DNA from: Clostridium sp. MB40-C1
GTDB lineage: Bacteria; Bacillota; Clostridia; Clostridiales; Clostridiaceae
Direction: 5' to 3'
DNA: 64,000 nt
Assembly: GCF_030913655.1 (NCBI RefSeq)
Contig: NZ_CP133189.1
Coordinates: 3,772,001-3,836,000, forward strand
The notes under the pieces were generated by a model that was given only the letters and a program-made list of their open reading frames with translations, was not told the DNA's origin and made no database searches. The translations under genes were made by a program, and so were the position numbers. The stretch's first letter is position 1; each line of letters opens with the position of its first letter. Shown here in pieces: positions 1-64,000 of this stretch.

Positions 1-1139
1 AAGATATACTAAAGGGATTTTTTAGAGAGTTTAAAAAATTAACTTCAGAAGAGTTATTTACATTAATTGAAAATGATATTGACTTGACCGAATCTAATAT
101 AGAAAGTTTTAATAAAATAGTAAAAGAACCTATGGCTTTATACAAAGAGGTAATGGAACTTAAAGATACTATTCCATCTAAAGAAACTACTAAAGTCAAT
201 AATGATGGGGAAGTTTTAAATAATAAATCTTTGGAGTCAATAGACAAAGGTACTGATATTGAAGGTGAAAAAATTAATATTCAAGATAAAAAGGTAGATA
301 TTGAAGATAAAAAGATAAATGTAGAGGATAAGAAATCTTTATCTTCGAACAATGAGGGAGGAGTTCTAAAAGAAAACAAGGAAAGTAGTAATTCTAAAAA
401 TACTAGCTCATATATTGAAAAAATTTACAATTCAGCCGAATCAAAGGAAACAGATGGAAAGGAAATATTAAACAAACTTTTAGGAATAGATTTAGGTGAA
501 AAGGAAAATAATGAAAATGTGAAGAGTTTGCTTTTAAAAGATAGAGAAATAGAGCATTTAAAATTACAAGATAAAAACATTAATGACAATAGTAATAAAA
601 TCAAAGAACAAATAAATGATAAATTAGATGAAATAAAAGATGTGATTAAGCAAATTGTTAAAGAAGAACTTGATGGAAAATCAGAAGTTCTTAATAAATT
701 AACTAATGCTTTACAAAGTAAAATTAATAATTTTAAAATTTACAATTCTATTTCAAATCAATATTACTACTTAGATGTACCGGTGAATTTAAATGAAAAA
801 GAATATCCATGTAAGTTAATTATTAAAGATGAAAGAAATAAAGGGAAAAAAATAGATTCTAGCAATGTAAAACTTGTAGCTTCAGTTAAAACAATTAATA
901 TGGGAGTTGTAGATGCTTATATAAAAGTATTTAATAAGAATTTAGATATTAAGATAAAGTGTGATAAAGAATGGATAAAACTTATAGATATTAGTAAAAA
1001 TGAAATAATTAACAAATTGAATTCTATAGGGTATATATCTAATGTGAATATAGAAGAGAATATGGAAAAAGCTGATATAGTTAAATGTAGAAATTTTTTT
1101 GAAGATGATGGCTTTACAAGTATAGATACAATGGTTTAA
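1..1139 (+). CDS. FliK-like (YlqG-type) protein, 5' end outside the window
   Basis: The reading frame is open to the left edge (codons from base 3), so the gene starts upstream; a TTG at 84 is only an internal possibility. About 378 residues are visible. The first two thirds are Lys/Glu/Asn-rich, low-complexity and probably coiled, with three tandem heptads of the form INIQDKK. The last ~110 residues look like a folded alpha/beta domain whose pattern resembles the FliK hook-length-control C-terminus. The next gene encodes an FlhB-type C-terminal domain; in B. subtilis ylqG-ylqH form the same pair next to rnhB, away from flagellar genes. Function unknown. The FliK assignment rests on weak sequence resemblance plus context. 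Confidence 0.6.
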   Translation, partial: DILKGFFREFKKLTSEELFTLIENDIDLTESNIESFNKIVKEPMALYKEVMELKDTIPSKETTKVNNDGEVLNNKSLESIDKGTDIEGEKINIQDKKVDIEDKKINVEDKKSLSSNNEGGVLKENKESSNSKNTSSYIEKIYNSAESKETDGKEILNKLLGIDLGEKENNENVKSLLLKDREIEHLKLQDKNINDNSNKIKEQINDKLDEIKDVIKQIVKEELDGKSEVLNKLTNALQSKINNFKIYNSISNQYYYLDVPVNLNEKEYPCKLIIKDERNKGKKIDSSNVKLVASVKTINMGVVDAYIKVFNKNLDIKIKCDKEWIKLIDISKNEIINKLNSIGYISNVNIEENMEKADIVKCRNFFEDDGFTSIDTMV

Positions 1140-1158
1140 AATAGCTGAGGTGTGAAAT

Positions 1159-1437
1159 ATGAATAAAAATGAGATGGGAAGAAAAAGAGCTGCTGCATTA
1201 AAATATGAAACGGGTTATGAAGCACCTATAGTTACAGCTGCAGGGATGGGGTATATAGCAGACAAGATTATAGAAGAAGCTGAAAAAAGTGATGTTCCAG
1301 TAGTTTATAATAAAGAATTATCTAGTTTGCTTACTAATGTAGATATTGGAAGTTGTATACCAGAAGAGTTGTATGAAGCAGTAGCAGAAATTATAGCTTA
1401 TATAATGAATGTAGATAATAGGCTAGATAGGAAGTGA
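1159..1437 (+). CDS. FlhB/EscU C-terminal-domain-like protein (YlqH family)
   Basis: This 92-residue protein corresponds to the cytoplasmic C-terminal domain of the flagellar export switch FlhB, without the membrane part. It has the typical start (KRAAALKYE), a central AxGxGxxAxxIIexA stretch and a PVVYN segment that matches the region just after the NPTH autocleavage loop; the NPTH motif itself is absent. It lies 19 bp after the FliK-like gene, so the two probably share a transcript. Stand-alone copies of this domain (B. subtilis YlqH) are common in Firmicutes and have no settled role. ATG start with a GAGGTG ribosome binding site. Confidence 0.85.
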   Translation: MNKNEMGRKRAAALKYETGYEAPIVTAAGMGYIADKIIEEAEKSDVPVVYNKELSSLLTNVDIGSCIPEELYEAVAEIIAYIMNVDNRLDRK

Positions 1438-1442
1438 TATAA

Positions 1443-2129
1443 TTGGGACTTTTTGCAATATCAGATTTGCATTTGTCATTTACAAGTGATAAGCCAATGG
1501 ATATATTTGGAGAAAAATGGTGTAACCATGATGAAAAGATAAGACAAAATTGGATTGATAAAATACAAGAAGAAGATACAGTTTTAATAGCTGGAGATAT
1601 ATCTTGGTCTATGAAAATGGAGGATGGAATTAAAGATCTTGAATGGGTTCATAGTCTTCCAGGTAAAAAGATTATTTCTAAAGGTAACCATGATTATTGG
1701 TGGGGAAGTATAAAAAAGCTAAATAGATTATATGATGATATTAATTTCGTTCAAAACAACTTTTTTGTATATAAAGATTATGCTATATGTGGAACAAGAG
1801 GATGGAATCCACCTAGCAGTGATAAATATTCTGAACATGATAAAAAAATATATAGTAGAGAGCAAATTAGATTAAAACTTTCTTTGGAAAGTGCAGTAAA
1901 GGCTGGGTATAAAAAAATTATTGTTATGATACATTTTCCACCTGTTAATGATAAGTTTGAGGAATCAGAGTTTACAAAAATTTTCAAAGAATATAATGTG
2001 GAAAAAGTTATATATGGGCATTTACACGGATATTCTTTAAAAAGGGTTTATGAGGGTATTCATGAAAATATAGAATATATAGTTACTTCTTGTGATTATA
2101 TAGATTTTAACCCAATAAAAATCCTGTAA
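1443..2129 (+). CDS. calcineurin-like metallophosphoesterase
   Basis: The 228-residue protein carries the metal-binding motifs of calcineurin-type phosphoesterases in order: SDLHL near the N-terminus (D-x-H), AGDIS (GD), KGNHD (GNHD, about residue 80) and YGHLHG near residue 195. This indicates a dinuclear metal hydrolase of the cytosol; the substrate (protein, nucleotide or other phosphoester) cannot be told. The start is a TTG five bases after AGGAAGTGA, which overlaps the stop of the FlhB-like gene, so translation is probably coupled. The gene ends in a perfect inverted repeat shared with the convergent DUF2225 gene. Confidence 0.88.
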   Translation: MGLFAISDLHLSFTSDKPMDIFGEKWCNHDEKIRQNWIDKIQEEDTVLIAGDISWSMKMEDGIKDLEWVHSLPGKKIISKGNHDYWWGSIKKLNRLYDDINFVQNNFFVYKDYAICGTRGWNPPSSDKYSEHDKKIYSREQIRLKLSLESAVKAGYKKIIVMIHFPPVNDKFEESEFTKIFKEYNVEKVIYGHLHGYSLKRVYEGIHENIEYIVTSCDYIDFNPIKIL

Positions 2130-2165
2130 AATGAGTTAAACAATATATAACTCATTTTACAGGAA
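2123..2165. terminator. bidirectional terminator
   Basis: Perfect 16-bp inverted repeat (2123-2138 and 2148-2163) with a 9-base loop, lying between the convergent ends of the metallophosphoesterase and DUF2225 genes. Its left arm includes the last codons and stop of the metallophosphoesterase. A/T-rich flanks on both sides would serve as U-tracts in either direction. Confidence 0.85.
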
Positions 2166-2167
2166 TT

Positions 2168-3037
2168 TTATTTCCCTAATAAAGATGAAAAAAAACCTTT
2201 TTTCTTTTCAGATGTATCTTCGGGGTTATTTAATTCTGAGTTGTTATTTTTTTGGGTTTCTTTAATTAAGTCTTTTTGATCTCTAGCAAGATCTTTTAAT
2301 CTTTTATGGATTCCAGGAGTAGTAACAACTTTACTGAACCAAATTAATGCTTCATTTTCATTACCTATTCGTCTATTTAATTCGCCGATTAAATACATGG
2401 TAGCATATCTATCCATACCATATAAGGGGAAATCTTCATTTAAATAAGCATCATCAAATCCTTTTACAGCTTGAGTTAGGTAATTTATTTCAGAAATTGA
2501 ATCTTCTTTTAATCTGCACATCCATGCTAATTTTAAACAATTCATAGCTTTTTTACTAGGTTTAGATTCTATATAGTAGTAATTAAGTAGAGAGAGTTTG
2601 TATCGTTCTATGGCTATATTAATATCATAAGGAACTTTATATTCTCTTCCTCTCCATTTATGAGATACATTTTCTTTTACTAGATCTATTTGGTAATTCC
2701 TAATTCTATTAAAATCTGATTTCATAGCAGCATAACCACAAGTGTTACATAACCATACATCATAAAAGTAAGGATTTATTATATCATATCTTATAAAAAA
2801 ATCTGTATCTTTAGATTTCATTCTATAGGAAGAGGTTTTTATTGCTTTTGTTGTAAATTCAGCACCACATACAGGACAAGTTAGTTTTTTATCATATAAA
2901 CAGTCTTTTTGATCAATTTTAGGGTTGTTTTTTGAAGACTCATCATTTATAGAGTCATCATTTGTTTTATAAAGATCTATATTATTTATGTCATTAAAGC
3001 CTAGTTTTTCTAGCCCCGAAAAAATATCTTTATTCAT
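2168..3037 (-). CDS. DUF2225 family protein
   Basis: The 289-residue protein has two CxxC pairs, CPVCGAEF (about residue 54) and CNTCGYAA (about residue 97), that form the zinc-ribbon-like N-terminal signature of DUF2225. A helical, TPR-like region follows (about 130-260), including a conserved-looking RYATMYLIGELNRRIGN stretch, then a charged tail. This family is widespread in Clostridia; the function is unknown. ATG start with an AGGTGATT ribosome binding site. It is transcribed alone toward the metallophosphoesterase. The call is by family resemblance; no activity is proposed. Confidence 0.8.
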   Translation of the reverse strand: MNKDIFSGLEKLGFNDINNIDLYKTNDDSINDESSKNNPKIDQKDCLYDKKLTCPVCGAEFTTKAIKTSSYRMKSKDTDFFIRYDIINPYFYDVWLCNTCGYAAMKSDFNRIRNYQIDLVKENVSHKWRGREYKVPYDINIAIERYKLSLLNYYYIESKPSKKAMNCLKLAWMCRLKEDSISEINYLTQAVKGFDDAYLNEDFPLYGMDRYATMYLIGELNRRIGNENEALIWFSKVVTTPGIHKRLKDLARDQKDLIKETQKNNNSELNNPEDTSEKKKGFFSSLLGK

Positions 3038-3189
3038 GCAATCACCTCAAGTTGAGTAATTATATATTAAATTATATCAAAGAAACAAACAAAAAACATT
3101 CATTTTGGTAAATAATGATTTATGTATAGTATAATTATATAGTATAATTACATATTATAAAATAGTATAGTTATGGGAAGGTGAATTAT

Positions 3190-3978
3190 ATGGCGGTTAT
3201 AGAATGGAAAAAATTTCTCATACCATATGAGCAAGCTGTAGAAGAATTAAAAGTAAAATTTAAAAGTATAAGACGTGAATATAGAAGAAAAAATGAAAAT
3301 TCACCTATTGAATTTGTAACTGGTAGAGTTAAGGAGTTATCTAGTATATTAGAAAAAGCAAATAAATTTAGCATACCCCTAAACAGAATAGAATATGAAT
3401 TAGAGGATATAGCTGGTATAAGGGTAATGTGTCAATTTGTAGATGATATATATAAAGTAGTTAATCTTATAAGACAAAGAAAAGATATGCAAATATTATA
3501 TGAAAAAGATTATATTACTGATGTTAAAGCAAGTGGATATAGAAGTTATCATATAATAATAAAATATCCTGTGAATATGGCAGATGGAGTTAAGGAGATA
3601 CTAGCGGAATTTCAAATAAGAACATTAGCTATGAATTTTTGGGCTACTGTTGAGCATTCTTTAAATTATAAATATAAACATCAAATCCCCGATGAAATAA
3701 GGGGAAAATTAAAAAGCTCAGCTGATGCTGCATTTAAATTAGACCAAGATATGCTTGAAATAAAAGATGAGATTATGGATGCTCAAAAACTATTTGAGGT
3801 AAAATCGAGTCTCGTATCAGATATAATGAATAATGTATTTACATTATTGTCAGCTGGAAGAAATAAAGAAGCTGCTAATTATAGAAATCAATTGAATAAA
3901 TTGATTTCAGAAGGTGAAACATATGAGCTAACCAAGCTCTTAGAAGCTACAGAAAAGAGTATTAATATGTATAAATAG
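3190..3978 (+). CDS. relQ: small alarmone synthetase, RelQ/YjbM type
   Basis: A GTP pyrophosphokinase-family protein of 262 residues with only the RelA/SpoT synthetase domain: the region ELEDIAGIRVMCQF, the GYRSYHIII strand and EFQIRTLAMNFWATVEHSLNYK with the catalytic E/Q motif. The HD hydrolase and TGS/ACT domains of long RelA are absent, and a helical C-terminus follows, as in RelQ. It should transfer pyrophosphate from ATP to GTP/GDP to make (p)ppGpp in the cytosol. I choose ATG 3190 over GTG 3181, because GGAAGGTG ends six bases before 3190 and contains that GTG. The gene stands alone. Confidence 0.9.
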   Translation: MAVIEWKKFLIPYEQAVEELKVKFKSIRREYRRKNENSPIEFVTGRVKELSSILEKANKFSIPLNRIEYELEDIAGIRVMCQFVDDIYKVVNLIRQRKDMQILYEKDYITDVKASGYRSYHIIIKYPVNMADGVKEILAEFQIRTLAMNFWATVEHSLNYKYKHQIPDEIRGKLKSSADAAFKLDQDMLEIKDEIMDAQKLFEVKSSLVSDIMNNVFTLLSAGRNKEAANYRNQLNKLISEGETYELTKLLEATEKSINMYK

Positions 3979-4131
3979 AATATTAGAATTAATGTCATAG
4001 AAATAAAATAAAGAGTACAAAATATTATGACAGCTATTTGGGATGCTTTTGAAGTAGCAAGAAATATATATAAAATATTAGCTTATTAAATGCTTTTATT
4101 AGACCTACACATTGTGTACAAATCATTATTT
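3979..4131. other. intergenic region after relQ
   Basis: No convincing gene. A 20-residue open frame begins with ATG at 4027 but lacks a clear ribosome binding site, so it may be a remnant. The large quasi-palindrome starts at the right end. Confidence 0.5.
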
Positions 4132-4396
4132 ATATTTAGAATTTTAGTTTTCATGGGAAATTTATTTTAGAATATATTTTTAAATTGTTGAGTTAATTAT
4201 AATGAGAAGTTACAATTCTTATTTAGTATAACTCATAAAGCGTTAAGAAATTTCCTTGTTTGAGCTATGTGAGTTAGGAAATTTTAGCAGCATGAGTTAT
4301 ACTAAATTTAGAATTGTTTTCGAGATTATACAAACTCAACAATTTTTTAAAATATAGCCTAAAATAAATGAGTCTTTGAAAACTTAATTCTAAATA
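4132..4396. repeat. 265-bp imperfect palindrome between convergent genes
   Basis: Two arms of about 120 bases pair almost throughout: TATTTAGAATT at 4132 with AATTCTAAATA at 4396, then TTTATTTTAG with CTAAAATAAA, TTGTTGAGTT with AACTCAACAA, TTTAGTATAACTCAT with ATGAGTTATACTAAA, and a core AAATTTCCT with AGGAAATTT. It sits between relQ and leuS, which converge, so it could act as a terminator. It is far longer than a terminator and shares its right-arm core (ATTATACAAA-x-TCAA) with the elements at 7650 and 52417. No coding frame is evident, so it is best described as a MITE-like or REP-like element. Confidence 0.75.
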
Positions 4397-4410
4397 CTTA
4401 TAAAGTAATA

Positions 4411-6864
4411 TTATTTTGCAACAATATTAACAAGTTTACCTTTAACGACTATTACTTTAATTATATTTTTTCCTTCTAAGTGTTCTTTAATAGTTTCATC
4501 TTGAAGAGCTATTTCTTTTATTTCATCATCAGTAAGATTAGTAGGTATATTTATTCTAGCTCTAATTTTTCCGCTTATTTGTATAGCTATTTCTACTTCA
4601 TCCTTAATTAATGCTTTAGGATCTAATATTGGCCATGACTCATTGAATACTGAGAAATTCTTTCCAAGGAGTTCCCATTGTTCTTCAGTAAAATGAGGAG
4701 CGAATGGTGCTAAAAGTTTAATGTAGTCAACTATTGTTTCTTCTAAGAAAGGTATATTTTTGTTGTTTTCATCATTTAGATATTTAGATAAAGAATTTGT
4801 AAACTCCATTATTCTTGCAATAGCAGTATTAAATTGTAGTTTTTCAGTATCTTCTGTGACATGTTTAATAGCATAATGTCTAGCATAGTTTAATTCTTTC
4901 TCAGTTTTATCCATTGAAGTTTTAGTATTTTCTTTATTAGATATTTCTTCTCTACATTCTTGCAGAATTCTTTCAGAACGATCTACAAATCTAGCCATAG
5001 ATTTTATTCCGTCATCACTCCAAGCACCGCCTTCAGTATAAGCAAATCCAAACATAAGGTACATTCTAAATACATCAGCACCAAATTCTTTAATATAATC
5101 GTCTGGAGCTATTGTATTTCCTTTTGATTTACTCATTTTTAATCCATCTGGTCCAAGTATTAATCCTTGATGAGTAAGAGAAGTAAATGGTTCATCAAAT
5201 TTTAAATAACCCATATCACGAAGAGCTTTTGTTATAAATCTTGCATAAAGTAGGTGCATGCAAGCATGTTCAGGGCCTCCAACATATTTATCTACAGGAA
5301 GAAGAGAATTTACTTTATCTATATCAAAAGCTTTTTCAGTATTTTTGTTGTCTACATATCTTAGGTAGTACCAAGAAGAACAAACAAAAGTATCTAGTGT
5401 ATCAGATTCCCTTACTGCATGACCCCCACATTTTGGACATGTAGTATTTAAGAAATCTTCGCTCTTAGATAATGGTGATTTGCCATCTGGAGTAAATTCA
5501 ATATTATAAGGAAGTTCTACAGGGAGCTGACTTTCAGGTACAGGTACTATGCCGCATTTATCACAATAAACAACTGGAATAGGGGCTCCCCAATATCTTT
5601 GTCTTGAAACAAGCCAATCACGAAGTCTAAAGTTAACTTTCCATCTTCCAAGACCTTTTTCTTCTAAGCTTTTAACAATAGCTTCTTTAGCATCTTCAGT
5701 AGTAAGACCATCAAACTCTCCGCTATTAACTAAAATACCATACTCTGTAAATGGAAGAGCATCATCACTATTACCTTTACTTTTTATAACTCTTTCTATA
5801 GGTAAGTTAAATTTTGTAGCAAATTGGAAGTCACGTTCATCATGAGCAGGAACAGCCATTACACATCCAGTTCCATAAGTTGCAAGTACATAATCTCCAA
5901 TCCAAATAGGAACTTTTTTACCGTTAACAGGGTTGATGGCATAAGATCCTGTAAATACGCCTGTTTTTTCCCTTGTTGTTGATTGTCTCTCTATATCGGA
6001 TTGTTTTGCAGCTAAAGCTTTATATTCTTCTACTTGAGCTTTATATTCATTAGTTGTAAGAGTATTAACATAAGGACTTTCAGGAGCTAAAACAACATAA
6101 GTAACTCCATTTAAAGTATCAACTCTTGTTGTAAATACATCGAAGCTTATATCGGAATTGTCAACTTTGAAAGTAACTTCTGCACCTTTAGATCTTCCAA
6201 TCCAGTGTTTTTGCATTGATTTAGTTTTTTCTGGCCAATCTAAAGTATCTATTTTATCAAGTAATTCATCAGCATAATCAGTTATTTTAAAGAACCATTG
6301 AGTTAAATCTTTTTTCTGAACTTCAGATTCACATCTTTCGCAAAGTCCTTCTACAACTTGTTCATTAGCAAGAACAGTATTACAGCTAGGGCACCAGTTT
6401 ACAGGAGCTTTTTTTCTATATGCAAGACCTTTTTCATATAATTTTAAAAATAGCCATTGAGTCCATTTATAGTAATCTGGAAGACAAGTCACAACTTCAT
6501 TTTCCCAATTAAACATTGCCCCCATAGCTCTTAGTTGTTCTTTCATGTTTTTTATATTTTGCATTGTTGAGTCATTAGGATGTATTCCAGTTTTTATTGC
6601 ATAGTTTTCGGCTGGAAGTCCAAAGGCATCAAATCCCATAGGTTGAAATACATTATATCCTGTCATTTTTTTGAATCTTGCCCAAGAGTCAGTAGGACCA
6701 TAGTTAAACCAGTGTCCTGCGTGAAGCTTTGCACCTGATGGATAAGAGAACATTTCAAGTACATATAATTTTTCACCTTTAGCATTTTCATCAAATTTGT
6801 AAATTTTAGAATTTTCCCATTTGTCTTGCCATTTTTTATCTATTGGTGTTCCATAATTAGACAT
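4411..6864 (-). CDS. leuS: leucyl-tRNA synthetase
   Basis: Full-length class Ia synthetase (817 residues) charging tRNA-Leu with leucine. The HIGH motif appears as LHAGHWF near residue 50 and KMSKSKG near residue 580. The CP1 editing domain (about 220-420) includes [15 protein letters not shown], and zinc-type cysteines are seen (CPSC, CERC, CDKC, CPKC). The C-terminal anticodon-binding domain is complete. The start follows AAGGAGG and gives MSNYGTPID, typical of clostridial LeuRS. A T-box leader with a Leu (CUU) specifier and a strong promoter precede the gene, so expression should respond to uncharged tRNA-Leu. Confidence 0.98.
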
Positions 6865-6952
6865 ATGAGTTGACCTCCTTTTGTGTTTTTATATTTTTAA
6901 ATAAGTTTAGTTATAGATATTATATCTTGACTTTTAATTAATTTTATTAAAA

Positions 6953-7190
6953 ATAAAAAAAACCCTCATCTCAAGATAAGAGACGAAAGCTATAATTCCG
7001 TGGTACCACTCTAATTAGGTATAGACCTCACTTTATAATATAACGGTTTAACCGTATCTGTTTTTCACAGATAAGCTCAAAGGCAAGTTCATATTTTATC
7101 AATACTGTTTTCCACCTATCAACAGCTCTCTATCATTGAATCAAATATTACTACTCCTTATCAATGCAATACTAGATTTATTCTTTTGCG
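6953..7190 (-). promoter_or_regulatory. T-box leader (leucine) of leuS
   Basis: Read on the minus strand, the leader holds a stem I with AGAGAGCTG, a specifier-loop segment GAACTTGCC with CTT (Leu; plus-strand 7085-7087), the T-box AGAGTGGTACCACGG (7000-7012) and a terminator hairpin ending in a U-run at about 6955. The T-box bulge reads UGGU, which pairs with an ACCA end and so fits the A discriminator of tRNA-Leu. When tRNA-Leu is uncharged it should bind and stabilise the antiterminator so that leuS is transcribed. Confidence 0.93.
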
Positions 7191-7194
7191 TCTA

Positions 7195-7223
7195 ATTATA
7201 GATTAAATAAAGTTGACTGTCAA
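7195..7223 (-). promoter_or_regulatory. sigma-A promoter of leuS T-box
   Basis: On the minus strand TTGACA (7218-7223) and TATAAT (7195-7200) are both perfect and are separated by 17 bp. The promoter starts just after the stop codon of the rhodanese gene and should begin transcription near 7188, at the first base of the T-box leader. Confidence 0.92.
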
Positions 7224-7227
7224 GATA

Positions 7228-7629
7228 TTATTTTACTAGGTCGTAAGGCCAGTTTTCTATTGAGTCAAGATTATATACATTAGTATAACCTAAATCATCT
7301 AGGATTTTAGCGGCTCTTGCAGAACGATTACCCTTCTGACAGTAAACTACGACTTGTGTGGGTTTAGGTATATTTTTATCTTTAATTTGGCTTTGAAATA
7401 TTTCTATAGGTATATTTATACTTGTAGGAATTTTTCCTGAATAATATTCCTGAGGGCTTCTAACATCTATGATTATGACAGGAGAAGAAGTAGTAATTAA
7501 GTCTCGTACATCAGATGCAGATATGTTTTTATAAGCTTTTGCCGTATAAGGCATTATAAATCCTATAGTTAATACGAATACTACGAAAAAATTGAATGTT
7601 TTATGGAAAAAATTTTTTTTTATATGCAT
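7228..7629 (-). CDS. exported or membrane-anchored rhodanese-domain protein
   Basis: The 133-residue protein starts with a basic segment and a hydrophobic stretch (about residues 13-32) ending in AKA, so it is either a cleavable signal peptide or an anchor. A single rhodanese domain follows, with IIDVRSPQEY and the active-site loop CQKGNRS (Cys about residue 103). Rhodaneses transfer sulfane sulfur or act in sulfur or redox chemistry; the substrate is unknown. It lies directly upstream of the leuS promoter on the same strand but leuS has its own promoter. Ribosome binding site GGAGG seven bases before ATG. Confidence 0.88.
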   Translation of the reverse strand: MHIKKNFFHKTFNFFVVFVLTIGFIMPYTAKAYKNISASDVRDLITTSSPVIIIDVRSPQEYYSGKIPTSINIPIEIFQSQIKDKNIPKPTQVVVYCQKGNRSARAAKILDDLGYTNVYNLDSIENWPYDLVK

Positions 7630-7649
7630 GTTTTTACCTCCAAGCTAAA

Positions 7650-7765
7650 ATTCAAGGTTTCCTTTAGTAGTTCTAATGCTATGTTTTAAATTATTTTTTA
7701 AATTATACAAAATCAATAATTTACTAAAACATAGCCAAATTTAACTAAGTATAGTTTGCGTTTAA
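7650..7765. repeat. imperfect palindrome, copy of intergenic element family
   Basis: GCTATGTTTTAAATTATT (7678-7695) pairs with AATAATTTACTAAAACATAGC (7715-7735), and weaker complementarity extends outward. The segment AATTATACAAAATCAA in the loop and right arm also occurs, with few changes, in the palindrome at 4132 and in reverse at 52417. The rest of the 7630-7952 gap holds the S1-gene promoter (TTGATT 7883, TATAAT 7907, 18-bp spacer). Confidence 0.65.
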
Positions 7766-7952
7766 ATGTGAAAGTATATACTTAAATATTAGGACGTATT
7801 AATAAATTGTTGATAAGAAATCGAACAATATACATATAAACATTTTAAGACCTTTATTGTAAGGTAAGGATGAAGGAATATATTGATTTGTTATAATTTG
7901 TTATACTATAATAAAAATGATAATTAATATAACATATTAGGAGATGAGGGAT

Positions 7953-9116
7953 ATGACAAATAATAATTTAGAAGAAAAGTCTATGAGCCAAATTATGGAT
8001 GAAATTGATGAATCTATGAAGCCTATCTATAGTGGAGATTTGATTGATGGAGAGGTTATATCTATAACAGATAGTGAAGTTTTAGTTAATATAGGATATA
8101 TAACTGATGGAATAATAAAAAAAACTGATGTATGTGATGAAGAAGCTAATTTAAAAGAATTTTTTAAACCGGGAGATAAGATAAAGGTTTATGTGGTCAA
8201 ACTAAATGATGGTGAAGGAAATGTAGTTTTATCAAAGAAAAAGGCAGACGAAATAATTGTTTGGAATGAATTAAAGAAATTATTTAATGAAGGGGCTACC
8301 TTGGAAGTTAAGGTTCATGAGATTGTTAAAGGTGGAGCAGTTGCTTATTTTAAAGGAGTTAGAGCTTTTATACCAGCTTCTCACATTTCTAACTCATTTG
8401 TGAAAAATTTAAGTGATTATATTAATAAAACTTTAAAGGTAAAAATAATTGAATTTGATAAAGATAGAAATAAGGTTGTTTTATCAAGAAAAGAAGTTGA
8501 AAAAGCTGAAATAGAAATAAAGAAAAAGGATTTGTGGCAATCGCTAAAAAAGGGAGAAAAAAGAACAGGTATAGTAAGAAGACTTGTGAAATTTGGTGCT
8601 TTTGTTGATTTAGGAGGAATGGATGGTCTTATTCATAATTCAGATTTATCATGGAAAAGAGTTAACGATCCATCAGAAGTAGTATCTATAGGTGATAAAG
8701 TTGAAGTATATGTATTAGATTTTAATAAGGAAAATGGGAAAATTTCTTTAGGATTAAAAGAGGTAGAAGAGGATCCTTGGAATAATGTGAAATATAAAGT
8801 TCAGGATATAGTTGAAGGTAAAGTTGTAAGATTACTAGATTTTGGTGCTGTTATAGAAATGGAAGACGGATTAGAAGGACTAGTACATATTAGCGAGATT
8901 AGTGAAGAAAATATAGTAAAACCTTCACAAATATTGAATATAGGAGACAAAGTAAAAGTAAAAATATTAGATATAAAAGAAGATGAAAGAAAAATGAGTT
9001 TAAGCATTAAAGATGTATCAAAAGGTAGTTTAGAAGACTATGATAAATATAATGATAATGATGAAGGAAATTTTATTTTTGCAGAGTTGTTAAAGAATTT
9101 TAAGGATAATAAGTAG
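7953..9116 (+). CDS. rpsA: S1 RNA-binding protein with four S1 domains (ribosomal protein S1-like)
   Basis: The 387-residue protein holds four consecutive S1 (OB-fold) domains at about residues 30-100, 115-185, 200-270 and 285-355; the repeats contain GGAVAYFKGVRAFIPASH, GAFVDLGGMDGLIHNSDLSW and GAVIEMEDGLEGLVHISEI. It is shorter than the six-domain E. coli S1 but matches the Firmicutes S1 homologues that bind mRNA or the 30S subunit. I favour ATG 7953 over ATG 7944, because 7944 directly abuts AGGAG (7939-7943). A sigma-A-like promoter lies upstream and a hairpin terminator at 9118. The gene stands alone. Confidence 0.88.
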   Translation: MTNNNLEEKSMSQIMDEIDESMKPIYSGDLIDGEVISITDSEVLVNIGYITDGIIKKTDVCDEEANLKEFFKPGDKIKVYVVKLNDGEGNVVLSKKKADEIIVWNELKKLFNEGATLEVKVHEIVKGGAVAYFKGVRAFIPASHISNSFVKNLSDYINKTLKVKIIEFDKDRNKVVLSRKEVEKAEIEIKKKDLWQSLKKGEKRTGIVRRLVKFGAFVDLGGMDGLIHNSDLSWKRVNDPSEVVSIGDKVEVYVLDFNKENGKISLGLKEVEEDPWNNVKYKVQDIVEGKVVRLLDFGAVIEMEDGLEGLVHISEISEENIVKPSQILNIGDKVKVKILDIKEDERKMSLSIKDVSKGSLEDYDKYNDNDEGNFIFAELLKNFKDNK

Positions 9117-9117
9117 T

Positions 9118-9158
9118 AAAAACAAGTAAGTGCAAAGGTATTGTGCTTACTTGTTTTT
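9118..9158 (+). terminator. terminator after S1 gene
   Basis: AACAAGTAAG (9121-9130) pairs with CTTACTTGTT (9146-9155), followed by a T-run, directly after the S1-protein stop. Confidence 0.85.
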
Positions 9159-9184
9159 GTTAATCTAATGTGGAGGTGGGTTAA

Positions 9185-9898
9185 ATGGGTTTTAGAAGCA
9201 TAGAGAATAAAAAAGTAAGTCAGTTAGTAATTCAGCAAATTAAAGATTCAATATATGATAAAAAGTTAAAAAAAGGAGATAGACTTCCAACAGTAAGTGA
9301 ATTACAAAAGACATTAGGAGTTAGCAGAACGTCCATAAGAGAAGCTTTTAGTGCACTAGAATTAATTGGAGTAATAGAAACGAGAACAGGAGAAGGAACA
9401 TTTATTGCTAATGATGGCGAAGGAATTAAATTTTTAGAACCTTTGTCTTTAATTTTAGCTTTGGAAGAGAATGTAGTTGAAGAATTATTAGAACTTAGAC
9501 TAGTATTGGAATGTGATTGTATCAGGTTAGCTGTTAATAGAATAACAGATGAAGAATTAGATAATATGAAGAATTATATTGAAATTTTAGAAAATAGTAA
9601 TGGAAATGAAAAAAGCAGTATAGAAGCGGATATGATGTTTCACTATACTATAGCAAAGGCAAGTAGAAATAAAGTTTTATATCAGGTATTAGCATCTATT
9701 TCAGAAGTTATGAATTTTCATATAAAAAATACACGTACAAGATTAGTTTCAGATTCAGTTACAATGAATACATTTATAGAGCAACACTTACAGATTTATA
9801 ATGCAATGAAAAAAAGAGATGAGGAAGCTGCGTTGGATGCTTTAAAGGGGCATTTAGATTATTTAGATAAACTAATAAATATGAATAAAAATGTATAA
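9185..9898 (+). CDS. FadR-subfamily GntR transcriptional regulator
   Basis: The 237-residue protein has a GntR winged helix (about 5-75; KKGDRLPTVSELQKTLGVSR then TSIREAFSALE and TGEGTFI) and a helical FCD ligand domain (about 90-230) with metal-ligand-type residues (LRLVLECDCIRLA, FHYTIAKASRN, EQHLQIYNAM). FadR-type GntR proteins with FCD domains often sense lactate, pyruvate or other organic acids. It lies just upstream of larA, and a TGGT-N3-ACCA palindrome of the PdhR/LldR type sits in the larA leader, so I infer that it controls lactate racemase. Start ATG after GGAGGTGGG. Confidence 0.9.
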   Translation: MGFRSIENKKVSQLVIQQIKDSIYDKKLKKGDRLPTVSELQKTLGVSRTSIREAFSALELIGVIETRTGEGTFIANDGEGIKFLEPLSLILALEENVVEELLELRLVLECDCIRLAVNRITDEELDNMKNYIEILENSNGNEKSSIEADMMFHYTIAKASRNKVLYQVLASISEVMNFHIKNTRTRLVSDSVTMNTFIEQHLQIYNAMKKRDEEAALDALKGHLDYLDKLINMNKNV

Positions 9899-9991
9899 AT
9901 ATTGAGCTGAATATTAAATTTTTTTAGATGAAAGGCGAACTAGTATCTAATCTATGTTAAAAAATAAACATTTTAAAATATTCATAATTCA

Positions 9992-10021
9992 TTGCAAAAT
10001 CATGAATAAAAATGGTATATT
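9992..10021 (+). promoter_or_regulatory. probable larA promoter
   Basis: TTGCAA (9992-9997) and TATATT (10016-10021) with an 18-bp spacer lie upstream of the operator and larA. The match to sigma-A consensus is moderate. Confidence 0.45.
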
Positions 10022-10049
10022 ATATTTAAGTGGCGTTGTATTTTCTATG

Positions 10050-10060
10050 TGGTCATACCA
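10050..10060. promoter_or_regulatory. candidate FadR/LldR-type operator
   Basis: TGGTCATACCA is a perfect TGGT-N3-ACCA inverted repeat, the core recognised by PdhR/LldR members of the FadR family. It lies about 30 bp after the probable -10 of larA and 35 bp before its start codon, where a bound repressor would block transcription. A FadR-type gene is immediately upstream. Confidence 0.65.
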
Positions 10061-10094
10061 ATTTGAAAAAATTAACACACACAGGAGGGGTTTT

Positions 10095-11372
10095 ATGTTA
10101 AAATTCGATTTGCCTTATGGAAAAGGACAGATGAAAATAAATGTTCCTAAGGATAGAGTAGCTGGAGTGTTAGTATCTAAGGCTCATCATTTTAAACCAG
10201 AAGGGACAGAAGAGGAAATTGTAAGAAAAGCTTTAGAAAATCCTATTGAAAGTAAATCTTTAAGAGAATTAGTAAGAGGAAAAGAAAACGTTGTCATAAT
10301 TTCTAGTGACCATACAAGGCCAGTTCCAAGTCATGTAACTATGCCGATTTTATTAGAAGAGATAAGAACAGGTAATCCTAATGCAAAAATATCTATTTTA
10401 GTTGCAACAGGTATGCATAGACCAACTACTAAGGAAGAGCTTATAAATAAATATGGTGAAGAAATTGCAAATAATGAGAATATTATAATCCATGATAGTT
10501 GTGATGAAGCTTCTTTAGTTAAAATAGGAACTCTTCCATCAGGAGGGGAATTAATAATAAATAAACACGCAGTAGAAGCAGATTTACTGATTTCAGAAGG
10601 ATTTATTGAACCTCACTTCTTTGCGGGTTTTTCAGGAGGAAGAAAATCTGTATTACCAGGAATAGCTAGTAAAGCAACTATTCTTGCAAACCACTGTTCA
10701 GAATTTGTGGGAAGCAATAAGGCTAGAACAGGAAAATTAGAAGGAAATCCAATACACAAAGATATGTTGTATGCTGCAGAAAAAGCTAATTTAGCATTTA
10801 TTTTAAATGTTGTAATAGATGCTGATAAGAAGATTATAGCAGCTTTCTCAGGAAATCGTGAAAAAGCGCACTATACTGGATGTGAATTTGTTAAAGACCT
10901 TGCTGGAGTAGATGCTGTAAAAGCAGATATTGCAATTACTACTAATGGTGGATATCCATTAGATCAAAATATGTATCAAACTGTTAAAGGATTAACTGCG
11001 GCAGAAGCTACTTTAAAAGAAAAGGGTGTTATAATAATGGCATCAGAATGTAGTGATGGTCATGGTGGACAAGAATTCTATGAAACATTTAAAAATGCAC
11101 GATCTGTTAAAGATGTAATGAATGAAATTACAAGTCGAGGTAGAAAAGAAACAATATCTGACCAATGGGAATCTCAAGTTCTATCAAGAGTATTACTTAA
11201 ATATAAAGTAATACTAGTAACAAGTGCACCAAAAGAAATGATAGAAGATATGCATATGGCAGTAGCTCCAAGTGTAGAAAAGGCTATTGAAATGGCAGAC
11301 GAATATTTAGGAAATAAAAATGGTAAAATTACAGTTATACCAGATGGAGTTTCCGTAGTAGTTAGAGGATAG
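10095..11372 (+). CDS. larA: nickel-dependent lactate racemase LarA
   Basis: The 425-residue protein is a LarA-family (DUF2088) enzyme that interconverts L- and D-lactate (or another 2-hydroxyacid) with the nickel-pincer nucleotide. With ATG 10095 as start, just after GGAGGGG, the key residues fall at His108 (GMHRP), His174 (PHFFAGF), Lys184 (GGRKSVLPG) and His200 (NHCSE), the same numbers as I recall for the catalytic and cofactor residues of Lactobacillus plantarum LarA. An upstream in-frame extension to 9954 lacks a ribosome binding site and overlaps the promoter and operator. The cofactor genes larB, larC and larE are not in this window. Confidence 0.92.
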   Translation: MLKFDLPYGKGQMKINVPKDRVAGVLVSKAHHFKPEGTEEEIVRKALENPIESKSLRELVRGKENVVIISSDHTRPVPSHVTMPILLEEIRTGNPNAKISILVATGMHRPTTKEELINKYGEEIANNENIIIHDSCDEASLVKIGTLPSGGELIINKHAVEADLLISEGFIEPHFFAGFSGGRKSVLPGIASKATILANHCSEFVGSNKARTGKLEGNPIHKDMLYAAEKANLAFILNVVIDADKKIIAAFSGNREKAHYTGCEFVKDLAGVDAVKADIAITTNGGYPLDQNMYQTVKGLTAAEATLKEKGVIIMASECSDGHGGQEFYETFKNARSVKDVMNEITSRGRKETISDQWESQVLSRVLLKYKVILVTSAPKEMIEDMHMAVAPSVEKAIEMADEYLGNKNGKITVIPDGVSVVVRG

Positions 11373-11417
11373 TTAGTTGTAAATATTATAATCTATTTTA
11401 AAATATATACTAAAATA

Positions 11418-11451
11418 AAAAATCCAAAACCTTTAAGGTTTTGGATTTTTT
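11418..11451. terminator. terminator after larA, before tRNA-Gln
   Basis: AAATCCAAAACCTT (11420-11433) and AAGGTTTTGGATTT (11435-11448) form a perfect stem with A-runs on the left and T-runs on the right. It can end larA and also the tRNA-Gln transcript arriving from the other strand. Just upstream, 11393-11416 resembles the right arm of the 4132 palindrome. Confidence 0.85.
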
Positions 11452-11453
11452 AT

Positions 11454-11528
11454 TGGCTGCCCAAGCAGGATTCGAACCTGCGAATGCTTGAGTCAGAGTC
11501 AAGTGCCTTGCCGCTTGGCTATTGGGCA
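11454..11528 (-). tRNA. tRNA-Gln (anticodon CUG)
   Basis: On the minus strand a complete 75-base cloverleaf is seen: acceptor TGCCCAA/TTGGGCA, discriminator G and encoded CCA, a D-arm with AGCCAAGCGGCAAGGC, an anticodon stem CTTGA/TCAAG with loop CTCTGAC (anticodon CTG, reading CAG) and a T-arm with GGTTCGAATCC. The neighbouring terminator lies downstream of its 3' end. It stands alone here and is probably a minor Gln isoacceptor. Confidence 0.96.
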
Positions 11529-11628
11529 ATAAGGCTAACAATAAAATTATAGCACTTTTTAAGTAGTTGTCAACATGTTAGTGATTTATTTTGATATATT
11601 TTAAAAATTATAGTTTTTTTACTAATAA

Positions 11629-12174
11629 TTACATAGAACTATTATTATATTCTTTAATAATATCATAAATAGTTTTAGAAGTAGTATCAGTTAAAGAGTA
11701 TCCAAGTAATTCAACAACTTCTTTTAACTCATCTTCTTTTAAAGTTTCAATCTCTATATAAGGAAATGGACAAAAGTTCTTATCATTTATATCAATTTCT
11801 ATTAATGTATTTTTATATTTATAACTTTCTCTATACTTTTTTATGGATTCTATAAGTTTCAATCCTAAAGATTTAAATATATTTTCTCCTTGAATATAAT
11901 CACTTATTTCTATTTCGTTTTCCTCCATAACTTTATATTTTTCTTGACTAAGCATTTTTTTAGTTGTCATGTAAATACGTGTGATATTAAGAAGTTTATC
12001 ATCAACTATCCTAATTCTAGCATAACCCTTATCATTCAATAATTTCTTATCTGGAAAATCATATATGTTATTAATTTGATTTTCTTGTTTTACTTTCACA
12101 GCTTTTATGTTTTTTAACTTTTTACGTATATCATTAATGTCTATATTTATTATCCTAGTTTCCATTTCATGCAT
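11629..12174 (-). CDS. CYTH-domain protein
   Basis: The 181-residue protein has the CYTH (triphosphate tunnel) pattern: an N-terminal EMETR (ExExK-like, with Arg for Lys), RIRIVD strands, YRESYKYKNTLIEID and YIEIET. CYTH enzymes act on triphosphates (class IV adenylate cyclases, thiamine triphosphatases, inorganic triphosphatases) and need Mg; the substrate here is unknown. I set the start at ATG 12174, eight bases after AGGAG, rather than GTG 12192, which lies upstream of that site. It is divergent from the nucleoid-associated gene, and both would start from the 55-bp palindromic promoter region at 12245. Confidence 0.82.
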   Translation of the reverse strand: MHEMETRIINIDINDIRKKLKNIKAVKVKQENQINNIYDFPDKKLLNDKGYARIRIVDDKLLNITRIYMTTKKMLSQEKYKVMEENEIEISDYIQGENIFKSLGLKLIESIKKYRESYKYKNTLIEIDINDKNFCPFPYIEIETLKEDELKEVVELLGYSLTDTTSKTIYDIIKEYNNSSM

Positions 12175-12244
12175 TATTATCACTCCTACCACAAAATATC
12201 TGTCACATCTTTGGATTGTTATTTATTTTTATATGTCTAATAAG

Positions 12245-12299
12245 ATTATAACATAACTGAAAAATGTTGCGTCGCAACATTTTTTAGTTGTGTTATAAT
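12245..12299. promoter_or_regulatory. 55-bp palindrome with divergent -10 boxes and TGTTGCG-T-CGCAACA core
   Basis: The sequence is symmetrical around 12272 with only a few mismatches. Its core is TGTTGCG-T-CGCAACA flanked by A5/T5 runs, and its ends are ATTATA (12245-12250) and TATAAT (12294-12299), -10 boxes facing opposite ways. It lies between the divergent CYTH and nucleoid-associated genes. The same core, at the same 22-bp distance from TATAAT, precedes glcK. This suggests an operator for an unidentified regulator; no good -35 is visible at 17 bp. Confidence 0.7.
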
Positions 12300-12357
12300 A
12301 AATCTTAAAGTTTAATTACAAGTTTATTTTTATAGGATATAAAGAGGTGGTTAGAGA

Positions 12358-13392
12358 ATGGAATATATAAATGACATTACAGTGAATGAAGCTATAGTTC
12401 ATATTTTAGACAATAATTCTGATGAGGCAATTTTAAATGAATATACGTTAGACTTAAACGAAGAAATATACACTTTTTTAAATAAGCATGTACAAAAGTG
12501 CCTTAATGATGAAGAACTTAAATATGCTATTTTTAATGAAGAAAGAAATATAGTAAAGGACTTATCTAAGGAATTCTTATATGGAGAGTGTGATTTTTTA
12601 GAAGTTTCAAGAGAACTTGCAAGGCAGCTTTTTTTATTAATGAGATCAAAAGGAAATATTTCTTCTTGTGATCTTATAATTTTATCAATATCTACGGAGT
12701 ATGGTCCTCTTCTTGGAATTTTAAAAATGGATTATATAAAAAATTATGTGCATACTGTTGATTTTGTAGACAATAAAATAGATATAAATATAATACCTCA
12801 ATATACAGGATTGCCGGGAAGTGGCCAAAGGCTTCAGAAATGCGCCTTTATAAAGCCAATTAGCGATGAAGCTAAGTTTCATCTTATGGTTATAGATAAA
12901 CAAAATAAAAAAGATAAAGAAGAATATGGATCCAATTATTTCATAAATAATTATCTTGGATGTAAGATAATTGATAATGAAAGAGATATGACAAAAAGTT
13001 TTGTTCAAGCAGCAGAAAAATGGACTAGAACAAATCTTAAGGAGAATGCAGAAGCTCAAGAAGTAGTAAGAAGTACTATTAAGAAAAAATTAAGAGAAGA
13101 AGAAAATATAGATGTAAAATCTGTTGCTGATGAAATTTTTGATAAGCAACCAGAAACTAAGCAAAATTTTGTTGAATTTGTTAAGGAACAAGGTGGGGTT
13201 GAGAATATTGAAGTTGATAAACAATGGGTTGAAAAGAAATTAAAAAGAATAAGATTAAAGATAGATAAAGATATTGATTTATATATAAATGAGGAAGCTT
13301 ATAGTGATAATAGTAGATTTGAGATTATTAGAAATGGTGATGGTACAATAAATATGACGATAAAACACGTATCTAATTATGTAGAAAAGTAA
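12358..13392 (+). CDS. nucleoid-associated protein (NdpA/YejK family)
   Basis: The 344-residue protein matches the 37-kDa nucleoid-associated family. It begins with an N-terminal region where strands and helices alternate, and has ARQLFLLMRSKGNISSCDLI, LGILKMDY and LQKCAFIKP in the order typical of the family. A basic helical C-terminus follows (KKKLREEENIDVKSVADEIF, then KKLKRIRLKID). E. coli YejK binds the nucleoid, and phage relatives occur; the exact role is unknown. ATG start after AGAGGTGG. A hairpin terminator follows at 13428. Expression probably depends on the palindromic promoter region at 12245. Confidence 0.8.
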   Translation: MEYINDITVNEAIVHILDNNSDEAILNEYTLDLNEEIYTFLNKHVQKCLNDEELKYAIFNEERNIVKDLSKEFLYGECDFLEVSRELARQLFLLMRSKGNISSCDLIILSISTEYGPLLGILKMDYIKNYVHTVDFVDNKIDINIIPQYTGLPGSGQRLQKCAFIKPISDEAKFHLMVIDKQNKKDKEEYGSNYFINNYLGCKIIDNERDMTKSFVQAAEKWTRTNLKENAEAQEVVRSTIKKKLREEENIDVKSVADEIFDKQPETKQNFVEFVKEQGGVENIEVDKQWVEKKLKRIRLKIDKDIDLYINEEAYSDNSRFEIIRNGDGTINMTIKHVSNYVEK

Positions 13393-13427
13393 TTTGTAAA
13401 TTTTAAAGAATGGCTTGAAATTAAATT

Positions 13428-13461
13428 AAGAGGTATATTGAAAGTGCACAATATACCTCTT
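13428..13461. terminator. terminator between nucleoid-associated gene and fba
   Basis: AAGAGGTATATTG (13428-13440) and CAATATACCTCTT (13449-13461) form a perfect 13-bp stem with an 8-base loop. Confidence 0.85.
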
Positions 13462-13472
13462 AAATATAAGAA

Positions 13473-13514
13473 TATGTTTTGAATTATATGAAATAAATAA
13501 TTTATTAAAACATA
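13473..13514. repeat. small palindrome, member of intergenic element family
   Basis: TATGTTTTGAATTAT pairs imperfectly with AATAATTTATTAAAACATA. The right half is nearly the same as that of the element at 7715-7735. It lies between the 13428 terminator and the fba stop. Confidence 0.5.
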
Positions 13515-13531
13515 ATTAAGTACAAAGTTAA

Positions 13532-14458
13532 TTAAAGAGTATTTGCAGAACCTAAGATATTTTCAATTTTATCTTCTACAAGTTTTTGAATAAGATCTCT
13601 TCCAGCTCCGCAGTATTTTCTTGGATCAAATTCAGATGGTTTTTCACCAAATACTTTTCTTACACCTGCAGTCATTGCAAGTCTTAAGTCAGTATCCATA
13701 TTTATTTTACATACAGCCATTGAAGATGCTTTTCTTAACATGTCAGCAGGAACACCTTTTGCTTTTGAAGGAATTTCTCCACCATATTTATTGCAAGTTT
13801 CAACTAATGAAGAATCAACAGCAGAAGCTCCATGAAGAACTATTGGGAATCCAGGTAGTTTTTGTTGGATTTCTTCTAAAATATCAAATCTTAACTTAGC
13901 TTCTCCTTCAAACTTGAAAGCACCATGACTTGTTCCTATAGCTATAGCTAAAGAATCAACACCTGTTCTATTAACAAAATCAACTGCTTGGTCTGGATCA
14001 GTATAAATGTGTACATCACTTTTAACATCATCTTCTATACCAGCTAAAACACCAAGCTCAGCTTCTACAACTACACCATGTGCATGAGCATAATCAACAA
14101 TTTCTTTAGTTTTAGCTACGTTTTCTTCATATTCAAAATGAGAACCATCAAACATAACTGAAGTAAAACCGCTTTCTACACATAATTTTACAGTTTCAAA
14201 ATCTGGACCATGATCTAAGTGTAAAGCTACATCTATTCCAGTATCAGCTACTGCAGCATCTACCATAGCTTTTAAATATTTAGGACCAGCATAGTTTAGT
14301 GCTCCCTTTGAAACTTGAAGAATAACAGGAGATTGCTTTACTTTAGCTCCATTAACAACACCTTGAAGGATTTCCATATTGTTAATGTTAAAAGCTCCTA
14401 TTGAATATTTTCCTTCGTAAGCTTTTTTAAACATTTCTTTAGTAGTTATTAATGCCAT
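13532..14458 (-). CDS. fba: class II fructose-1,6-bisphosphate aldolase
   Basis: The 308-residue zinc aldolase cleaves fructose 1,6-bisphosphate to DHAP and GAP in glycolysis. Motifs include LHLDHGPDFETV (catalytic Asp, zinc His), VMFDGSHFEYEENV, VVEAELGVLAGIED, IAIGTSHGAFKFEG and PIVLHGASAV. The in-frame 38-residue upstream extension runs through the promoter and operator, so I start at ATG 14458 (MALITTKEMF), which has GGAAGGTGG just upstream. A CggR-type operator (14489-14524) lies in the leader, which links the gene to the cggR-gapA and pgk loci of this window. Confidence 0.97.
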   Translation of the reverse strand: MALITTKEMFKKAYEGKYSIGAFNINNMEILQGVVNGAKVKQSPVILQVSKGALNYAGPKYLKAMVDAAVADTGIDVALHLDHGPDFETVKLCVESGFTSVMFDGSHFEYEENVAKTKEIVDYAHAHGVVVEAELGVLAGIEDDVKSDVHIYTDPDQAVDFVNRTGVDSLAIAIGTSHGAFKFEGEAKLRFDILEEIQQKLPGFPIVLHGASAVDSSLVETCNKYGGEIPSKAKGVPADMLRKASSMAVCKINMDTDLRLAMTAGVRKVFGEKPSEFDPRKYCGAGRDLIQKLVEDKIENILGSANTL

Positions 14459-14488
14459 ACAAATTCCACCTTCCAAATAAAATATTAA

Positions 14489-14524
14489 CGGGATTTTTTT
14501 TGTCCATGTGGGACAAAAACGCTC
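14489..14524. promoter_or_regulatory. CggR-type operator in fba leader (reverse orientation)
   Basis: On the plus strand the sequence CGGGAT-N6-TGTC-N4-TGGGAC-N6-GCTC follows the B. subtilis CggR operator CGGGAC-N6-TGTC-N4-CGGGAC-N6-TGTC with three mismatches and identical spacing. fba is on the minus strand and its probable -10 (TATAAT on minus, plus-strand 14531-14536) lies just upstream, so a bound CggR would block elongation or initiation. Relative to the gene, the operator is reversed compared with those at cggR and pgk. Confidence 0.75.
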
Positions 14525-14614
14525 ACGTTTATTATAACCTAAGATCTTTAATTTTACCATACTAACCCACAAGATAATTATATATTAAATAACAAAAAAA
14601 TTAAAACAAAAATG

Positions 14615-14995
14615 TTAAAATATATTCTGAAATGTTAATTTTTGGTAATCAATTATATCATCCATTAAAAATTTTAAAGTATGTACTGAAGCTAAAGAAT
14701 TACTTTTATCTTTACATTTTGTATATTGAGTTAATTTTAGTGCTTCTGTGTAAACTGTATCTATATGATGATGATCTACAAAAATTGCAATGATTTTAGA
14801 ATCCTTTTCCCAACTATCTAAAAAAGTATTAGATAATTTATAAGCATCTTCCCAATCATTATTTATAAGTACATTTTCCAAATTAGATGCTTCCATTTTA
14901 TAGAAATTACATGTTTTTTCAATATATTTTATAGAAAATATTATACCAAATATTAGAAATATAAAAATAGTAAAAGAAGCTATTACATTTTTCAT
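14615..14995 (-). CDS. DUF4363 family protein
   Basis: The 126-residue protein has one N-terminal membrane segment (about residues 5-24) and a helical extracytoplasmic domain with WEDAYKLSNTFLDSWEKDSKII and a DHHHID stretch. This pattern is typical of DUF4363 proteins, which in clostridia are commonly encoded beside DUF421 (YetF-like) membrane proteins, as here. The gene starts 118 bp after the DUF421 gene on the same strand, with AAGGAG before ATG. Function unknown; a role with the DUF421 partner in the envelope or spore membrane is an inference. Confidence 0.78.
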   Translation of the reverse strand: MKNVIASFTIFIFLIFGIIFSIKYIEKTCNFYKMEASNLENVLINNDWEDAYKLSNTFLDSWEKDSKIIAIFVDHHHIDTVYTEALKLTQYTKCKDKSNSLASVHTLKFLMDDIIDYQKLTFQNIF

Positions 14996-15112
14996 TTATT
15001 AAAACTCCTTTTCATTAAAAATATTTACCATAAGTATAGCTTAAGGAAATATTAGTAATTAATATAATATCCTTAGAAAATATACTCTAAACTATAAAGT
15101 TGTAGAAAATGT

Positions 15113-15784
15113 CTAATCTTTTAATTGAAAATAAAATTTATTTTTAGAATCTAAAAGACCTATAAAAACTTTACTTGCATTTTCAATTTTATTATGTTTA
15201 AGTTGATTATCTAACCAAGTTATATCTTTGTTTATTATTTTTAAATTTTCTTTACATATTTGTCCATCTAAAATTAAGGTTACAGGAAGTATGTCTTGTT
15301 GGAATTTTAGATTTAAATCTTTTCTTGAAGCTGGGACAGTATCTGTTCTTGGTAAGATCGATAATTCTCCACTAGTTTCTAAAACTGCGTATTCTACATC
15401 TTGTAAGTTATAAAATCCTTTTAAACGCAGTTCCTCCATCAAGTCATTAAAACTTAATCTTTGATGTCTTAATTCATTTACATCAATTTTACCTTTATTT
15501 ATTAGTATACTAGGTTTACCACATATTATTTTTCTAAATAAATCACTTTTTAATTCGAGAATTGTTATAATAGTTTGAAGAATTAATAAAGTTATGATGG
15601 GAATTATTCCATGAATAAGTGGCATTCCTAAGTCTTGCATAGGTAATGAAGCTAATTCAGATACCATAATAGCTATGGCAAGTTCAAAAGGTTCTAATTC
15701 ACCTATTTGTCTTTTACCCATCAAACGCATTGTTAAAAGTACTAATGAATATAATATGGCTGTTCTTATCATTACGGTAAACAT
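15113..15784 (-). CDS. DUF421 (YetF-like) membrane protein
   Basis: The 223-residue protein has three N-terminal membrane segments (about 5-75) with the family signature MRLMGKRQIGELEPFELAIAIMVSELAS, then a cytoplasmic DUF421 domain (about 80-180) with KPSILINKGKID, LRLKGFYNLQDVEYAVLETSGELS and a C-terminal extension. B. subtilis YetF and the spore-germination-related SpoVA-associated homologues belong to this family. Its partner here is the DUF4363 gene downstream. ATG start after AGAGGTGATT. Confidence 0.88.
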   Translation of the reverse strand: MFTVMIRTAILYSLVLLTMRLMGKRQIGELEPFELAIAIMVSELASLPMQDLGMPLIHGIIPIITLLILQTIITILELKSDLFRKIICGKPSILINKGKIDVNELRHQRLSFNDLMEELRLKGFYNLQDVEYAVLETSGELSILPRTDTVPASRKDLNLKFQQDILPVTLILDGQICKENLKIINKDITWLDNQLKHNKIENASKVFIGLLDSKNKFYFQLKD

Positions 15785-15959
15785 TTAATCACCTCTTAAA
15801 TAAACTTCTTCAATTATTTATTTTTTTCAAAAAATCTTTAAATATGAGTGGTAATAACACACTTTTCTGTATATATAAAGTATAATGGCAATATGATTAA
15901 ATTTTTATTGTAAAATCTATAATAAGTAGTAGGAAGCAATATGCAGTAGGAGGAATAAT

Positions 15960-17618
15960 ATGGATAAAATAGAGTTAGTTTTGAAAAAAGAAAAGAAAAT
16001 TATAATAGAACAAGGAACTACTTTACACAAAGTAATACAAGATAATAATTTAAATAAGAAAAATACCTGTATACTGGGAAGTATAAATGGTAAGTTAAAG
16101 GAACTTAGTGAAACTATAGAGGAAAATGGTGAATTTAAGTGTGTGGACATAAGTAATGGAATTGCCAGATTAGCTTATTTAAGAACTGCCCAATTTATAT
16201 TAATTAAAGCTGTATATGAATTATATCCAGAAGCTTCTATAACTATTGAACACTCAATAAGTAAGGGGATTTTTGGAGAAATCCACAAGAAAACTCCTCT
16301 TACAATAAATGAAGTAAAAACTATAAAGAATAGAATGTGTAAAATAATAGAAAAAAATATACAAATAAATAAAGTTTCTGTTTCAAAAGAAAAAGCTATA
16401 GGAATTTTCCAAAATTATAAAATGGATGACAAAATCAGATTATTAAATAATATTAAAGCGGATGAAGTTAAGCTTTATGAATTAGATGGAAGATATGATT
16501 ATTTTTATGGACCAATGGCTTATTCTACTGCAGCAATTAAAGTTTTTGATTTAATGTATTATGAACCTGGTTTTATATTAAGAATTCCAGCTTCTGAGAA
16601 TCCAGATGAACTTCCTAATTTTGTAGATCATCCTAAATTATCTAAAATATTTTATGAAACGGAGCAATGGGGGAAAATATTAGGTGTTGCTGATGTGGGA
16701 GCATTAAATAATATGGTTTCTAATGGAGAAATAGGAACTATGATAAGGGTGACAGAAGCGCTTCATGAAAAGAAAATAGCTTATATAGCAGATATGATCG
16801 CTAAGAGAAATCAAACTAAAATAGTATTGATAGCGGGTCCATCTTCTTCTGGAAAAACTACTTTTACTAAAAGATTAGGTATACAATTAAGAGTTAATGG
16901 ATTAATTCCTATAGAAATTTCTTTAGATGATTACTTTGTTGATAGAGAGCATACTCCAAAAGATGAAAATGGAGATTATAATTTTGAGTCTATTTATGCT
17001 TTAGACTTAGAGCTTTTCAATAAAAATTTATGCCAACTTATGAATGGAGAAGAGGTAGTTATACCTACTTATGATTTTTTAACAGGTAAAAGGAAATGGG
17101 ATAAAAATCCTCTCAAACTTCCACATAATGGAATTTTGTTAATAGAAGGAATTCATGGTCTAAATGAAATGCTTACAGCATCTATTAACAAAAATAATAA
17201 GTTTAAGATATATATAAGTGCATTAACCCAATTGAACGTGGACAACCACAATAGAATTTCTACTACAGATGTTAGAATTATAAGAAGAATAGTTAGGGAT
17301 TATCTTTCAAGGGGTTATTTAGGTGAAGATACTTTGAAAATGTGGCCTTCAATAAGAAGAGGAGAGGAAAATAATATCTTTGTATTCCAAGAAGAAGCGG
17401 ATATTATGTTTAATTCAAATTTAGTATATGAACTTTGTATTCTAAAAAGATATGCTGAAAAGGAGCTTGCTAAAGTTAAGGAAGATAGTCCTGTATATTA
17501 CGAAGCTATGAGATTAAAAAGCTTTTTAAATTTCTTTAAGGATGTAGATAAAGACTTAGTTCCAGAAAATTCTATATTAAGAGAGTTCATAGGAGGAAGC
17601 TGTTTTTATAAGTACTAA
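15960..17618 (+). CDS. TGS-domain nucleoside (uridine) kinase-like protein
   Basis: The 552-residue protein combines an N-terminal TGS/threonyl-tRNA-synthetase-like region (about 1-230), including HSISKGIFGEIHK and YFYGPMAYSTA, with a C-terminal uridine-kinase-type P-loop domain that begins at AGPSSSGKTTF (about 292-302) and contains SLDDYFVDREHTP, PTYDFLTGKR and ILLIEGIHGLN. Such fused proteins are common in Clostridia and are annotated as nucleoside kinases; the true substrate is not established. It has AGGAGG before ATG. The palindrome after its stop may act as its terminator as well as an operator for glcK. Confidence 0.85.
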   Translation: MDKIELVLKKEKKIIIEQGTTLHKVIQDNNLNKKNTCILGSINGKLKELSETIEENGEFKCVDISNGIARLAYLRTAQFILIKAVYELYPEASITIEHSISKGIFGEIHKKTPLTINEVKTIKNRMCKIIEKNIQINKVSVSKEKAIGIFQNYKMDDKIRLLNNIKADEVKLYELDGRYDYFYGPMAYSTAAIKVFDLMYYEPGFILRIPASENPDELPNFVDHPKLSKIFYETEQWGKILGVADVGALNNMVSNGEIGTMIRVTEALHEKKIAYIADMIAKRNQTKIVLIAGPSSSGKTTFTKRLGIQLRVNGLIPIEISLDDYFVDREHTPKDENGDYNFESIYALDLELFNKNLCQLMNGEEVVIPTYDFLTGKRKWDKNPLKLPHNGILLIEGIHGLNEMLTASINKNNKFKIYISALTQLNVDNHNRISTTDVRIIRRIVRDYLSRGYLGEDTLKMWPSIRRGEENNIFVFQEEADIMFNSNLVYELCILKRYAEKELAKVKEDSPVYYEAMRLKSFLNFFKDVDKDLVPENSILREFIGGSCFYKY

Positions 17619-17652
17619 AAGAAAAATGTTGCGACGCAACATTTTTCTTTTA
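17616..17652. promoter_or_regulatory. 37-bp perfect palindrome TGTTGCG-A-CGCAACA upstream of glcK
   Basis: A perfect inverted repeat is centred on 17634, with core TGTTGCG-A-CGCAACA flanked by A5/T5 and further pairs. TATAAT is at 17656-17661, 22 bp after the centre, exactly as at the 12272 palindrome. As RNA it would form a stem followed by a U-run and could terminate the upstream gene. Because the equivalent copy at 12245 lies between divergent genes with nothing to terminate, I favour an operator role. Confidence 0.65.
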
Positions 17653-17720
17653 TGCTATAATACTTATTGAAAAATAGATTTTATATAACAATATATTAGG
17701 GATATAAAGGAGGAATACAT

Positions 17721-18671
17721 GTGTATATAGGAGTTGATTTAGGAGGAACTAATATAGCGGTTGGAATAGTAGATGAAAAAGGTAATTTAAAATATCAGGG
17801 CAGTACTCCAACTAAAAGAGAAAGGCAACCTAATGAAATAATAGGAGATATAAAGAGATTAATCCTTAAGGTTATAGATGAGTATGGTATATCTAAAAAT
17901 GATATAAAGGCAATAGGAATAGGAATCCCTGGACTTGCCGATAAAAACACAGGAAAGGTTATATATTGTGTAAATCTTAATTGGACTAATATACCTTTAA
18001 AGGAGCCCCTAGAAGAGGAATTAGGAATACCTGTTTATATAGATAATGATGCGACATTAGCTGGACTAGGAGAATATGAGGCTGGAGTTATGAAAGGGGC
18101 TGAAAGCGGAGTTTTTATAACATTAGGAACTGGTGTAGGTGGAGGAATAGTTATAAATGGTCGTATAAATTCAGGATTTAATGGAGTTGGATCAGAAATA
18201 GGACATATGGTTGTAGGGGAAAATTACTATGATTGTAGTTGTGGTAAAAATGGATGCTTAGAGACTTTTTGTTCAGCTACAGCTTTAATTAATTATACAA
18301 AAAAACTTATAATTGAAGAAAATTATAAAACAATAATAATGGATAAAATAAATGGAAATTTAGATGATTTAGAAGGAAAAATAATATTTGAAGCTGCATT
18401 TGAAGAAGATGAAATTGCAAATAAAGCAGTTAATAGGCTTATCAAATATTTAGGAATTGGTATAGTTAATTTAATATGTATAATGGATCCTCAAATATTT
18501 GTTATAGGTGGAGGACTTTCTAAAGCTGGGAACTTTCTTTTGGAAAAACTGAGAGAAGAGGTCTCTAAGAATAGATTTTATAAATCTCTTCCAATAGGAA
18601 AAATAGTTTTAGCTAAGTTAGGAAACGAAGCTGGTATTATTGGTGCAGCTATGCTTCCTAAACAATATTGA
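17721..18671 (+). CDS. glcK: ROK-family glucokinase
   Basis: The 316-residue protein has the ROK kinase signature: the phosphate loop DLGGTNIAVGIV at the N-terminus, GIGIPG, NDATLAGLGEYEAG (catalytic Asp), TLGTGVGGGIV, EIGHMVV and the zinc-binding CSCGKNGCLE motif. It should phosphorylate glucose (or another hexose) with ATP in the cytosol at the entry of glycolysis. The start is GTG at 17721, seven bases after AAGGAGG; an overlapping out-of-frame ATG at 17719 ends after three codons. There is no DNA-binding N-terminus, so this is a kinase and not a ROK repressor. Confidence 0.92.
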   Translation: MYIGVDLGGTNIAVGIVDEKGNLKYQGSTPTKRERQPNEIIGDIKRLILKVIDEYGISKNDIKAIGIGIPGLADKNTGKVIYCVNLNWTNIPLKEPLEEELGIPVYIDNDATLAGLGEYEAGVMKGAESGVFITLGTGVGGGIVINGRINSGFNGVGSEIGHMVVGENYYDCSCGKNGCLETFCSATALINYTKKLIIEENYKTIIMDKINGNLDDLEGKIIFEAAFEEDEIANKAVNRLIKYLGIGIVNLICIMDPQIFVIGGGLSKAGNFLLEKLREEVSKNRFYKSLPIGKIVLAKLGNEAGIIGAAMLPKQY

Positions 18672-18775
18672 TATTTAGACATGTTTTAAGAATTTGAGAT
18701 TATGCAATGTACTTAGGTATGAAAATATAATGTAATTAATATATTTATTATGATAACAATTGCTAGGGTGATTAA

Positions 18776-19105
18776 TTGGGACATAGAAAAGTAATTCAGA
18801 GTTATTACAATGATGTGAATAATCTTGCTGATTTATTAGGAAAATTAGTTAATTCATATAGATTACTTGTAGGTGGTGCAGATGAACTAAACAAGATAGC
18901 TTTATCTAGAAAAAGTGATGTTAAAGATGCACTTAAAAGAGCTGATAAATTAGGAGATATTATAGATAAGGTAATAAAAGATTTAGATGAAGCTTCTTTT
19001 TATTATGGTGAATATTGCAGCATTAAATCTAATATAATGAAAGAAAAAATACATGTGGATAATATTTTAACTGAAATAGATGAAGAATTAAAATTTAAAG
19101 AATAA
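18776..19105 (+). CDS. conserved-looking hypothetical coiled-coil protein
   Basis: I do not recognise this 109-residue protein. It is all-helical by composition (HRKVIQSYYNDVNNLADLLG, KSDVKDALKRADKLGDIIDK) with heptad-like Leu/Ile spacing and no membrane segment or signal. The start is TTG (18776) after AGGGTGATT. It is followed by a terminator shared with the convergent pssA. The coding statistics match the neighbours, so it is likely real. Confidence 0.65.
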   Translation: MGHRKVIQSYYNDVNNLADLLGKLVNSYRLLVGGADELNKIALSRKSDVKDALKRADKLGDIIDKVIKDLDEASFYYGEYCSIKSNIMKEKIHVDNILTEIDEELKFKE

Positions 19106-19134
19106 TATATATTTTTATTGAGTCAAAAAATAAA

Positions 19135-19166
19135 AAAAAAGTGTGAAGTGAAATCACACTTTTTTC
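19135..19166. terminator. bidirectional terminator
   Basis: AAAAGTGTGA (19137-19146) pairs with TCACACTTTT (19154-19163), with A-runs on the left and T-runs on the right. The right arm contains the pssA stop codon. Confidence 0.85.
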
Positions 19167-19675
19167 ATTCTTATTTTACTAACCATTAAATAAGATAGTA
19201 CAATCATAAGAATAGCAGTTCTAACAATATAAGATGTGTAATTAATAGTAAAGAAACAATATATTGCTAATAACATACCTGCTAAAGTTATAGGTATTCC
19301 CATAAATTCTCCGTCAAAGTTTGAACAATTAAATCTAGCAAGTCTGTATGCACCACATAGTGGAAATACTAAAACAAGAAGATATCCATTTAGTCCTAAG
19401 GATATAAGATCATATAAATTAAAAGCTAATAAAGCAGGTGCAACACCAAAGGAAACTAAATCTGCTAAAGAATCTAATTCTTTTCCAAGATCACTAGATA
19501 CATCTAGATACCTAGCAATTCGACCATCATATCTGTCCATAACACTTGCTAATAAAATGAATACACAAGACAATCTATAATCCCCATTAAATGTCATTAT
19601 TAATGATATAAGTCCGCAACAAAGATTACCTAAGGTAAAAGCATTTGGTAGTGCTTTTTTTGTTATTTTTGCCAT
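19154..19675 (-). CDS. pssA: CDP-diacylglycerol-serine O-phosphatidyltransferase
   Basis: The 173-residue integral membrane protein carries the CDP-alcohol phosphotransferase signature DG-x2-AR-x8-G-x3-D-x3-D (residues DGRIARYLDVSSDLGKELDS LAD, from about position 49). Several hydrophobic segments follow. It makes phosphatidylserine from CDP-diacylglycerol and serine. The short length and the start KKALPNAFTLGNLCCG are typical of Gram-positive PssA. ATG start after GGGGTGAT. The neighbouring psd decarboxylase gene is not in this window. Confidence 0.9.
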   Translation of the reverse strand: MAKITKKALPNAFTLGNLCCGLISLIMTFNGDYRLSCVFILLASVMDRYDGRIARYLDVSSDLGKELDSLADLVSFGVAPALLAFNLYDLISLGLNGYLLVLVFPLCGAYRLARFNCSNFDGEFMGIPITLAGMLLAIYCFFTINYTSYIVRTAILMIVLSYLMVSKIRMKKV

Positions 19676-19879
19676 TATTGTATCACCCCTAAAAATACTT
19701 TAAAATTTTATAAAAATAATTAGTATATTTGTATAGATAAAAGATAAAAATATACATTTATATAATTATATATTATTTTACATAAATAATTAAGTATAAA
19801 AATTAAAATTTAAAAAAAATTAATATTTATAATAGAAAACATTTCAACTGGTTAGAATAAATTTAGGAGGTGTATTGGG

Positions 19880-20311
19880 ATGAAAATTAAAGATATAATG
19901 ACTAAGACAGTAGCAAGTGTAAATCCTGAAGATTCTGTAGAACGTGCAGCTAAGGTTATGAGAGAATATAACATAGGCGCTATTCCAGTATGTAATGGAG
20001 AAGAAGTTGTTGGAATATTGACAGATAGAGATATTGTACTTCGTTCTTCTGCTGATGGGCAAAATGCAAATAATCAAAAGGTTAGAGGGATTATGAGCTC
20101 AAATCCAGTTTTAGGTACACCAGATATGGAAGTTAAAGATGCTGCCAGAATAATGAGTGAAAGACAAATTAGAAGGTTACCTATAATTGAAAATAGAAAT
20201 TTAGTTGGTATGGTATCCTTAGGTGATATAGCAGTTCAGCCGCATGCAGATAGTGAAGCTGGAAAGGCTTTAACTAATATATCAGAACCATGCAGCCCTG
20301 AGTTATCATAA
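19880..20311 (+). CDS. CBS-domain protein
   Basis: The 143-residue protein is a tandem CBS pair only (about 7-60 and 72-125; IMTKTVASVNPEDSVERAA, GIMSSNPVLGTPDMEVKDAA, IVGILTDRDIV-type strands), close to the YhcV/YrbF type of small CBS proteins. Such pairs bind adenine nucleotides or other ligands; the partner is unknown. AGGAGGTG lies before ATG. A terminator follows at 20382. It has no close operon neighbour. Confidence 0.88.
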   Translation: MKIKDIMTKTVASVNPEDSVERAAKVMREYNIGAIPVCNGEEVVGILTDRDIVLRSSADGQNANNQKVRGIMSSNPVLGTPDMEVKDAARIMSERQIRRLPIIENRNLVGMVSLGDIAVQPHADSEAGKALTNISEPCSPELS

Positions 20312-20381
20312 CTTAAAAGTTATGTTTAATTAGACTATTAATAAAAAGTCAATTCTAAAATACTAAATACAGTTTAATAGT

Positions 20382-20420
20382 AAAGAACAGTAATATATTT
20401 TAGAGTATTACTGTTCTTTT
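20382..20420 (+). terminator. terminator after CBS gene
   Basis: AAAGAACAGTAAT (20382-20394) pairs with ATTACTGTTCTTT (20407-20419), followed by T residues. The rest of the 20312-20587 gap shows nothing more than A/T-rich sequence. Confidence 0.8.
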
Positions 20421-20587
20421 AAGTTATTTATGGCATATTTGGTTTGAATTTTATTCTATTGTAAAGTATATTTATTTATGGGGATAATAGATTAAGTTAA
20501 TAATATATGTTGTTAAATAATTTATTTCTTTATGAATTCAATCTAAATAATAAATTTTAAAAAAAGTAGAGTAAATAGGAGGCAAAT

Positions 20588-21472
20588 ATGGATAAAGTTA
20601 AGTTTATATATAATCCTTATTCTGGAGAAAATACAATTCTAGATAATATTGATACGGTAATTAGGGTACATCAAAAATATGATTATTTAGTTGTTCCTTT
20701 CAGAATAGGTAAGGACTTTGAACTCATAGATGCCTTTAGAGATATAGATGAGAGCTATAAGTATGTATTAATAGCAGGGGGAGATGGAACTGTAGACAAT
20801 GTAGTAAATGTAATAAAAAAATTACAAATAGATATTCCTATTGCTATACTTCCAGTAGGAACTGCTAATGATTTTGCAAAATTTATTGGTATGCCATCTA
20901 ATATAGAAAAAGCTTGCGAGCAAATATTAGAAAGTGAGCCTTGTGAATTAGATTTAGGAAAAGTAAATGATAAATATTTTATAAATGTAGCTAGTACAGG
21001 ATTATTTACTGATGTATCTCAAAAGACAGATGAAAACCTTAAAAATACTATAGGAAAACTTGCTTATTATGTAAAAGGAATTGAACAGATACCTAACTTT
21101 AGAAAATTGAATGTAAAAGTAACCTCAGAAAATATGGTTTTCGAGGGAGATATGTATTTGATTTTAGTATTTAATGGGCAGACAGCGGGAAATTTTAAAT
21201 TAGCATATAAGGCTGATGCGTCAGATGGGTTACTAGATGTTATAATTGTAAAAGCGGGGATGATAAAAGATATAATAACTTTATTTATAAAAATGTTAAG
21301 AAGCGAGCATCTTGAAGATTTTAAAGGATTAATTTATTTCAAAACCGATAAACTTGAAATAGAATGTTATGAAGATATATTAACGGATATAGATGGGGAA
21401 AGAGGACCAGATTTCCCTCTTACAATAGAATGTATAAAAGGTGGATTAAAAGTTTTAGGAATAATAAAGTAA
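20588..21472 (+). CDS. diacylglycerol/lipid kinase (YegS/DgkB family)
   Basis: The 294-residue cytosolic protein has the catalytic signature of the diacylglycerol/sphingosine kinase family: an N-terminal NPYSGE motif, GGDGTVDNVVN (about residue 63) and LPVGTANDFAK (about residue 91), and a C-terminal beta-sandwich domain with DGERGPDFPL. It should phosphorylate diacylglycerol or a related lipid. AGGAGG lies before ATG. It may be cotranscribed with the small membrane protein 73 bp downstream. Confidence 0.88.
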   Translation: MDKVKFIYNPYSGENTILDNIDTVIRVHQKYDYLVVPFRIGKDFELIDAFRDIDESYKYVLIAGGDGTVDNVVNVIKKLQIDIPIAILPVGTANDFAKFIGMPSNIEKACEQILESEPCELDLGKVNDKYFINVASTGLFTDVSQKTDENLKNTIGKLAYYVKGIEQIPNFRKLNVKVTSENMVFEGDMYLILVFNGQTAGNFKLAYKADASDGLLDVIIVKAGMIKDIITLFIKMLRSEHLEDFKGLIYFKTDKLEIECYEDILTDIDGERGPDFPLTIECIKGGLKVLGIIK

Positions 21473-21545
21473 AAAATGTGAATAAATACGTCCTCTACAA
21501 AATAATTATTAATAACATCAATAATTTTTGTGGAGAAGATAAATT

Positions 21546-22202
21546 TTGAAAATCTATATTTATTTTGGTTTATTAATTATTGTTAGTGTTTTAATATTTA
21601 GAAATTTAAGAATTAATAAGGTATATTCACCTTTTAAAATAAAGGTTTTATGTAGCTGCGTTTTAGTGGGAATGTTATTGAGGTATATATCCTTATTTTT
21701 TATGCTTATAGTACAGAATATAGAATATTTGTACTTATTAAAGTCAGTGTATTTTTTAAATTTTATTACTATACCTATAACGGCTTTAATTGTATTGTAT
21801 ATAGTGATTAGAAGAGATAAAATTAATTTTTCTTATGCCTTTTTTATTAGTGCAATAATATGTGTATTATATGGTTTATTGATTTATATATTTTCTATTA
21901 ATATAAATACCGATTTTATTTGTGGATACTATATGAATTTTATAAACATTGAATATGTATATGTTTTTTATATGATAATTTTTGTGGTTGGAATAATAGT
22001 AGCTTTAAATTTTTATAATAAGACTATTTATAAAATAGGAGTAATTTTGTTTATTATTTCTTCTAGTGCTTTGGTGATAGAATTTTTGTTTAGTTTAATA
22101 GGTAAGGGTATTTTTGTAACACCTGTAATAAGTGATTTTTTATGGATGGGATCTTTAAATTATGCTCTACAGAAATTAAATAAAGCTAATAAAACCAGGT
22201 AG
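21546..22202 (+). CDS. hypothetical integral membrane protein
   Basis: I do not recognise the family. The 218-residue protein has about seven hydrophobic segments, starting at the N-terminus (IYFGLLIIVSVLIF) and spread to about residue 200, with a short basic tail ending KANKTR. The topology resembles the sensor part of 7-TM proteins but no catalytic domain follows. Start TTG 21546 after GGAGAAG. The last codons and stop lie in a hairpin shared with the convergent YgiQ gene. Confidence 0.6.
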   Translation: MKIYIYFGLLIIVSVLIFRNLRINKVYSPFKIKVLCSCVLVGMLLRYISLFFMLIVQNIEYLYLLKSVYFLNFITIPITALIVLYIVIRRDKINFSYAFFISAIICVLYGLLIYIFSININTDFICGYYMNFINIEYVYVFYMIIFVVGIIVALNFYNKTIYKIGVILFIISSSALVIEFLFSLIGKGIFVTPVISDFLWMGSLNYALQKLNKANKTR

Positions 22203-22230
22203 ATATTAACTACCTGGTTTTATTAGCTTT
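22182..22230. terminator. 21-bp inverted-repeat terminator that encodes the same C-terminus on both strands
   Basis: AAAGCTAATAAAACCAGGTAG (22182-22202) pairs with its exact complement at 22210-22230, leaving a 7-base loop. Each arm ends in a TAG stop: one for the membrane protein, the other for the YgiQ gene. Because the arms are in the same frame relative to each gene, both proteins end in the peptide KANKTR. Confidence 0.9.
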
Positions 22231-24216
22231 ATTTTTGCTATGTGATTTTGAGTGGAACTTATTTTTATTAGGTTTAGGTGTACTTTTTTTATTTATTTTG
22301 GATTTGTTTTCAGTACTATATTCAAAATTATTTTTTTTATCACTTTGAGTGTTACTTTTTTTATTCACTTTATTGCTACTGTTGTTAGTGTGTATTTTAC
22401 CTTTTTTATTTTTAGGTGGATAAGGAGGTATTAAGCAATTACTGCCAAAACCTATTAAATCTTCCCTATGAGCTTTTATTAAAGCTTTTTTTACTAAATT
22501 ATAGTTTTCAGGAATACTAAATTGTAAGAGAGCTCTTTGCATAGATTTCTCTTCAAAAGTTTTTGGTATATACACATTTTCACCAGTAAGAGGGTTAATA
22601 CCAGTATAATACATTGCAGTTGAAAGACTTCCTGGAGTTGGATAAAAGTCTTGAACTTGCTCTGGAGTATGCCCCATATTTTTTATGTAAATGGCTAGTT
22701 CAATAGCAATATTTAAATCACTGCCGGGATGGCTGGATATTAAGTAAGGTACTAAAAATTGTTTTTTATCCAGTTTTTTATTTATTTCAAAATATGTTTT
22801 TTCAAACTTTTCATATACACTATTTTTAGGTTTCCCCATTAATTTAAGAACTTTATCATTTATATGCTCTGGAGCAACTTTTAATTGACCACTAATATGA
22901 TGCTCACATAATTCACGAAAGAAAGTAGTATCTTTATCTTCCACTAGATAATCGAAGCGTATACCTGAACGTATAAATACCTTTTTTATATTAGGTAGTT
23001 TCCTTATTTTTCGTAGTAAATCTAAATATTCCCTATGATTAGCTTTTAAGTTTTTACACGGAGTAGGGAAAAGACATTGTCTATTTTTACATACTCCTTT
23101 TTCTTTTTGTTTCTCACAAGCTGTGTGTCTAAAATTTGCAGTAGGACCTCCAACATCGTGGATATATCCCTTAAAATCCTTTAATGTAGTTAAAAGTTTT
23201 GCTTCTTCAATTACAGAATTTTGGCTTCTATGTTGAATAGTCCTTCCCTGGTGAAAGTTTAGCGCGCAGAAAGAGCAACCACCAAAACATCCTCTGTGAC
23301 TAGTTATAGAAAATTTAACTTCACGAATGGCCGGTATTCCGCCCTTTGATTCATATGTAGGATGATATGTTCGAGTGTAGGGAAAGTTATAAACAACATC
23401 CATTTCTTCTTCAGTTAACGGAACTTGAGGTTTGTTTTGTACGATATATCTATTGTCATGCTTTTGTACAATATTTTTTCCATTAATACTGTCTTGTTCA
23501 AGGTATTCTAATTTAAAACTTTCAGCAAAAGCTTTTGTGTTTTCTACACATTCTTCAAAAGAAGGAACTTCGATATAATCATCTACATTTTCTAATGTAT
23601 TTGTTGCGTAAACTGTTCCACGTACATTAGTTATATTTTTAATATTCATCCCATATTTCAGCAGATTGGCTATTTGAGAAACGGTTTTTTCTCCCATACC
23701 ATAAATTAATAAATCTGCTTTAGAATCTATTAAAATGCTACGTCTAAGTTTATTGTCCCAATAATCATAATGTACAAAGCGGCGAAGACTAGCTTCAATA
23801 CCACCTATAATTATAGGAACTCCTTTATATGCCTGACGAGCTTTGCTACAATAGGATATTACTGCTCTATCTGGCCTATGACCAATTTCTCCACCGGGTG
23901 AAAATAAGTCGGTATTTCTTTTTTTCTTAGCAGCAGTATAATGATTAACCATTGAATCCATATTGCCTGAATTTATTAGAAATGCATATTTAGGTTCTCC
24001 AAGGACTCTAAAGGCTTCAACATCATTCCAATTAGGTTGTGCTATAACTCCTACTGTAAAACCCTCATATTCAAGAGTACGTCCAATAATAGCAGTTCCA
24101 AAAGAAGGATGATCCACATATGCATCGCCTGTTATTATAATAAAATCTAATTGTTCTATATTTCTTTCTTTTAAATCTTGTTTAGTGATGGGTAAAAATT
24201 TGTTATTTAATTTCAT
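22210..24216 (-). CDS. YgiQ-family radical SAM protein
   Basis: The 668-residue protein matches the YgiQ family: an N-terminal domain ([31 protein letters not shown]), a radical SAM core with the cluster motif [10 protein letters not shown] (CxxxCxxC), [13 protein letters not shown] and [20 protein letters not shown], and DUF3362-like C-terminal sequence. A 60-residue Lys/Asn/Ser-rich tail follows. It should hold a [4Fe-4S] cluster and cleave SAM; the substrate is unknown. I start at ATG 24216 (MKLNNKFLP) after GGAGG. The upstream in-frame extension to 24276 has no ribosome binding site. Confidence 0.92.
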
Positions 24217-24355
24217 AAAAAATATACCTCCAAATCTAGTAATAATATTAACATAAGGAAGAAAAATTATAAACAATAGAAAAATGTTGCGATGTAAATT
24301 TATTTTGTTGCATTTTCAACAAAGTATAATATAATTTATAGTAGGAGACGAAATA

Positions 24356-24463
24356 TTGAGCAGTCTTTTAGAAAAACTAAAGCATGCTAAAACAAGATTA
24401 GTTTTAGCTAAAAATCTAAAAGGCTTTTTTGTCTTGAAAAGAGGTGGAATTAATGGAAGGTGA
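24356..24463 (+). CDS. candidate 35-residue small protein or leader peptide
   Basis: TTG 24356 follows AGGAGA (24343-24348) and a TATAAT at 24325-24330, and opens a frame of 35 codons ending in TGA at 24461. The product is basic and amphipathic (SSLLEKLKHAKTRLVLAKN, then GFFVLKRGGINGR). The DNA from 24366 to 24431 also forms a hairpin (CTTTTAGA/TCTAAAAG outer stem) followed by a T-run, so the region could be an attenuator for the gene downstream. No family recognised. Confidence 0.35.
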   Translation: MSSLLEKLKHAKTRLVLAKNLKGFFVLKRGGINGR

Positions 24464-24507
24464 TCCCCTTAGTCGGAGGTCAAACAAAAATTTAAAACTG
24501 AATATGG

Positions 24508-24710
24508 TGTATAGAGGAAGATTTTTTACAAAGTTTAGAGTTTACAGTTTAGAGTTTATAGATTTATTAGTTAGATTAAATTTCTATATTTTGTTTAAAT
24601 ATAGAATACATTTAAAATATAAGCTTAAAATGTAATTGATAAAACTGTGATTTAGACTGTAAATTGTAAACTGTAAACTGTAAACTTTGCATGGGGTTCC
24701 TCTATATACA
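24508..24710. repeat. 203-bp quasi-palindrome with GTTTACA-type heptads
   Basis: TGTATAGAGGAAG (24508) is complementary to GGTTCCTCTATATACA (24695-24710). Inside this, AAAGTTTAGAGTTTACAGTTTAGAG (broken into heptads GTTTAGA/GTTTACA, 24530-24561) faces ACTGTAA/ATTGTAA/ACTGTAA heptads (24655-24687), and a further small hairpin lies at 24581-24607. A 60-codon open frame (24453-24635) crosses the left half but is probably not a real gene. The element ends immediately before the AAGGAGG of the MgtE-like gene. Confidence 0.65.
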
Positions 24711-24725
24711 AAAGGAGGAATGTCC

Positions 24726-25988
24726 ATGAAGAAACTTAATAGTTTTTATTTAAGTGAGATACTACACAGGAGCGTTTACGACGAGTACAATGATTGTATA
24801 GGTAAGTTGAGCGACATTTATGTAACTACAGGAGATGTATACCCTAAAGCCATAGGATATAAGATTAAAAAAGGTAGTGAGATTTCTCATTATGAATTTA
24901 GAAATATTGAATTTTATGATGATAATGGAAGGATATATATTAAGGTGAGAATGGTTAAGGACATAATACCAAGGGCATACTCATATTTATTATCTAAAAA
25001 CCTTCTTGATAAACAGATTGTAGACGTTAATGGGAAAAAAGTAGTAAGAGTTAATGACTTAAGGATAGCTGATATATGTGGAGAAATTAGGGTTATAGCT
25101 GTTGAAACAGGTATTTTGGCTTTAAGTAGACGTTACAACATGGATAAAATTGTTAAGGTGATATTTAAACTACTACACAAGGCGCCACATGATAAAGTAA
25201 TTATGTGGGATGATGTTGAGTCTTTAGAGATGGTAGAGGATGGTTTAAAAATTTCTGTGCCTTATAGAAAAATATCGGAACTCCATCCAGCAGATATTGC
25301 AGATATTTTAGAGGAAGTAGACTTAAAGTATAGAAATAAGATATTTGAAAGTTTAGATGAGCATTTAGCAGCAGATACTTTAGAAGAGATAGATCCTGAA
25401 ATTCAGGCAGATATTTTAGAAACACTTAGTCAGTCTAAGGTTGTAGATATTTTAAATAACATGTCTAATGATGAAATTGCAGATGTTCTGGAAGAGTTGG
25501 ACGAGGAAACAGCAGAAAAGTTTCTTATTAATCTGGAAAGTGAAGATGAGGAGAAGGTAAGAGATCTTATGAAGTATGAAGATGAAGCTGTAGGAAGTAT
25601 AATGAGTACAGAATATTTATCTTTTAATTTAAATATTACTGCAGGAGAAACTCTAGAACTTTTAAAGGAAATAAAACCTGAAGGTAGGATATGTCATTAT
25701 ATATATATAGTTGATCAGAATGAGAGATTGGAAGGGGTTATATCATTTAATGAGATTGTTTTTTCAGATTATAATCTAAAGTTAAGGGATATAATGCAAA
25801 GAGAAGTAATTAAATTAAATGATGACGAAAATTTAGAGAGTGCTATAAGGAAATTTATTAAATATGATTTTATTAATATACCTGTTGTTGATGAAGATGA
25901 CAAATTTCAAGGTATTGTAATTATCAATGATATTATTGAAGAATTATTTTCAGAAAAGTTTAAGAAAAAATTTAAAAGAGCTGTTTAG
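24726..25988 (+). CDS. MgtE-like PRC-barrel/MgtE-N/CBS protein without membrane domain
   Basis: The 420-residue protein has two PRC-barrel-like beta-rich segments (about 1-140), the MgtE N-terminal helical domain (about 190-290; LHPADIADILEEVD, LLSKMSNDEIADVL-type repeats) and a CBS pair (about 295-415; AVGSIMSTEYLSFN, MQREVIKLNDDENLE). Full MgtE Mg channels carry a five-helix membrane domain after the CBS pair; here the protein stops with a basic tail. This suggests a soluble Mg or nucleotide sensor, possibly for another transporter. Start ATG 24726 lies seven bases after GGAGG. A terminator follows at 26001. Confidence 0.82.
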   Translation: MKKLNSFYLSEILHRSVYDEYNDCIGKLSDIYVTTGDVYPKAIGYKIKKGSEISHYEFRNIEFYDDNGRIYIKVRMVKDIIPRAYSYLLSKNLLDKQIVDVNGKKVVRVNDLRIADICGEIRVIAVETGILALSRRYNMDKIVKVIFKLLHKAPHDKVIMWDDVESLEMVEDGLKISVPYRKISELHPADIADILEEVDLKYRNKIFESLDEHLAADTLEEIDPEIQADILETLSQSKVVDILNNMSNDEIADVLEELDEETAEKFLINLESEDEEKVRDLMKYEDEAVGSIMSTEYLSFNLNITAGETLELLKEIKPEGRICHYIYIVDQNERLEGVISFNEIVFSDYNLKLRDIMQREVIKLNDDENLESAIRKFIKYDFINIPVVDEDDKFQGIVIINDIIEELFSEKFKKKFKRAV

Positions 25989-26000
25989 CAAAGTGTTTAA

Positions 26001-26040
26001 AGTGGAAGATTAAGTAGGCTTAATTTTCCACTGATTTTTT
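26001..26040 (+). terminator. terminator after MgtE-like gene
   Basis: AGTGGAAGATTAAG (26001-26014) pairs with CTTAATTTTCCACT (26019-26032, one G-T pair) before a T-run. Confidence 0.85.
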
Positions 26041-26118
26041 TTGTGTATTTTTATCAAAGCTGCACAAAATAAATATAAGTATATTGCTTAATTTATTTTT
26101 AGGAGGTGTAGCTATAGT

Positions 26119-26829
26119 ATGATAAAAGATTTGAAAGTTAAAAGGATATGCATTTTAATAATGTCAATAATGTTTACATATGTTGTTTTGACAGAATGTA
26201 TTTATCCTTATTTTAATTCTATAAATGTAGTGAGTTATCAATATGGATCAAAAGGGGAGGTAGTAAAAGAAATTCAAAAGAGATTAAAGAATTGGGGTTA
26301 TTACAATAATGGTGCGGATGGTATTTATGGATATAATACCTTTTTAGCTGTAAAGGAATTTCAAAGAAAAAATGGGCTTGCAGTTGATGGTGTAGCAGGA
26401 GACAGAACTTTAGCAGCATTGGGAATAAATCCTAATAGTGTATCTCCAACATCGAAGCCATCTAGCTCAGCCAATAATAGTCAAGATGTACTTCTTCTTG
26501 CACGGCTTATTAATGGTGAAGCAAGGGGAGAACCTTATGAGGGACAGGTTGCTGTAGGTGCTGTAGTATTAAATAGAGTGAGAAATTCTAAATTTCCATC
26601 TACTGTTGCTGGGGTAATCTATCAACCAGGAGCTTTTACTGCTATAGTAGATGGTCAAATACATGCTAATCTAGAGCAAAATTCAATTAAGGCTGCCAAA
26701 GATGCTTTGAATGGATGGGATCCATCAGGTGGGGCTATATATTATTTTAATCCTGCAACAGCTACTAGTTCGTGGATTTGGTCAAGACCTCTTATTAAGA
26801 TTATAGGTAAACATAGATTTTGCAGATAA
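26119..26829 (+). CDS. sleB: spore cortex-lytic enzyme, SleB type
   Basis: The 236-residue protein has an N-terminal membrane or signal segment (about 8-33), a peptidoglycan-binding domain (about 40-100; GSKGEVVKEIQKRLKNWGYY, GIYGYNTFLAVKEFQ) and the SleB/CwlJ hydrolase domain (about 125-236) with ARLINGEARGEPYEGQVAVG, which holds the catalytic Glu. It should cleave cortex muramic-delta-lactam peptidoglycan at germination. The length is normal for SleB. The partner ypeB is not adjacent. AGGAGGTG lies before ATG. Expression in the forespore under sigma-G is expected from the family; I do not see a clear promoter. Confidence 0.9.
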   Translation: MIKDLKVKRICILIMSIMFTYVVLTECIYPYFNSINVVSYQYGSKGEVVKEIQKRLKNWGYYNNGADGIYGYNTFLAVKEFQRKNGLAVDGVAGDRTLAALGINPNSVSPTSKPSSSANNSQDVLLLARLINGEARGEPYEGQVAVGAVVLNRVRNSKFPSTVAGVIYQPGAFTAIVDGQIHANLEQNSIKAAKDALNGWDPSGGAIYYFNPATATSSWIWSRPLIKIIGKHRFCR

Positions 26830-26845
26830 ATTATATAAAAACATG

Positions 26846-26874
26846 TTGACAATTAATTAGGATATTCATATAAT
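26846..26874 (+). promoter_or_regulatory. sigma-A promoter of cysE T-box
   Basis: TTGACA (26846-26851) and TATAAT (26869-26874) are both perfect with a 17-bp spacer. Transcription should begin near 26881, at the start of the T-box leader. Confidence 0.92.
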
Positions 26875-26880
26875 ATAAAT

Positions 26881-27212
26881 ATGAAATAATTCTTAGTGAA
26901 ATAGTCAGAAATACTGTGAAAAAGGAAAGTAATATAAATTAGATATTCAGAGAGGAAATCATATGCTGTGAGATTTCTATATCAGGTTTATGTGAAGTGC
27001 CCTTTGGAGTTTTGCACCGAATAATAGTAGGCTGCAGCGGGTTCACCCGTTATAGTGATAGAGTATAAGTCTAAGTACATTTTAAGATTAACTAACTTAT
27101 TATGTAATAGAAAGTGCTTGAAGGGCGAGTGGGATTTTTATATCCAATTAGAGTGGAACCGCAGAGTTATAGCTTTGCCTCTATATTAAATAGAGGCAGG
27201 GCTTTTTTTATT
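26881..27212 (+). promoter_or_regulatory. T-box leader (cysteine) of cysE
   Basis: The leader has a long stem I, a specifier TGC (Cys, 26998-27000) in GAAGTGCCC, a stem II/III region with GCGGGTTCACCCGTTATAG, the T-box GAGTGGAACCGCAGAG (27151-27166) and a terminator GCCTCTA/TAGAGGC followed by a T-run ending near 27210. The T-box bulge reads UGGA, complementary to UCCA, which fits the U discriminator of tRNA-Cys. Uncharged tRNA-Cys should allow read-through into cysE. Confidence 0.92.
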
Positions 27213-27356
27213 GCTTATACGAAAAAAATAATAATTACCATGATTTAAGATAAAAATTCTCTAGAGATTTGTATTAAATAATATGTAAATTTAGTTTTAT
27301 TTTAATTAAAGGATATTCTGTTCTTTAGTGAAAGTTTCAAGATGGAGGGATAAACA

Positions 27357-27941
27357 ATGATAAAATTTTTTAAAACAATAAAATATGATATTGATAATAT
27401 AGTTAAAAATGATCCGGCAGCAAGAAATGGGCTTGAAGTACTATTTTTATATCCTGTAGTTCATGCAATGATATTTTATAGGATAACGCATGCTTTATAC
27501 AAAAAGAATTTATTTTTCTTAGCTAGACTTCTCTCGCAATTTGCTAGATTCCTTACTGGAATAGAAATACATCCTGGTGCACAAATTGGCAAAGGTTTTT
27601 TTATAGATCATGGAATGGGTGTTGTTATAGGTGAAACAGCAGAGGTTGGTGACAATGTTACTTTGTATCATGGAGTAACTTTAGGTGGAACTGGTAAAGA
27701 TACAGGCAAGAGACATCCAACTGTAGGAAACAATGTAATAATAGGTTCAGGTGCTAAAATATTAGGACCTATTCTAATAGGAGATAATTCAAAAGTAGGT
27801 GCTAATTCTGTAGTTCTTAAAGACGTTCCAGAAAACTCAACAGTAGTAGGTATACCAGGGAAGGTAGTTAAAAAAAAATCTAATTTAGTAAATATGGAGA
27901 AATATGAAAAAACATTAAACTACAACAGTGTAAGCAGTTAA
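27357..27941 (+). CDS. cysE: serine O-acetyltransferase
   Basis: The 194-residue protein starts with a helical domain and continues with left-handed beta-helix hexapeptide repeats ([51 protein letters not shown]). It makes O-acetylserine from serine and acetyl-CoA, the first step of cysteine synthesis. The short Firmicutes form (EpsC/SAT type) fits the length. GGAGGG lies before ATG. A Cys-specific T-box controls it, as expected; no cysK follows within the window. Confidence 0.95.
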
Positions 27942-28076
27942 GTTTAGATATGATAAAATTTTATTATTTTAGAAATTAGTTCCACTTACTAAAAATAATA
28001 CAATAATTCACTTTTTCAAAATTATAAGTTATGATATAGTATACTAAGGAGAATTATGTGAAAGGTGGAATTAAGT

Positions 28077-28778
28077 ATGATATCACCCTTTGTTACTAAA
28101 ATTATAGGGCTTTTACCAAAAAAAGTTGTTAAGTCTATATCTTACAAGGTTATTAATGGATATGTTGATAAATATGCTAAAATAAATGTTAAAAATAAAG
28201 AAAATTTAAAAGATATTAAAAAACCAGTTTTATATGTATGTAATCATTTAAGCAACGCAGATGCACTTATACTCAAGAGAGTGATTGAAGATGATGATGT
28301 AACTTTTGTTGCAGGTATAAAATTAAATAGTAACTCTCTTACTAGTATGGGAATAAGCATTGTGAAAACAACGCCTATTCATCCCAATACCGCAGATAAA
28401 GAAGGTATAAAGAAGATTATATCTATAATAAAAAATGGTGAAAGTGTAGTTGTTTTTCCAGAAGGAACTAGAAGTAGAACTGGTAAATTAATTGAAGCTA
28501 AAAGAGGTATAATTTTAATAGCTAAGATGTGTAAAGTGCCTATTGTACCTATAGGTATGACTGGAACAGAAAGACTTCTTCCAATAAATAAGGAAGGACA
28601 GATGGAGAAAGAAGAGTTCCATTACTCTGATATTAATGTGAATATAGGACAGCAATTTCTTCTACCAAAGAAAAAAGAAGAAGAAACAGGTAAAGAGTAT
28701 GAAATTAGAGCACTTGAGTTTTTAATGAAAAAAATAGCAGCTCTTTTACCAGAAGAGTATAGAGGAGTATATCTATAA
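28077..28778 (+). CDS. plsC: 1-acyl-sn-glycerol-3-phosphate acyltransferase
   Basis: The 233-residue protein has the acyltransferase motifs NHLSNADAL (HX4D, about residue 58) and FPEGTRSRTGK (about residue 128), and PIVPIGMTGTERLLP, with a short hydrophobic N-terminus. It transfers an acyl chain to lysophosphatidic acid to make phosphatidic acid. The start is ATG 28077, eight bases after AAAGGTGG; the upstream GTG 28065 lies inside that ribosome binding site. It stands between cysE and nth with no overlap. Confidence 0.88.
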   Translation: MISPFVTKIIGLLPKKVVKSISYKVINGYVDKYAKINVKNKENLKDIKKPVLYVCNHLSNADALILKRVIEDDDVTFVAGIKLNSNSLTSMGISIVKTTPIHPNTADKEGIKKIISIIKNGESVVVFPEGTRSRTGKLIEAKRGIILIAKMCKVPIVPIGMTGTERLLPINKEGQMEKEEFHYSDINVNIGQQFLLPKKKEEETGKEYEIRALEFLMKKIAALLPEEYRGVYL

Positions 28779-28931
28779 AGTCAATTGTAATCTTGGCTTT
28801 TGATTATTATTTCCTTTAGAGGGTAAAATTTCTCGTGTAGGTTTATAGTGAAGTTTAACTCACCTCATTTAGTATGTTATATGTAATGTACATGGGATGA
28901 ATTAAAATATGTTTATGTATAGGGGATAAAT

Positions 28932-29567
28932 ATGAGTGAAGATGATATAAAAAATGTTATTGATATATTGAGTAAAACTTATAGTGGAGCAAAATGTGGG
29001 CTTGAATTTAAATCTGCTTATGAACTTCTTATATCTACTATATTATCTGCTCAATGTACAGATGAAAGAGTAAATTTAATTACAAAAGAACTATATAAAG
29101 AGTATAATACTCCGGAAAAAATAGTAACTTTAAGTGAAGATGAGTTAGGAGAGAAGATAAGAAGTTGTGGACTTTATAAAAATAAAAGCAAAAATATTTT
29201 AGCGGCTTCAAAGGTTATTTTAACAAAACATGGTGGAAAGGTTCCTAATACAATGGAAGATTTGATAAGTCTTCCAGGCGTAGGAAGAAAGACAGCTAAT
29301 GTAGTGCTTTCTAATGCTTTTGGTATTCCGGCTATTGCAGTAGATACCCATGTGTTTAGAGTATCTAATAGAATAGGGCTTGCTCATGGTAAAAGTGTAG
29401 AGGATGTAGAAAATCAACTTATGAACAATATACCAAAAGAAATGTGGAGTGATACCCATCATTATATAATATGGCATGGAAGAAAGATCTGTAAAGCAAG
29501 AAAACCTCAGTGTGAAACTTGTCCAATTGCACCATATTGTGAATCTTTTAATATTAACAACAAATAA
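28932..29567 (+). CDS. nth: endonuclease III
   Basis: The 211-residue base-excision-repair enzyme has a helix-hairpin-helix LPGVGRKTANVV with the catalytic Lys, AVDTHVFRVSNR with the catalytic Asp, and the C-terminal [4Fe-4S] cysteines in CKARKPQCETCPIAPYC (C-x6-C-x2-C-x5-C). It removes oxidised pyrimidines and cleaves the abasic site. The length is standard. A GGGG-type ribosome binding site precedes ATG. The stop lies inside an inverted repeat shared with the convergent histidine kinase. Confidence 0.96.
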   Translation: MSEDDIKNVIDILSKTYSGAKCGLEFKSAYELLISTILSAQCTDERVNLITKELYKEYNTPEKIVTLSEDELGEKIRSCGLYKNKSKNILAASKVILTKHGGKVPNTMEDLISLPGVGRKTANVVLSNAFGIPAIAVDTHVFRVSNRIGLAHGKSVEDVENQLMNNIPKEMWSDTHHYIIWHGRKICKARKPQCETCPIAPYCESFNINNK

Positions 29568-29609
29568 AAAGCAGTTACCTATAGTAACTGTTTTTTATTT
29601 GTTGTTAAT
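29553..29609. terminator. 26-bp inverted-repeat terminator spanning two gene ends
   Basis: The arms 29553-29578 and 29584-29609 (ATTAACAACAAATAAAAA and its complement plus CAGTTAC/GTAACTG) match with one mismatch around a 5-base loop. The left arm contains the nth stop; the stop of the opposite histidine kinase is in the loop. Unlike the 22182 hairpin, the two genes read the arms in different frames, so the tails differ. Confidence 0.88.
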
Positions 29610-31387
29610 TGTTTATTATTTAGAACATTGTTTAAGAGAGTACTTAAGTCCTCAATTGTGTAAGGTTTATTTATAGAGCCTTTGAATCCATAAGATTCAT
29701 AATTAGAAATTATATTTCCAGAAGAATATCCGCTAGAAATTATAGCACATACATTGGGATCTATATTTAATAGATGCTTAATTGTTTCTTCGCCGCCCAT
29801 ACCCCCCGGTACAGTTAAATCTAAGATTACTGCATCAAATGGAGATAAGGATAGTAAAGCTTTTTCATAGATTTCTATGCTTTCATTTCCATTTTTAGCA
29901 AGCACAACAGTATATCCTAAAAACTCTAGCATTGAGTCTAAAATTTTTCTTATTTCAGGATCATCATCCATTATTAATATTTTATTTTGTCTTTTTATTA
30001 AATGTGAATTATTTTTTTCTAATTTAGAGGGGATGCTTTCACAAGCTGGCAAATATATGGTAAAGGAAGTTCCCTTACCAATTTTTGATTTTACACATAT
30101 ATGTCCATCATGTTTTTTTATTATTAAAAATGATGAGGTTAATCCAAGACCACTGCCCATTTTTTTTGTAGTAAAGTAAGGATCAAATATTTTCTTTAAA
30201 TTTTTTTCACATATACCAATTCCAGTATCTTTTATGGTGATAGTAATATATTTACCAGATTTCAGGGAGTTTATTTCATTTTGGTGTAGTTGTGTATTTC
30301 TACAACGTATTTTAATTAATCCCCCTTTAGGCATAGATTGATAAGCATTTATTATTAAGTTACTTATTACTTGGCTAAGTTGACCTCTATCAACTTCTAC
30401 AGGCCATAAGTTCTTAGGAATATTAAATTCACAGAGTACATTAGACCCACTTAAGGTTAAGGATACTGTATCTTCTATCAAATCATTTATGTAAATTTTA
30501 TCTTTTAAGGGTGATTTATTTTTTGAAAAATCAAGCATTTGTTTTGTTAAGGATTTTGCATGGATAGCTGTTTTCGCTATATTAGTAATAGTATTGTTTA
30601 TTTTAGAGGGATTATTAAGGTTATTCTTAATTATGTATACATTCCCTAGAATTATGGTAAGAATATTGTTAAAATCATGAGCAATACCTCCAGCGATTGT
30701 GGAAATACAATTTAGTTTTTCCATATTTATCTTTTCTGTAATATCAATAGCTAAATACCAAAATTTCCAGCCAGAGATAGGAAAGGTATTAGAAATATTG
30801 AAACAAGACAAAGGTTTAATATCACCATTCTTACATTTTATATTTAGTTCTAAATCTCTAAAATCAAGAGTTAATTTATCAGATTTGGGTAAAATAAAAT
30901 CTTTATTTTTAATTATTTCTTTTTTAGAATAACCAGTGATTCGTTCACATTCATTATTCCATACAGCTATATTCATGTTGTTATCAAATGCTATTGCCAT
31001 AATTGGCATATTTTCTAGTATAACTTTTAGGTTTTCTTTATTTTTTGTTCTAGTTATGTCATTTATAGTAGTTAAAATTGAGCTTATATTATTATAAATT
31101 ATTTTTGAAGCCTCAATATGTAGATAAATAGGTTCAGATGATATTAGAACCTCTTTTTGAAAATCGATTTTTGTTAAATCACTTTTTATAAAATTTTCTA
31201 TATCATCTTTTATAAATTGAGGGATGTATATATTATTTATATAATTATTATTACTATTAAGAATTAGTTTTTTTATAATATTTTCACCAGAAATATTTAA
31301 ATATTTAATATCGCAATTTTCATCAAGAATAATCATAGGTGTGGATAAGTTCTGAAAAAGTGTATAGAACTGTTTATAATCGTTCAT
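29579..31387 (-). CDS. PAS-containing hybrid histidine kinase with C-terminal receiver
   Basis: The 602-residue cytosolic protein has two PAS-like domains (about 1-110 and 115-220), a histidine-kinase dimerisation helix with GGIAHDFNNILTIILGN (His about residue 237), an ATPase domain with N-box LISNLIINAYQSMPKGG, DTGIGI and GSGLGL, and a C-terminal receiver domain (about 475-590) with ILIMDDDPEIR and VILDLTVPGG as phosphoacceptor. No membrane segment is seen, so it senses an intracellular signal. No partner regulator is adjacent; the output is probably by phosphotransfer or the receiver itself. A GAGGTG ribosome binding site precedes ATG 31387. Confidence 0.9.
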   Translation of the reverse strand: MNDYKQFYTLFQNLSTPMIILDENCDIKYLNISGENIIKKLILNSNNNYINNIYIPQFIKDDIENFIKSDLTKIDFQKEVLISSEPIYLHIEASKIIYNNISSILTTINDITRTKNKENLKVILENMPIMAIAFDNNMNIAVWNNECERITGYSKKEIIKNKDFILPKSDKLTLDFRDLELNIKCKNGDIKPLSCFNISNTFPISGWKFWYLAIDITEKINMEKLNCISTIAGGIAHDFNNILTIILGNVYIIKNNLNNPSKINNTITNIAKTAIHAKSLTKQMLDFSKNKSPLKDKIYINDLIEDTVSLTLSGSNVLCEFNIPKNLWPVEVDRGQLSQVISNLIINAYQSMPKGGLIKIRCRNTQLHQNEINSLKSGKYITITIKDTGIGICEKNLKKIFDPYFTTKKMGSGLGLTSSFLIIKKHDGHICVKSKIGKGTSFTIYLPACESIPSKLEKNNSHLIKRQNKILIMDDDPEIRKILDSMLEFLGYTVVLAKNGNESIEIYEKALLSLSPFDAVILDLTVPGGMGGEETIKHLLNIDPNVCAIISSGYSSGNIISNYESYGFKGSINKPYTIEDLSTLLNNVLNNKQLTTNKKQLL

Positions 31388-31567
31388 ATTAACTTAACAC
31401 CTCACAAAATTCATATAATAAAAGCAATAAATATTAATATTCTACATATTTCAAATAAAACCTTTTAATAGTATATAAAAAGATACTTAGGATTGTCTTA
31501 TATTTGTGTTAATGAAGCTCTACAAATGTTTTACTTGTAAAGTATATTTAATTAATCTATTTAAAGA

Positions 31568-31594
31568 ACATTTATTAAATTAAGGAATATAATA
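31568..31594 (+). promoter_or_regulatory. sigma-K-like promoter, AC-N16-AATAnnnTA (copy 1)
   Basis: AC (31568-31569), 16 bp, then AATATAATA (31586-31594). The layout matches sigma-K promoters (AC-N16/17-CATAnnnTA) with A for the first C and recurs before four other genes of the cluster. A short palindrome TATTAGGTATT/AATACCTAATA follows at 31595-31622. Confidence 0.6.
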
Positions 31595-31659
31595 TATTAG
31601 GTATTGATAAAAATACCTAATATTAAAAATCTAAATACTGTTAACGAGGAGGATACATT

Positions 31660-32115
31660 ATGGGAAAAAATAATGAGCAATATTATGAATGTGGGCAATG
31701 TGAAACTGATAATATAAATAAACAAGGGGAATTTGTACTTGGTAACGTAACAAAAGAAATAGAAGTAACAAAAGATATAGAGTTCAGCGAAATAAGAGCT
31801 GATATAAATGTAAAAAAAGTAAAGACATTAAGAGTATGGGGACAGGTCAAAGATTGTGATGGAAAGCCTGTAAAAAATGCTTTATTGAAATTAGTACGAG
31901 TGGTTAAGGATCAATGTGGAAAAGTAGAATATGTAGGAGTTGCTCATGGAGTAAGCGACTGCTTAGGTTTTTATCAATTTGATATTTGTGTTCCACACAG
32001 TTGTAACGCAAATGTATATAGGATTTTTGTAAGTAAGCAAGCTTTAGGAAAAGAAGGATATATTACAGCAACTGAATGTAATCCATGCTTAGATAATTTA
32101 GAGTGTGCAAAGTAA
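31660..32115 (+). CDS. Cys-rich carboxypeptidase-regulatory-like protein
   Basis: The 151-residue protein has a Cys-rich start (ECGQCETD), then a beta-sandwich of the carboxypeptidase-regulatory/CNA-B-like type (about 55-125; LRVWGQVKDCDGKPVKNALLKL, SDCLGFYQFDICVP), and a Cys-rich end. Ten Cys residues are seen in all. There is no signal peptide, which fits a protein made in the mother cell and laid on the spore. A similar protein is encoded at 49048. It opens a probable operon with the next gene (24 bp). Function unknown. AGGAGG lies before ATG. Confidence 0.7.
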   Translation: MGKNNEQYYECGQCETDNINKQGEFVLGNVTKEIEVTKDIEFSEIRADINVKKVKTLRVWGQVKDCDGKPVKNALLKLVRVVKDQCGKVEYVGVAHGVSDCLGFYQFDICVPHSCNANVYRIFVSKQALGKEGYITATECNPCLDNLECAK

Positions 32116-32139
32116 TCCCTTGTTAATTGGGGGGGAAAT

Positions 32140-32511
32140 ATGAAAAATAGTATGAAATATAAAATATATGATAGAATAATTGTTACAAATAATGTAGAGA
32201 AACGTGATTTGATCTTAGGTGATTTTTCGCCTAAGATTAAGTTGTGGAAATTTAAGGATAATGATGAACTAAGATTAGATTTTACTGTTAAAGCTGTACA
32301 ATTGCTACAAATTAAAGGTAATGGAAAACAAGATAAATGTATGAAAAACAAACCCATAAAATTATTTCAAGAATATATGGATAAAAAAGGGACTGTAAGA
32401 TTAAAAGAAATAGAAAGTTCAATGACTGAAGAAGATGGATCTTATAATTTTGATGTGTTGATACAGGAAAAGTATTTTCCTAAGTATTATACAGTATTAA
32501 TTAAAATTTAA
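32140..32511 (+). CDS. small beta-sandwich protein
   Basis: I do not recognise a named family. The 123-residue protein resembles its neighbour in layout: a VKAVQLLQIKGN strand, KNKPIKLFQEYMDKKGTVR loop and EEDGSYNFDVLIQ strand, in keeping with a carboxypeptidase-regulatory-like fold. It has two Cys positions at most and no signal peptide. It lies 24 bp downstream of the Cys-rich protein with GGGGGGG before ATG and is followed by a terminator, so the two form an operon. Confidence 0.6.
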   Translation: MKNSMKYKIYDRIIVTNNVEKRDLILGDFSPKIKLWKFKDNDELRLDFTVKAVQLLQIKGNGKQDKCMKNKPIKLFQEYMDKKGTVRLKEIESSMTEEDGSYNFDVLIQEKYFPKYYTVLIKI

Positions 32512-32537
32512 AAAATAGGTAATATTAAAATTTATTA

Positions 32538-32576
32538 TGACATACAATAAGTTTTTGCTTGTTGTATGTTTTTTGT
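32538..32576 (+). terminator. terminator of the two-gene operon
   Basis: ACATACAATAAG (32540-32551) pairs with CTTGTTGTATGT (32558-32569) and is followed by TTTTTT. A closely similar hairpin lies after the first giant gene at 38207. Confidence 0.85.
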
Positions 32577-32610
32577 TTATGAGTGAACCTTATGTATAAA
32601 TTTACTATGA

Positions 32611-32637
32611 ACACAAATAAACATTATAAATATTATA
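32611..32637 (+). promoter_or_regulatory. sigma-K-like promoter, AC-N16-AATATTATA (copy 2)
   Basis: AC (32611-32612), 16 bp, then AATATTATA (32629-32637). It lies 115 bp before the first giant gene, within a leader segment that is repeated before the second giant gene. Confidence 0.65.
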
Positions 32638-32751
32638 TATAGTAGGCTAGTAGTTTATTTAGGTCAATTAAGTATATTTATTTTAATAAAAATTGTAAAG
32701 TTATAAAGATTTATTTAGATGATGAAAAAATATTAGAATGGAGGAAATTTT

Positions 32752-35700
32752 ATGGCTGCAACAATTACAGGAACAGTCTTTGACGACTTAAATCATAATG
32801 GTGTATTAGATCCAGGTGAACCCGGGATACCTAATGCCTATGTTGTTTTAAGAGATCCTAATGGAGTATGTACTACAGTACAAACAAATGCATCTGGAGT
32901 ATATACCTTTACACCTATTAATTTAGCTGGTAGTTATAGTATTTATGAAACAGCAGTAGATCCAGGAGGTACTTGTCCACCAACAACTTTTGGACAACCG
33001 GCAGGATACACTAATTCAAGTACTTTTAGAACAGATACAGTTAATGTAACATCAACACAAATAATCAATAATGTAACAATAAATGCTGCAAATTTTGGTC
33101 ATGATAATCCAGACACTTTTTTTTGTGGACCTATTGCATATCAAGTTGCGGTAGAAGCAGGAGCTACCAATAGTGAATTTATAGAGATTAACTTAGTAAC
33201 AGGTACTGCAACTGTAGTTAATCCTGATATTGGAGTTAACATTAATGCAATTGGATATAATATTTTAGATGATATGATATATGGTATAGAAGATAATAGT
33301 ACAAATCTTGTAAGGGTGGCGCAAGATGGAACTACAACTAATTTCGGACCTATTACAGGATTACCATCACCATCACCAGGAAGGTATAATGTAGCTGATA
33401 TAGATGATCAAGGGAATATGTATTTATTTAGACAAAATCAGACAACAATATATGTAGTTGATGTGAATCAAGACTCACCAACCTTTGGTCAAGTAATAAA
33501 TACAGTACCATTATCATCAAGCGTTAATGTAGCTGATTGGGCCTATAGTGTAAGTGACGGTATGCTTTATGGTGTAGACGGCTCTACTGGTAATGTAGTA
33601 AGGGTTAATCCAGCAACAGGAGCTGTCACAGTATTAACAACAAATGGTATTCCTACTGGAAGCGCTTATGGAGCCACCTTCATGGATGCTGATGGTGTTT
33701 TGTATGCAATAAATAATAATACCGGAGTTGTTTATCGTATAACAATTTCAGGTAATAACGCTACAGGTGTGAATTTTTCCCAAAGTATACCAGCAGAGCT
33801 AAATGATGGGGCATTATGTGGCAATGCTAGAATTGAAGTAGATTATGGTGATGCTCCAGATCCAACAGCAGGAACTGGACCAGACGACTACAACACATTA
33901 TTTGCTAATAATGGACCTAGACATTTAATATTAAATCAATTAACTTTAGGAACTCAAGTAACAGGTGAACCAGATGCTTATGCAAATTTAACTACAGATG
34001 CTACAGGAGATGATATACCACAGGGAATACAAGATGATGGTGTTACTTTACCACTTACGCCCTTATTAGCAACAGACACCACTTACTCCTTAACAGTAGA
34101 TGTAGTAAATAACACAGGGTTACCAGCAAATGTATATGGATGGATAGATTTTAATAAGGATGGTGTATTCCAGGTAAATGAGGCTGCACCAGTTGTAGTA
34201 GTACCATCAGCCCCAGGAGTGCAACAAGTAGTATTAAACTTTACAGTACCTGCAGGGGTTATTTTAACACCAGATCATACCTTTGTAAGAGTTAGACTTA
34301 CAACAGATGAGTTAGTAAATCAAAATCCTTCACCAACAGATGAAGATACAAGAAGTATAGGACCAGCGTCAGATGGAGAAGTTGAGGACTATTATTTAGA
34401 AATAATTCCAGAAGCGGATGTATCAGTAGTAAAGACATCAAGCCCAGACCCAGTAGCAGCAGGAGAGTTGCTAACCTATACAATTACAGTAACCAATGCA
34501 GGACCATCAGATGCAGAAAATGTAAGCCTGCAAGATATAGTACCACCAGAAATGCTAAATGCTGAATTCTCAATAGATGGAGGATTAACCTTTAATCCAT
34601 GGGTAAGCCCTTATAATATAGGAAGCTTAGTATCAGGATCAAGTGTAACTATATTAATAAGAGGAATAGTAGACCCATCTTATACTGGAGGCAGTTTAAG
34701 TAATACAGCAACAGTAAGTAGTACAACACCAGATCCAGATCCAACAAACAATACTTCAACAGTAGTGACACAGGTAGAAACATCAGCAGATTTATCTATA
34801 ACTAAAACAGTAAATCCAGATCCAGTGGTAGCAGGAGAAGAGGCCACCTATACAATTACAGTAAACAATGCAGGACCATCTGATGCATTAAATGTAATAT
34901 TAACAGATGTAATACCAGCATGTATATTAAACCCAGAATTTTCACTAGATGGAGGAGTAACCTTTAATCCATGGGTGAGTCCTTATGTTATAGGTATAAT
35001 AGCGGCGGGAGCTACAGTTACTATATTAATAAGAGGAACAGTAGACCCATCATGTACCGGAACAATAACAAATACAGCAAGAGTAGATAGTACAACACCA
35101 GATCCAGATCCAACAAACAATGAAACAACAATAGTAACCCCAATAGATACTTCAGCAGATTTATCTATAACTAAAACAGTAAATCCATATCCAGTAGTAG
35201 CAGGAGAACAAGCAACCTATACAATTACAGTATCTAATGCGGGACCATCCGATGCACAAAATGTAACATTAACAGATGCAATCCCAGCATGTATATTAAA
35301 CCCAGAATTTTCAATAGATGGAGGAGTAACCTTTAATCCATGGGTAAATCCTTATGTTATAGGCACAATAGCAGCGGGAGCTACAGTTACTATATTAATA
35401 AGAGGAACAGTAGATCCAGCATGTATCGGAACAATAACAAATACAGCAAGAGTAGATAGTACAACACCAGATCCAGATCCAACAAACAATGAAACAACAA
35501 TAGTAACCCCAATAGATACTTCAGCAGATTTATCTATAACTAAAACAGTAAATCCAGATCCAGTAGTGGCAGGAGAAGAGGCAATCTATACAATTACAGC
35601 ATGTAACGCAGGACCATCAGATGCACAAAATGTAATATTAACAGATGTAGTGCCAGCATGTTTGTTAAATCCAGAGTATTCACTAGATGGAGGAGTAACC

Positions 35701-38184
35701 TGGGCAGCCTGGACAGGGTCAGTAAATCTAGGCACAATACCAGCAGGACAATGTGTAACAGTATTAATAAGAGGAATAGTAGATACATCATGCACAGGAA
35801 CAATAACAAATACAGCAAGAGTAGATAGCACAACACCAGATCCAGATCCAACAAATAATGAAACAACAATAGTAACCCCAATAGATACTTCAGCAGATTT
35901 ATCTATAACTAAAACAGTAAATCCAAATCCAGTAGTGGCAGGAGAAGAGGCAACCTATACAATTACAGTAACCAATGCAGGGCCATCAGATGCATTAGAT
36001 GTAACATTAACAGATGTAATACCAGCATGTATATTAAATCCAGAATTCTCAATAGATGGAGGAATAACTTGGAATCCATGGGTAAGTCCTTATAATATAG
36101 GAACAATAGTAGCAGGAGCTACAGTTACTATATTAATAAGGGGAACAGTAGAACCATCATGTATCGGAACAATAAGCAATACAGCAAGAGTAGATAGTAC
36201 AACACCAGATCCAGATCCAACAAATAATGAAACAACAATAGTAACCCCAATAGATACTTTAGCAGACCTATTTATATCTAAAATAGCTAACCCAGATCCA
36301 GTAGTGGCAGGAGAAGAGGCAACTTATACAATTACAGCATGTAACGCAGGACCATCAGATGCATTAAATGTAATATTAACAGATGCAGTGCCAGTATGTT
36401 TGTTAAATCCAGAGTATTCACTAGATGGAGGAGTAACCTGGGCTGCATGGACAGGATCAGTAAATTTAGGAACAATACCAGCAGGACAATGTGTAATAGT
36501 ATTAATAAGGGGAACAGTAGATCCATCATGCATGGGAACAATAACAAATACAGCAAGAGTAGATAGCACAACACCAGATCCAGATCCAACAAACAATGAA
36601 ACAACAATAGTAACCCCAATAGATACTTTAGCAGATGTATCTGTAGTTAAAACAGCTAATGCGGATAATTTTACTACAGGAGATGTTGTAACTTATACAA
36701 TAGCTGTGACAAATGCAGGACCATCAGATGCGCAAAATGTAATATTAACAGATGTAGTTCCACCACAAATTTTAAATCCAGAGTTTTCAATAGATGGAGG
36801 AGTAACCTTTAATCCATGGGTAAGTCCTTATAATATAGGAACAATAGCTGCAGGAACAACAGTTACTATTTTAATACGTGGAACTGTAAGTGAAACTGCT
36901 ATTGGAACAGTTAGAAATACAGCAAGTGTAAGTTCGGATACTGAAGATCCAGATCCAGCAAATAATGAATCAACAGTTGATGTGGAAGTTAAAGTAGCTA
37001 AATTAGAAGTAGTAAAATCCGCAGATAAAACTGCAGTAAAAGTAGGAGATAATTTAACCTATACAGTAACTATTAAAAATACTGGGAATACACCTGCTAA
37101 TGATGTAGTATTCAAAGATCAAATACCTGTAGGAACTAGTTTTGTACCAGGAAGTGTAACTATTAATGGAATGCCAGATGTAGGTGCAAATCCGGAGGTT
37201 GGATTTGATATTGGAACAATAAATTCAGGTGAAACTGTATTAGTAAGTTTTGCTGTTAAAGTTGAATATCGTCCAACACCACCACAGGTTGTGAATGTGG
37301 CAGTGGCTGATTATAACTTTATAGTTGACCCTACTAGACCACCGATTGAAAAATCAGATACAAGTAATGAAGTGATAACACAGGTGGAGATAGTTCAAGT
37401 TGATGTATTAAAATCAGCAGATAAGACCTTTGCAGTAATAGGAGATATAATAACCTATACTGTTATAATAACAAATTCTTCAACAATACCTGTAAATGAT
37501 GTGGTATTTACTGATTCAATACCAGATGGAACAAGTTTTGTGCCAGCTAGTGTAACAGTAAATGATAACCCAGTATCAGGAGATCCAAGTACAGGCATTA
37601 ATTTAGGAACTCTTGATCCAGGTGAATCAGTAAAAGTAAGTTTTAAGGTTAAGGTTGAATTTGTACCATGTCCACCAAGAATAATAAACAAAGCTTTTGT
37701 AAGCTTTAAATATGCACTTGGAGATAATATTATAGAAGAAACTGTAGAAAGTAATAGTTCAATAATAGATGTAGGACCAACAAGCTTTAAACAATTAAGC
37801 AGAGAAGAATATGTTAAGATTCCATGTCAAAAACCAGATGCAGAAGAAATTTTAAATACAGTAGTGGATATTGAAATAACAAATACAAGGGTGATAAAAA
37901 CTCCTATAATAACATCTTTAGAAGGACAAAATTTAACAGGCTTTAAATTGATAGTTGAAGGAGTACTAAATCAAAAGGTTGAATATATAGCTTGTGATGA
38001 GAAGCAGTCAGTACACGCAGCACACTTTAGAGTACCGTTTAGCACATTTATAATATTACCAGAAAGTTATGTAGAGGGTACTAATATAGAGATAGAAGCT
38101 GTAGTAGAGGATATTTACAGTAAACTTGTAAATAAGAGAACTGTATTTAAGAATATAACATTTATGATACTTGCAAAATTTTAA
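32752..38184 (+). CDS. giant SdrD-B / propeller / GEVED / DUF11x9 / SPOCS protein (paralogue A)
   Basis: The 1,810-residue protein has, in order, an SdrD-B-like Ca-binding domain (about 1-105; TVFDDLNHNGVLDPGEPG), a DUF6923-like beta-propeller (about 125-360), a GEVED-type region (about 362-552; YGDAPDP ... GEVEDYYL), seven DUF11 repeats of 123 residues (about 554-1415), two divergent DUF11 repeats (about 1416-1680) and a C-terminal SPOCS/DUF3794 domain (about 1685-1810). There is no signal peptide or LPxTG sorting motif. I infer spore-surface attachment through SPOCS. Start ATG after GGAGG; the upstream element is sigma-K-like. It has an almost equal paralogue downstream. Confidence 0.88.
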   Translation: MAATITGTVFDDLNHNGVLDPGEPGIPNAYVVLRDPNGVCTTVQTNASGVYTFTPINLAGSYSIYETAVDPGGTCPPTTFGQPAGYTNSSTFRTDTVNVTSTQIINNVTINAANFGHDNPDTFFCGPIAYQVAVEAGATNSEFIEINLVTGTATVVNPDIGVNINAIGYNILDDMIYGIEDNSTNLVRVAQDGTTTNFGPITGLPSPSPGRYNVADIDDQGNMYLFRQNQTTIYVVDVNQDSPTFGQVINTVPLSSSVNVADWAYSVSDGMLYGVDGSTGNVVRVNPATGAVTVLTTNGIPTGSAYGATFMDADGVLYAINNNTGVVYRITISGNNATGVNFSQSIPAELNDGALCGNARIEVDYGDAPDPTAGTGPDDYNTLFANNGPRHLILNQLTLGTQVTGEPDAYANLTTDATGDDIPQGIQDDGVTLPLTPLLATDTTYSLTVDVVNNTGLPANVYGWIDFNKDGVFQVNEAAPVVVVPSAPGVQQVVLNFTVPAGVILTPDHTFVRVRLTTDELVNQNPSPTDEDTRSIGPASDGEVEDYYLEIIPEADVSVVKTSSPDPVAAGELLTYTITVTNAGPSDAENVSLQDIVPPEMLNAEFSIDGGLTFNPWVSPYNIGSLVSGSSVTILIRGIVDPSYTGGSLSNTATVSSTTPDPDPTNNTSTVVTQVETSADLSITKTVNPDPVVAGEEATYTITVNNAGPSDALNVILTDVIPACILNPEFSLDGGVTFNPWVSPYVIGIIAAGATVTILIRGTVDPSCTGTITNTARVDSTTPDPDPTNNETTIVTPIDTSADLSITKTVNPYPVVAGEQATYTITVSNAGPSDAQNVTLTDAIPACILNPEFSIDGGVTFNPWVNPYVIGTIAAGATVTILIRGTVDPACIGTITNTARVDSTTPDPDPTNNETTIVTPIDTSADLSITKTVNPDPVVAGEEAIYTITACNAGPSDAQNVILTDVVPACLLNPEYSLDGGVTWAAWTGSVNLGTIPAGQCVTVLIRGIVDTSCTGTITNTARVDSTTPDPDPTNNETTIVTPIDTSADLSITKTVNPNPVVAGEEATYTITVTNAGPSDALDVTLTDVIPACILNPEFSIDGGITWNPWVSPYNIGTIVAGATVTILIRGTVEPSCIGTISNTARVDSTTPDPDPTNNETTIVTPIDTLADLFISKIANPDPVVAGEEATYTITACNAGPSDALNVILTDAVPVCLLNPEYSLDGGVTWAAWTGSVNLGTIPAGQCVIVLIRGTVDPSCMGTITNTARVDSTTPDPDPTNNETTIVTPIDTLADVSVVKTANADNFTTGDVVTYTIAVTNAGPSDAQNVILTDVVPPQILNPEFSIDGGVTFNPWVSPYNIGTIAAGTTVTILIRGTVSETAIGTVRNTASVSSDTEDPDPANNESTVDVEVKVAKLEVVKSADKTAVKVGDNLTYTVTIKNTGNTPANDVVFKDQIPVGTSFVPGSVTINGMPDVGANPEVGFDIGTINSGETVLVSFAVKVEYRPTPPQVVNVAVADYNFIVDPTRPPIEKSDTSNEVITQVEIVQVDVLKSADKTFAVIGDIITYTVIITNSSTIPVNDVVFTDSIPDGTSFVPASVTVNDNPVSGDPSTGINLGTLDPGESVKVSFKVKVEFVPCPPRIINKAFVSFKYALGDNIIEETVESNSSIIDVGPTSFKQLSREEYVKIPCQKPDAEEILNTVVDIEITNTRVIKTPIITSLEGQNLTGFKLIVEGVLNQKVEYIACDEKQSVHAAHFRVPFSTFIILPESYVEGTNIEIEAVVEDIYSKLVNKRTVFKNITFMILAKF
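34411..36996 (+). repeat. tandem 369-bp DUF11 units in paralogue A
   Basis: Unit starts at 34783, 35152, 35521, 35890, 36259 and 36628 are exactly 369 bp apart (123 codons); the first unit, from 34411, is 372 bp. Units are strongly alike at DNA level and mix two versions, marked by NPWVSPY and WAAWTGSV. The open frames seen on the other strand within this region are by-products of the repeats. Confidence 0.92.
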
Positions 38185-38206
38185 TTATAAAATAAATTGA
38201 ACTTAT

Positions 38207-38250
38207 AAAGACATACAATAAAATTTTTATTTAATTGTATGTCTTTTGTT
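38207..38250 (+). terminator. terminator after paralogue A
   Basis: AAAGACATACAAT (38207-38219) pairs perfectly with ATTGTATGTCTTT (38234-38246), then T residues. It resembles the hairpin at 32540. Confidence 0.85.
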
Positions 38251-38287
38251 TATGTTTAAAAATCAAACTTATACAACTTAACTAGGC

Positions 38288-38314
38288 ACATAAATAAGCA
38301 TTATAAATATTATA
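38288..38314 (+). promoter_or_regulatory. sigma-K-like promoter, AC-N16-AATATTATA (copy 3)
   Basis: AC (38288-38289), 16 bp, AATATTATA (38306-38314), in a segment homologous to 32611-32660. It lies 222 bp before paralogue B. The extra ~105 bp between (about 38345-38500) is A/T-rich with no gene. Confidence 0.65.
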
Positions 38315-38536
38315 TATAGTAGGTAAGGAATTTATTTAGTTAAATTTAAAATTAATAACTAATAAGTAAATAAAACACCAAAATTTTGATACAAAAATTT
38401 ATATTTGAGGTATATGTATAAAGAAAATAAATACTAAAATCATATATTTTACTAATAAATTGGAAATGAAAAGATTTTAAATTAGTTATAAAAATTTCAT
38501 TTAAATGATGAAAAATATTAGAATGGAGGAAATTTT

Positions 38537-41500
38537 ATGGCTGCAACAATTACAGGAATAGTCTTTGATGATTTAAATCATAATGGGGTATTAGATCCAG
38601 GTGAACCAGGGATACCTAATGCCTATGTGGTTATACGTGATCCTAATGGAGTATGTACAACAGTACAAACAAATGCATCTGGAATATATACTTTTTCAAA
38701 TCTTATTGTAGCAGGTAATTATACTGTTTATGAAACTGCTGTAGATCCGGGAGCTACTTGTCCACCAACAACTTTTGGACAACCAGCAGGCTTTACAAAT
38801 TCTAGTACCTTTAGAACAGAAACAATAAATGTAACTCAAACCCAGATAGATAATAATGTCATTATTAATGGAAGAGATTATGGTCATGACAATCCACAAA
38901 CTTTTACTTGTATAGCTATTGGATATCAAGTTGCTATACCTGCTCCAGGTGCAAATAGTCAATTTTTAGAAATAAATTTAGTAACAGGTAATTTGACTGT
39001 TATAAATCCAGATATGGGAATTGCTATGAATTCTATAGGATATAATGTTTTAGATAATATGATATATGGTATAGAAGATGGTTCTAATAATTTAATAAGA
39101 GTTGCACAGGATGGAAGCATAACAAATTTTGGACCTATTACAGGATTACCAGCAGGCGTTGTTTATACAACAGGGGATATAGATAATCAAGGGCGTATGT
39201 ATGCATATGCAAATGGTTCAACAACTTTTTATGAGATTGATGTAAATCAAAACTCTCCTACTTTTGGTCAGGTTATAAATACTGTACCAATAGCTTCTAC
39301 TCCAATAGCAGATTGGTCATGGAACCCAATTGATGGACAATTATATGGTGTAACCAATACTGGAATTGTAGTAAGAGTAGATCCGTCTACTGGTAATGTT
39401 ACCAATTTAACAACAGTAGGGGTACCAGCTGGAGCTTTCTATGGTGCTACTTTTATAGATGCATCGGGAACTTTATATGCTATAAGCAACGGTACAGGAT
39501 TAGTTTATCGTATAACAATTTCAGGAAACAATGCAACAGGTGAAGAATTTTCTGAAGCTGTACAAACAACTGGAAATGATGGGGCTGCATGTGCTAATGC
39601 ATTACTTGAAATAGATTTTGGTGATGCACCGGATCCAACACCAGGAACTGGACCAGATGATTATAACACATTACTTGCTAATAATGGACCTAGACATCAA
39701 ATAATAAATCAATTAACTTTAGGAACTCAAGTAACAGGTGAACCAGATGCTTATGCAAATTTAACTACAGATGCTACAGGAGATGATATACCACAGGGTA
39801 TACAAGATGATGGTGTTACTTTACCACTTACACCTTTATTAGTAACAGACACCACTTACTCCTTAACAGTAGATGTGGTAAATAATACAGGATTGCCAGC
39901 CAATGTATATGGATGGATAGATTTTAATAAAGACGGTGTATTCCAGGGAAATGAAGCAGCACCAGTTGTAGTAGTACCATCAGCTCCAGGAGTGCAACAA
40001 ATAGTATTAAACTTTACAGTACCTGTAGGTGTTACTTTAACTCCAGATCATACTTTTGTAAGAGTTAGACTTACAACAGATGAGTTAATAAATCAAAATC
40101 CTTCACCAACAGATGAAGATACAAGAAGTATAGGCCCAGCATCAGATGGGGAAGTTGAAGATTATTATTTACAAATAGATCCAGTGGCAGATATATCTGT
40201 AGTTAAAACAGTAAATCCAGACCCAGTAGTAGCAGGAAATCAAGCCATATATACAATTACAGTATCTAATGCAGGACCATCCGATGCAACAAATGTAATA
40301 TTAACAGATGTAATACCAGCATGTATTTTAAATCCAGAATTCTCAATAGATGGAGGATTAACTTGGAATCCATGGGTAAGTCCTTATAATATAGGCACAA
40401 TAGTAGCGGGAGGTACAGTTACTGTATTAATAAGAGGAACAGTAGATCCATCATGTACAGGAACAATAACTAATACAGCAACAGTAAGTTCAGATGTGCT
40501 AGACCCGGATCCAACTAATAATACTTCAACAATAGTAACACAAATAGATACTTCAGCAGACCTATCTATAACTAAAACAGTAAATCCAGACCCAGTAGTA
40601 GCAGGAGAACAAGCCACCTATACAATTACAGTAAACAATGCAGGACCATCCGATGCATTAAATGTAACATTAACAGATGTAATACCAGCATGTATACTAA
40701 ATCCAGAATTCTCACTAGATGGAGGAGTAACCTTTAATCCATGGGTGAGTCCTTATGTTATAGGAACAATGGCAGCGGGGGCTACAGTTACTATATTAAT
40801 AAGAGGAACAGTAGATCCATCTTGCACAGGAACAATAACAAATACAGCAAGAGTAGATAGCACAACACCGGATCCAGATCCAACAAACAATGAAACAACA
40901 ATAGTAACCCCAATAGATACTTCAGCAGATTTATCTATAGTTAAAACAGTAGATCCAGACCCAGTAGTGGCAGGAGAGCAAGCAATCTATACAATTACAG
41001 TAAATAATGCAGGACCATCCGATGCACAAAATGTAACATTAACAGATGCAATACCAGCATGTATATTAAACCCAGAATTCTCAATAGATGGAGGATTAAC
41101 ATGGAATCCATGGGTAAATCCTTATGTTATAGGAACAATAGCAGCGGGAGCTACAGTTACTATTTTAATACGTGGAACAGTAGACCCATCTTGCACAGGA
41201 ACAATAACAAATACAGCAAGAGTAGATAGTACAACACCAGATCCAGATCCAACAAACAATGAAACAACAATAGTAACCCCAATAGATACTTCGGCAGATT
41301 TATCTATAGTTAAAACAGTAAATCCAGATCCAGTAGTGGCAGGAGAAGAGGCAATCTATACAATTACAGCATGTAATGCAGGACCATCAGATGCACAAAA
41401 TGTAATATTAACAGATGTAGTGCCAGCATGTATATTAAATCCAGAGTATTCACTAGATGGAGGAATAACCTGGGCAGCATGGACAGGGTCAGTAAATCTA

Positions 41501-43954
41501 GGCACAATACCAGCAGGACAATGTGTAACGGTATTAATAAGAGGAACAGTAGATCCATCATGTACTGGAGCGATAACAAATACAGCAAGAGTAGATAGTA
41601 CAACACCAGATCCAGATCCAACAAACAATGAAACAATAATAGTAACCCCAATAGATACTTCGGCAGATTTATCTATAACTAAAACAGTAAATCCAGATCC
41701 AGTAGTGGCAGGAGAAGAAGCAATCTATACAATTACAGCATGTAACGCAGGACCATCAGATGCATTAAATGTAATATTAGCAGATGCAGTGCCAGCATGT
41801 TTGTTAAATCCAGAGTATTCACTAGATGGAGGAGTAACCTGGGCAGCATGGACAGGATCAGTAAATCTAGGCACAATACCAGCAGGGCAATGTGTAACAG
41901 TATTAATAAGGGGAACAGTAGATCCATCATGCATGGGAACAATAACAAATACAGCAAGAGTAGATAGTACAACACCAGATCCAGATCCAACAAACAATGA
42001 AACAACAATAGTAACACCAATAGATACTTCAGCAGATTTATCTATAACTAAAACAGTAAATCCAGATCCAGTAGTAGCAGGAGAAGAGGCAACCTATACA
42101 ATTACAGCATGTAATGCAGGACCATCAGATGCACAAAGTGTAATATTAACAGATGCAGTGCCAGCATGTTTGTTAAATCCAGAGTATTCACTAGATGGAG
42201 GAGTAACCTGGGCTGCATGGACAGGATCAGTAAATTTAGGAACAATACCAGCAGGACAATGTGTAATAATATTAATAAGGGGAACAGTAGATCCATCATG
42301 CATGGGAACAATAACAAATACAGCAAGAGTAGATAGCACAACACCAGATCCAGATCCAACAAACAATGAAACAACAATAGTAACCCCAATAGATACTTTA
42401 GCAGATGTATCTGTAGTTAAAACAGCTAATGCGGATAATTTTACTACAGGAGATGTTGTAACTTATACAATAGCTGTGACAAATGCAGGACCATCAGATG
42501 CGCAAAATGTAATATTAACAGATGTAGTTCCACCACAAATTTTAAATCCAGAGTTTTCAATAGATGGAGGAGTAACCTGGAGTCCATGGGTAAGTCCTTA
42601 TAATATAGGAACAATAGCTGTAGGAACAACAGTTACTATTTTAATACGTGGAACTGTAAGTGAAACTGCTATTGGAACAGTTAGAAATATAGCAAGTATA
42701 AGTTCAGATACTCAAGATCCAGATCCAACAAATAATAAATCAACAGTTGATGTGGAAGTTAAAGTAGCTAAATTAGAAGTAGTAAAATCCGTAGATAAAA
42801 CTGCAGTAAAAGTAGGAGATACTTTAACCTATATAGTAACTATTAAAAATACTGGGAATGTACCTGCTAACGATGTAGTATTCAAAGATCAAATACCACA
42901 AGGAACTAGTTTTGTATCAGGAAGTGTAACTATTAATGGAATGCCAGATGTAGGCGCAAATCCAGAGGCTGGATTTAATATTGGAACAATAAATCCAGGT
43001 GAAACTATATTAGTAAGCTTTACTGTTAAAATTGAATTACGTCCAACACCACCACAGGTTGTGAATGTGGCAGTAGTTGATTACAATTTTATAGTTGATC
43101 CTACTAGACCACCGATTGAAAAATCAGATACAAGTAATGAAGTGGTAACACAGGTTGAAATAGTTCAAGTTGATGTATTAAAATCAGCAGATAAGACCTT
43201 TGTAATAAAAGGAGATACAATAACTTATACTGTTATAATAACAAATTCTTCAACAATACCTGTAAATGATGTGGTATTTACTGATCCAATACCAGATGGA
43301 ACAAGTTTTGTGCCAGGTAGTGTAACAATAAATGGTAATCTAGCTGGTGGAAATCCAAGTACAGGCATTAATTTAGGAACTCTTGATTCAGGTGAAACAG
43401 TAAAAGTAAGTTTTAAGGTTAAAGTTGATTTTGTACCATGTCCACCAAGAATATTAAACAAAGCTTTTGTAAGTTTTAATTATGTACTTGGAGATAATAT
43501 TATAGAAGAAACTGTAGAAAGTAATAGTTCAATAATAGATATAGGACCAACAAGCTTTAAACAATTAAGTAGAGAAGAATATGTTAAAATACCAGTTCAA
43601 AAACCAGATATAGAAGAAATTTTAAATATAGTAGTGGATATTGAAATAACAAATACAAAGGTCATAAAAACGCCTATAATAACATCTTTAGAAGGACAAA
43701 ATTTAACAGGCTTTAAATTGATAGTTGAAGGAGTACTAAATCAAAAGGTTGAATATATAGCTTGCGATGAGAAGCAGTCAGTACACGCAGCACACTTTAG
43801 AGTACCGTTTAGCACATTTATAATATTACCAGAAAGTTATGTAGAGGGTACTAATATAGAGATAGAAGCTATAGTAGAGGATATTTACAGTAAACTTGTA
43901 AATAAGAGAACTGTATTTAAGAATATAACATTTATGATACTTGCAAAATTTTAA
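38537..43954 (+). CDS. giant SdrD-B / propeller / GEVED / DUF11x9 / SPOCS protein (paralogue B)
   Basis: The 1,805-residue protein has the same architecture as paralogue A: an SdrD-B-like domain (about 1-105), propeller (about 125-355), GEVED region (about 358-548), seven 123-residue DUF11 units (about 550-1410), two divergent DUF11 units and a SPOCS domain (about 1680-1805). The first domain, the last DUF11 units and the SPOCS domain are almost the same as in A, while the propeller is the most diverged. Units 4-6 are all of the four-Cys version here. No signal peptide or sorting motif. ATG after GGAGG, in the same context as A. Likely a recent duplication with later gene conversion. Confidence 0.88.
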   Translation: MAATITGIVFDDLNHNGVLDPGEPGIPNAYVVIRDPNGVCTTVQTNASGIYTFSNLIVAGNYTVYETAVDPGATCPPTTFGQPAGFTNSSTFRTETINVTQTQIDNNVIINGRDYGHDNPQTFTCIAIGYQVAIPAPGANSQFLEINLVTGNLTVINPDMGIAMNSIGYNVLDNMIYGIEDGSNNLIRVAQDGSITNFGPITGLPAGVVYTTGDIDNQGRMYAYANGSTTFYEIDVNQNSPTFGQVINTVPIASTPIADWSWNPIDGQLYGVTNTGIVVRVDPSTGNVTNLTTVGVPAGAFYGATFIDASGTLYAISNGTGLVYRITISGNNATGEEFSEAVQTTGNDGAACANALLEIDFGDAPDPTPGTGPDDYNTLLANNGPRHQIINQLTLGTQVTGEPDAYANLTTDATGDDIPQGIQDDGVTLPLTPLLVTDTTYSLTVDVVNNTGLPANVYGWIDFNKDGVFQGNEAAPVVVVPSAPGVQQIVLNFTVPVGVTLTPDHTFVRVRLTTDELINQNPSPTDEDTRSIGPASDGEVEDYYLQIDPVADISVVKTVNPDPVVAGNQAIYTITVSNAGPSDATNVILTDVIPACILNPEFSIDGGLTWNPWVSPYNIGTIVAGGTVTVLIRGTVDPSCTGTITNTATVSSDVLDPDPTNNTSTIVTQIDTSADLSITKTVNPDPVVAGEQATYTITVNNAGPSDALNVTLTDVIPACILNPEFSLDGGVTFNPWVSPYVIGTMAAGATVTILIRGTVDPSCTGTITNTARVDSTTPDPDPTNNETTIVTPIDTSADLSIVKTVDPDPVVAGEQAIYTITVNNAGPSDAQNVTLTDAIPACILNPEFSIDGGLTWNPWVNPYVIGTIAAGATVTILIRGTVDPSCTGTITNTARVDSTTPDPDPTNNETTIVTPIDTSADLSIVKTVNPDPVVAGEEAIYTITACNAGPSDAQNVILTDVVPACILNPEYSLDGGITWAAWTGSVNLGTIPAGQCVTVLIRGTVDPSCTGAITNTARVDSTTPDPDPTNNETIIVTPIDTSADLSITKTVNPDPVVAGEEAIYTITACNAGPSDALNVILADAVPACLLNPEYSLDGGVTWAAWTGSVNLGTIPAGQCVTVLIRGTVDPSCMGTITNTARVDSTTPDPDPTNNETTIVTPIDTSADLSITKTVNPDPVVAGEEATYTITACNAGPSDAQSVILTDAVPACLLNPEYSLDGGVTWAAWTGSVNLGTIPAGQCVIILIRGTVDPSCMGTITNTARVDSTTPDPDPTNNETTIVTPIDTLADVSVVKTANADNFTTGDVVTYTIAVTNAGPSDAQNVILTDVVPPQILNPEFSIDGGVTWSPWVSPYNIGTIAVGTTVTILIRGTVSETAIGTVRNIASISSDTQDPDPTNNKSTVDVEVKVAKLEVVKSVDKTAVKVGDTLTYIVTIKNTGNVPANDVVFKDQIPQGTSFVSGSVTINGMPDVGANPEAGFNIGTINPGETILVSFTVKIELRPTPPQVVNVAVVDYNFIVDPTRPPIEKSDTSNEVVTQVEIVQVDVLKSADKTFVIKGDTITYTVIITNSSTIPVNDVVFTDPIPDGTSFVPGSVTINGNLAGGNPSTGINLGTLDSGETVKVSFKVKVDFVPCPPRILNKAFVSFNYVLGDNIIEETVESNSSIIDIGPTSFKQLSREEYVKIPVQKPDIEEILNIVVDIEITNTKVIKTPIITSLEGQNLTGFKLIVEGVLNQKVEYIACDEKQSVHAAHFRVPFSTFIILPESYVEGTNIEIEAIVEDIYSKLVNKRTVFKNITFMILAKF
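40184..42766 (+). repeat. tandem 369-bp DUF11 units in paralogue B
   Basis: Unit starts at 40184, 40553, 40922, 41291, 41660, 42029 and 42398 are exactly 369 bp apart. Long stretches are the same as in the units of paralogue A, most clearly 42398-42580 against 36628-36810. Confidence 0.92.
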
Positions 43955-43994
43955 TTGTAAAATAGATAAACTGTACTGTTAAAGGAATAATTAA

Positions 43995-44035
43995 AAAAGC
44001 TTCAACTAGTTTTTTAGATCTAGTTGAGGCTTTTA
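43995..44035 (+). terminator. terminator after paralogue B
   Basis: AAAAGCTTCAACTAG (43995-44009) pairs with CTAGTTGAGGCTTTT (44020-44034), with one G-T pair. Confidence 0.82.
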
Positions 44036-44117
44036 TAAGAAATCTAATTAGTTTAATATTCACATTAATAAAAATGGTATAAAGAAAAGAATTATATAAA
44101 AATAAATTTTTATGTAA

Positions 44118-44144
44118 ACATTCATAAATAATATGAATATTATA
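44118..44144 (+). promoter_or_regulatory. sigma-K-like promoter, AC-N16-AATATTATA (copy 4)
   Basis: AC (44118-44119), 16 bp, AATATTATA (44136-44144), 58 bp before the ATG of the first small SPOCS gene. Confidence 0.65.
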
Positions 44145-44201
44145 AATTAGAGTCATATGTATTATAGTAAAATATTTGAATTTTATAGGGGGTATAATTT
44201 T

Positions 44202-44678
44202 ATGGCCAGTGTAATGAGAAATTTCATTGAGATAGAAGGAATAAATTCAAATTGTATACCAGAAAATGTGTCAGCATTTAAACAATTTAATATAGAAGAA
44301 ACTGCATGTTTACCAATTACAAAACCAGATATAGAACAAATTTTAAAAGTAATTGCAGATGTAGAAATTAAAAGCACAAGGGCAATAAGAACTCCAGTAG
44401 GAACCTCTCTTGAAGGTCAAGTTTTGACTGGTTGGAAGCTTGTAATAGAGGGAAAGGTAAATCAAAAGGTTCAATATGTAGCCGATCTTCCAGAACAACC
44501 ATCTCATGCTGCACATTTTAGTGTGCCTTTTAGTACTTTTGTGGTATTGCCAGAGGATTTTGTTATGGGTACACCGGTAACTGTAACACCATTTTTAGAA
44601 GATATATATGTAGAACAATTAGATAAAAGGTGTATATTTAAAAATATAACTTTATTATTAGCAGTTGAATTTTGTTAA
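44202..44678 (+). CDS. single-domain SPOCS (DUF3794) protein
   Basis: The 158-residue protein starts with MASVMRNFIEIEGI and is then a single SPOCS domain (about 25-155; FKQFNIEETACLPITKPDIEQILKV, GQVLTGWKLVIEGKVNQKVQYV, HAAHFSVPFSTFVVLP, KRCIFKNITLLL). The domain is known from SipL of Clostridioides difficile, which connects to SpoIVA in coat assembly. It probably links spore-surface proteins. I start at ATG 44202 after TAGGGGG; the upstream ATG 44157 lies within the promoter leader. The next two genes are close, so these three may be one operon. Confidence 0.85.
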   Translation: MASVMRNFIEIEGINSNCIPENVSAFKQFNIEETACLPITKPDIEQILKVIADVEIKSTRAIRTPVGTSLEGQVLTGWKLVIEGKVNQKVQYVADLPEQPSHAAHFSVPFSTFVVLPEDFVMGTPVTVTPFLEDIYVEQLDKRCIFKNITLLLAVEFC

Positions 44679-44699
44679 GAATAAGAAAGGGTGATATAT

Positions 44700-45203
44700 A
44701 TGGCAAAAATAATGAGAAATTTAGTTGAATATATAGGTATTGCTGATACTTTACCAACGAGCCCTAAATATTTTAAGGAATTAACAGTGCAGGAAAAGTT
44801 AGTAATACCAATGCAAAAACCAGATATAGAGCAATTGTTAGGAGTTATGGTAGAAGCAGAGGTGATTTCAACTAGAGTAGTAGAAACAGAAAAAGGAATA
44901 TCCGATGAAGGGCAAAAGCTTTCAGGATGTAAGCTTATAATAGAGCTTAAACTTCATGAAAAAGTTAAATATGTGGCAGATGAGCCAACACAATCAGTTC
45001 ATGTAGCAGAGTATGAATCACAATATAAGAGTGTATTTATAGTTGTACCTTGTGAAATAGATGGAACAGATGTATGTGAACTTGTTAGAAGAAATAAAAT
45101 GAGTGTTAATGTATATATAGAAGATATATATGCTGAAATGATAGATTGTAGAAATATATTTAAAAATGTAACAATCTTTGTTGATGCTGTATTTAGAAAA
45201 TAA
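44700..45203 (+). CDS. single-domain SPOCS (DUF3794) protein
   Basis: The 167-residue protein resembles the preceding gene (MAKIMRNLVEYIGI, FKELTVQEKLVIPMQKPDIEQLLGV, GQKLSGCKLIIELKLHEKVKYV, IFKNVTIFV) and has one SPOCS domain with a slightly longer middle (CELVRRNKMSVNV). Start ATG 44700, six bases after AAAGGGTG; the GTG 44691 is inside that site. It lies 21 bp after the previous stop and 58 bp before the DUF11-SPOCS gene, which suggests cotranscription. No signal peptide. Confidence 0.85.
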   Translation: MAKIMRNLVEYIGIADTLPTSPKYFKELTVQEKLVIPMQKPDIEQLLGVMVEAEVISTRVVETEKGISDEGQKLSGCKLIIELKLHEKVKYVADEPTQSVHVAEYESQYKSVFIVVPCEIDGTDVCELVRRNKMSVNVYIEDIYAEMIDCRNIFKNVTIFVDAVFRK

Positions 45204-45261
45204 AGATAGATATTTATGAGTTAAAAAATCAAGTTATATTTTAAAGAAAGGAAGTGTATAT

Positions 45262-46449
45262 ATGGCAGTAGTATTAACCAAAACTGCAGATAAAGTTAAT
45301 GTTTTGCCAGGGGATATAGTAACCTATCAAGTTACGATAAATAATACAGATGACACTTTTAGCGAAACAAATATAACATTTACAGATATAATACCAAAAG
45401 GAACTACTTTTATCAAAGACAGTTTTTTTTTAGAAGATAAGTTACAACTAGGGAAAGATCCTAATGTAGGAGTGCCTATTCCTGATATACCTCCATTGGC
45501 AACAACAAAAGTTAAATATGATGTATTAGTTGATGAAAAAACTACTTCAGTACAATTAGTAAATATTGCTCAAGCAACTTCAATATTAAGTGGAACAATG
45601 ATACCTATAACCTATGAAAGTAATCCATTTAATATAAATATAGCAGCGATAGATTTATTAAAATCTGCAGATAAATATAATATAGCTGTTACGGAAGAAA
45701 TAACTTATAGTATTATTATTAATAATATTGGAGCAGTTGAACTTAAAAACCCTATATTAAAAGATTTAGTTCCAGAATGTCTTTCTTTTGTTGATGGGAG
45801 TTTTAGCATAAATGGTATTTTAGATACAAATGCCAACCCTAATAATGGAATTAATCTTGAAAATATATTACCAGGACAAATTTTAAATATAAATTTTAGA
45901 GCAACTGTAATTTGTACACCATGTTTACTAAAGTTTGTTAATACTGCTGCATTAAGTTATGAAATAGAAACAGTACAAAATGGACTAATTGAGACAAATA
46001 CAATAACTACAAATAAAGTAATAACTACAGTTTCCCCATCTGCATTCAAACAATTAAGTAGAGAAGAATATATAAAAATTCCATGTCAAAAGCCAGATAT
46101 GGAAGAAATTTTAAATACTCTTGTTAATATTGAAATAACAGATACAAAAGTTATAAAAACTCCTGTAATAAAATCATTAGAAGGACAAAAACTAACAGGA
46201 TTTAAACTAATAGTTGAAGGGGTATTAAATCAAAAGGTTGAGTATGTAGCTTGTGATAAAGAGCAGTCAGTACATGCAGCACACTCTAGAGTTCCATTTA
46301 GTAGTTTTATTGTACTTCCTAAAAATTATGTAGAAGGTACTTCTATTAAGGTAGAAGGAGTAGTAGAAGATATTTATACTAAGCTTGTAAATAAGAGAAC
46401 TATATTTAAAAATATAACTTTTATAATAAGGGCAACATATGAGTTGTAG
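45262..46449 (+). CDS. two DUF11 domains plus SPOCS domain
   Basis: The 395-residue protein is a short version of the giant proteins: DUF11 domains at about 1-130 (VVLTKTADKVNVLPGDIVTY) and 130-255 (AIDLLKSADKYNIAVTEEITY), of the divergent type seen as units 8-9 in A and B, and a SPOCS domain at about 265-393 that is almost the same as theirs (FKQLSREEYIKIPCQKPD). The N-terminal SdrD-B, propeller, GEVED and 123-residue units are absent. It may serve as a minimal anchor or cap. GGAAGTG lies before ATG. A terminator follows at 46469. Confidence 0.86.
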   Translation: MAVVLTKTADKVNVLPGDIVTYQVTINNTDDTFSETNITFTDIIPKGTTFIKDSFFLEDKLQLGKDPNVGVPIPDIPPLATTKVKYDVLVDEKTTSVQLVNIAQATSILSGTMIPITYESNPFNINIAAIDLLKSADKYNIAVTEEITYSIIINNIGAVELKNPILKDLVPECLSFVDGSFSINGILDTNANPNNGINLENILPGQILNINFRATVICTPCLLKFVNTAALSYEIETVQNGLIETNTITTNKVITTVSPSAFKQLSREEYIKIPCQKPDMEEILNTLVNIEITDTKVIKTPVIKSLEGQKLTGFKLIVEGVLNQKVEYVACDKEQSVHAAHSRVPFSSFIVLPKNYVEGTSIKVEGVVEDIYTKLVNKRTIFKNITFIIRATYEL

Positions 46450-46468
46450 GATAAATTATATAGATTAT

Positions 46469-46507
46469 GAACTCCAATTGGAAATTAACTCTGATTGGAG
46501 TTTTTTT
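46469..46507 (+). terminator. terminator after DUF11-SPOCS gene
   Basis: AACTCCAAT (46470-46478) pairs with ATTGGAGTT (46494-46502), followed by TTTTT. Confidence 0.82.
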
Positions 46508-46660
46508 GTAAATATATTTATACCATTTAAAATGAAAAAGTATGGTTGTTAAATAGTTTAAACAGCTATTTGAAATTAATATTACTTTTTTATGGTAAAT
46601 ATGAATATATATAGTGTATAAGAAAAAATATATAGTTTTATATGGTGGGGAGGGTATAGA

Positions 46661-48619
46661 GTGAAAAACAATTATAAAGAATTTGTAGAAATTATAAATG
46701 ACTCCAGTAAATTTTGGAATAATCCTAAGGCATTTAAGCAATTTTGTATACAAGATACATTTGATCTACCTTTAAATAAAATGAATATTGAAAAAATACT
46801 AAATGTAGTAGTAGATGTTGAAATAATAGATAAATTTATAATTGACACAATAATAGGGATGTCTATAGAAGGGCAACGTCTTAGTGGAAAAAAAATTATA
46901 GTTAATGGAAAAATAAGATATAGGGTAGAGTATGAAACTACAGAGGAAAGCCAAGTTATTAATACAATAGAGTTTGAAAAAAATTTTTCTAATCATGTAA
47001 TGATAGAAAATCAAAAGTGTGACATATTACAAATAAAGGTGATAGCTAATGCTGAGTATGCACTAGTAAAACAAATTAACGAAAGGAAAATACTACATAA
47101 TGCTGTAATATTGTTGAATGTAATTGATAGAATTTATGATTTGAATGATAATTATAATAAGATAAATTTAGCAAAAAATATTGATGATTTAATTGCAGTT
47201 AAAGATAAGGCGAACTATACTAAACATGATTTTTTTAAAAATTGTAGTATAGGAGAACAGTTACAAATTGATTGTAAGAAGCCGCTAGTTAAAAATGTGC
47301 TTTCAACAATTAATGAATCAGAAGTTATTTATTTTAAAATAATTGATACTATAGTAGGTAAATCATATGAAAGTCAATTTTTATCTGGTAAAGCATTTGT
47401 TGCAATTATTAAAATAAGGCAAAAAATACTTTATGAAGCAGATAATAATGAAAAATCTGTACATGTTATAGAAAATCAATTATATAAATGTGTCCACGTG
47501 GTTATTCCAGAATTAATAGAGGGAACAGATCCTAAAAAATTGGTTAAAAATAAATTATTACGATATAATGCAGAAATAGAATATGTATCAGTAATAAATT
47601 CAAGTAATTATATATTTATAAATATATTTCTTAAAGTTACTATAAACACAATACCTACTTATGAAATATGCTGTTGTGAATGTAAAAATGATGATTCAAG
47701 TAAAATGTATATAATGTATGATGATGGTAGCTATAGTATTGAAATGGCTAAATATGATAATGCTAAGATAATAAAACCAACTTGGTCTCCGAATGGAAAT
47801 TATATAGCATTTCTTTTAAGACAACATAATATGTGTAGATTTTATGTAATAAATTTTAGAGAATTGATGACTGAGAAAATTTTAAATTCACCTAATTTTA
47901 ATAATATTAATGAGTATTGTTGGATAAAAGGAACAAATAAAGTAGTAATATCATCAACTTTGAATAACAAAAAAGATTTATACTTAATAGATTTAAATAC
48001 TTTAAAATACAAACAATTAACTTTTGGAGATGGACTTAGTATGAGTTTAAGCCCAAAAAGTTTATCTGAAAATAATATATTATTTTTAAAATCAACTTCT
48101 AATATATCTGATATATGGAGCATAGATATTGAAGGACAAAATACAAAAAAGATTACTAAATGTGGATATATAAAAGAATTTAATTGTTCACAGGATGGTA
48201 AAGAGATTACCTATGTATTTGGTAAAGGGGGAAATGTAGATTATATATATATTATAGATGTTAGTACAGGTAAAGCAAAGTTAATAATAGATAGAGAAGA
48301 TATTATTAGAAAAAAAAAGATTAAAATTTCTCCTAATGGTAGATACATTAGTTTTATAGGAAAGAAAAATGATATATTAAATATATATGTATTTGATAGA
48401 AATACTGAAATTATTAAATGTATTACTTGTTATTATAGTAGGTATATTAAAATATGTGATTATACTTGGAAGATAGATTCTAGAAAAATATACTATACAT
48501 CTAATGAATTAGGATATTATAATGTATATTCTATAGATTTACAAACAAATAATAAAGAACAATTAACTAATAGTACAGCTTTAAATAGTTATATTTACTA
48601 TAGGCCAAAAATAGATTAG
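46661..48619 (+). CDS. double SPOCS domain fused to TolB-like beta-propeller
   Basis: The 652-residue protein has two SPOCS domains (about 20-155 and 185-330) and a C-terminal PD40/TolB-like propeller (about 345-650) with repeated blades such as PTWSPNGNYIAFLL, DLYLIDLNTLKYKQLT, DIWSIDIEGQNTKKIT and NVYSIDLQTNNKEQLT. The second SPOCS domain has Cys in place of usual residues. SPOCS would bind the spore surface; the propeller could bind another protein. Start GTG at 46661 after GGGGAGGG. A possible promoter (AC-N18-AATATATATA) is weaker than the others. A terminator follows at 48734. Confidence 0.83.
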   Translation: MKNNYKEFVEIINDSSKFWNNPKAFKQFCIQDTFDLPLNKMNIEKILNVVVDVEIIDKFIIDTIIGMSIEGQRLSGKKIIVNGKIRYRVEYETTEESQVINTIEFEKNFSNHVMIENQKCDILQIKVIANAEYALVKQINERKILHNAVILLNVIDRIYDLNDNYNKINLAKNIDDLIAVKDKANYTKHDFFKNCSIGEQLQIDCKKPLVKNVLSTINESEVIYFKIIDTIVGKSYESQFLSGKAFVAIIKIRQKILYEADNNEKSVHVIENQLYKCVHVVIPELIEGTDPKKLVKNKLLRYNAEIEYVSVINSSNYIFINIFLKVTINTIPTYEICCCECKNDDSSKMYIMYDDGSYSIEMAKYDNAKIIKPTWSPNGNYIAFLLRQHNMCRFYVINFRELMTEKILNSPNFNNINEYCWIKGTNKVVISSTLNNKKDLYLIDLNTLKYKQLTFGDGLSMSLSPKSLSENNILFLKSTSNISDIWSIDIEGQNTKKITKCGYIKEFNCSQDGKEITYVFGKGGNVDYIYIIDVSTGKAKLIIDREDIIRKKKIKISPNGRYISFIGKKNDILNIYVFDRNTEIIKCITCYYSRYIKICDYTWKIDSRKIYYTSNELGYYNVYSIDLQTNNKEQLTNSTALNSYIYYRPKID

Positions 48620-48733
48620 AAATCATTAAAATAATTCTAGACATTGTTATAAAAATTATCAATTTTTTAAAATAACGTGGAAATTGCATAAGTAAAAATT
48701 CAAATATGTAATGAAATTTTTTCAATAATAATA

Positions 48734-48775
48734 AAAAGCAGTTAATGAACAATTTAAATTGTATTAACTGCTTTT
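48734..48775. terminator. terminator between SPOCS-propeller gene and minus-strand genes
   Basis: AAAAGCAGTTAAT (48734-48746) pairs with ATTAACTGCTTTT (48763-48775), with further pairing in the loop. A/T-runs on both sides allow use in both directions. Confidence 0.82.
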
Positions 48776-48830
48776 AAAGTTAGAGCTTTCCCATATTATA
48801 AAGAAAGTCCCATTTAATTAGTGTATAGTA

Positions 48831-48920
48831 TTAATTGTTTACTATTAAAATAAACATGGTTCTTGGCTTTAGGTGGAGTTTTACTCTATGTGAAAGTTTA
48901 TTAACAGAATTCTTAGGCAT
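48831..48920 (-). CDS. candidate 29-residue small protein
   Basis: On the minus strand ATG 48920 follows AAGGAG by five bases and opens a frame of 29 codons ending at 48831. The product has a basic N-terminus and a short hydrophobic end (MFILIVNN). It lies after the 49048 gene on the same strand and before the 48734 terminator, so it could be the second gene of that unit. No family recognised. The remaining 48620-49047 sequence holds only the hairpins listed here. Confidence 0.3.
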   Translation of the reverse strand: MPKNSVNKLSHRVKLHLKPRTMFILIVNN

Positions 48921-48972
48921 TTTACTCCTTAGAAGTTGTTATTCTTTAGGAGAAACTGTTATTCATGGTAGT

Positions 48973-49020
48973 ACCATTCTAATACTCCTACTTTAAAGAA
49001 GATAGAAGTATTAGAATGGT
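48973..49020. terminator. hairpin between 49048 gene and small ORF
   Basis: ACCATTCTAATACT (48973-48986) pairs perfectly with AGTATTAGAATGGT (49007-49020), with a 20-base loop. There is no clear T-run on the minus side, so it may be an RNA-stability or attenuator structure. Confidence 0.5.
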
Positions 49021-49047
49021 TAGAAATCGGATAAAATTGATTGACTC

Positions 49048-49431
49048 CTATTCAGTTATACAGCTATCATTATTTATTTGACTATGATGAAGACAATCGG
49101 TATCGCATGGATCAGGTTTTATGACTATAGGTTTAATTTTAACGCAATCATACCATATTTTTATTAAATAATGTGTATCGGCGCAAAGAGGACCAAAAAG
49201 AAATTGCCCACATTCATCAGTAAATGTATGTGTTAATGGTTTAGCTGAACAAGGATTGCATGGATTTACAAGTTCAAATAATTTAACTACAGCATCTTTA
49301 ACAACATTATCGTTATGATCTTTTACTATACCATGTATAACACTTCTTTTTTCTTCAGGAACTTTAACCGTAACTTCTAGTTGCTCATTTTCTTTTGGAC
49401 AAATATCAAATTTTACTAATCGTGCACCCAT
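49048..49431 (-). CDS. Cys-rich carboxypeptidase-regulatory-like protein
   Basis: The 127-residue protein is related to the 31660 product: a beta-sandwich of the carboxypeptidase-regulatory type (about 25-105; SVIHGIVKDHNDNVVKDAVVKL, FTDECGQFLFGPLCADTHYLIK) with nine Cys residues, several in paired motifs (NPCNPC, DPCDTDC). No signal peptide is seen, consistent with assembly onto the spore from the mother cell. It is the only cluster gene on the minus strand together with the small frame after it. GGAGG lies before ATG. Function unknown. Confidence 0.68.
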   Translation of the reverse strand: MGARLVKFDICPKENEQLEVTVKVPEEKRSVIHGIVKDHNDNVVKDAVVKLFELVNPCNPCSAKPLTHTFTDECGQFLFGPLCADTHYLIKIWYDCVKIKPIVIKPDPCDTDCLHHSQINNDSCITE

Positions 49432-49579
49432 AAAAACCTCCTATAAAAATAAAATTTTATTAGCTATCAATTAAATTTATGCAATATAGGATTAAATTAG
49501 TATTTAATATAGAAAATTACAAAAAATATACACAATACTTTATTTATATTAGAATGAAGTAAAAAAATAATATAAAATT

Positions 49580-49606
49580 ACAAATATTATTTTTGAAAAT
49601 ATTATA
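49580..49606 (+). promoter_or_regulatory. sigma-K-like promoter, AC-N16-AATATTATA (copy 5)
   Basis: AC (49580-49581), 16 bp, AATATTATA (49598-49606), 71 bp before the ATG of the 49678 gene. Confidence 0.62.
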
Positions 49607-49677
49607 TGAATAAATAAATGATAAGGTTAATAAATATATTATTGATGTAGCTTAATAAAAAGGAGAAATATTATTAT

Positions 49678-50262
49678 ATGGGTATTATTAGGAATCATAT
49701 AGATGTAGTTGGTATAACTCCAGAAGATCAACTTCCTAAAAAAATACAAAATGGACAGGTTATTGAATATTCAGAAGTGGAAAATATATTTATTCCTAGA
49801 AGCAACTCTAATATTAAGAGTATATATCAAATAGTATTAGACGTAAAAGTAACAGCAAAAAGAAATGTAAATATTCCTATAGGTAACATAGTTATAATTG
49901 ATGGATTTAAAAAAATAAAAATAATTTATTGTGATAAAGGTCGATATCAAAAAGCTAATGTATTAGATTTAAAATTACCATATAATACTTTTGTTGAGAT
50001 GCCGGAGGGCAAGGAGGTAGGAAGTGTATATATAAAGATAATAGATGCTTATTTTGACTTGATTGAGGGAAGAAAGTTGTATAGCCATATTGTATATTTG
50101 GTAGAGGTCAACTATAAAACAGATAGTTTTATAGAAGATAATTATGAAAAAGAAAAATTAAATGAAGATATTATAAAGGAAGTAGGAATATGTGATGAAA
50201 GGATCAATAACAATCAAGATAAATTTAAACCTTTAGTTAATATAGATGCTGAATTTTTATGA
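49678..50262 (+). CDS. SPOCS-like protein with acidic tail
   Basis: The 194-residue protein starts with MGIIRNHIDVVGI, as in the single-domain SPOCS genes, and keeps the SPOCS pattern in weaker form (about 30-150; VENIFIPRSNSNIKSIYQIVLDVKV, LKLPYNTFVEMPEG, GRKLYSHIVYLVEVNY). A charged 45-residue tail follows. AAGGAG lies before ATG. The glycosyltransferase gene starts 9 bp after its stop, so the two are almost surely cotranscribed. Confidence 0.78.
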   Translation: MGIIRNHIDVVGITPEDQLPKKIQNGQVIEYSEVENIFIPRSNSNIKSIYQIVLDVKVTAKRNVNIPIGNIVIIDGFKKIKIIYCDKGRYQKANVLDLKLPYNTFVEMPEGKEVGSVYIKIIDAYFDLIEGRKLYSHIVYLVEVNYKTDSFIEDNYEKEKLNEDIIKEVGICDERINNNQDKFKPLVNIDAEFL

Positions 50263-50271
50263 GGTGATTTT

Positions 50272-51408
50272 ATGAAGGTGTGTATCGATGGAATAGGTCT
50301 AAATATGCTTCAAGGAACGAGCCTATGTTCATATACTTATGAATTCCTAAAAAATTTAACAAAGATATATCCAGAATTGAAGTATAATCTTATTTGGGAT
50401 AATGATAAAGAAGAGAAGAAATACCTGGAAGATAAGTTAATCTATTTAAATTTAAATAGATTAACTAATGATTACAGTATATTAGAAAATTATATAGAAG
50501 AAAATGACATAAATATATTTCATTCTATAAACAATGGATTTAGTATCCCTTATAATAAAAAATGTAAATATGTTAGTACAATATATGATTTACTTCCTAT
50601 TTTTAATATGAGTTATACAGATAAATTGTATTATGAGAAATTTATGAATTCAATGCCTATAGCTATAGAAAATTCTGATAAAATCATTGCTGTTTCAAAA
50701 TTTATAAAAGATCAGATTATTGAATATTTTCATGTGGATAATAAAAAAATTGAAGTAATATATCCTGGATGTTCTAATTATTTTAGAAGTATAGATAGTA
50801 ACATAACTAAAGAATTTATTAAAAAGAACTATAATATATATGGAGAATTTTTACTTTATGTAGGCAGTATACATCCAAGAAAAAATTTACATGTACTATT
50901 AAAAGTTTTTAAAAGTATAAAGTATTATAATGCAACTAAAAATACGAAATTGGTAATAATAGGGAACTATAAAGGAAAAGCATATGAATATTATCTAAAG
51001 CTAAAATCATTAGCACGTTTTTTAAAAATACAAGATGATGTTATTTTTACAGGATCAATAGATTATCAAGATACTCTTTATTTTTATAATTCTAGTGAAT
51101 GTTTAATAAATTTATCTTTATATGAAGGATTTCCTTTATCAGTTATAGAGGCTATGGCCTGTGGAACTCCTGTTATATGTAGTAATAATAAGATATTTAA
51201 TGAAATTATAGGTGATTATGCTATATTAGTAGATGTAGATGATGAAGTTTATATAAAAGAAAACATATTAGAATGTTTAATAAATCATAATTATAAAAAG
51301 AAACTTTGTAAAAAGGGGATAAAAAAAAGTCTAGAATATAAATGGGAAAACAATGTTTTTAAAATGCATGGTGTTTATGAATCATTAATGGACCCACATA
51401 TTAAATGA
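50272..51408 (+). CDS. GT4-type glycosyltransferase
   Basis: The 378-residue cytosolic protein has the GT-B layout of family GT4: an N-terminal domain (about 1-170) and a nucleotide-sugar domain with LYVGSIHPRKNLHVLL (about residue 195), VIFTGSIDYQDTLYFYNSSECLINLSLYEGFPLSVIEAMACGTPVICS-type sequence (about 255-305; the EGFPLSVIEAMACG signature), and a C-terminal helix. It should transfer a sugar from an activated nucleotide. Its close coupling to a SPOCS gene under a sigma-K-like promoter suggests glycosylation of spore-surface protein; this is an inference. AGGTGATT lies before ATG, and the previous stop is 9 bp away. Confidence 0.88.
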   Translation: MKVCIDGIGLNMLQGTSLCSYTYEFLKNLTKIYPELKYNLIWDNDKEEKKYLEDKLIYLNLNRLTNDYSILENYIEENDINIFHSINNGFSIPYNKKCKYVSTIYDLLPIFNMSYTDKLYYEKFMNSMPIAIENSDKIIAVSKFIKDQIIEYFHVDNKKIEVIYPGCSNYFRSIDSNITKEFIKKNYNIYGEFLLYVGSIHPRKNLHVLLKVFKSIKYYNATKNTKLVIIGNYKGKAYEYYLKLKSLARFLKIQDDVIFTGSIDYQDTLYFYNSSECLINLSLYEGFPLSVIEAMACGTPVICSNNKIFNEIIGDYAILVDVDDEVYIKENILECLINHNYKKKLCKKGIKKSLEYKWENNVFKMHGVYESLMDPHIK

Positions 51409-51410
51409 AT

Positions 51411-51458
51411 AAAAACTTGTGGTATTTGTTTAAAAAAGCATTTACTACAAGTTTTTAT
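51411..51458 (+). terminator. terminator after glycosyltransferase gene
   Basis: AAAAACTTGTGGTA (51411-51424) pairs with TACTACAAGTTTTT (51443-51456) with one mismatch, at the end of the cluster. Confidence 0.82.
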
Positions 51459-51594
51459 ATGTTAGTTTCACATTTTCAATCATAAATATATGCTATAATG
51501 ATTTATTACAATAGATATTATTAGATTGGAAACAATATATAATAAAAAATATATTAATAGTACAATTTAAACATATATTTAAGGAGATGTAAAA

Positions 51595-52416
51595 ATGGGA
51601 TATAAGTTGATATGTTTAGACATGGATGGAACTGTGCTAGATGATAAAAAGAAAATTAGTCATAGAAATAAAGAAGCTATAAAAAAGGCTCATGATAAAG
51701 GTGTGAAAATTGCTATATCTACAGGAAGAGTATTTGCTTCAGCAAGGTATTATGCTGAGATTTTAGGAATAAAAGCTCCTATTATAGCTTCAAATGGTGC
51801 ATATATAAGAGAAAAAGACAAAGACGAAGTTATATACGAATCTTTGTTAGATAAGGAAGTGTGCAAAAATATATGCCGTATTATTGAAAAATATGATTTT
51901 TTTAATTATTTCAATACATATAATAGGATAATAGCCAATAAGCCTTTTCCAAAACAAAATATATATCGTTTAATGAATGAGGAATTACCTAATAATATGA
52001 AAATATCATTAGATGTTGTATCAGACATTAAAGAGGTTCTAGATGATGATAGTAATAGAATTGTAAAATTTATATCTCTTAGTGATGATTATGATAATTT
52101 AAATAAGGCAAGAGAAGAAATAGATGCTTTAGGAGGTCTTGAAATAGTAAGATCTAATATTAATAATTTTGAAGTTATGAATAAAGGTTGTTCAAAAGGT
52201 AAAGCAGTAGAAAGGTTGGCAGAATTTTATGATATTAAAAAAGATGAAGTAATCTGTATTGGCGATTCAGAGAATGATCTATCTATGATAAAATATGCAG
52301 GTATGGGAATAGCTATGGGAAATGGAGAAGATTATATAAAGAGTAATGCAAAATATATTACAGATACAAACAACAATGATGGTGTTGCAAAAGCCATTGA
52401 AAAATTTATTTTATAA
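51595..52416 (+). CDS. Cof-type HAD phosphatase
   Basis: The 273-residue cytosolic protein is a Cof/YidA-type HAD hydrolase: DMDGTVLDD (nucleophile Asp near residue 9), STGR (motif II, about residue 42), Lys in GCSKGKAV (motif III, about residue 200) and GDSENDLSMIK (motif IV, about residue 223), with a C2 cap in between. It should remove phosphate from a sugar phosphate or other small metabolite. AAGGAGATG lies before ATG. It stands alone. Confidence 0.9.
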   Translation: MGYKLICLDMDGTVLDDKKKISHRNKEAIKKAHDKGVKIAISTGRVFASARYYAEILGIKAPIIASNGAYIREKDKDEVIYESLLDKEVCKNICRIIEKYDFFNYFNTYNRIIANKPFPKQNIYRLMNEELPNNMKISLDVVSDIKEVLDDDSNRIVKFISLSDDYDNLNKAREEIDALGGLEIVRSNINNFEVMNKGCSKGKAVERLAEFYDIKKDEVICIGDSENDLSMIKYAGMGIAMGNGEDYIKSNAKYITDTNNNDGVAKAIEKFIL

Positions 52417-52460
52417 TTATAGTTAAGTTTTAATAAGCTGTTGATTTTGTATAATTGGAA
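52417..52460. repeat. half copy of intergenic palindromic element
   Basis: The reverse strand reads AATTATACAAAATCAA followed by CAGCTTATTAAAAC, closely similar to 7698-7731. It lies directly after the HAD gene. The rest of the gap to 52601 shows no gene. Confidence 0.45.
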
Positions 52461-52601
52461 AATAATTGTAGATTTAATAAACTTAAATTAAAGCTTATAA
52501 TATATATTTAAAGAGAAATATACTATATGTATTTTATACTTTACCTAATATATTAATTAAGGTAATATATAAGAAGTGGTAGCTGAATAGGGGGGGAAAA
52601 G

Positions 52602-53087
52602 ATGAAAATAGAAAGTCCGAATTTACACATAGTTTTATTTGAACCAGAGATACCTCAAAATACAGGCAACATAGGAAGAACGTGTGTACTAACCAATTGC
52701 AGATTACATTTGATTAAACCTTTAGGATTTCAATTAGATGATAAACATGTAAGAAGAGCTGGACTAGATTACTGGCCTCATTTAGATATAGAGATTCATG
52801 AATCGTTTGATGATATGATAGATAAGTATCCGAATGCAACGGTATATCTTTCAACTACAAAAAATAGTAAACATCACCATGACGAAGTAAATTATAAAAA
52901 AGGGGACTTTATTGTTTTTGGTAGAGAGTCTTCTGGACTTCCAGATTACATAAGAGATAAATATGTTGAAAATAGAATTAGAGTTCCTATGATAGATGAA
53001 ACTACTAGATCTTTAAATCTTTCCAATACTGTTTCAATTGTAGCATATGAGGCGCTAAGACAAATGGGTTTCCCAGGTATGAAATAA
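52602..53087 (+). CDS. trmL: tRNA (cytidine/uridine-34-2'-O)-methyltransferase
   Basis: The 161-residue protein is a SPOUT-family methyltransferase: HIVLFEPEIPQNTGNIGRTC (N-terminal motif), GRESSGLPD (SAM-binding knot) and RVPM-DETTRSLNLSNTVSIVAYEALRQ (C-terminal knot). It methylates the ribose of the wobble base in tRNA-Leu. The length and motifs match TrmL (CspR/YibK). GGGGGG lies before ATG. The DegV gene follows after 12 bp, so the two likely share a transcript. Confidence 0.92.
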   Translation: MKIESPNLHIVLFEPEIPQNTGNIGRTCVLTNCRLHLIKPLGFQLDDKHVRRAGLDYWPHLDIEIHESFDDMIDKYPNATVYLSTTKNSKHHHDEVNYKKGDFIVFGRESSGLPDYIRDKYVENRIRVPMIDETTRSLNLSNTVSIVAYEALRQMGFPGMK

Positions 53088-53099
53088 GGAGGAAATTCC

Positions 53100-53936
53100 A
53101 TGGAAAAAATAAAAATAATAACAGACAGTACCTGTGATTTGAATAAAGATATAGTTAATAGGTTGAATTTAAAGGTTATTCCTTTAATAGTTAATTTTGG
53201 TGAAGAAAGTTACTTAGATGGAATTAACATAGATATTCATGAGTTTTTAAGAAAATTAAAAGAACAGGATATTTTTCCTGCTACAGCACAAATTAACCCT
53301 AAAAGATTTTATGATATATACAAACAATATTTAGATGATGGATATAAAATAATTTCAATACACTTATCGTCTAAGATGAGTGGAACGTATAATTCAGCTT
53401 GCATTGCAAAAGATATGCTTGAAACTGATGATATAGTTGTAATAGATAGTATGAATGTAACATCTGGTTTAGGGCTACTAGTTATGAAAGCTGTTGAACT
53501 AAAGGAAAAAGATTATAATATATATGAAATAGAGGAAGAATTAAAAAGAGTCATTCCTAGAATAAAATGTGCCTATGCATTTTCTAGTTTAGATAATTTA
53601 GTTAAAGGAGGGAGGCTTTCAAAAACAGCTGGAGTTATTGGAAGCTTTCTTGGGATTAAATTAATATTATCTGTAGTGGATGGGGAAATGGCTTTAATTA
53701 ATAAAGTGCGAGGTACTAAAAAAGCTATAAGAACTATATTGGAACATTTAGAAGAAAATGAAATAGATACTAAAGAAAATTGTATACTGCTTCATATAGA
53801 TAATTATGATGTACTTCCAGTACTAAGAGAAGAATTGGGAAAAAAAGAAAGCGTATACTGGGAATGTGAAGTAGGATGTGTAGTTGGAACTCACAGTGGA
53901 CCAGATGCTTGTGGTATAGCTTATATAGGAAAATAA
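53100..53936 (+). CDS. DegV-family fatty-acid-binding protein
   Basis: The 278-residue protein has the DegV signature: ITDSTCDL at the N-terminus, FPATAQINPKRF, HLSSKMSGTYNSA and GGRLSKTAG, and a C-terminal domain with VVGTHSGPDACGIAYIGK. DegV/FakB proteins bind fatty acids and supply them to the fatty acid kinase FakA; FakA is not in this window. AGGAGG lies before ATG. The gene is downstream of trmL and ends in a terminator. Confidence 0.92.
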   Translation: MEKIKIITDSTCDLNKDIVNRLNLKVIPLIVNFGEESYLDGINIDIHEFLRKLKEQDIFPATAQINPKRFYDIYKQYLDDGYKIISIHLSSKMSGTYNSACIAKDMLETDDIVVIDSMNVTSGLGLLVMKAVELKEKDYNIYEIEEELKRVIPRIKCAYAFSSLDNLVKGGRLSKTAGVIGSFLGIKLILSVVDGEMALINKVRGTKKAIRTILEHLEENEIDTKENCILLHIDNYDVLPVLREELGKKESVYWECEVGCVVGTHSGPDACGIAYIGK

Positions 53937-53951
53937 GATGGGATCTTGTAT

Positions 53952-53991
53952 AAAAACACAAATATATAATTTTTAATATATTTGTGTTTTA
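53952..53991 (+). terminator. terminator after DegV gene
   Basis: AAAACACAAATATAT (53953-53967) pairs with ATATATTTGTGTTTT (53976-53990). Confidence 0.82.
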
Positions 53992-54122
53992 TTTGAGTTG
54001 GCAAAACTAAATATATGTTGAATTTCGTGACAATTTGTATGATAATGTAAAACTATATATATTTTTATATTTTAGATTTATGATATAATATAATTGTACT
54101 ATATGTAAAGTGGTGATAAATT

Positions 54123-55499
54123 ATGAAAATGGAGTTTAAACTGAACTTAACCCAAGAACAAAAGCTTATAATGACGCAGCAAATGCAATTATCAGTAAAA
54201 TTATTACAAATGTCAAATTTTGAAATTCAAAAATATATAGAAAAAGAACTTCAAGAAAATCCTGTATTAGATGCTGAATATAAGAAAAATGATAATGATA
54301 AAATAAAAGATGAAATCGATTATAAAAAATTTATGAAATTTTTAGAATCTGATGATTATGGACATGGAGGCTATGGAGGCTATAGTAAAGATGAAGAAGA
54401 GGTTTCACCCTTTAACTTTATTAGTGCAAAAAAATCATTAAAAGAGTTTTTAATAGATCAGCTGATAGAATTACAAGAAACGAATTATATAAAGGCTATA
54501 TGTGAATATATTATCGAAAATATAGATAAAAAGGGATATTTAGCTACTAGCATGGAAAATATTGCAGAAGAATTATCCATTCCTATAGAAGCAGGCGAAA
54601 AATGTTTGAAAATTGTACAATCGTTGGAACCTGATGGAATAGGAGCAAGAGATATAAAAGAATGTTTAAAAATTCAATTAATAAAAAAGGACTTAAAAGA
54701 TAATAAACTTTTTAGCATAATTGATAACTATTTAGAATTATTAGCAGATAACAAATATAATGTTATTGCTAAAAATTTAAATATAACTCCTCAACAAGCT
54801 CAAAAATATGGGGATTTAATAAAAACTTTAGAACCAAAACCATCAAGAGGTTTTTATACAGGAGAAGAAACAAAATACATTATTCCTGAAGCCTATATAA
54901 AAAAAATAGATGGGGAATATCATATCATAATGAATGATGGAGGCATGCCAAGGTTAAATATAAACGGTTTATACAAGCAAATTATAAATAATGAAGAAGA
55001 TAAACAAACAGTAAAATTTGTAAAAGATAAATTAAATAGTGCTGTTTTTTTAATAAAAAGTATAAATCAAAGAGAAAACACTATTTACAGAATCTTAGAA
55101 AAGATTTTGGAGGTTCAAAGAGAATATTTTGATTATGGAGAACAATATTTAAAGCCTATGACTTTAAAAGAAATTGCAGATTATCTTGAAATGCATGAGT
55201 CTACAGTAAGCAGAGCAATAAGAGAGAAATATATATATACAGATAAAGGAACAATTAAAATAAAAGATTTATTTACAACGGGCATATCAAGAGTAGATAG
55301 TTTTGAAGATGTGTCAGCAAAAATAATTAAAAATAAAATTATAGAATTAGTAGAAAATGAAGATAAGAAGAAACCTTTTTCAGATCAAAAAATTGCGGAT
55401 CTATTGAAAGATAAGAACATAGATATATCTAGAAGAACTATAGCAAAGTATAGAGAAGAAATAGGAATAAAGTCTTCTAGTAAGAGGAAAAGATTTTAG
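54123..55499 (+). CDS. rpoN: RNA polymerase sigma-54 factor
   Basis: The 458-residue protein has all parts of sigma-54: the Gln-rich region I (KLIMTQQMQLSVKLLQMSNFEI), a short acidic linker, the core-binding domain (about 100-250), the DNA-binding helix-turn-helix (KEIADYLEMHESTVSRAIREKY) and the RpoN box SRRTIAKYREEIGI near the C-terminus. It directs transcription at -24/-12 promoters with bEBP activators. Placement just before cggR-gapA is common in Clostridium. ATG 54123 has only a weak AAGTGGTG site. The terminator overlaps its last codons. Confidence 0.96.
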   Translation: MKMEFKLNLTQEQKLIMTQQMQLSVKLLQMSNFEIQKYIEKELQENPVLDAEYKKNDNDKIKDEIDYKKFMKFLESDDYGHGGYGGYSKDEEEVSPFNFISAKKSLKEFLIDQLIELQETNYIKAICEYIIENIDKKGYLATSMENIAEELSIPIEAGEKCLKIVQSLEPDGIGARDIKECLKIQLIKKDLKDNKLFSIIDNYLELLADNKYNVIAKNLNITPQQAQKYGDLIKTLEPKPSRGFYTGEETKYIIPEAYIKKIDGEYHIIMNDGGMPRLNINGLYKQIINNEEDKQTVKFVKDKLNSAVFLIKSINQRENTIYRILEKILEVQREYFDYGEQYLKPMTLKEIADYLEMHESTVSRAIREKYIYTDKGTIKIKDLFTTGISRVDSFEDVSAKIIKNKIIELVENEDKKKPFSDQKIADLLKDKNIDISRRTIAKYREEIGIKSSSKRKRF

Positions 55500-55518
55500 A
55501 GCTTTTCCTCTTTTTTTG
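55482..55518 (+). terminator. terminator overlapping rpoN stop
   Basis: AAGAGGAAAAG (55482-55492) pairs with CTTTTCCTCTT (55502-55512), then a T-run. The left arm encodes the final residues KRKRF. Confidence 0.86.
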
Positions 55519-55603
55519 ATATATATTTTACTTATAATGGTGTATTGAAAAAAATTAACAATATTTTTTTATAAAATGACTTTTAAAAATTGTATATTCG
55601 GTT

Positions 55604-55650
55604 TATAATATTAGTGGGACATAAATCAAACAAGCGGGACATATTATGAC
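55604..55650 (+). promoter_or_regulatory. cggR promoter -10 and CggR operator
   Basis: TATAAT (55604-55609) is followed by TGGGAC-N6-CAAA-N4-CGGGAC-N6-TGAC (55615-55650). The GGGAC half-sites at 55616 and 55636 are 20 bp apart, two helical turns, the layout of the B. subtilis gapA operator. The -35 is poor. This implies that CggR represses its own operon when fructose 1,6-bisphosphate is low. Confidence 0.8.
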
Positions 55651-55666
55651 CGAAGAGGTGGTTTGT

Positions 55667-56719
55667 TTGCAAAATCATTTAGAAATTCAAAAAAAGATAG
55701 TTCCTGAATTATTAGAACTTTTAGAAAAGCGATACAATATTTTAACTACTATATATTATAACCAACCTATAGGCAGAAGAATGCTTGCTAGTTATTTGGG
55801 AATAGGTGAAAGAATAGTAAGGAGTGAAGTTAGTTTTTTTAGGAAGCAAAATCTAATAGATATTAATAGTGATGGAATGACAGTTACAACCGAAGGAAAA
55901 GAAATTTTAGAAAAACTAAAAGAATTTGTTCATGAATTAAAAGGGTTATCTGAAATGGAAGAATTCATGAGAAAAAATTTAAACTTAAAAGATGTTATTG
56001 TTGTTCCAGGAAATGTTGACGAAAACGAATTAGTTTTAGATGAGATTGGTAAAAGCGCAGCCAATTATTTAAAGGAATTACTAAAAGATAGAATGACAAT
56101 AGCATTAACTGGTGGTACGTCTGTTAAAAAACTAGTGGATAATATGTCTAAGATAAATGATTATAGACATTTACTAGTTGTACCAGCAAGAGGTGGGCTT
56201 GGAAGAAAGGTTGAAGTACAAGCAAATACTTTAGTAGCAAAGCTTGCGGAAAAATTATCAGCAGATTATAGAATGCTTCAGCTATTAGAAAATGTTGATT
56301 ATGCTGAGATATTTGCTATACTAAATGAAGAAAGTATAAAGGAAGTACAAGAAAACATAAATAATGCAAATATTCTTATCTATGGTATAGGTAAAGCAGA
56401 TGAGATGGCAGCAAGAAGAGGTTTTCAACAATCAAAAATAGATAAATTAAAGCAGGCTGGAGCTGTTGGAGAAGCTTTTGGATGTTATTTTGATAAACAA
56501 GGAAATATAATATTTTCAACTTCTACAGCGGGTATAAAAAGTGAAAATACTAAAAAGATAGAGTATAGAATTTCAATTGCTGGAGGTAAAAGCAAAGCAG
56601 AAGCAATTATAAGTGTTCAAAGATATAATCCTCAAAATATCTTAATAACAGATGAAGGTGCAGCAAAAGAAATTATAAATATCATTAAAAATGAGAATAA
56701 TGATAAAGGCAATGATTAA
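55667..56719 (+). CDS. cggR: central glycolytic genes regulator
   Basis: The 350-residue SorC-family repressor has an N-terminal winged helix (MLASYLGIGERIVRSEVSFFRKQNLI) and a C-terminal sugar-phosphate-binding domain (about 95-345; MTIALTGGTSVKKLVDNM, VPARGGLGRKVEVQANTL). CggR is inactivated by fructose 1,6-bisphosphate and then frees gapA and related genes. I start at TTG 55667, six bases after GAGGTGG, because the protein then aligns with the B. subtilis N-terminus; ATG 55646 overlaps the operator and lacks a ribosome binding site. It is followed by gapA after 63 bp. Confidence 0.93.
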   Translation: MQNHLEIQKKIVPELLELLEKRYNILTTIYYNQPIGRRMLASYLGIGERIVRSEVSFFRKQNLIDINSDGMTVTTEGKEILEKLKEFVHELKGLSEMEEFMRKNLNLKDVIVVPGNVDENELVLDEIGKSAANYLKELLKDRMTIALTGGTSVKKLVDNMSKINDYRHLLVVPARGGLGRKVEVQANTLVAKLAEKLSADYRMLQLLENVDYAEIFAILNEESIKEVQENINNANILIYGIGKADEMAARRGFQQSKIDKLKQAGAVGEAFGCYFDKQGNIIFSTSTAGIKSENTKKIEYRISIAGGKSKAEAIISVQRYNPQNILITDEGAAKEIINIIKNENNDKGND

Positions 56720-56782
56720 ATAAGATATATAAATTTAATATATAAATAAAAAATATATATAAATATTAGGAGGTAATTTGAA

Positions 56783-57787
56783 ATGAAAAAAGTTGCAATT
56801 AATGGATTTGGAAGAATCGGAAGATTAGCATTGAGATTAATGATTGACAACCCAGAATTTGAGGTGGTTGCAATAAACGATCTAACAGATGCTAAAACTT
56901 TGGCACACTTATTCAAATATGACTCAGCTCAAGGTAGATTTAATGGTCAAATAGAAGTTAAAGATGGAGCTTTCGTAGTTAATGGAAAAGAAATAAAAGT
57001 TACTGCAGAAGCTAAACCAGAAAATTTACCATGGGGAGAACTAGGAGTAGATATAGTTTTAGAATGTACTGGTTTCTTTACTTCAAAAGAAAAAGCTTCA
57101 GCTCATGTAAAAGCTGGTGCTAAGAAAGTTGTTATATCAGCTCCAGCTGGTAATGACCTTCCAACTGTAGTTTACAATGTAAACCATGATATATTAAAAG
57201 GAGAAGAAACAGTTATATCAGGTGCATCATGCACAACTAACTGCTTAGCTCCAATGACTAAAGTTTTAAATGATAGCTTTGGATTAACTAAAGGATTTAT
57301 GACTACAATCCATGCTTATACAAATGACCAAAATACTTTAGATGCTCCACATAAAAAAGGTGACTTAAGAAGAGCAAGAGCTGCAGCTGCAAGTATCATT
57401 CCAAACTCAACAGGAGCTGCTAAAGCTATTGGATTAGTTATTCCAGAATTAGCTGGTAAATTAGATGGAAACGCTCAAAGAGTTCCAGTTATAACTGGTT
57501 CAATTACTGAATTAGTATGTACTTTAGGTAAAAAAGTTACTGTTGAAGAAATTAATGCTGCTATGAAAGCTGCTGCTAATGAATCATTTGGATATACTGA
57601 AGATCCAATAGTATCTTCAGATGTTATCGGAATGAATTTCGGATCATTATTTGATGGAACTCAAACTAAGATTATGGAAGTTAATGGAGAACAATTAGTT
57701 AAGGTTGCTTCATGGTATGACAATGAAATGTCATATACTTCACAATTAATAAGAACTTTAAACTATTTTGCAAACCTTACAAAATAA
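56783..57787 (+). CDS. gapA: glyceraldehyde-3-phosphate dehydrogenase
   Basis: The 334-residue enzyme has the NAD-binding start [15 protein letters not shown], the catalytic Cys in [12 protein letters not shown] (about residue 152), and [15 protein letters not shown] near the end. It oxidises glyceraldehyde 3-phosphate to 1,3-bisphosphoglycerate with NAD+. Codon use is enriched for frequently used codons, as expected for a highly expressed gene. AGGAGG lies before ATG. It shares the CggR-controlled promoter of cggR and ends in a terminator, with pgk about 5.8 kb away. Confidence 0.98.
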
Positions 57788-57849
57788 TTTAATATATTAA
57801 TTGAACATACTAGGTTAGTTAAATAGATTAACTTATGTAAACATAGAAT

Positions 57850-57893
57850 AAAAACATCTATCTTGTTGGTTATACAAGATAGATGTTTTTTTA
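57850..57893 (+). terminator. terminator after gapA
   Basis: AAAACATCTATCTTGT (57851-57866) pairs perfectly with ACAAGATAGATGTTTT (57874-57889), followed by T residues. Confidence 0.88.
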
Positions 57894-58241
57894 TTCATAT
57901 TAATAGCAGTTGTCAAATAAAATGAATTAATAAGTAATTTTTAGATTGAGGTGAAAATTATTTAAGCAAATTCATTTTATTAAAAATAAAAAATAACTTA
58001 ATATGTTAGAAATATAGAATATGGATATTTTTTATTTAGATCTTAAAAAATGGAAAAATTAACTTGATTTTTCCATATAATTATCGTATATTAGAGATAA
58101 GATTTAATTGAAAATTAATAATATATTGACTATTAATTTTATTAAATCTATTATCTTAAGTCTTAAAGTTTTCGGTAAGCGGTTACATATTGTAAACATT
58201 TACCGCGTCAAATTAAGTTTATAATTAGGAGGGGAATAACA
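57894..58241. other. leader region of BMP transporter operon
   Basis: No gene is seen. At 58174-58187 GGTAAGCGGTTACA resembles a CcpA cre site (consensus WTGNAANCGNWNNCAW, first T missing). It overlaps a palindrome TTACA-TAT-TGTAA (58183-58195), so it could be the operator of another regulator. I do not find a purine riboswitch. Confidence 0.4.
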
Positions 58242-59408
58242 ATGAAAAAAAGAAGACTAGTTGCTATTTTAGCGACAGTAGCTGTGGTTGCATCTTTGTT
58301 TGCAGGCTGCGGTGGTAAACCTGAGAATAAGGATAATAAGGCAGCACAAGAACAAAAGAAAGATGAAACTAAAAAATCAGACATAAAAATAGGTCTTTCA
58401 ACTGATGAAGGTGGATTAAATGATAAATCATTTAATCAAGCAGCAGATATGGGAATTAAAAAAGCAGAGAAAGAATTTGGGTTTGAATATAAAGCTTTAG
58501 AATCAACTAAAAAAGAAAACTTTGTTCCACATCTTCAAACATTATCAACAGGTGCTAACTCTAATTTAACATTTGCTATTGGATATCAAATGGCTGAAGC
58601 TTTGGCAGAAGTAGCTAAATCAGCACAAGACAAGAACTTTGCTATTGTTGATTTTGCACCAGATAAACCTGAGGATGTGTTGAAGAATGTTCAGTATTTA
58701 CGTTTTAATGATCATGAAGGATCATTCTTAGTAGGAGTTATAGCAGCAAAAACTTCAAAAACTGGTAAAATAGGATTTATAGGTGGAAAGCAAAGTCCGT
58801 TAATTGGAAAATTTGAAGCTGGATATATAGCAGGAGCTAGAGCTATAAATCCAAATATAAAAGTGGATGTTAGATATGCTGATAGCTTTAGTGATTCAAA
58901 CAAAGGATATGAACTTGCAAAAGCTGAATATGGATCAGGATGTGATATAGTTTACCATGCAGCAGGTGGTGTTGGATTAGGATTGTTTAAGGCAACTAAA
59001 GAAATAAAAGATAGTGGAAAGCAAGTTTGGGCTATAGGTGTTGACCAAGACCAAGTATTAACAGTTACAGATGCAAATAAAAAACCTATGTATGCTGATA
59101 TAATACTTACAAGTATGATAAAGAGAGTTGATACTGCAACTTATGAAGCAGTAAAAGAAGTTGTTGAAGGAAAATTCCAAGGCGGAAAAATTAGAACATT
59201 TAGTCTTAAAGAAAACGGTGTTGGTATAGCTCCAACTTCAAGAGGACAAATACCAGATGACGTAAAAGATATAGTTAAACAAAATGTATCTAAAGAGGTT
59301 ATAACTTTAGTTGATAAATATGAAGCAGCTATAAAAGAAGGTAAAATAAAAGTTCCAGAAAAACCAGAAGATGCTAAAAAATTCACAACTGATTTTAAAG
59401 CGGAATAA
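58242..59408 (+). CDS. BMP-family nucleoside-binding lipoprotein
   Basis: The 388-residue protein has a lipoprotein signal with lipobox LFAGC (Cys 23), then a Lys/Asp-rich linker and a BMP/PnrA-type substrate-binding domain with GLSTDEGGLNDKSFNQAA, IGYQMAEALAEVA, HEGSFLVGVIAAKTSKTGKIGFIGG and VDQDQ. It is anchored outside the cell and should capture purine nucleosides for the ABC transporter encoded next. AGGAGG lies before ATG. A hairpin after its stop may raise the level of this component relative to the others. Confidence 0.93.
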   Translation: MKKRRLVAILATVAVVASLFAGCGGKPENKDNKAAQEQKKDETKKSDIKIGLSTDEGGLNDKSFNQAADMGIKKAEKEFGFEYKALESTKKENFVPHLQTLSTGANSNLTFAIGYQMAEALAEVAKSAQDKNFAIVDFAPDKPEDVLKNVQYLRFNDHEGSFLVGVIAAKTSKTGKIGFIGGKQSPLIGKFEAGYIAGARAINPNIKVDVRYADSFSDSNKGYELAKAEYGSGCDIVYHAAGGVGLGLFKATKEIKDSGKQVWAIGVDQDQVLTVTDANKKPMYADIILTSMIKRVDTATYEAVKEVVEGKFQGGKIRTFSLKENGVGIAPTSRGQIPDDVKDIVKQNVSKEVITLVDKYEAAIKEGKIKVPEKPEDAKKFTTDFKAE

Positions 59409-59420
59409 AACATGATGGCA

Positions 59421-59457
59421 TGAAAAAGCTAGATGTATTGCACATCTAGCTTTTTCA
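59421..59457 (+). terminator. terminator/attenuator between BMP lipoprotein and ATPase genes
   Basis: AAAAAGCTAGATGT (59423-59436) pairs perfectly with ACATCTAGCTTTTT (59442-59455). It probably gives partial read-through, since the transport genes follow. Confidence 0.82.
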
Positions 59458-59537
59458 AAACCGCTTATATGTAAATTGCAATAAAAAATATTAATAAACA
59501 ACTATATGTTTATTAAATCCTTGAAAGGAGGACAATA

Positions 59538-61079
59538 ATGGAAAAAGTCATTGAAATGAAAGGCATTACCAAGGTTTTCCCGGGGACTACCGCTAATGAT
59601 AATGTGGATTTTACATTGTTAAAAGGTGAAACTCATGTTTTACTTGGAGAAAATGGAGCTGGTAAAACCACACTTATGAATGTTTTATATGGGCTATACC
59701 AACCAGAGATGGGACAGATTTTTATAAGAGAGAAAGAACTGAAAATAACTAGTCCTAATGATGCTATAAAGTTAGGAATAGGAATGGTGCACCAGCATTT
59801 TATGCTTGTACATAATTTTACTGTTGCTCAAAATATTGTATTAGGGATGGAACCAAGAAAAGGATTAAAAATTGATATTAATAAAGCTATAGAAGATGTT
59901 AAAGAAATTGCTAAAAAATATGGATTTAATATAAATCCTAAGGATGTAATTGAGGATATCAGTGTTGGTCAACAGCAAAAAGTTGAAATATTAAAAGCTT
60001 TATATAGAGGTGCAGAAATATTAATATTAGATGAGCCAACAGCCGTTTTAACTCCTCAAGAGATTGAAGAGTTAGGACAAATTATAGACAATTTGAAAAA
60101 GGAAGGTAAATCAGTAATATTAATTACACATAAGCTAAAAGAAGTTATGAGTATGAGTGATAGAGTAACAATAATAAGAAGAGGAAAAGTAACTGGCACT
60201 GTGAATACTAAGGATACATCTATAGATGAATTAGCAGAACTTATGGTGGGAAGAAAAGTTCAGCTAATAGTAGAAAAGAAAGTTAGTGATTTGAAGGGGG
60301 AAATATTAAGAGTAGAAGATCTTCATGCTAATGATAATAGAAATCTGCCAGCTTTAAAAGGGGTAACCTTCCAAGTCAATGGAGGAGAAATTCTAGGAAT
60401 AGCAGGGGTTGATGGGAATGGTCAGACAGAACTTTTAGAAGTATTGACAGGACTTAGAAAACCTATAAGTGGAAAAATAAGCATAAAAAATAAAAATATT
60501 TTTGGTAAGACACCTAGAGAAATAATAGATAGTGGGGTTGGACACATACCAGAAGATAGGCAGAGAAGAGGATTGATACTTAAATATTCCTTATTTGAAA
60601 ACGTTATTTTAGGAGTACATCATAAGGAACCTTTTAGTAAAAATAAAATTATAGACTATAAAGTAGTAAGAAAGTATGCTCAAAGAATAATAAAAGAGTT
60701 TGATGTAAGAACTCCTGGGGATGAAGTTTCAGCTTCTTCATTGTCAGGAGGAAATCAACAAAAATTAATTGTTGCTAGAGAAATATCAAAAGATCCAGAT
60801 ATTTTAATAGCAGCACAACCTACAAGAGGAGTTGATGTTGGAGCTATAGAGTTTATTCATAAAAGACTTGTGGGAGAGAGAGATTCAGGAAAAGCTGTTT
60901 TATTAGTATCCTTTGAGTTGGATGAAATATTAGCTTTATCAGATAGAATTGCAGTTATGTATGATGGAGAAATAGTAGCTATTTTAGATAGAAAAGATGC
61001 AGATGAACAGAAATTAGGTATACTCATGGCTGGAGGAAGTTTAAACGCTGATAATAAAGGAGTGAACAAAATTGAGTAA
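59538..61079 (+). CDS. nucleoside ABC transporter ATPase (two NBDs)
   Basis: The 513-residue protein has two nucleotide-binding domains. The first is complete (Walker [11 protein letters not shown] about residue 37, signature [10 protein letters not shown], Walker [14 protein letters not shown]). The second has a changed Walker A ([11 protein letters not shown]), [16 protein letters not shown] and a changed Walker B ([14 protein letters not shown]), as usual for the BMP/RbsA-like class. It powers uptake with the two permeases. AGGAGG lies before ATG. Its end overlaps the next start by 8 bases, so the genes are translationally coupled. Confidence 0.93.
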
Positions 61080-62178
61080 AAAATCATCCAATAGTAATTT
61101 TTTAAATATAATAAAACAATCAATTAAGAGTTTGATATTTCCTTTGTTTGCAATAATAATATCTATATTTGTTGCTGTATTCTTTGTTATGTGGTCTAAA
61201 GGATATTCTATAACACAATATTTTTCAGCTTTAACAGATTTATTTAGTATAATATGGGAAGGAAGTTTTGCTACTAAAAGGAATGCTCTTACTACTATTT
61301 CCTATGTAACTCCACTTATATTTACAGGTATAGCAAATGCTGTTGCATTTAAATGTGGTCTATTTAACATTGGAGTTGAAGGACAATTTATAATGGGTAT
61401 GATTTCAGCAGCTATAATTGGATTAATACCAGGATTAAACCCTTTTATTCATATTATTTTAATAATACTTGGTGGTATGCTAGCAGGAACTATATGGGGC
61501 GGAATACCAGGTATACTAAAAGCTAAGTTTGGAACAAATGAAGTTATAAATACGATTATGATGAATTATATAGGTATGTACTTTGCAAATTGGATTGTTC
61601 AAAAATCTGTATTTTCAGTGGCACCAACATATACAAATACTCCATTGATTCAACAAAGTGCGAGATTGATGCCTTTAAGCAAGCTTAGTAAAGCTAATAT
61701 AGGTATATTTATTGCAATAGCTTTTGCTATATTAGTTTATTGGCTTTTATGGAAGACTACTATAGGATATGAAATCAGAGGAGTTGGAATAAATCCATCA
61801 GGAGCAGAATATGGTGGAATAAATGTAGCTAAAAACATGACACTTGCTATGGTTATATCAGGATCACTTGCTGGTATTGGAGGAGCAACACATTTATCTG
61901 GCGTGTTATATCAATGTCAAGATTTTATGGCATTTCCTGGGTTTGGATTTGATGGTATAGCTGTTGCACTTTTGGCTAAATCTAATCCAATCGGATGTAT
62001 TGCTTCAGCAATTTTATTCGGAGCTTTAAATAGTAGTGCCACTATGCTTCAATTTAATGATATACCAAAAGAAATAGTATTTTTAATTCAATCTATAATA
62101 ATTATATTTGTTGCAACAGACTATGTAGTTAAATATTTTGCAGATAAGAAAAAGAAGGGAGAGATAATAAATGGATAA
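61072..62178 (+). CDS. nucleoside ABC transporter permease 1
   Basis: The 368-residue integral membrane protein belongs to the branched-chain/ribose-type permease family (BPD_transp_2), with about ten hydrophobic segments, GLFNIGVEGQFIMG, FGTNEVINTIMMNYI and YGGINVAKNMTLAMVISGSLAGIGG. It forms half the channel with the next protein (NupP-like). Start TTG 61072 after AAAGGAGTG, overlapping the ATPase stop by 8 bases. Its stop overlaps the next start by 8 bases. Confidence 0.92.
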   Translation: MSKKSSNSNFLNIIKQSIKSLIFPLFAIIISIFVAVFFVMWSKGYSITQYFSALTDLFSIIWEGSFATKRNALTTISYVTPLIFTGIANAVAFKCGLFNIGVEGQFIMGMISAAIIGLIPGLNPFIHIILIILGGMLAGTIWGGIPGILKAKFGTNEVINTIMMNYIGMYFANWIVQKSVFSVAPTYTNTPLIQQSARLMPLSKLSKANIGIFIAIAFAILVYWLLWKTTIGYEIRGVGINPSGAEYGGINVAKNMTLAMVISGSLAGIGGATHLSGVLYQCQDFMAFPGFGFDGIAVALLAKSNPIGCIASAILFGALNSSATMLQFNDIPKEIVFLIQSIIIIFVATDYVVKYFADKKKKGEIING

Positions 62179-63085
62179 TACAATATTCCCTTTGGTAGCT
62201 TCTACTTTGAGAATGGCAGCACCACTTATATTTACTGCAATAGGAGCGGTTTTCGCTGAAAGATCTGGAGTGGTTAATATAGGATTAGATGGAATGATGA
62301 TAATGGGAGCTTTCTTTGCCGTTTTGGGTTCCAAAATGTATGGACCTATAACAGGTATATTATTTGCTATGCTAGCAGGTGGAGTTATGGCTACTATTCA
62401 TGCTTTTTTAAGTATAAATTTAAGGGCTGATCAGATTATTTCTGGTACTGCAATAAATCTTTTCGCAACAGCATTAGCAAGTTTTTTAATAGGACCTATA
62501 TTTAAAACTGGTGGTCAAACTGATTTAGTTAAAGGACTTTCTTATGATTTACCAGGTTTTTTGGAAAAGGTACCTATCTTAAAAGATTTAAATTGGTTTG
62601 TAATAGGAGCTTTTATTTTAGTTTTTGTTGCTAACTTTGTGTTGTTTAAAACTCCACTGGGTTTAAGAATAAGAGCTGTTGGAGAACATCCAAGTGCAGC
62701 AGATACTCTTGGAATTAATGTTTATAAAATGAGATATTTATGTGTAATTTTATCAGGTATATTAGCAGGTCTTGGAGGAGCTGCGTTATCTATAGGATTA
62801 ACACCAGTTTATAAGGATGGGATGGTAGCTGGTAGAGGATTTATAGCTCTTGCTGCAATGATATTTGGTAACTGGAAACCGGTGGGAACTATGTGGGCAT
62901 GTTTATTATTTGCTTTTGGTAATGCATTCCAAATACAAGCACAAGGTTTTACTATGATAAGATTACCAAATGAACTTTATTCTTCTATACCATATATATT
63001 AACAATGTTAGCACTTGCAGGATTTGTAGGTAAAACAACTGCACCTAGAGCTGATGGTCAACCGTATATTAAAGGACAAAGGTAA
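62171..63085 (+). CDS. nucleoside ABC transporter permease 2
   Basis: The 304-residue membrane protein of the same permease family has about eight to ten hydrophobic segments (GAVFAERSGVVNIGLDGMMIMGAFFA, LRADQIISGTAINLFATAL, GLRIRAVGEHPSAADTLGINVYKMRYLC). It is the second half of the channel (NupQ-like). The start ATG 62171 overlaps the previous gene, with GGGAGA upstream. A long terminator follows at 63162. Confidence 0.92.
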   Translation: MDNTIFPLVASTLRMAAPLIFTAIGAVFAERSGVVNIGLDGMMIMGAFFAVLGSKMYGPITGILFAMLAGGVMATIHAFLSINLRADQIISGTAINLFATALASFLIGPIFKTGGQTDLVKGLSYDLPGFLEKVPILKDLNWFVIGAFILVFVANFVLFKTPLGLRIRAVGEHPSAADTLGINVYKMRYLCVILSGILAGLGGAALSIGLTPVYKDGMVAGRGFIALAAMIFGNWKPVGTMWACLLFAFGNAFQIQAQGFTMIRLPNELYSSIPYILTMLALAGFVGKTTAPRADGQPYIKGQR

Positions 63086-63161
63086 TTTAGATTAGTCTAT
63101 CTTTTAATAAAAATAAGTTTTAGGATTACTGGGTTATATATATTAAAAACATAGTTGAATT

Positions 63162-63242
63162 AAAAGATCTAGTGAAAAGATGAATTGAAAATGTATTGTT
63201 TTTCAATGACATTTTAAATAGCATTTTTCACTAGATTTTTAT
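63162..63242 (+). terminator. terminator of nucleoside transporter operon
   Basis: ATCTAGTGAAAA (63167-63178) pairs with TTTTCACTAGAT (63225-63236), with an inner hairpin TTGAAAA/TTTTCAA, followed by TTTTT. Confidence 0.8.
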
Positions 63243-63367
63243 TTATGTTAGAAGATTTATAAAATCTAAATAAAAGGAATACTATTCTAAATTTATTTAA
63301 AATAAGTTAAATTTATAAATTTCTATTTTTTTTTGCGAAAGCTATTTTAAAATTAGTTACTTTACAT

Positions 63368-63414
63368 TATAATGGAAGTGGGACAATATGAGTAACAGTG
63401 GGACAGAAAAAGAC
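63368..63414 (+). promoter_or_regulatory. pgk promoter -10 and CggR operator
   Basis: TATAAT (63368-63373) is followed by TGGGAC-N6-AGTA-N4-TGGGAC-N6-AGAC (63379-63414). The GGGAC half-sites at 63380 and 63400 are 20 bp apart, as at cggR. This gives pgk its own CggR control 5.8 kb from gapA. Confidence 0.8.
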
Positions 63415-63561
63415 CTGAAGGTTAAATAAATATTTAATAAAAACTGTAGAATAATAGATATTATATTTAAATTGTACTTAATAAATAGGTTAATATCAAA
63501 TTTTTATAAAGTTGTTTATAAAAATGAAAAATTTTTCATTATAAATGGAGGAGATATTGAT

Positions 63562-64000
63562 ATGAAATTAAATAAGAAATCTGTAGAAGATATCAATGTT
63601 AAAGGTAAAAAAGTACTAGTAAGATGCGACTTTAATGTTCCCCTAAAAGATGGAGTAATTACTGATGAAAACAGATTAGTAGGTGCTATGCCAACAATCA
63701 AATACCTTATAGAAAATGGTGCTAAAGTAATACTTTGCTCACACCTTGGAAAACCAAAAGGAGAAGCAAAACCAGAATTATCTTTACAACCTGTGGCAAA
63801 AAGACTTTCAGAGATGTTAGGAAAAGAAGTTTTATTTGCAGCTGACGATAATGTAGTTGGAGATAATGCTAAAAAAGCTGTGGCAGAAATGAAAGATGGA
63901 GACGTTATTTTACTTCAAAATACTAGATATAGAAAAGAAGAAACAAAAAATGAAGAGAATTTTTCAAAAGAATTAGCTTCTCTTGCTGATGTTTTTGTAA
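63562..64000 (+). CDS. pgk: phosphoglycerate kinase, 3' end outside the window
   Basis: The first 146 residues are seen: [33 protein letters not shown] and [20 protein letters not shown], all from the substrate-binding N-terminal lobe. The enzyme makes ATP and 3-phosphoglycerate from 1,3-bisphosphoglycerate. ATG 63562 follows GGAGGAG. It lies downstream of a CggR operator. The gene runs past the right edge. Confidence 0.98.

Follow-up and report, generated by a model that had tools for sequence, protein, structure and literature searches.

A candidate spore-surface fibre cassette in Clostridium sp. MB40-C1 related to the Clostridium taeniosporum appendage cluster

Introduction

Within the 64,000-nucleotide stretch of the Clostridium sp. 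MB40-C1 chromosome analysed here (the window) lies a gene block that is probably a self-contained cassette for protein fibres of the spore surface, and a relative of the appendage cluster of Clostridium taeniosporum. An earlier note on this DNA had proposed a coat, exosporium or appendage system, and the homology to the C. taeniosporum cluster that can be traced through a bridging genome, G118, supports that proposal. Judged by sequence through that genome, the HYPO2 and HYPO3 proteins and the C-termini of the CRD proteins are SPOCS domains, the domain of SipL, SpoVID and CotE. The portions of the appendage literature available to us offer no explanation of how clostridial spore appendages fasten to the spore; a C-terminal SPOCS domain offers a concrete candidate for such an anchor, one that could be removed.

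Organization and Domain Content of the Cluster

In the list of open reading frames (ORFs), the genes occupy positions 31660-51408, lying 92 and 50 bases inside the limits within which the cluster had been placed (31568..51458); all coordinates below are on the + strand unless noted. The block opens with cprA (31660..32115; 151 aa, 10 Cys), an ORF product with a weak carboxypeptidase-regulatory-like assignment in Pfam that is the counterpart of HYPO1 (47% identical to the G118 protein over 137 aa), followed by its paralogue cprB (32140..32511; 123 aa, 1 Cys; phmmer E = 2e-10 to cprA). In giant1 (32752..38184; 1810 aa) Pfam recognises SdrD_B, DUF6923, GEVED, nine DUF11 domains and a C-terminal SPOCS domain (residues 1659-1810), and its tandem relative giant2 (38537..43954; 1805 aa) repeats this domain order, with SPOCS at residues 1654-1805. 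The single-SPOCS proteins spA (44157..44678; 173 aa; Pfam) and spB (44691..45203; 170 aa; cluster profile) are counterparts of G118 HYPO2 (52% over 155 aa) and HYPO3 (54% over 147 aa), while dspC (45262..46449; 395 aa), with two DUF11 domains and a C-terminal SPOCS by Pfam, is that of G118 CRD2 (35% over 387 aa). Two SPOCS domains are combined with a TolB/DPPIV-like beta-propeller in spProp (46661..48619; 652 aa; Pfam and cluster profile), and cprC (49048..49431, - strand; 127 aa, 9 Cys) represents a second cpr subfamily. The last two genes are spD (49678..50262; 194 aa), whose weak SPOCS match (Pfam E = 1.7e-4) lies below the cut-off, and, starting 9 bases past it, gt (50272..51408; 378 aa), a GT4-family glycosyltransferase by Pfam; the spD-gt pair is found again in genomes G115, G074 and G072.

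This anatomy agrees with what had been read from the letters alone: seven genes with eight SPOCS/DUF3794 domains in about 20 kb (four of the eight weak, by Pfam and cluster profile), two giant DUF11 proteins and a small one (9, 9 and 2 domains by Pfam), three carboxypeptidase-regulatory-like proteins, two of them Cys-rich, and a GT4-like glycosyltransferase. In Pfam protein scans, where PF12673 (SPOCS/SipL) has a cut-off of 23.6 bits, giant1 (43.1), giant2 (45.5), spA (48.2) and dspC (46.4) score above it and spB (22.0), the N-terminal domain of spProp (21.9) and spD (22.2) just under; the spProp N-terminal domain passes, at 24.2 bits, in the whole-genome search. The second SPOCS of spProp, unlisted by Pfam, matches a profile of five cluster SPOCS domains at E = 1.6e-17, and this profile, run locally, also picks up the domain of spD. 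The small DUF11 protein dspC and both giants are SPOCS proteins themselves, each with its SPOCS at the C-terminus, and together they hold all 20 Pfam DUF11 matches of the whole genome.

Pfam matches of the cpr proteins are weak (cprA, E 0.16; cprC, 0.007; cprB, SdrD_B only, 0.22), and the three are assigned to one family because cprA matches both cprB (about 1e-10) and cprC (6e-5) in phmmer. The family has matches in 69 of 206 Clostridiaceae genomes, 54 of which lie outside the 27 cassette genomes described below, so a cpr gene by itself is not diagnostic of a cassette. Searched with Foldseek, a predicted SPOCS model (mean pLDDT 82) has no relative among solved structures at E<=0.001 (best E 0.02, TM 0.16). 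When solved structures are searched by sequence, neither SPOCS (E<=1) nor dspC (E<=0.1) has a match, and cprA has only weak S-layer matches (E 0.01). A modest-quality model of a DUF11 pair (pLDDT 74, pTM 0.48) matches Ig-like sandwiches, those of integrins and collagen adhesins among them, which says little past the fold itself.

Relation to the C. taeniosporum Appendage Cluster

The spore appendages of C. taeniosporum are ribbon-like, with P29 and GP85 as proven ribbon proteins, and are associated with a cluster in the order CRD1-HYPO1-HYPO2-HYPO3-CRD2-P29a-GP85-P29b-CL2, for whose CRD and HYPO proteins the 2018 genome paper gives no known function (PMC5749712). In the portions of that paper available to us, the presence of CRD and HYPO products in the appendages is not demonstrated, and minor or assembly roles are suggested only. 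DUF11 occurs in four of the nine cluster proteins (PMC5749712), which confirms in print the link drawn in the earlier note.

Our comparison runs through G118 and the published numbers rather than the deposited C. taeniosporum sequence. G118 carries nine genes that match the cluster in order and nearly in length: 556, 161, 166 (158 from an internal Met), 160, 413, 269, 289, 268 and 486 aa, against published sizes of 564 (CRD1), 158 (HYPO2), 160 (HYPO3), 413 (CRD2), 269 (P29a) and 269 aa (P29b) (PMC5749712). Internal identities also agree, at 34% over 136 aa for HYPO2/3 (published, 34% over 140), 34% over 395 for CRD1/2 (36.6% over 399), 29% over 228 for P29a/CRD2 (about 29% over 258) and 25% over 228 for P29a/CRD1 (about 22% over 225) (PMC5749712). 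By Pfam, the counterparts of CRD1, CRD2, P29a and P29b are DUF11 proteins and that of GP85 is a Collagen plus BclA_C protein. G118 deviates in that its P29a and P29b are 48% identical, as opposed to the published 87%, and in that its GP85 and CL2 counterparts, unlike the published pair, do not have identical N-termini (PMC5749712).

The genes spA-spB-dspC keep the HYPO2-HYPO3-CRD2 order, each being the best-scoring pairing with its G118 counterpart, and the CRD-class giants and HYPO1-like cprA sit upstream of them in an order that differs from CRD1-HYPO1. In a tree of 101 SPOCS domains, the window giants and dspC group with the CRD1/CRD2 counterparts (support 91/86), spB with HYPO3 (83/99) and spA with HYPO2 (91/67), groupings none of which attains the tool's 95/80 support mark. 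The SPOCS tails of the giants of G115 and G072 fall outside the CRD class in this tree. P29- and GP85-like genes accompany relatives of the cluster SPOCS genes in two genomes, G118 and G018.

Distribution and Apparent Exchange of SPOCS Cassettes

The 2018 paper described the appendage genes as possibly unique among known clostridia (PMC5749712). Of 206 Clostridiaceae genomes searched with our profile, 27, including that of the window, have relatives of the cluster SPOCS genes, and the other 179 have no profile match. Several observations here are new, among them the same-site variation and the apparent transfer described below. Where SPOCS is part of a fused or giant protein in other genomes, it lies <=25 aa from the C-terminus in 29 of 31 cases. 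Within the family, accessory SPOCS is also associated with genes for fibres: of the 25 other Clostridiaceae genomes that have accessory SPOCS loci, 22 carry a DUF11 or collagen-like gene, either as a fusion or close by, and three do not, as compared with none of 20 SipL loci. The profile used for the search (A1) draws three of its five rows from DUF11 proteins, however, and may favour DUF11-linked loci. Outside the Clostridiaceae, such genes stand beside accessory SPOCS in none of five other Clostridia genomes, and in six of ten further genomes of the phylum the stretches examined hold neither a DUF11 nor a collagen-like gene. The putative tethering of DUF11 fibres by SPOCS, as the earlier note had it, is supported by the C-terminal position and, within the family, by the fibre-gene association.

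The block also appears, from DNA identity, to have recently moved between species as one unit of about 20 kb. Positions 31400..51900 are 96-100% identical (250-base windows) to Clostridium brassicae ZC22-4, as compared with 84-92% in the 2 kb to their left and 86-94% at 52.0-56.25 kb on the right, and a scan of named genomes with dspC gave C. brassicae as the only match. Within one genus, the same chromosomal site may hold either DUF11 giants or a collagen-like protein, or it may lack a cassette altogether (cassette SPOCS are missing there in four of eight genomes), a natural experiment in which different fibre types occupy one site. It is tempting, if somewhat speculative, to suggest that a C-terminal SPOCS is a general plug for interchangeable spore fibres (DUF11 giants, P29/collagen ribbons and collagen-like naps), and that whole cassettes are passed between species and displace each other at a given chromosomal site, such that the type of spore surface evolves by cassette swapping. 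We hold this idea slightly more loosely than we otherwise would because, outside the family, recognisable fibre genes are missing from most accessory SPOCS clusters.

A Model for Cassette Function

The SPOCS (SpoVID-CotE-SipL) domain of SpoVID is reported to bind CotE and SafA (PMC10867305). In the mechanism we consider most likely, the cassette proteins, which appear from a hydropathy scan to have no signal peptides, would be synthesised by the mother cell during late sporulation and deposited onto the forespore. The giants would form chains of Ig-like domains, in which a conserved Lys-Asp-Asn triad may allow internal isopeptide bonds, and, together with the shorter dspC, would point their N-terminal parts outwards. 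Their C-terminal SPOCS domains may plug, by SPOCS-SPOCS contact, into a layer of spA and spB with spProp and spD, and this layer would dock onto the coat organised by SipL and SpoIVA. From domain type we would guess at adaptor and scaffold roles for cassette proteins, at crosslinking of the base by the Cys-rich cprA and cprC, and at glycosylation of Thr/Ser-rich fibre domains by gt.

Promoters are not counted as support for this timing. The pattern HACA-N15-AATATWATA has five matches in the window, every one upstream of a cluster gene: cprA (31567..31594), giant1 (32610..32637), giant2 (38287..38314), spA (44117..44144) and spD (49579..49606), all on the + strand. The pattern was derived from these same five sites, and it precedes none of 181 cluster-type genes in other genomes. 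Upstream of cprC, one site (49600..49628, - strand) fits the published sigma-K consensus at every position (0.5% of shuffles are equally good). In other genomes this consensus precedes 6 of 181 cluster-type genes and 7 of 296 neighbours, and relaxed sigma-K sites 11 of 181 and 11 of 296 (p=0.26); relaxed forms exceed shuffles, yet are not significantly commoner than at neighbour genes.

Alternative Interpretations

The strongest competitor, which we nonetheless consider unlikely, is that the proteins form a structural part of the coat or of the exosporium basal layer and do not protrude, with the DUF11 giants lying flat as matrix. SipL, SpoVID and CotE are SPOCS coat morphogenetic proteins in the literature, cprA and cprC are rich in Cys, and some accessory SPOCS clusters outside the family have neither a DUF11 nor a collagen-like gene. 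Moreover, this genome has two U32 peptidase genes, and the 17-18 kb surrounding either one contain no CsxA-like Cys-rich ORF, so that another shell might be needed. However, in relatives these SPOCS proteins are accompanied by P29-like and collagen/BclA_C proteins, kinds reported from ribbons and hairy naps; the same-site exchange of giants for a collagen-like protein is more in keeping with fibres at the surface than with a conserved shell; and cassette SPOCS are absent from that site in four of eight genomes of the genus, with 179 of 206 family genomes giving no profile match.

That the block makes true ribbon appendages, as in C. taeniosporum, is suggested by the common HYPO2-HYPO3-CRD2 order and the cprA/HYPO1-type gene, but is very improbable given the ribbon proteins themselves: Pfam DUF11, which detects the P29-like proteins of G118, matches only three genes in this whole genome, all in the cluster, leaving no P29a or P29b counterpart, and a genome-wide search with PF01391 (E<=0.1) returns nothing that could represent GP85 or CL2. 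The window cluster is therefore a variant of the appendage-cluster type.

Many bacteria have DUF11, SdrD_B and GEVED in proteins secreted to the cell surface, and with a glycosyltransferase in the block one might imagine an adhesin system of the vegetative cell surface, or one resembling an S-layer, that uses SPOCS by happenstance. We give this little credence: a simple hydropathy scan (as opposed to a trained signal-peptide predictor) finds no hydrophobic N-terminal segment in the 11 cluster proteins and a pattern search no LPXTG motif, consistent with the absence of signal peptides and sorting motifs noted earlier, the block is homologous to a spore-appendage cluster, and the literature available to us describes SPOCS for sporulation proteins only. 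Least credible is that cprA is the exosporium protein CsxB and the block a csx-type exosporium locus, since the agreement between C. sporogenes CsxB (151 aa, 10 Cys, 16.6 kDa; PMC4942563) and cprA (16.9 kDa) may be chance, cpr proteins elsewhere varying widely (133 to 205 aa, 4 to 20 Cys), and the main text of PMC4942563 contains neither "DUF11", "DUF" nor "DUF3794".

Comparison with Known Spore Systems

We continue to favour a fibre cassette, which shares the SPOCS domain with SipL, the morphogenetic protein of Clostridia (SpoVID/CotE in Bacillus). C. difficile SipL is reported to have three DUF3794/SPOCS domains and a LysM; cassette proteins differ in having one or two SPOCS, fused in three to DUF11, and Pfam scans list no LysM among them. 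A separate SipL-type gene (554 aa), which carries the three SPOCS matches of the SipL locus, lies elsewhere in this genome. F-Anchor-3 of Clostridium aceticum likewise joins DUF11 domains to a predicted spore-docking domain; the F-ENA fibre differs in being built on DUF4183, with docking predicted by a CsxA-like domain (PMC11952670), and Pfam lists no DUF4183 among 19 window proteins scanned. The CsxA/CsxB/BclA exosporium of C. sporogenes resembles the cassette in its small Cys-rich proteins, with cprA equal to CsxB in length and Cys number; csxA, encoding a protein of about 300 aa and 25 Cys between zapA and a U32 peptidase, adjoins collagen-like and glycosyltransferase genes (PMC4942563, PMC7333573). 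It differs in that the window genome has no collagen match, and neither "DUF11" nor "DUF3794" occurs in the main texts of those two papers.

The C. taeniosporum cluster is the closest comparator. The window lacks P29, GP85 and CL2, replaces CRD1 with two tandem giants of about 1800 aa bearing extra head domains, places cprA before the giants where HYPO1 follows CRD1, and adds cprB, spProp, cprC, spD and gt. Common to both are HYPO1, HYPO2, HYPO3 and CRD2 or their counterparts, proteins of the CRD class, and a shared design in which DUF11 repeats are followed by the C-terminal domain common to the HYPO proteins, recognised via G118 as SPOCS.

Anatomy of the Cassette

Eleven genes, for which we use the names cprA, cprB, giant1, giant2, spA, spB, dspC, spProp, cprC, spD and gt (cpr for carboxypeptidase-regulatory-like), occupy positions 31660-51408 of the window, with cprC on the opposite strand. 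Their domain anatomy is established, and SPOCS (PF12673, DUF3794) is the recurrent domain. Pfam protein scans place this domain above the cut-off in giant1, giant2, spA and dspC and slightly under it in spB, spProp and spD. A profile built from five SPOCS domains of the cluster (the cluster profile) returns seven matches in six of its proteins, including a second domain in spProp, and detects the domain of spD when used locally. Both giants are ordered as SdrD_B, DUF6923, GEVED, nine DUF11 domains and a SPOCS domain; together with dspC, they account for all 20 DUF11 matches (E<=0.001) of the 3.89-Mb genome. The SipL-type gene of the same genome, with three SPOCS matches, lies 1.1 Mb from the cluster. 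Hydropathy, the sole method used, indicated no signal peptides in the cluster proteins, and no usable promoter support for the cluster was obtained.

Exchange and Variation of the Block

DNA identity to Clostridium brassicae ZC22-4 was followed in 250-base windows, with values inside the giants taken from the best collinear match and perhaps slightly high. Identity is 84-92% in the 2 kb preceding 31.25 kb (250 bases unaligned), climbs near 31.4 kb, remains at 96-100% until about 51.9 kb, and is 86-94% across 52.0-56.25 kb. Farther to the left it is 88-97%, but reaches 99-100% at 27.0-28.0 and 28.75-29.0 kb. Per-gene sums of fourfold-site divergence amount to 47/2550 in the eleven cluster genes vs. 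109/576 in seven flanking genes. Exchange is established, and on the simplest reading the whole block was exchanged recently via recombination in its flanks, an event that independently marks the functional limits of the block.

Two features of this alignment merit separate mention. The giants (32699-43964) resemble a tandem duplication that includes their upstream regions, and giant1 of the window shares about 88% DNA identity with giant2 of C. brassicae; between the species giant1 is almost unchanged (1/949 fourfold sites), whereas giant2 is more divergent (35/918). At 26907-27941, a T-box leader (Rfam RF00230, E 1.9e-23) stands upstream of a 194-aa ORF (27357-27941) that, judged by eye, resembles serine acetyltransferase; identity across 27.0-28.0 kb is 99.6-100%, against mostly 88-97% in neighboring DNA, perhaps owing to a second small exchange or to strong constraint.

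The interval between nth and a HAD gene, a candidate swap site, was compared in eight genomes of the genus. DUF11 giants occupy it in G000 and G092, a differently arranged interval in G115 carries a 2250-aa giant, and G074 has a collagen-like protein with SPOCS proteins there; no SPOCS gene was found in the interval of the other four (G002, G122, G047, G105).

Distribution of Accessory SPOCS Genes

Within the Clostridiaceae, 136 of 146 genomes match PF12673, and by hand count 99 of these 136 have exactly the three matches expected of SipL; additional SPOCS genes are therefore exceptional. With the cluster profile, 27 family genomes out of 206 give a match (E<=1e-8). Leaving aside the genomes of the window and of C. 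brassicae, the fetched stretches of 22 out of 25 encode DUF11 or collagen-like proteins, either as fusions with SPOCS or next to it; DUF11 was scored with a profile of our own and collagen-like sequence by a GXY pattern spanning 30 residues or more. The remaining three are G110, G203 (contig of 4.2 kb) and G064. The control consisted of 20 SipL regions, each 19 kb long, and none contained DUF11, GXY or cpr genes. Two caveats apply to this comparison: some genomes contributed more than one stretch, and DUF11-protein tails make up three of the five rows of the search profile. The association is established within the family. Among 31 proteins of the surveyed loci with SPOCS and DUF11, or with SPOCS and more than 1000 aa, 29 carry SPOCS no more than 25 aa from the C-terminus, the exceptions being a 306-aa protein of G115 and a 2450-aa protein of G110.

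Accessory SPOCS genes may take further forms in the family. Five or six SipL-family matches, vs. the three of SipL, occur in G002, G095 and G096; these genomes are absent from the 27 that match the cluster profile, and the nth-HAD interval of G002 lacks a cassette, which leaves room for accessory SPOCS genes of other kinds. A second cassette type is found in G074, G125, G126 and G110 (loci L047, L048, L049 and L051), where Cys-rich double-SPOCS proteins recur (354-416 aa, 12-30 Cys) next to a further SPOCS protein. G074 and G125 have in addition both a collagen-like gene and a divergent, Cys-rich SPOCS protein of some 200 aa; G126 shares the former and G110 the latter. Loci L112-L118 (G137, G127, G077, G140, G012, G120, G061) form a conserved neighborhood in which DUF11 giants of 1268-2701 aa without SPOCS adjoin two smaller proteins, one a SPOCS protein (161-165 aa) and the other a DUF11 protein (301-308 aa) in which SPOCS was found at five of the seven loci. 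Collagen-like genes occur at three of the seven, and SPOCS would here serve as a separate adaptor, not a fused tail. G110 also has 17 weak cpr-like matches, many within open frames of 1500-2200 aa, a large single-genome expansion of related domains.

Outside the family the association weakens, and fibre genes beside accessory SPOCS genes are mostly unrecognizable. In the class, 16 of 391 genomes gave matches to a broader profile (E<=1e-10); two belong to the family, five have accessory clusters, and nine were taken for SipL by frame length. The fetched stretches of the five accessory clusters (L102-L106, in G553, G456, G355, G493 and G521, the contig of G553 being 6.5 kb) contain no recognizable DUF11 or collagen-like genes; cpr genes occur in three of them. 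At phylum level, matches (E<=1e-15) were obtained in 23 of 398 genomes. Ten were inspected, of which G699, G692, G738 and G888 have DUF11 and these four plus G691 and G655 have a SPOCS-ending protein of 773-2217 aa; the giant of G692 starts almost like those of the window.

A Putative SPOCS Tether

SPOCS denotes SpoVID-CotE-SipL; the SPOCS domain of SpoVID binds CotE and SafA (PMC10867305), and SipL works with SpoIVA in C. difficile (PMC6436350). Because the fibre proteins end in SPOCS and single-SPOCS proteins adjoin them, we infer a tether in which fibre proteins would dock onto a basal layer through SPOCS-SPOCS contacts. Neither sequence search nor Foldseek returned a solved relative of SPOCS. 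In the giants, a Lys, an Asp and an Asn are kept in 14/14 aligned DUF11 copies, and in the presumed corresponding columns of 314 DUF11 domains from loci of other genomes they are present at 94% (Lys, 279 filled), 88% (Asp, 314) and 88% (Asn, 298). The dspC protein has a weak match, under the cut-off, to an isopeptide domain (TIGR04226, E 6e-5). Conservation of these residues and the weak match are compatible with, though not proof of, covalently locked DUF11 domains.

Comparison with Known Spore Appendages

No description of SPOCS-DUF11 spore cassettes was found in the literature searched, a body of text from which subscription journals were mostly absent. The nearest known system is the 9.6-kb spore appendage cluster of C. 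taeniosporum, which lies near 2,172,100 on the chromosome and is ordered CRD1, HYPO1, HYPO2, HYPO3, CRD2, P29a, GP85, P29b and CL2 (PMC5749712); the main text of that genome paper makes no mention of SipL or DUF3794. A bridging genome, G118, carries nine genes that match this order, with lengths near those published and similar mutual identities. Pfam assigns SPOCS to its counterparts of CRD2 and HYPO2 and, under the cut-off, of HYPO3, the domain in the CRD1 counterpart being detected only with the cluster profile; it also assigns DUF11 to the counterparts of CRD1, CRD2 and both P29 proteins, and Collagen and BclA_C to that of GP85. G118 differs from C. taeniosporum in the identity of P29a to P29b (48% vs. 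87%) and in that its GP85 and CL2 counterparts, unlike the C. taeniosporum proteins, do not begin with identical residues. A further genome, G018, carries HYPO1-HYPO2-HYPO3-CRD2-P29a-GP85-P29b. Since the window genome has no counterparts of P29, GP85 or CL2, we do not class its cluster as a ribbon-appendage cluster.

Homology of the window cluster to this cluster type is established through G118. A tree was built from 101 SPOCS domains, after removal of any shorter than 115 aa or weaker than E 1e-12 and without spD. In it, the window giants and dspC group with the CRD1 and CRD2 counterparts in a 20-row class (support 91/86), spB with HYPO3 in a 25-row class (83/99) and spA with HYPO2 in an 18-row class (91/67), all three falling short of the 95/80 mark of the tool with the bootstrap unsettled; the giants of G115 and G072 are placed outside the CRD class. 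Gene by gene, cprA pairs with HYPO1 of G118, spA with HYPO2, spB with HYPO3 and dspC with CRD2, and CRD2 is likewise the best-scoring G118 protein for the window giants, at 38% over 388 aa.
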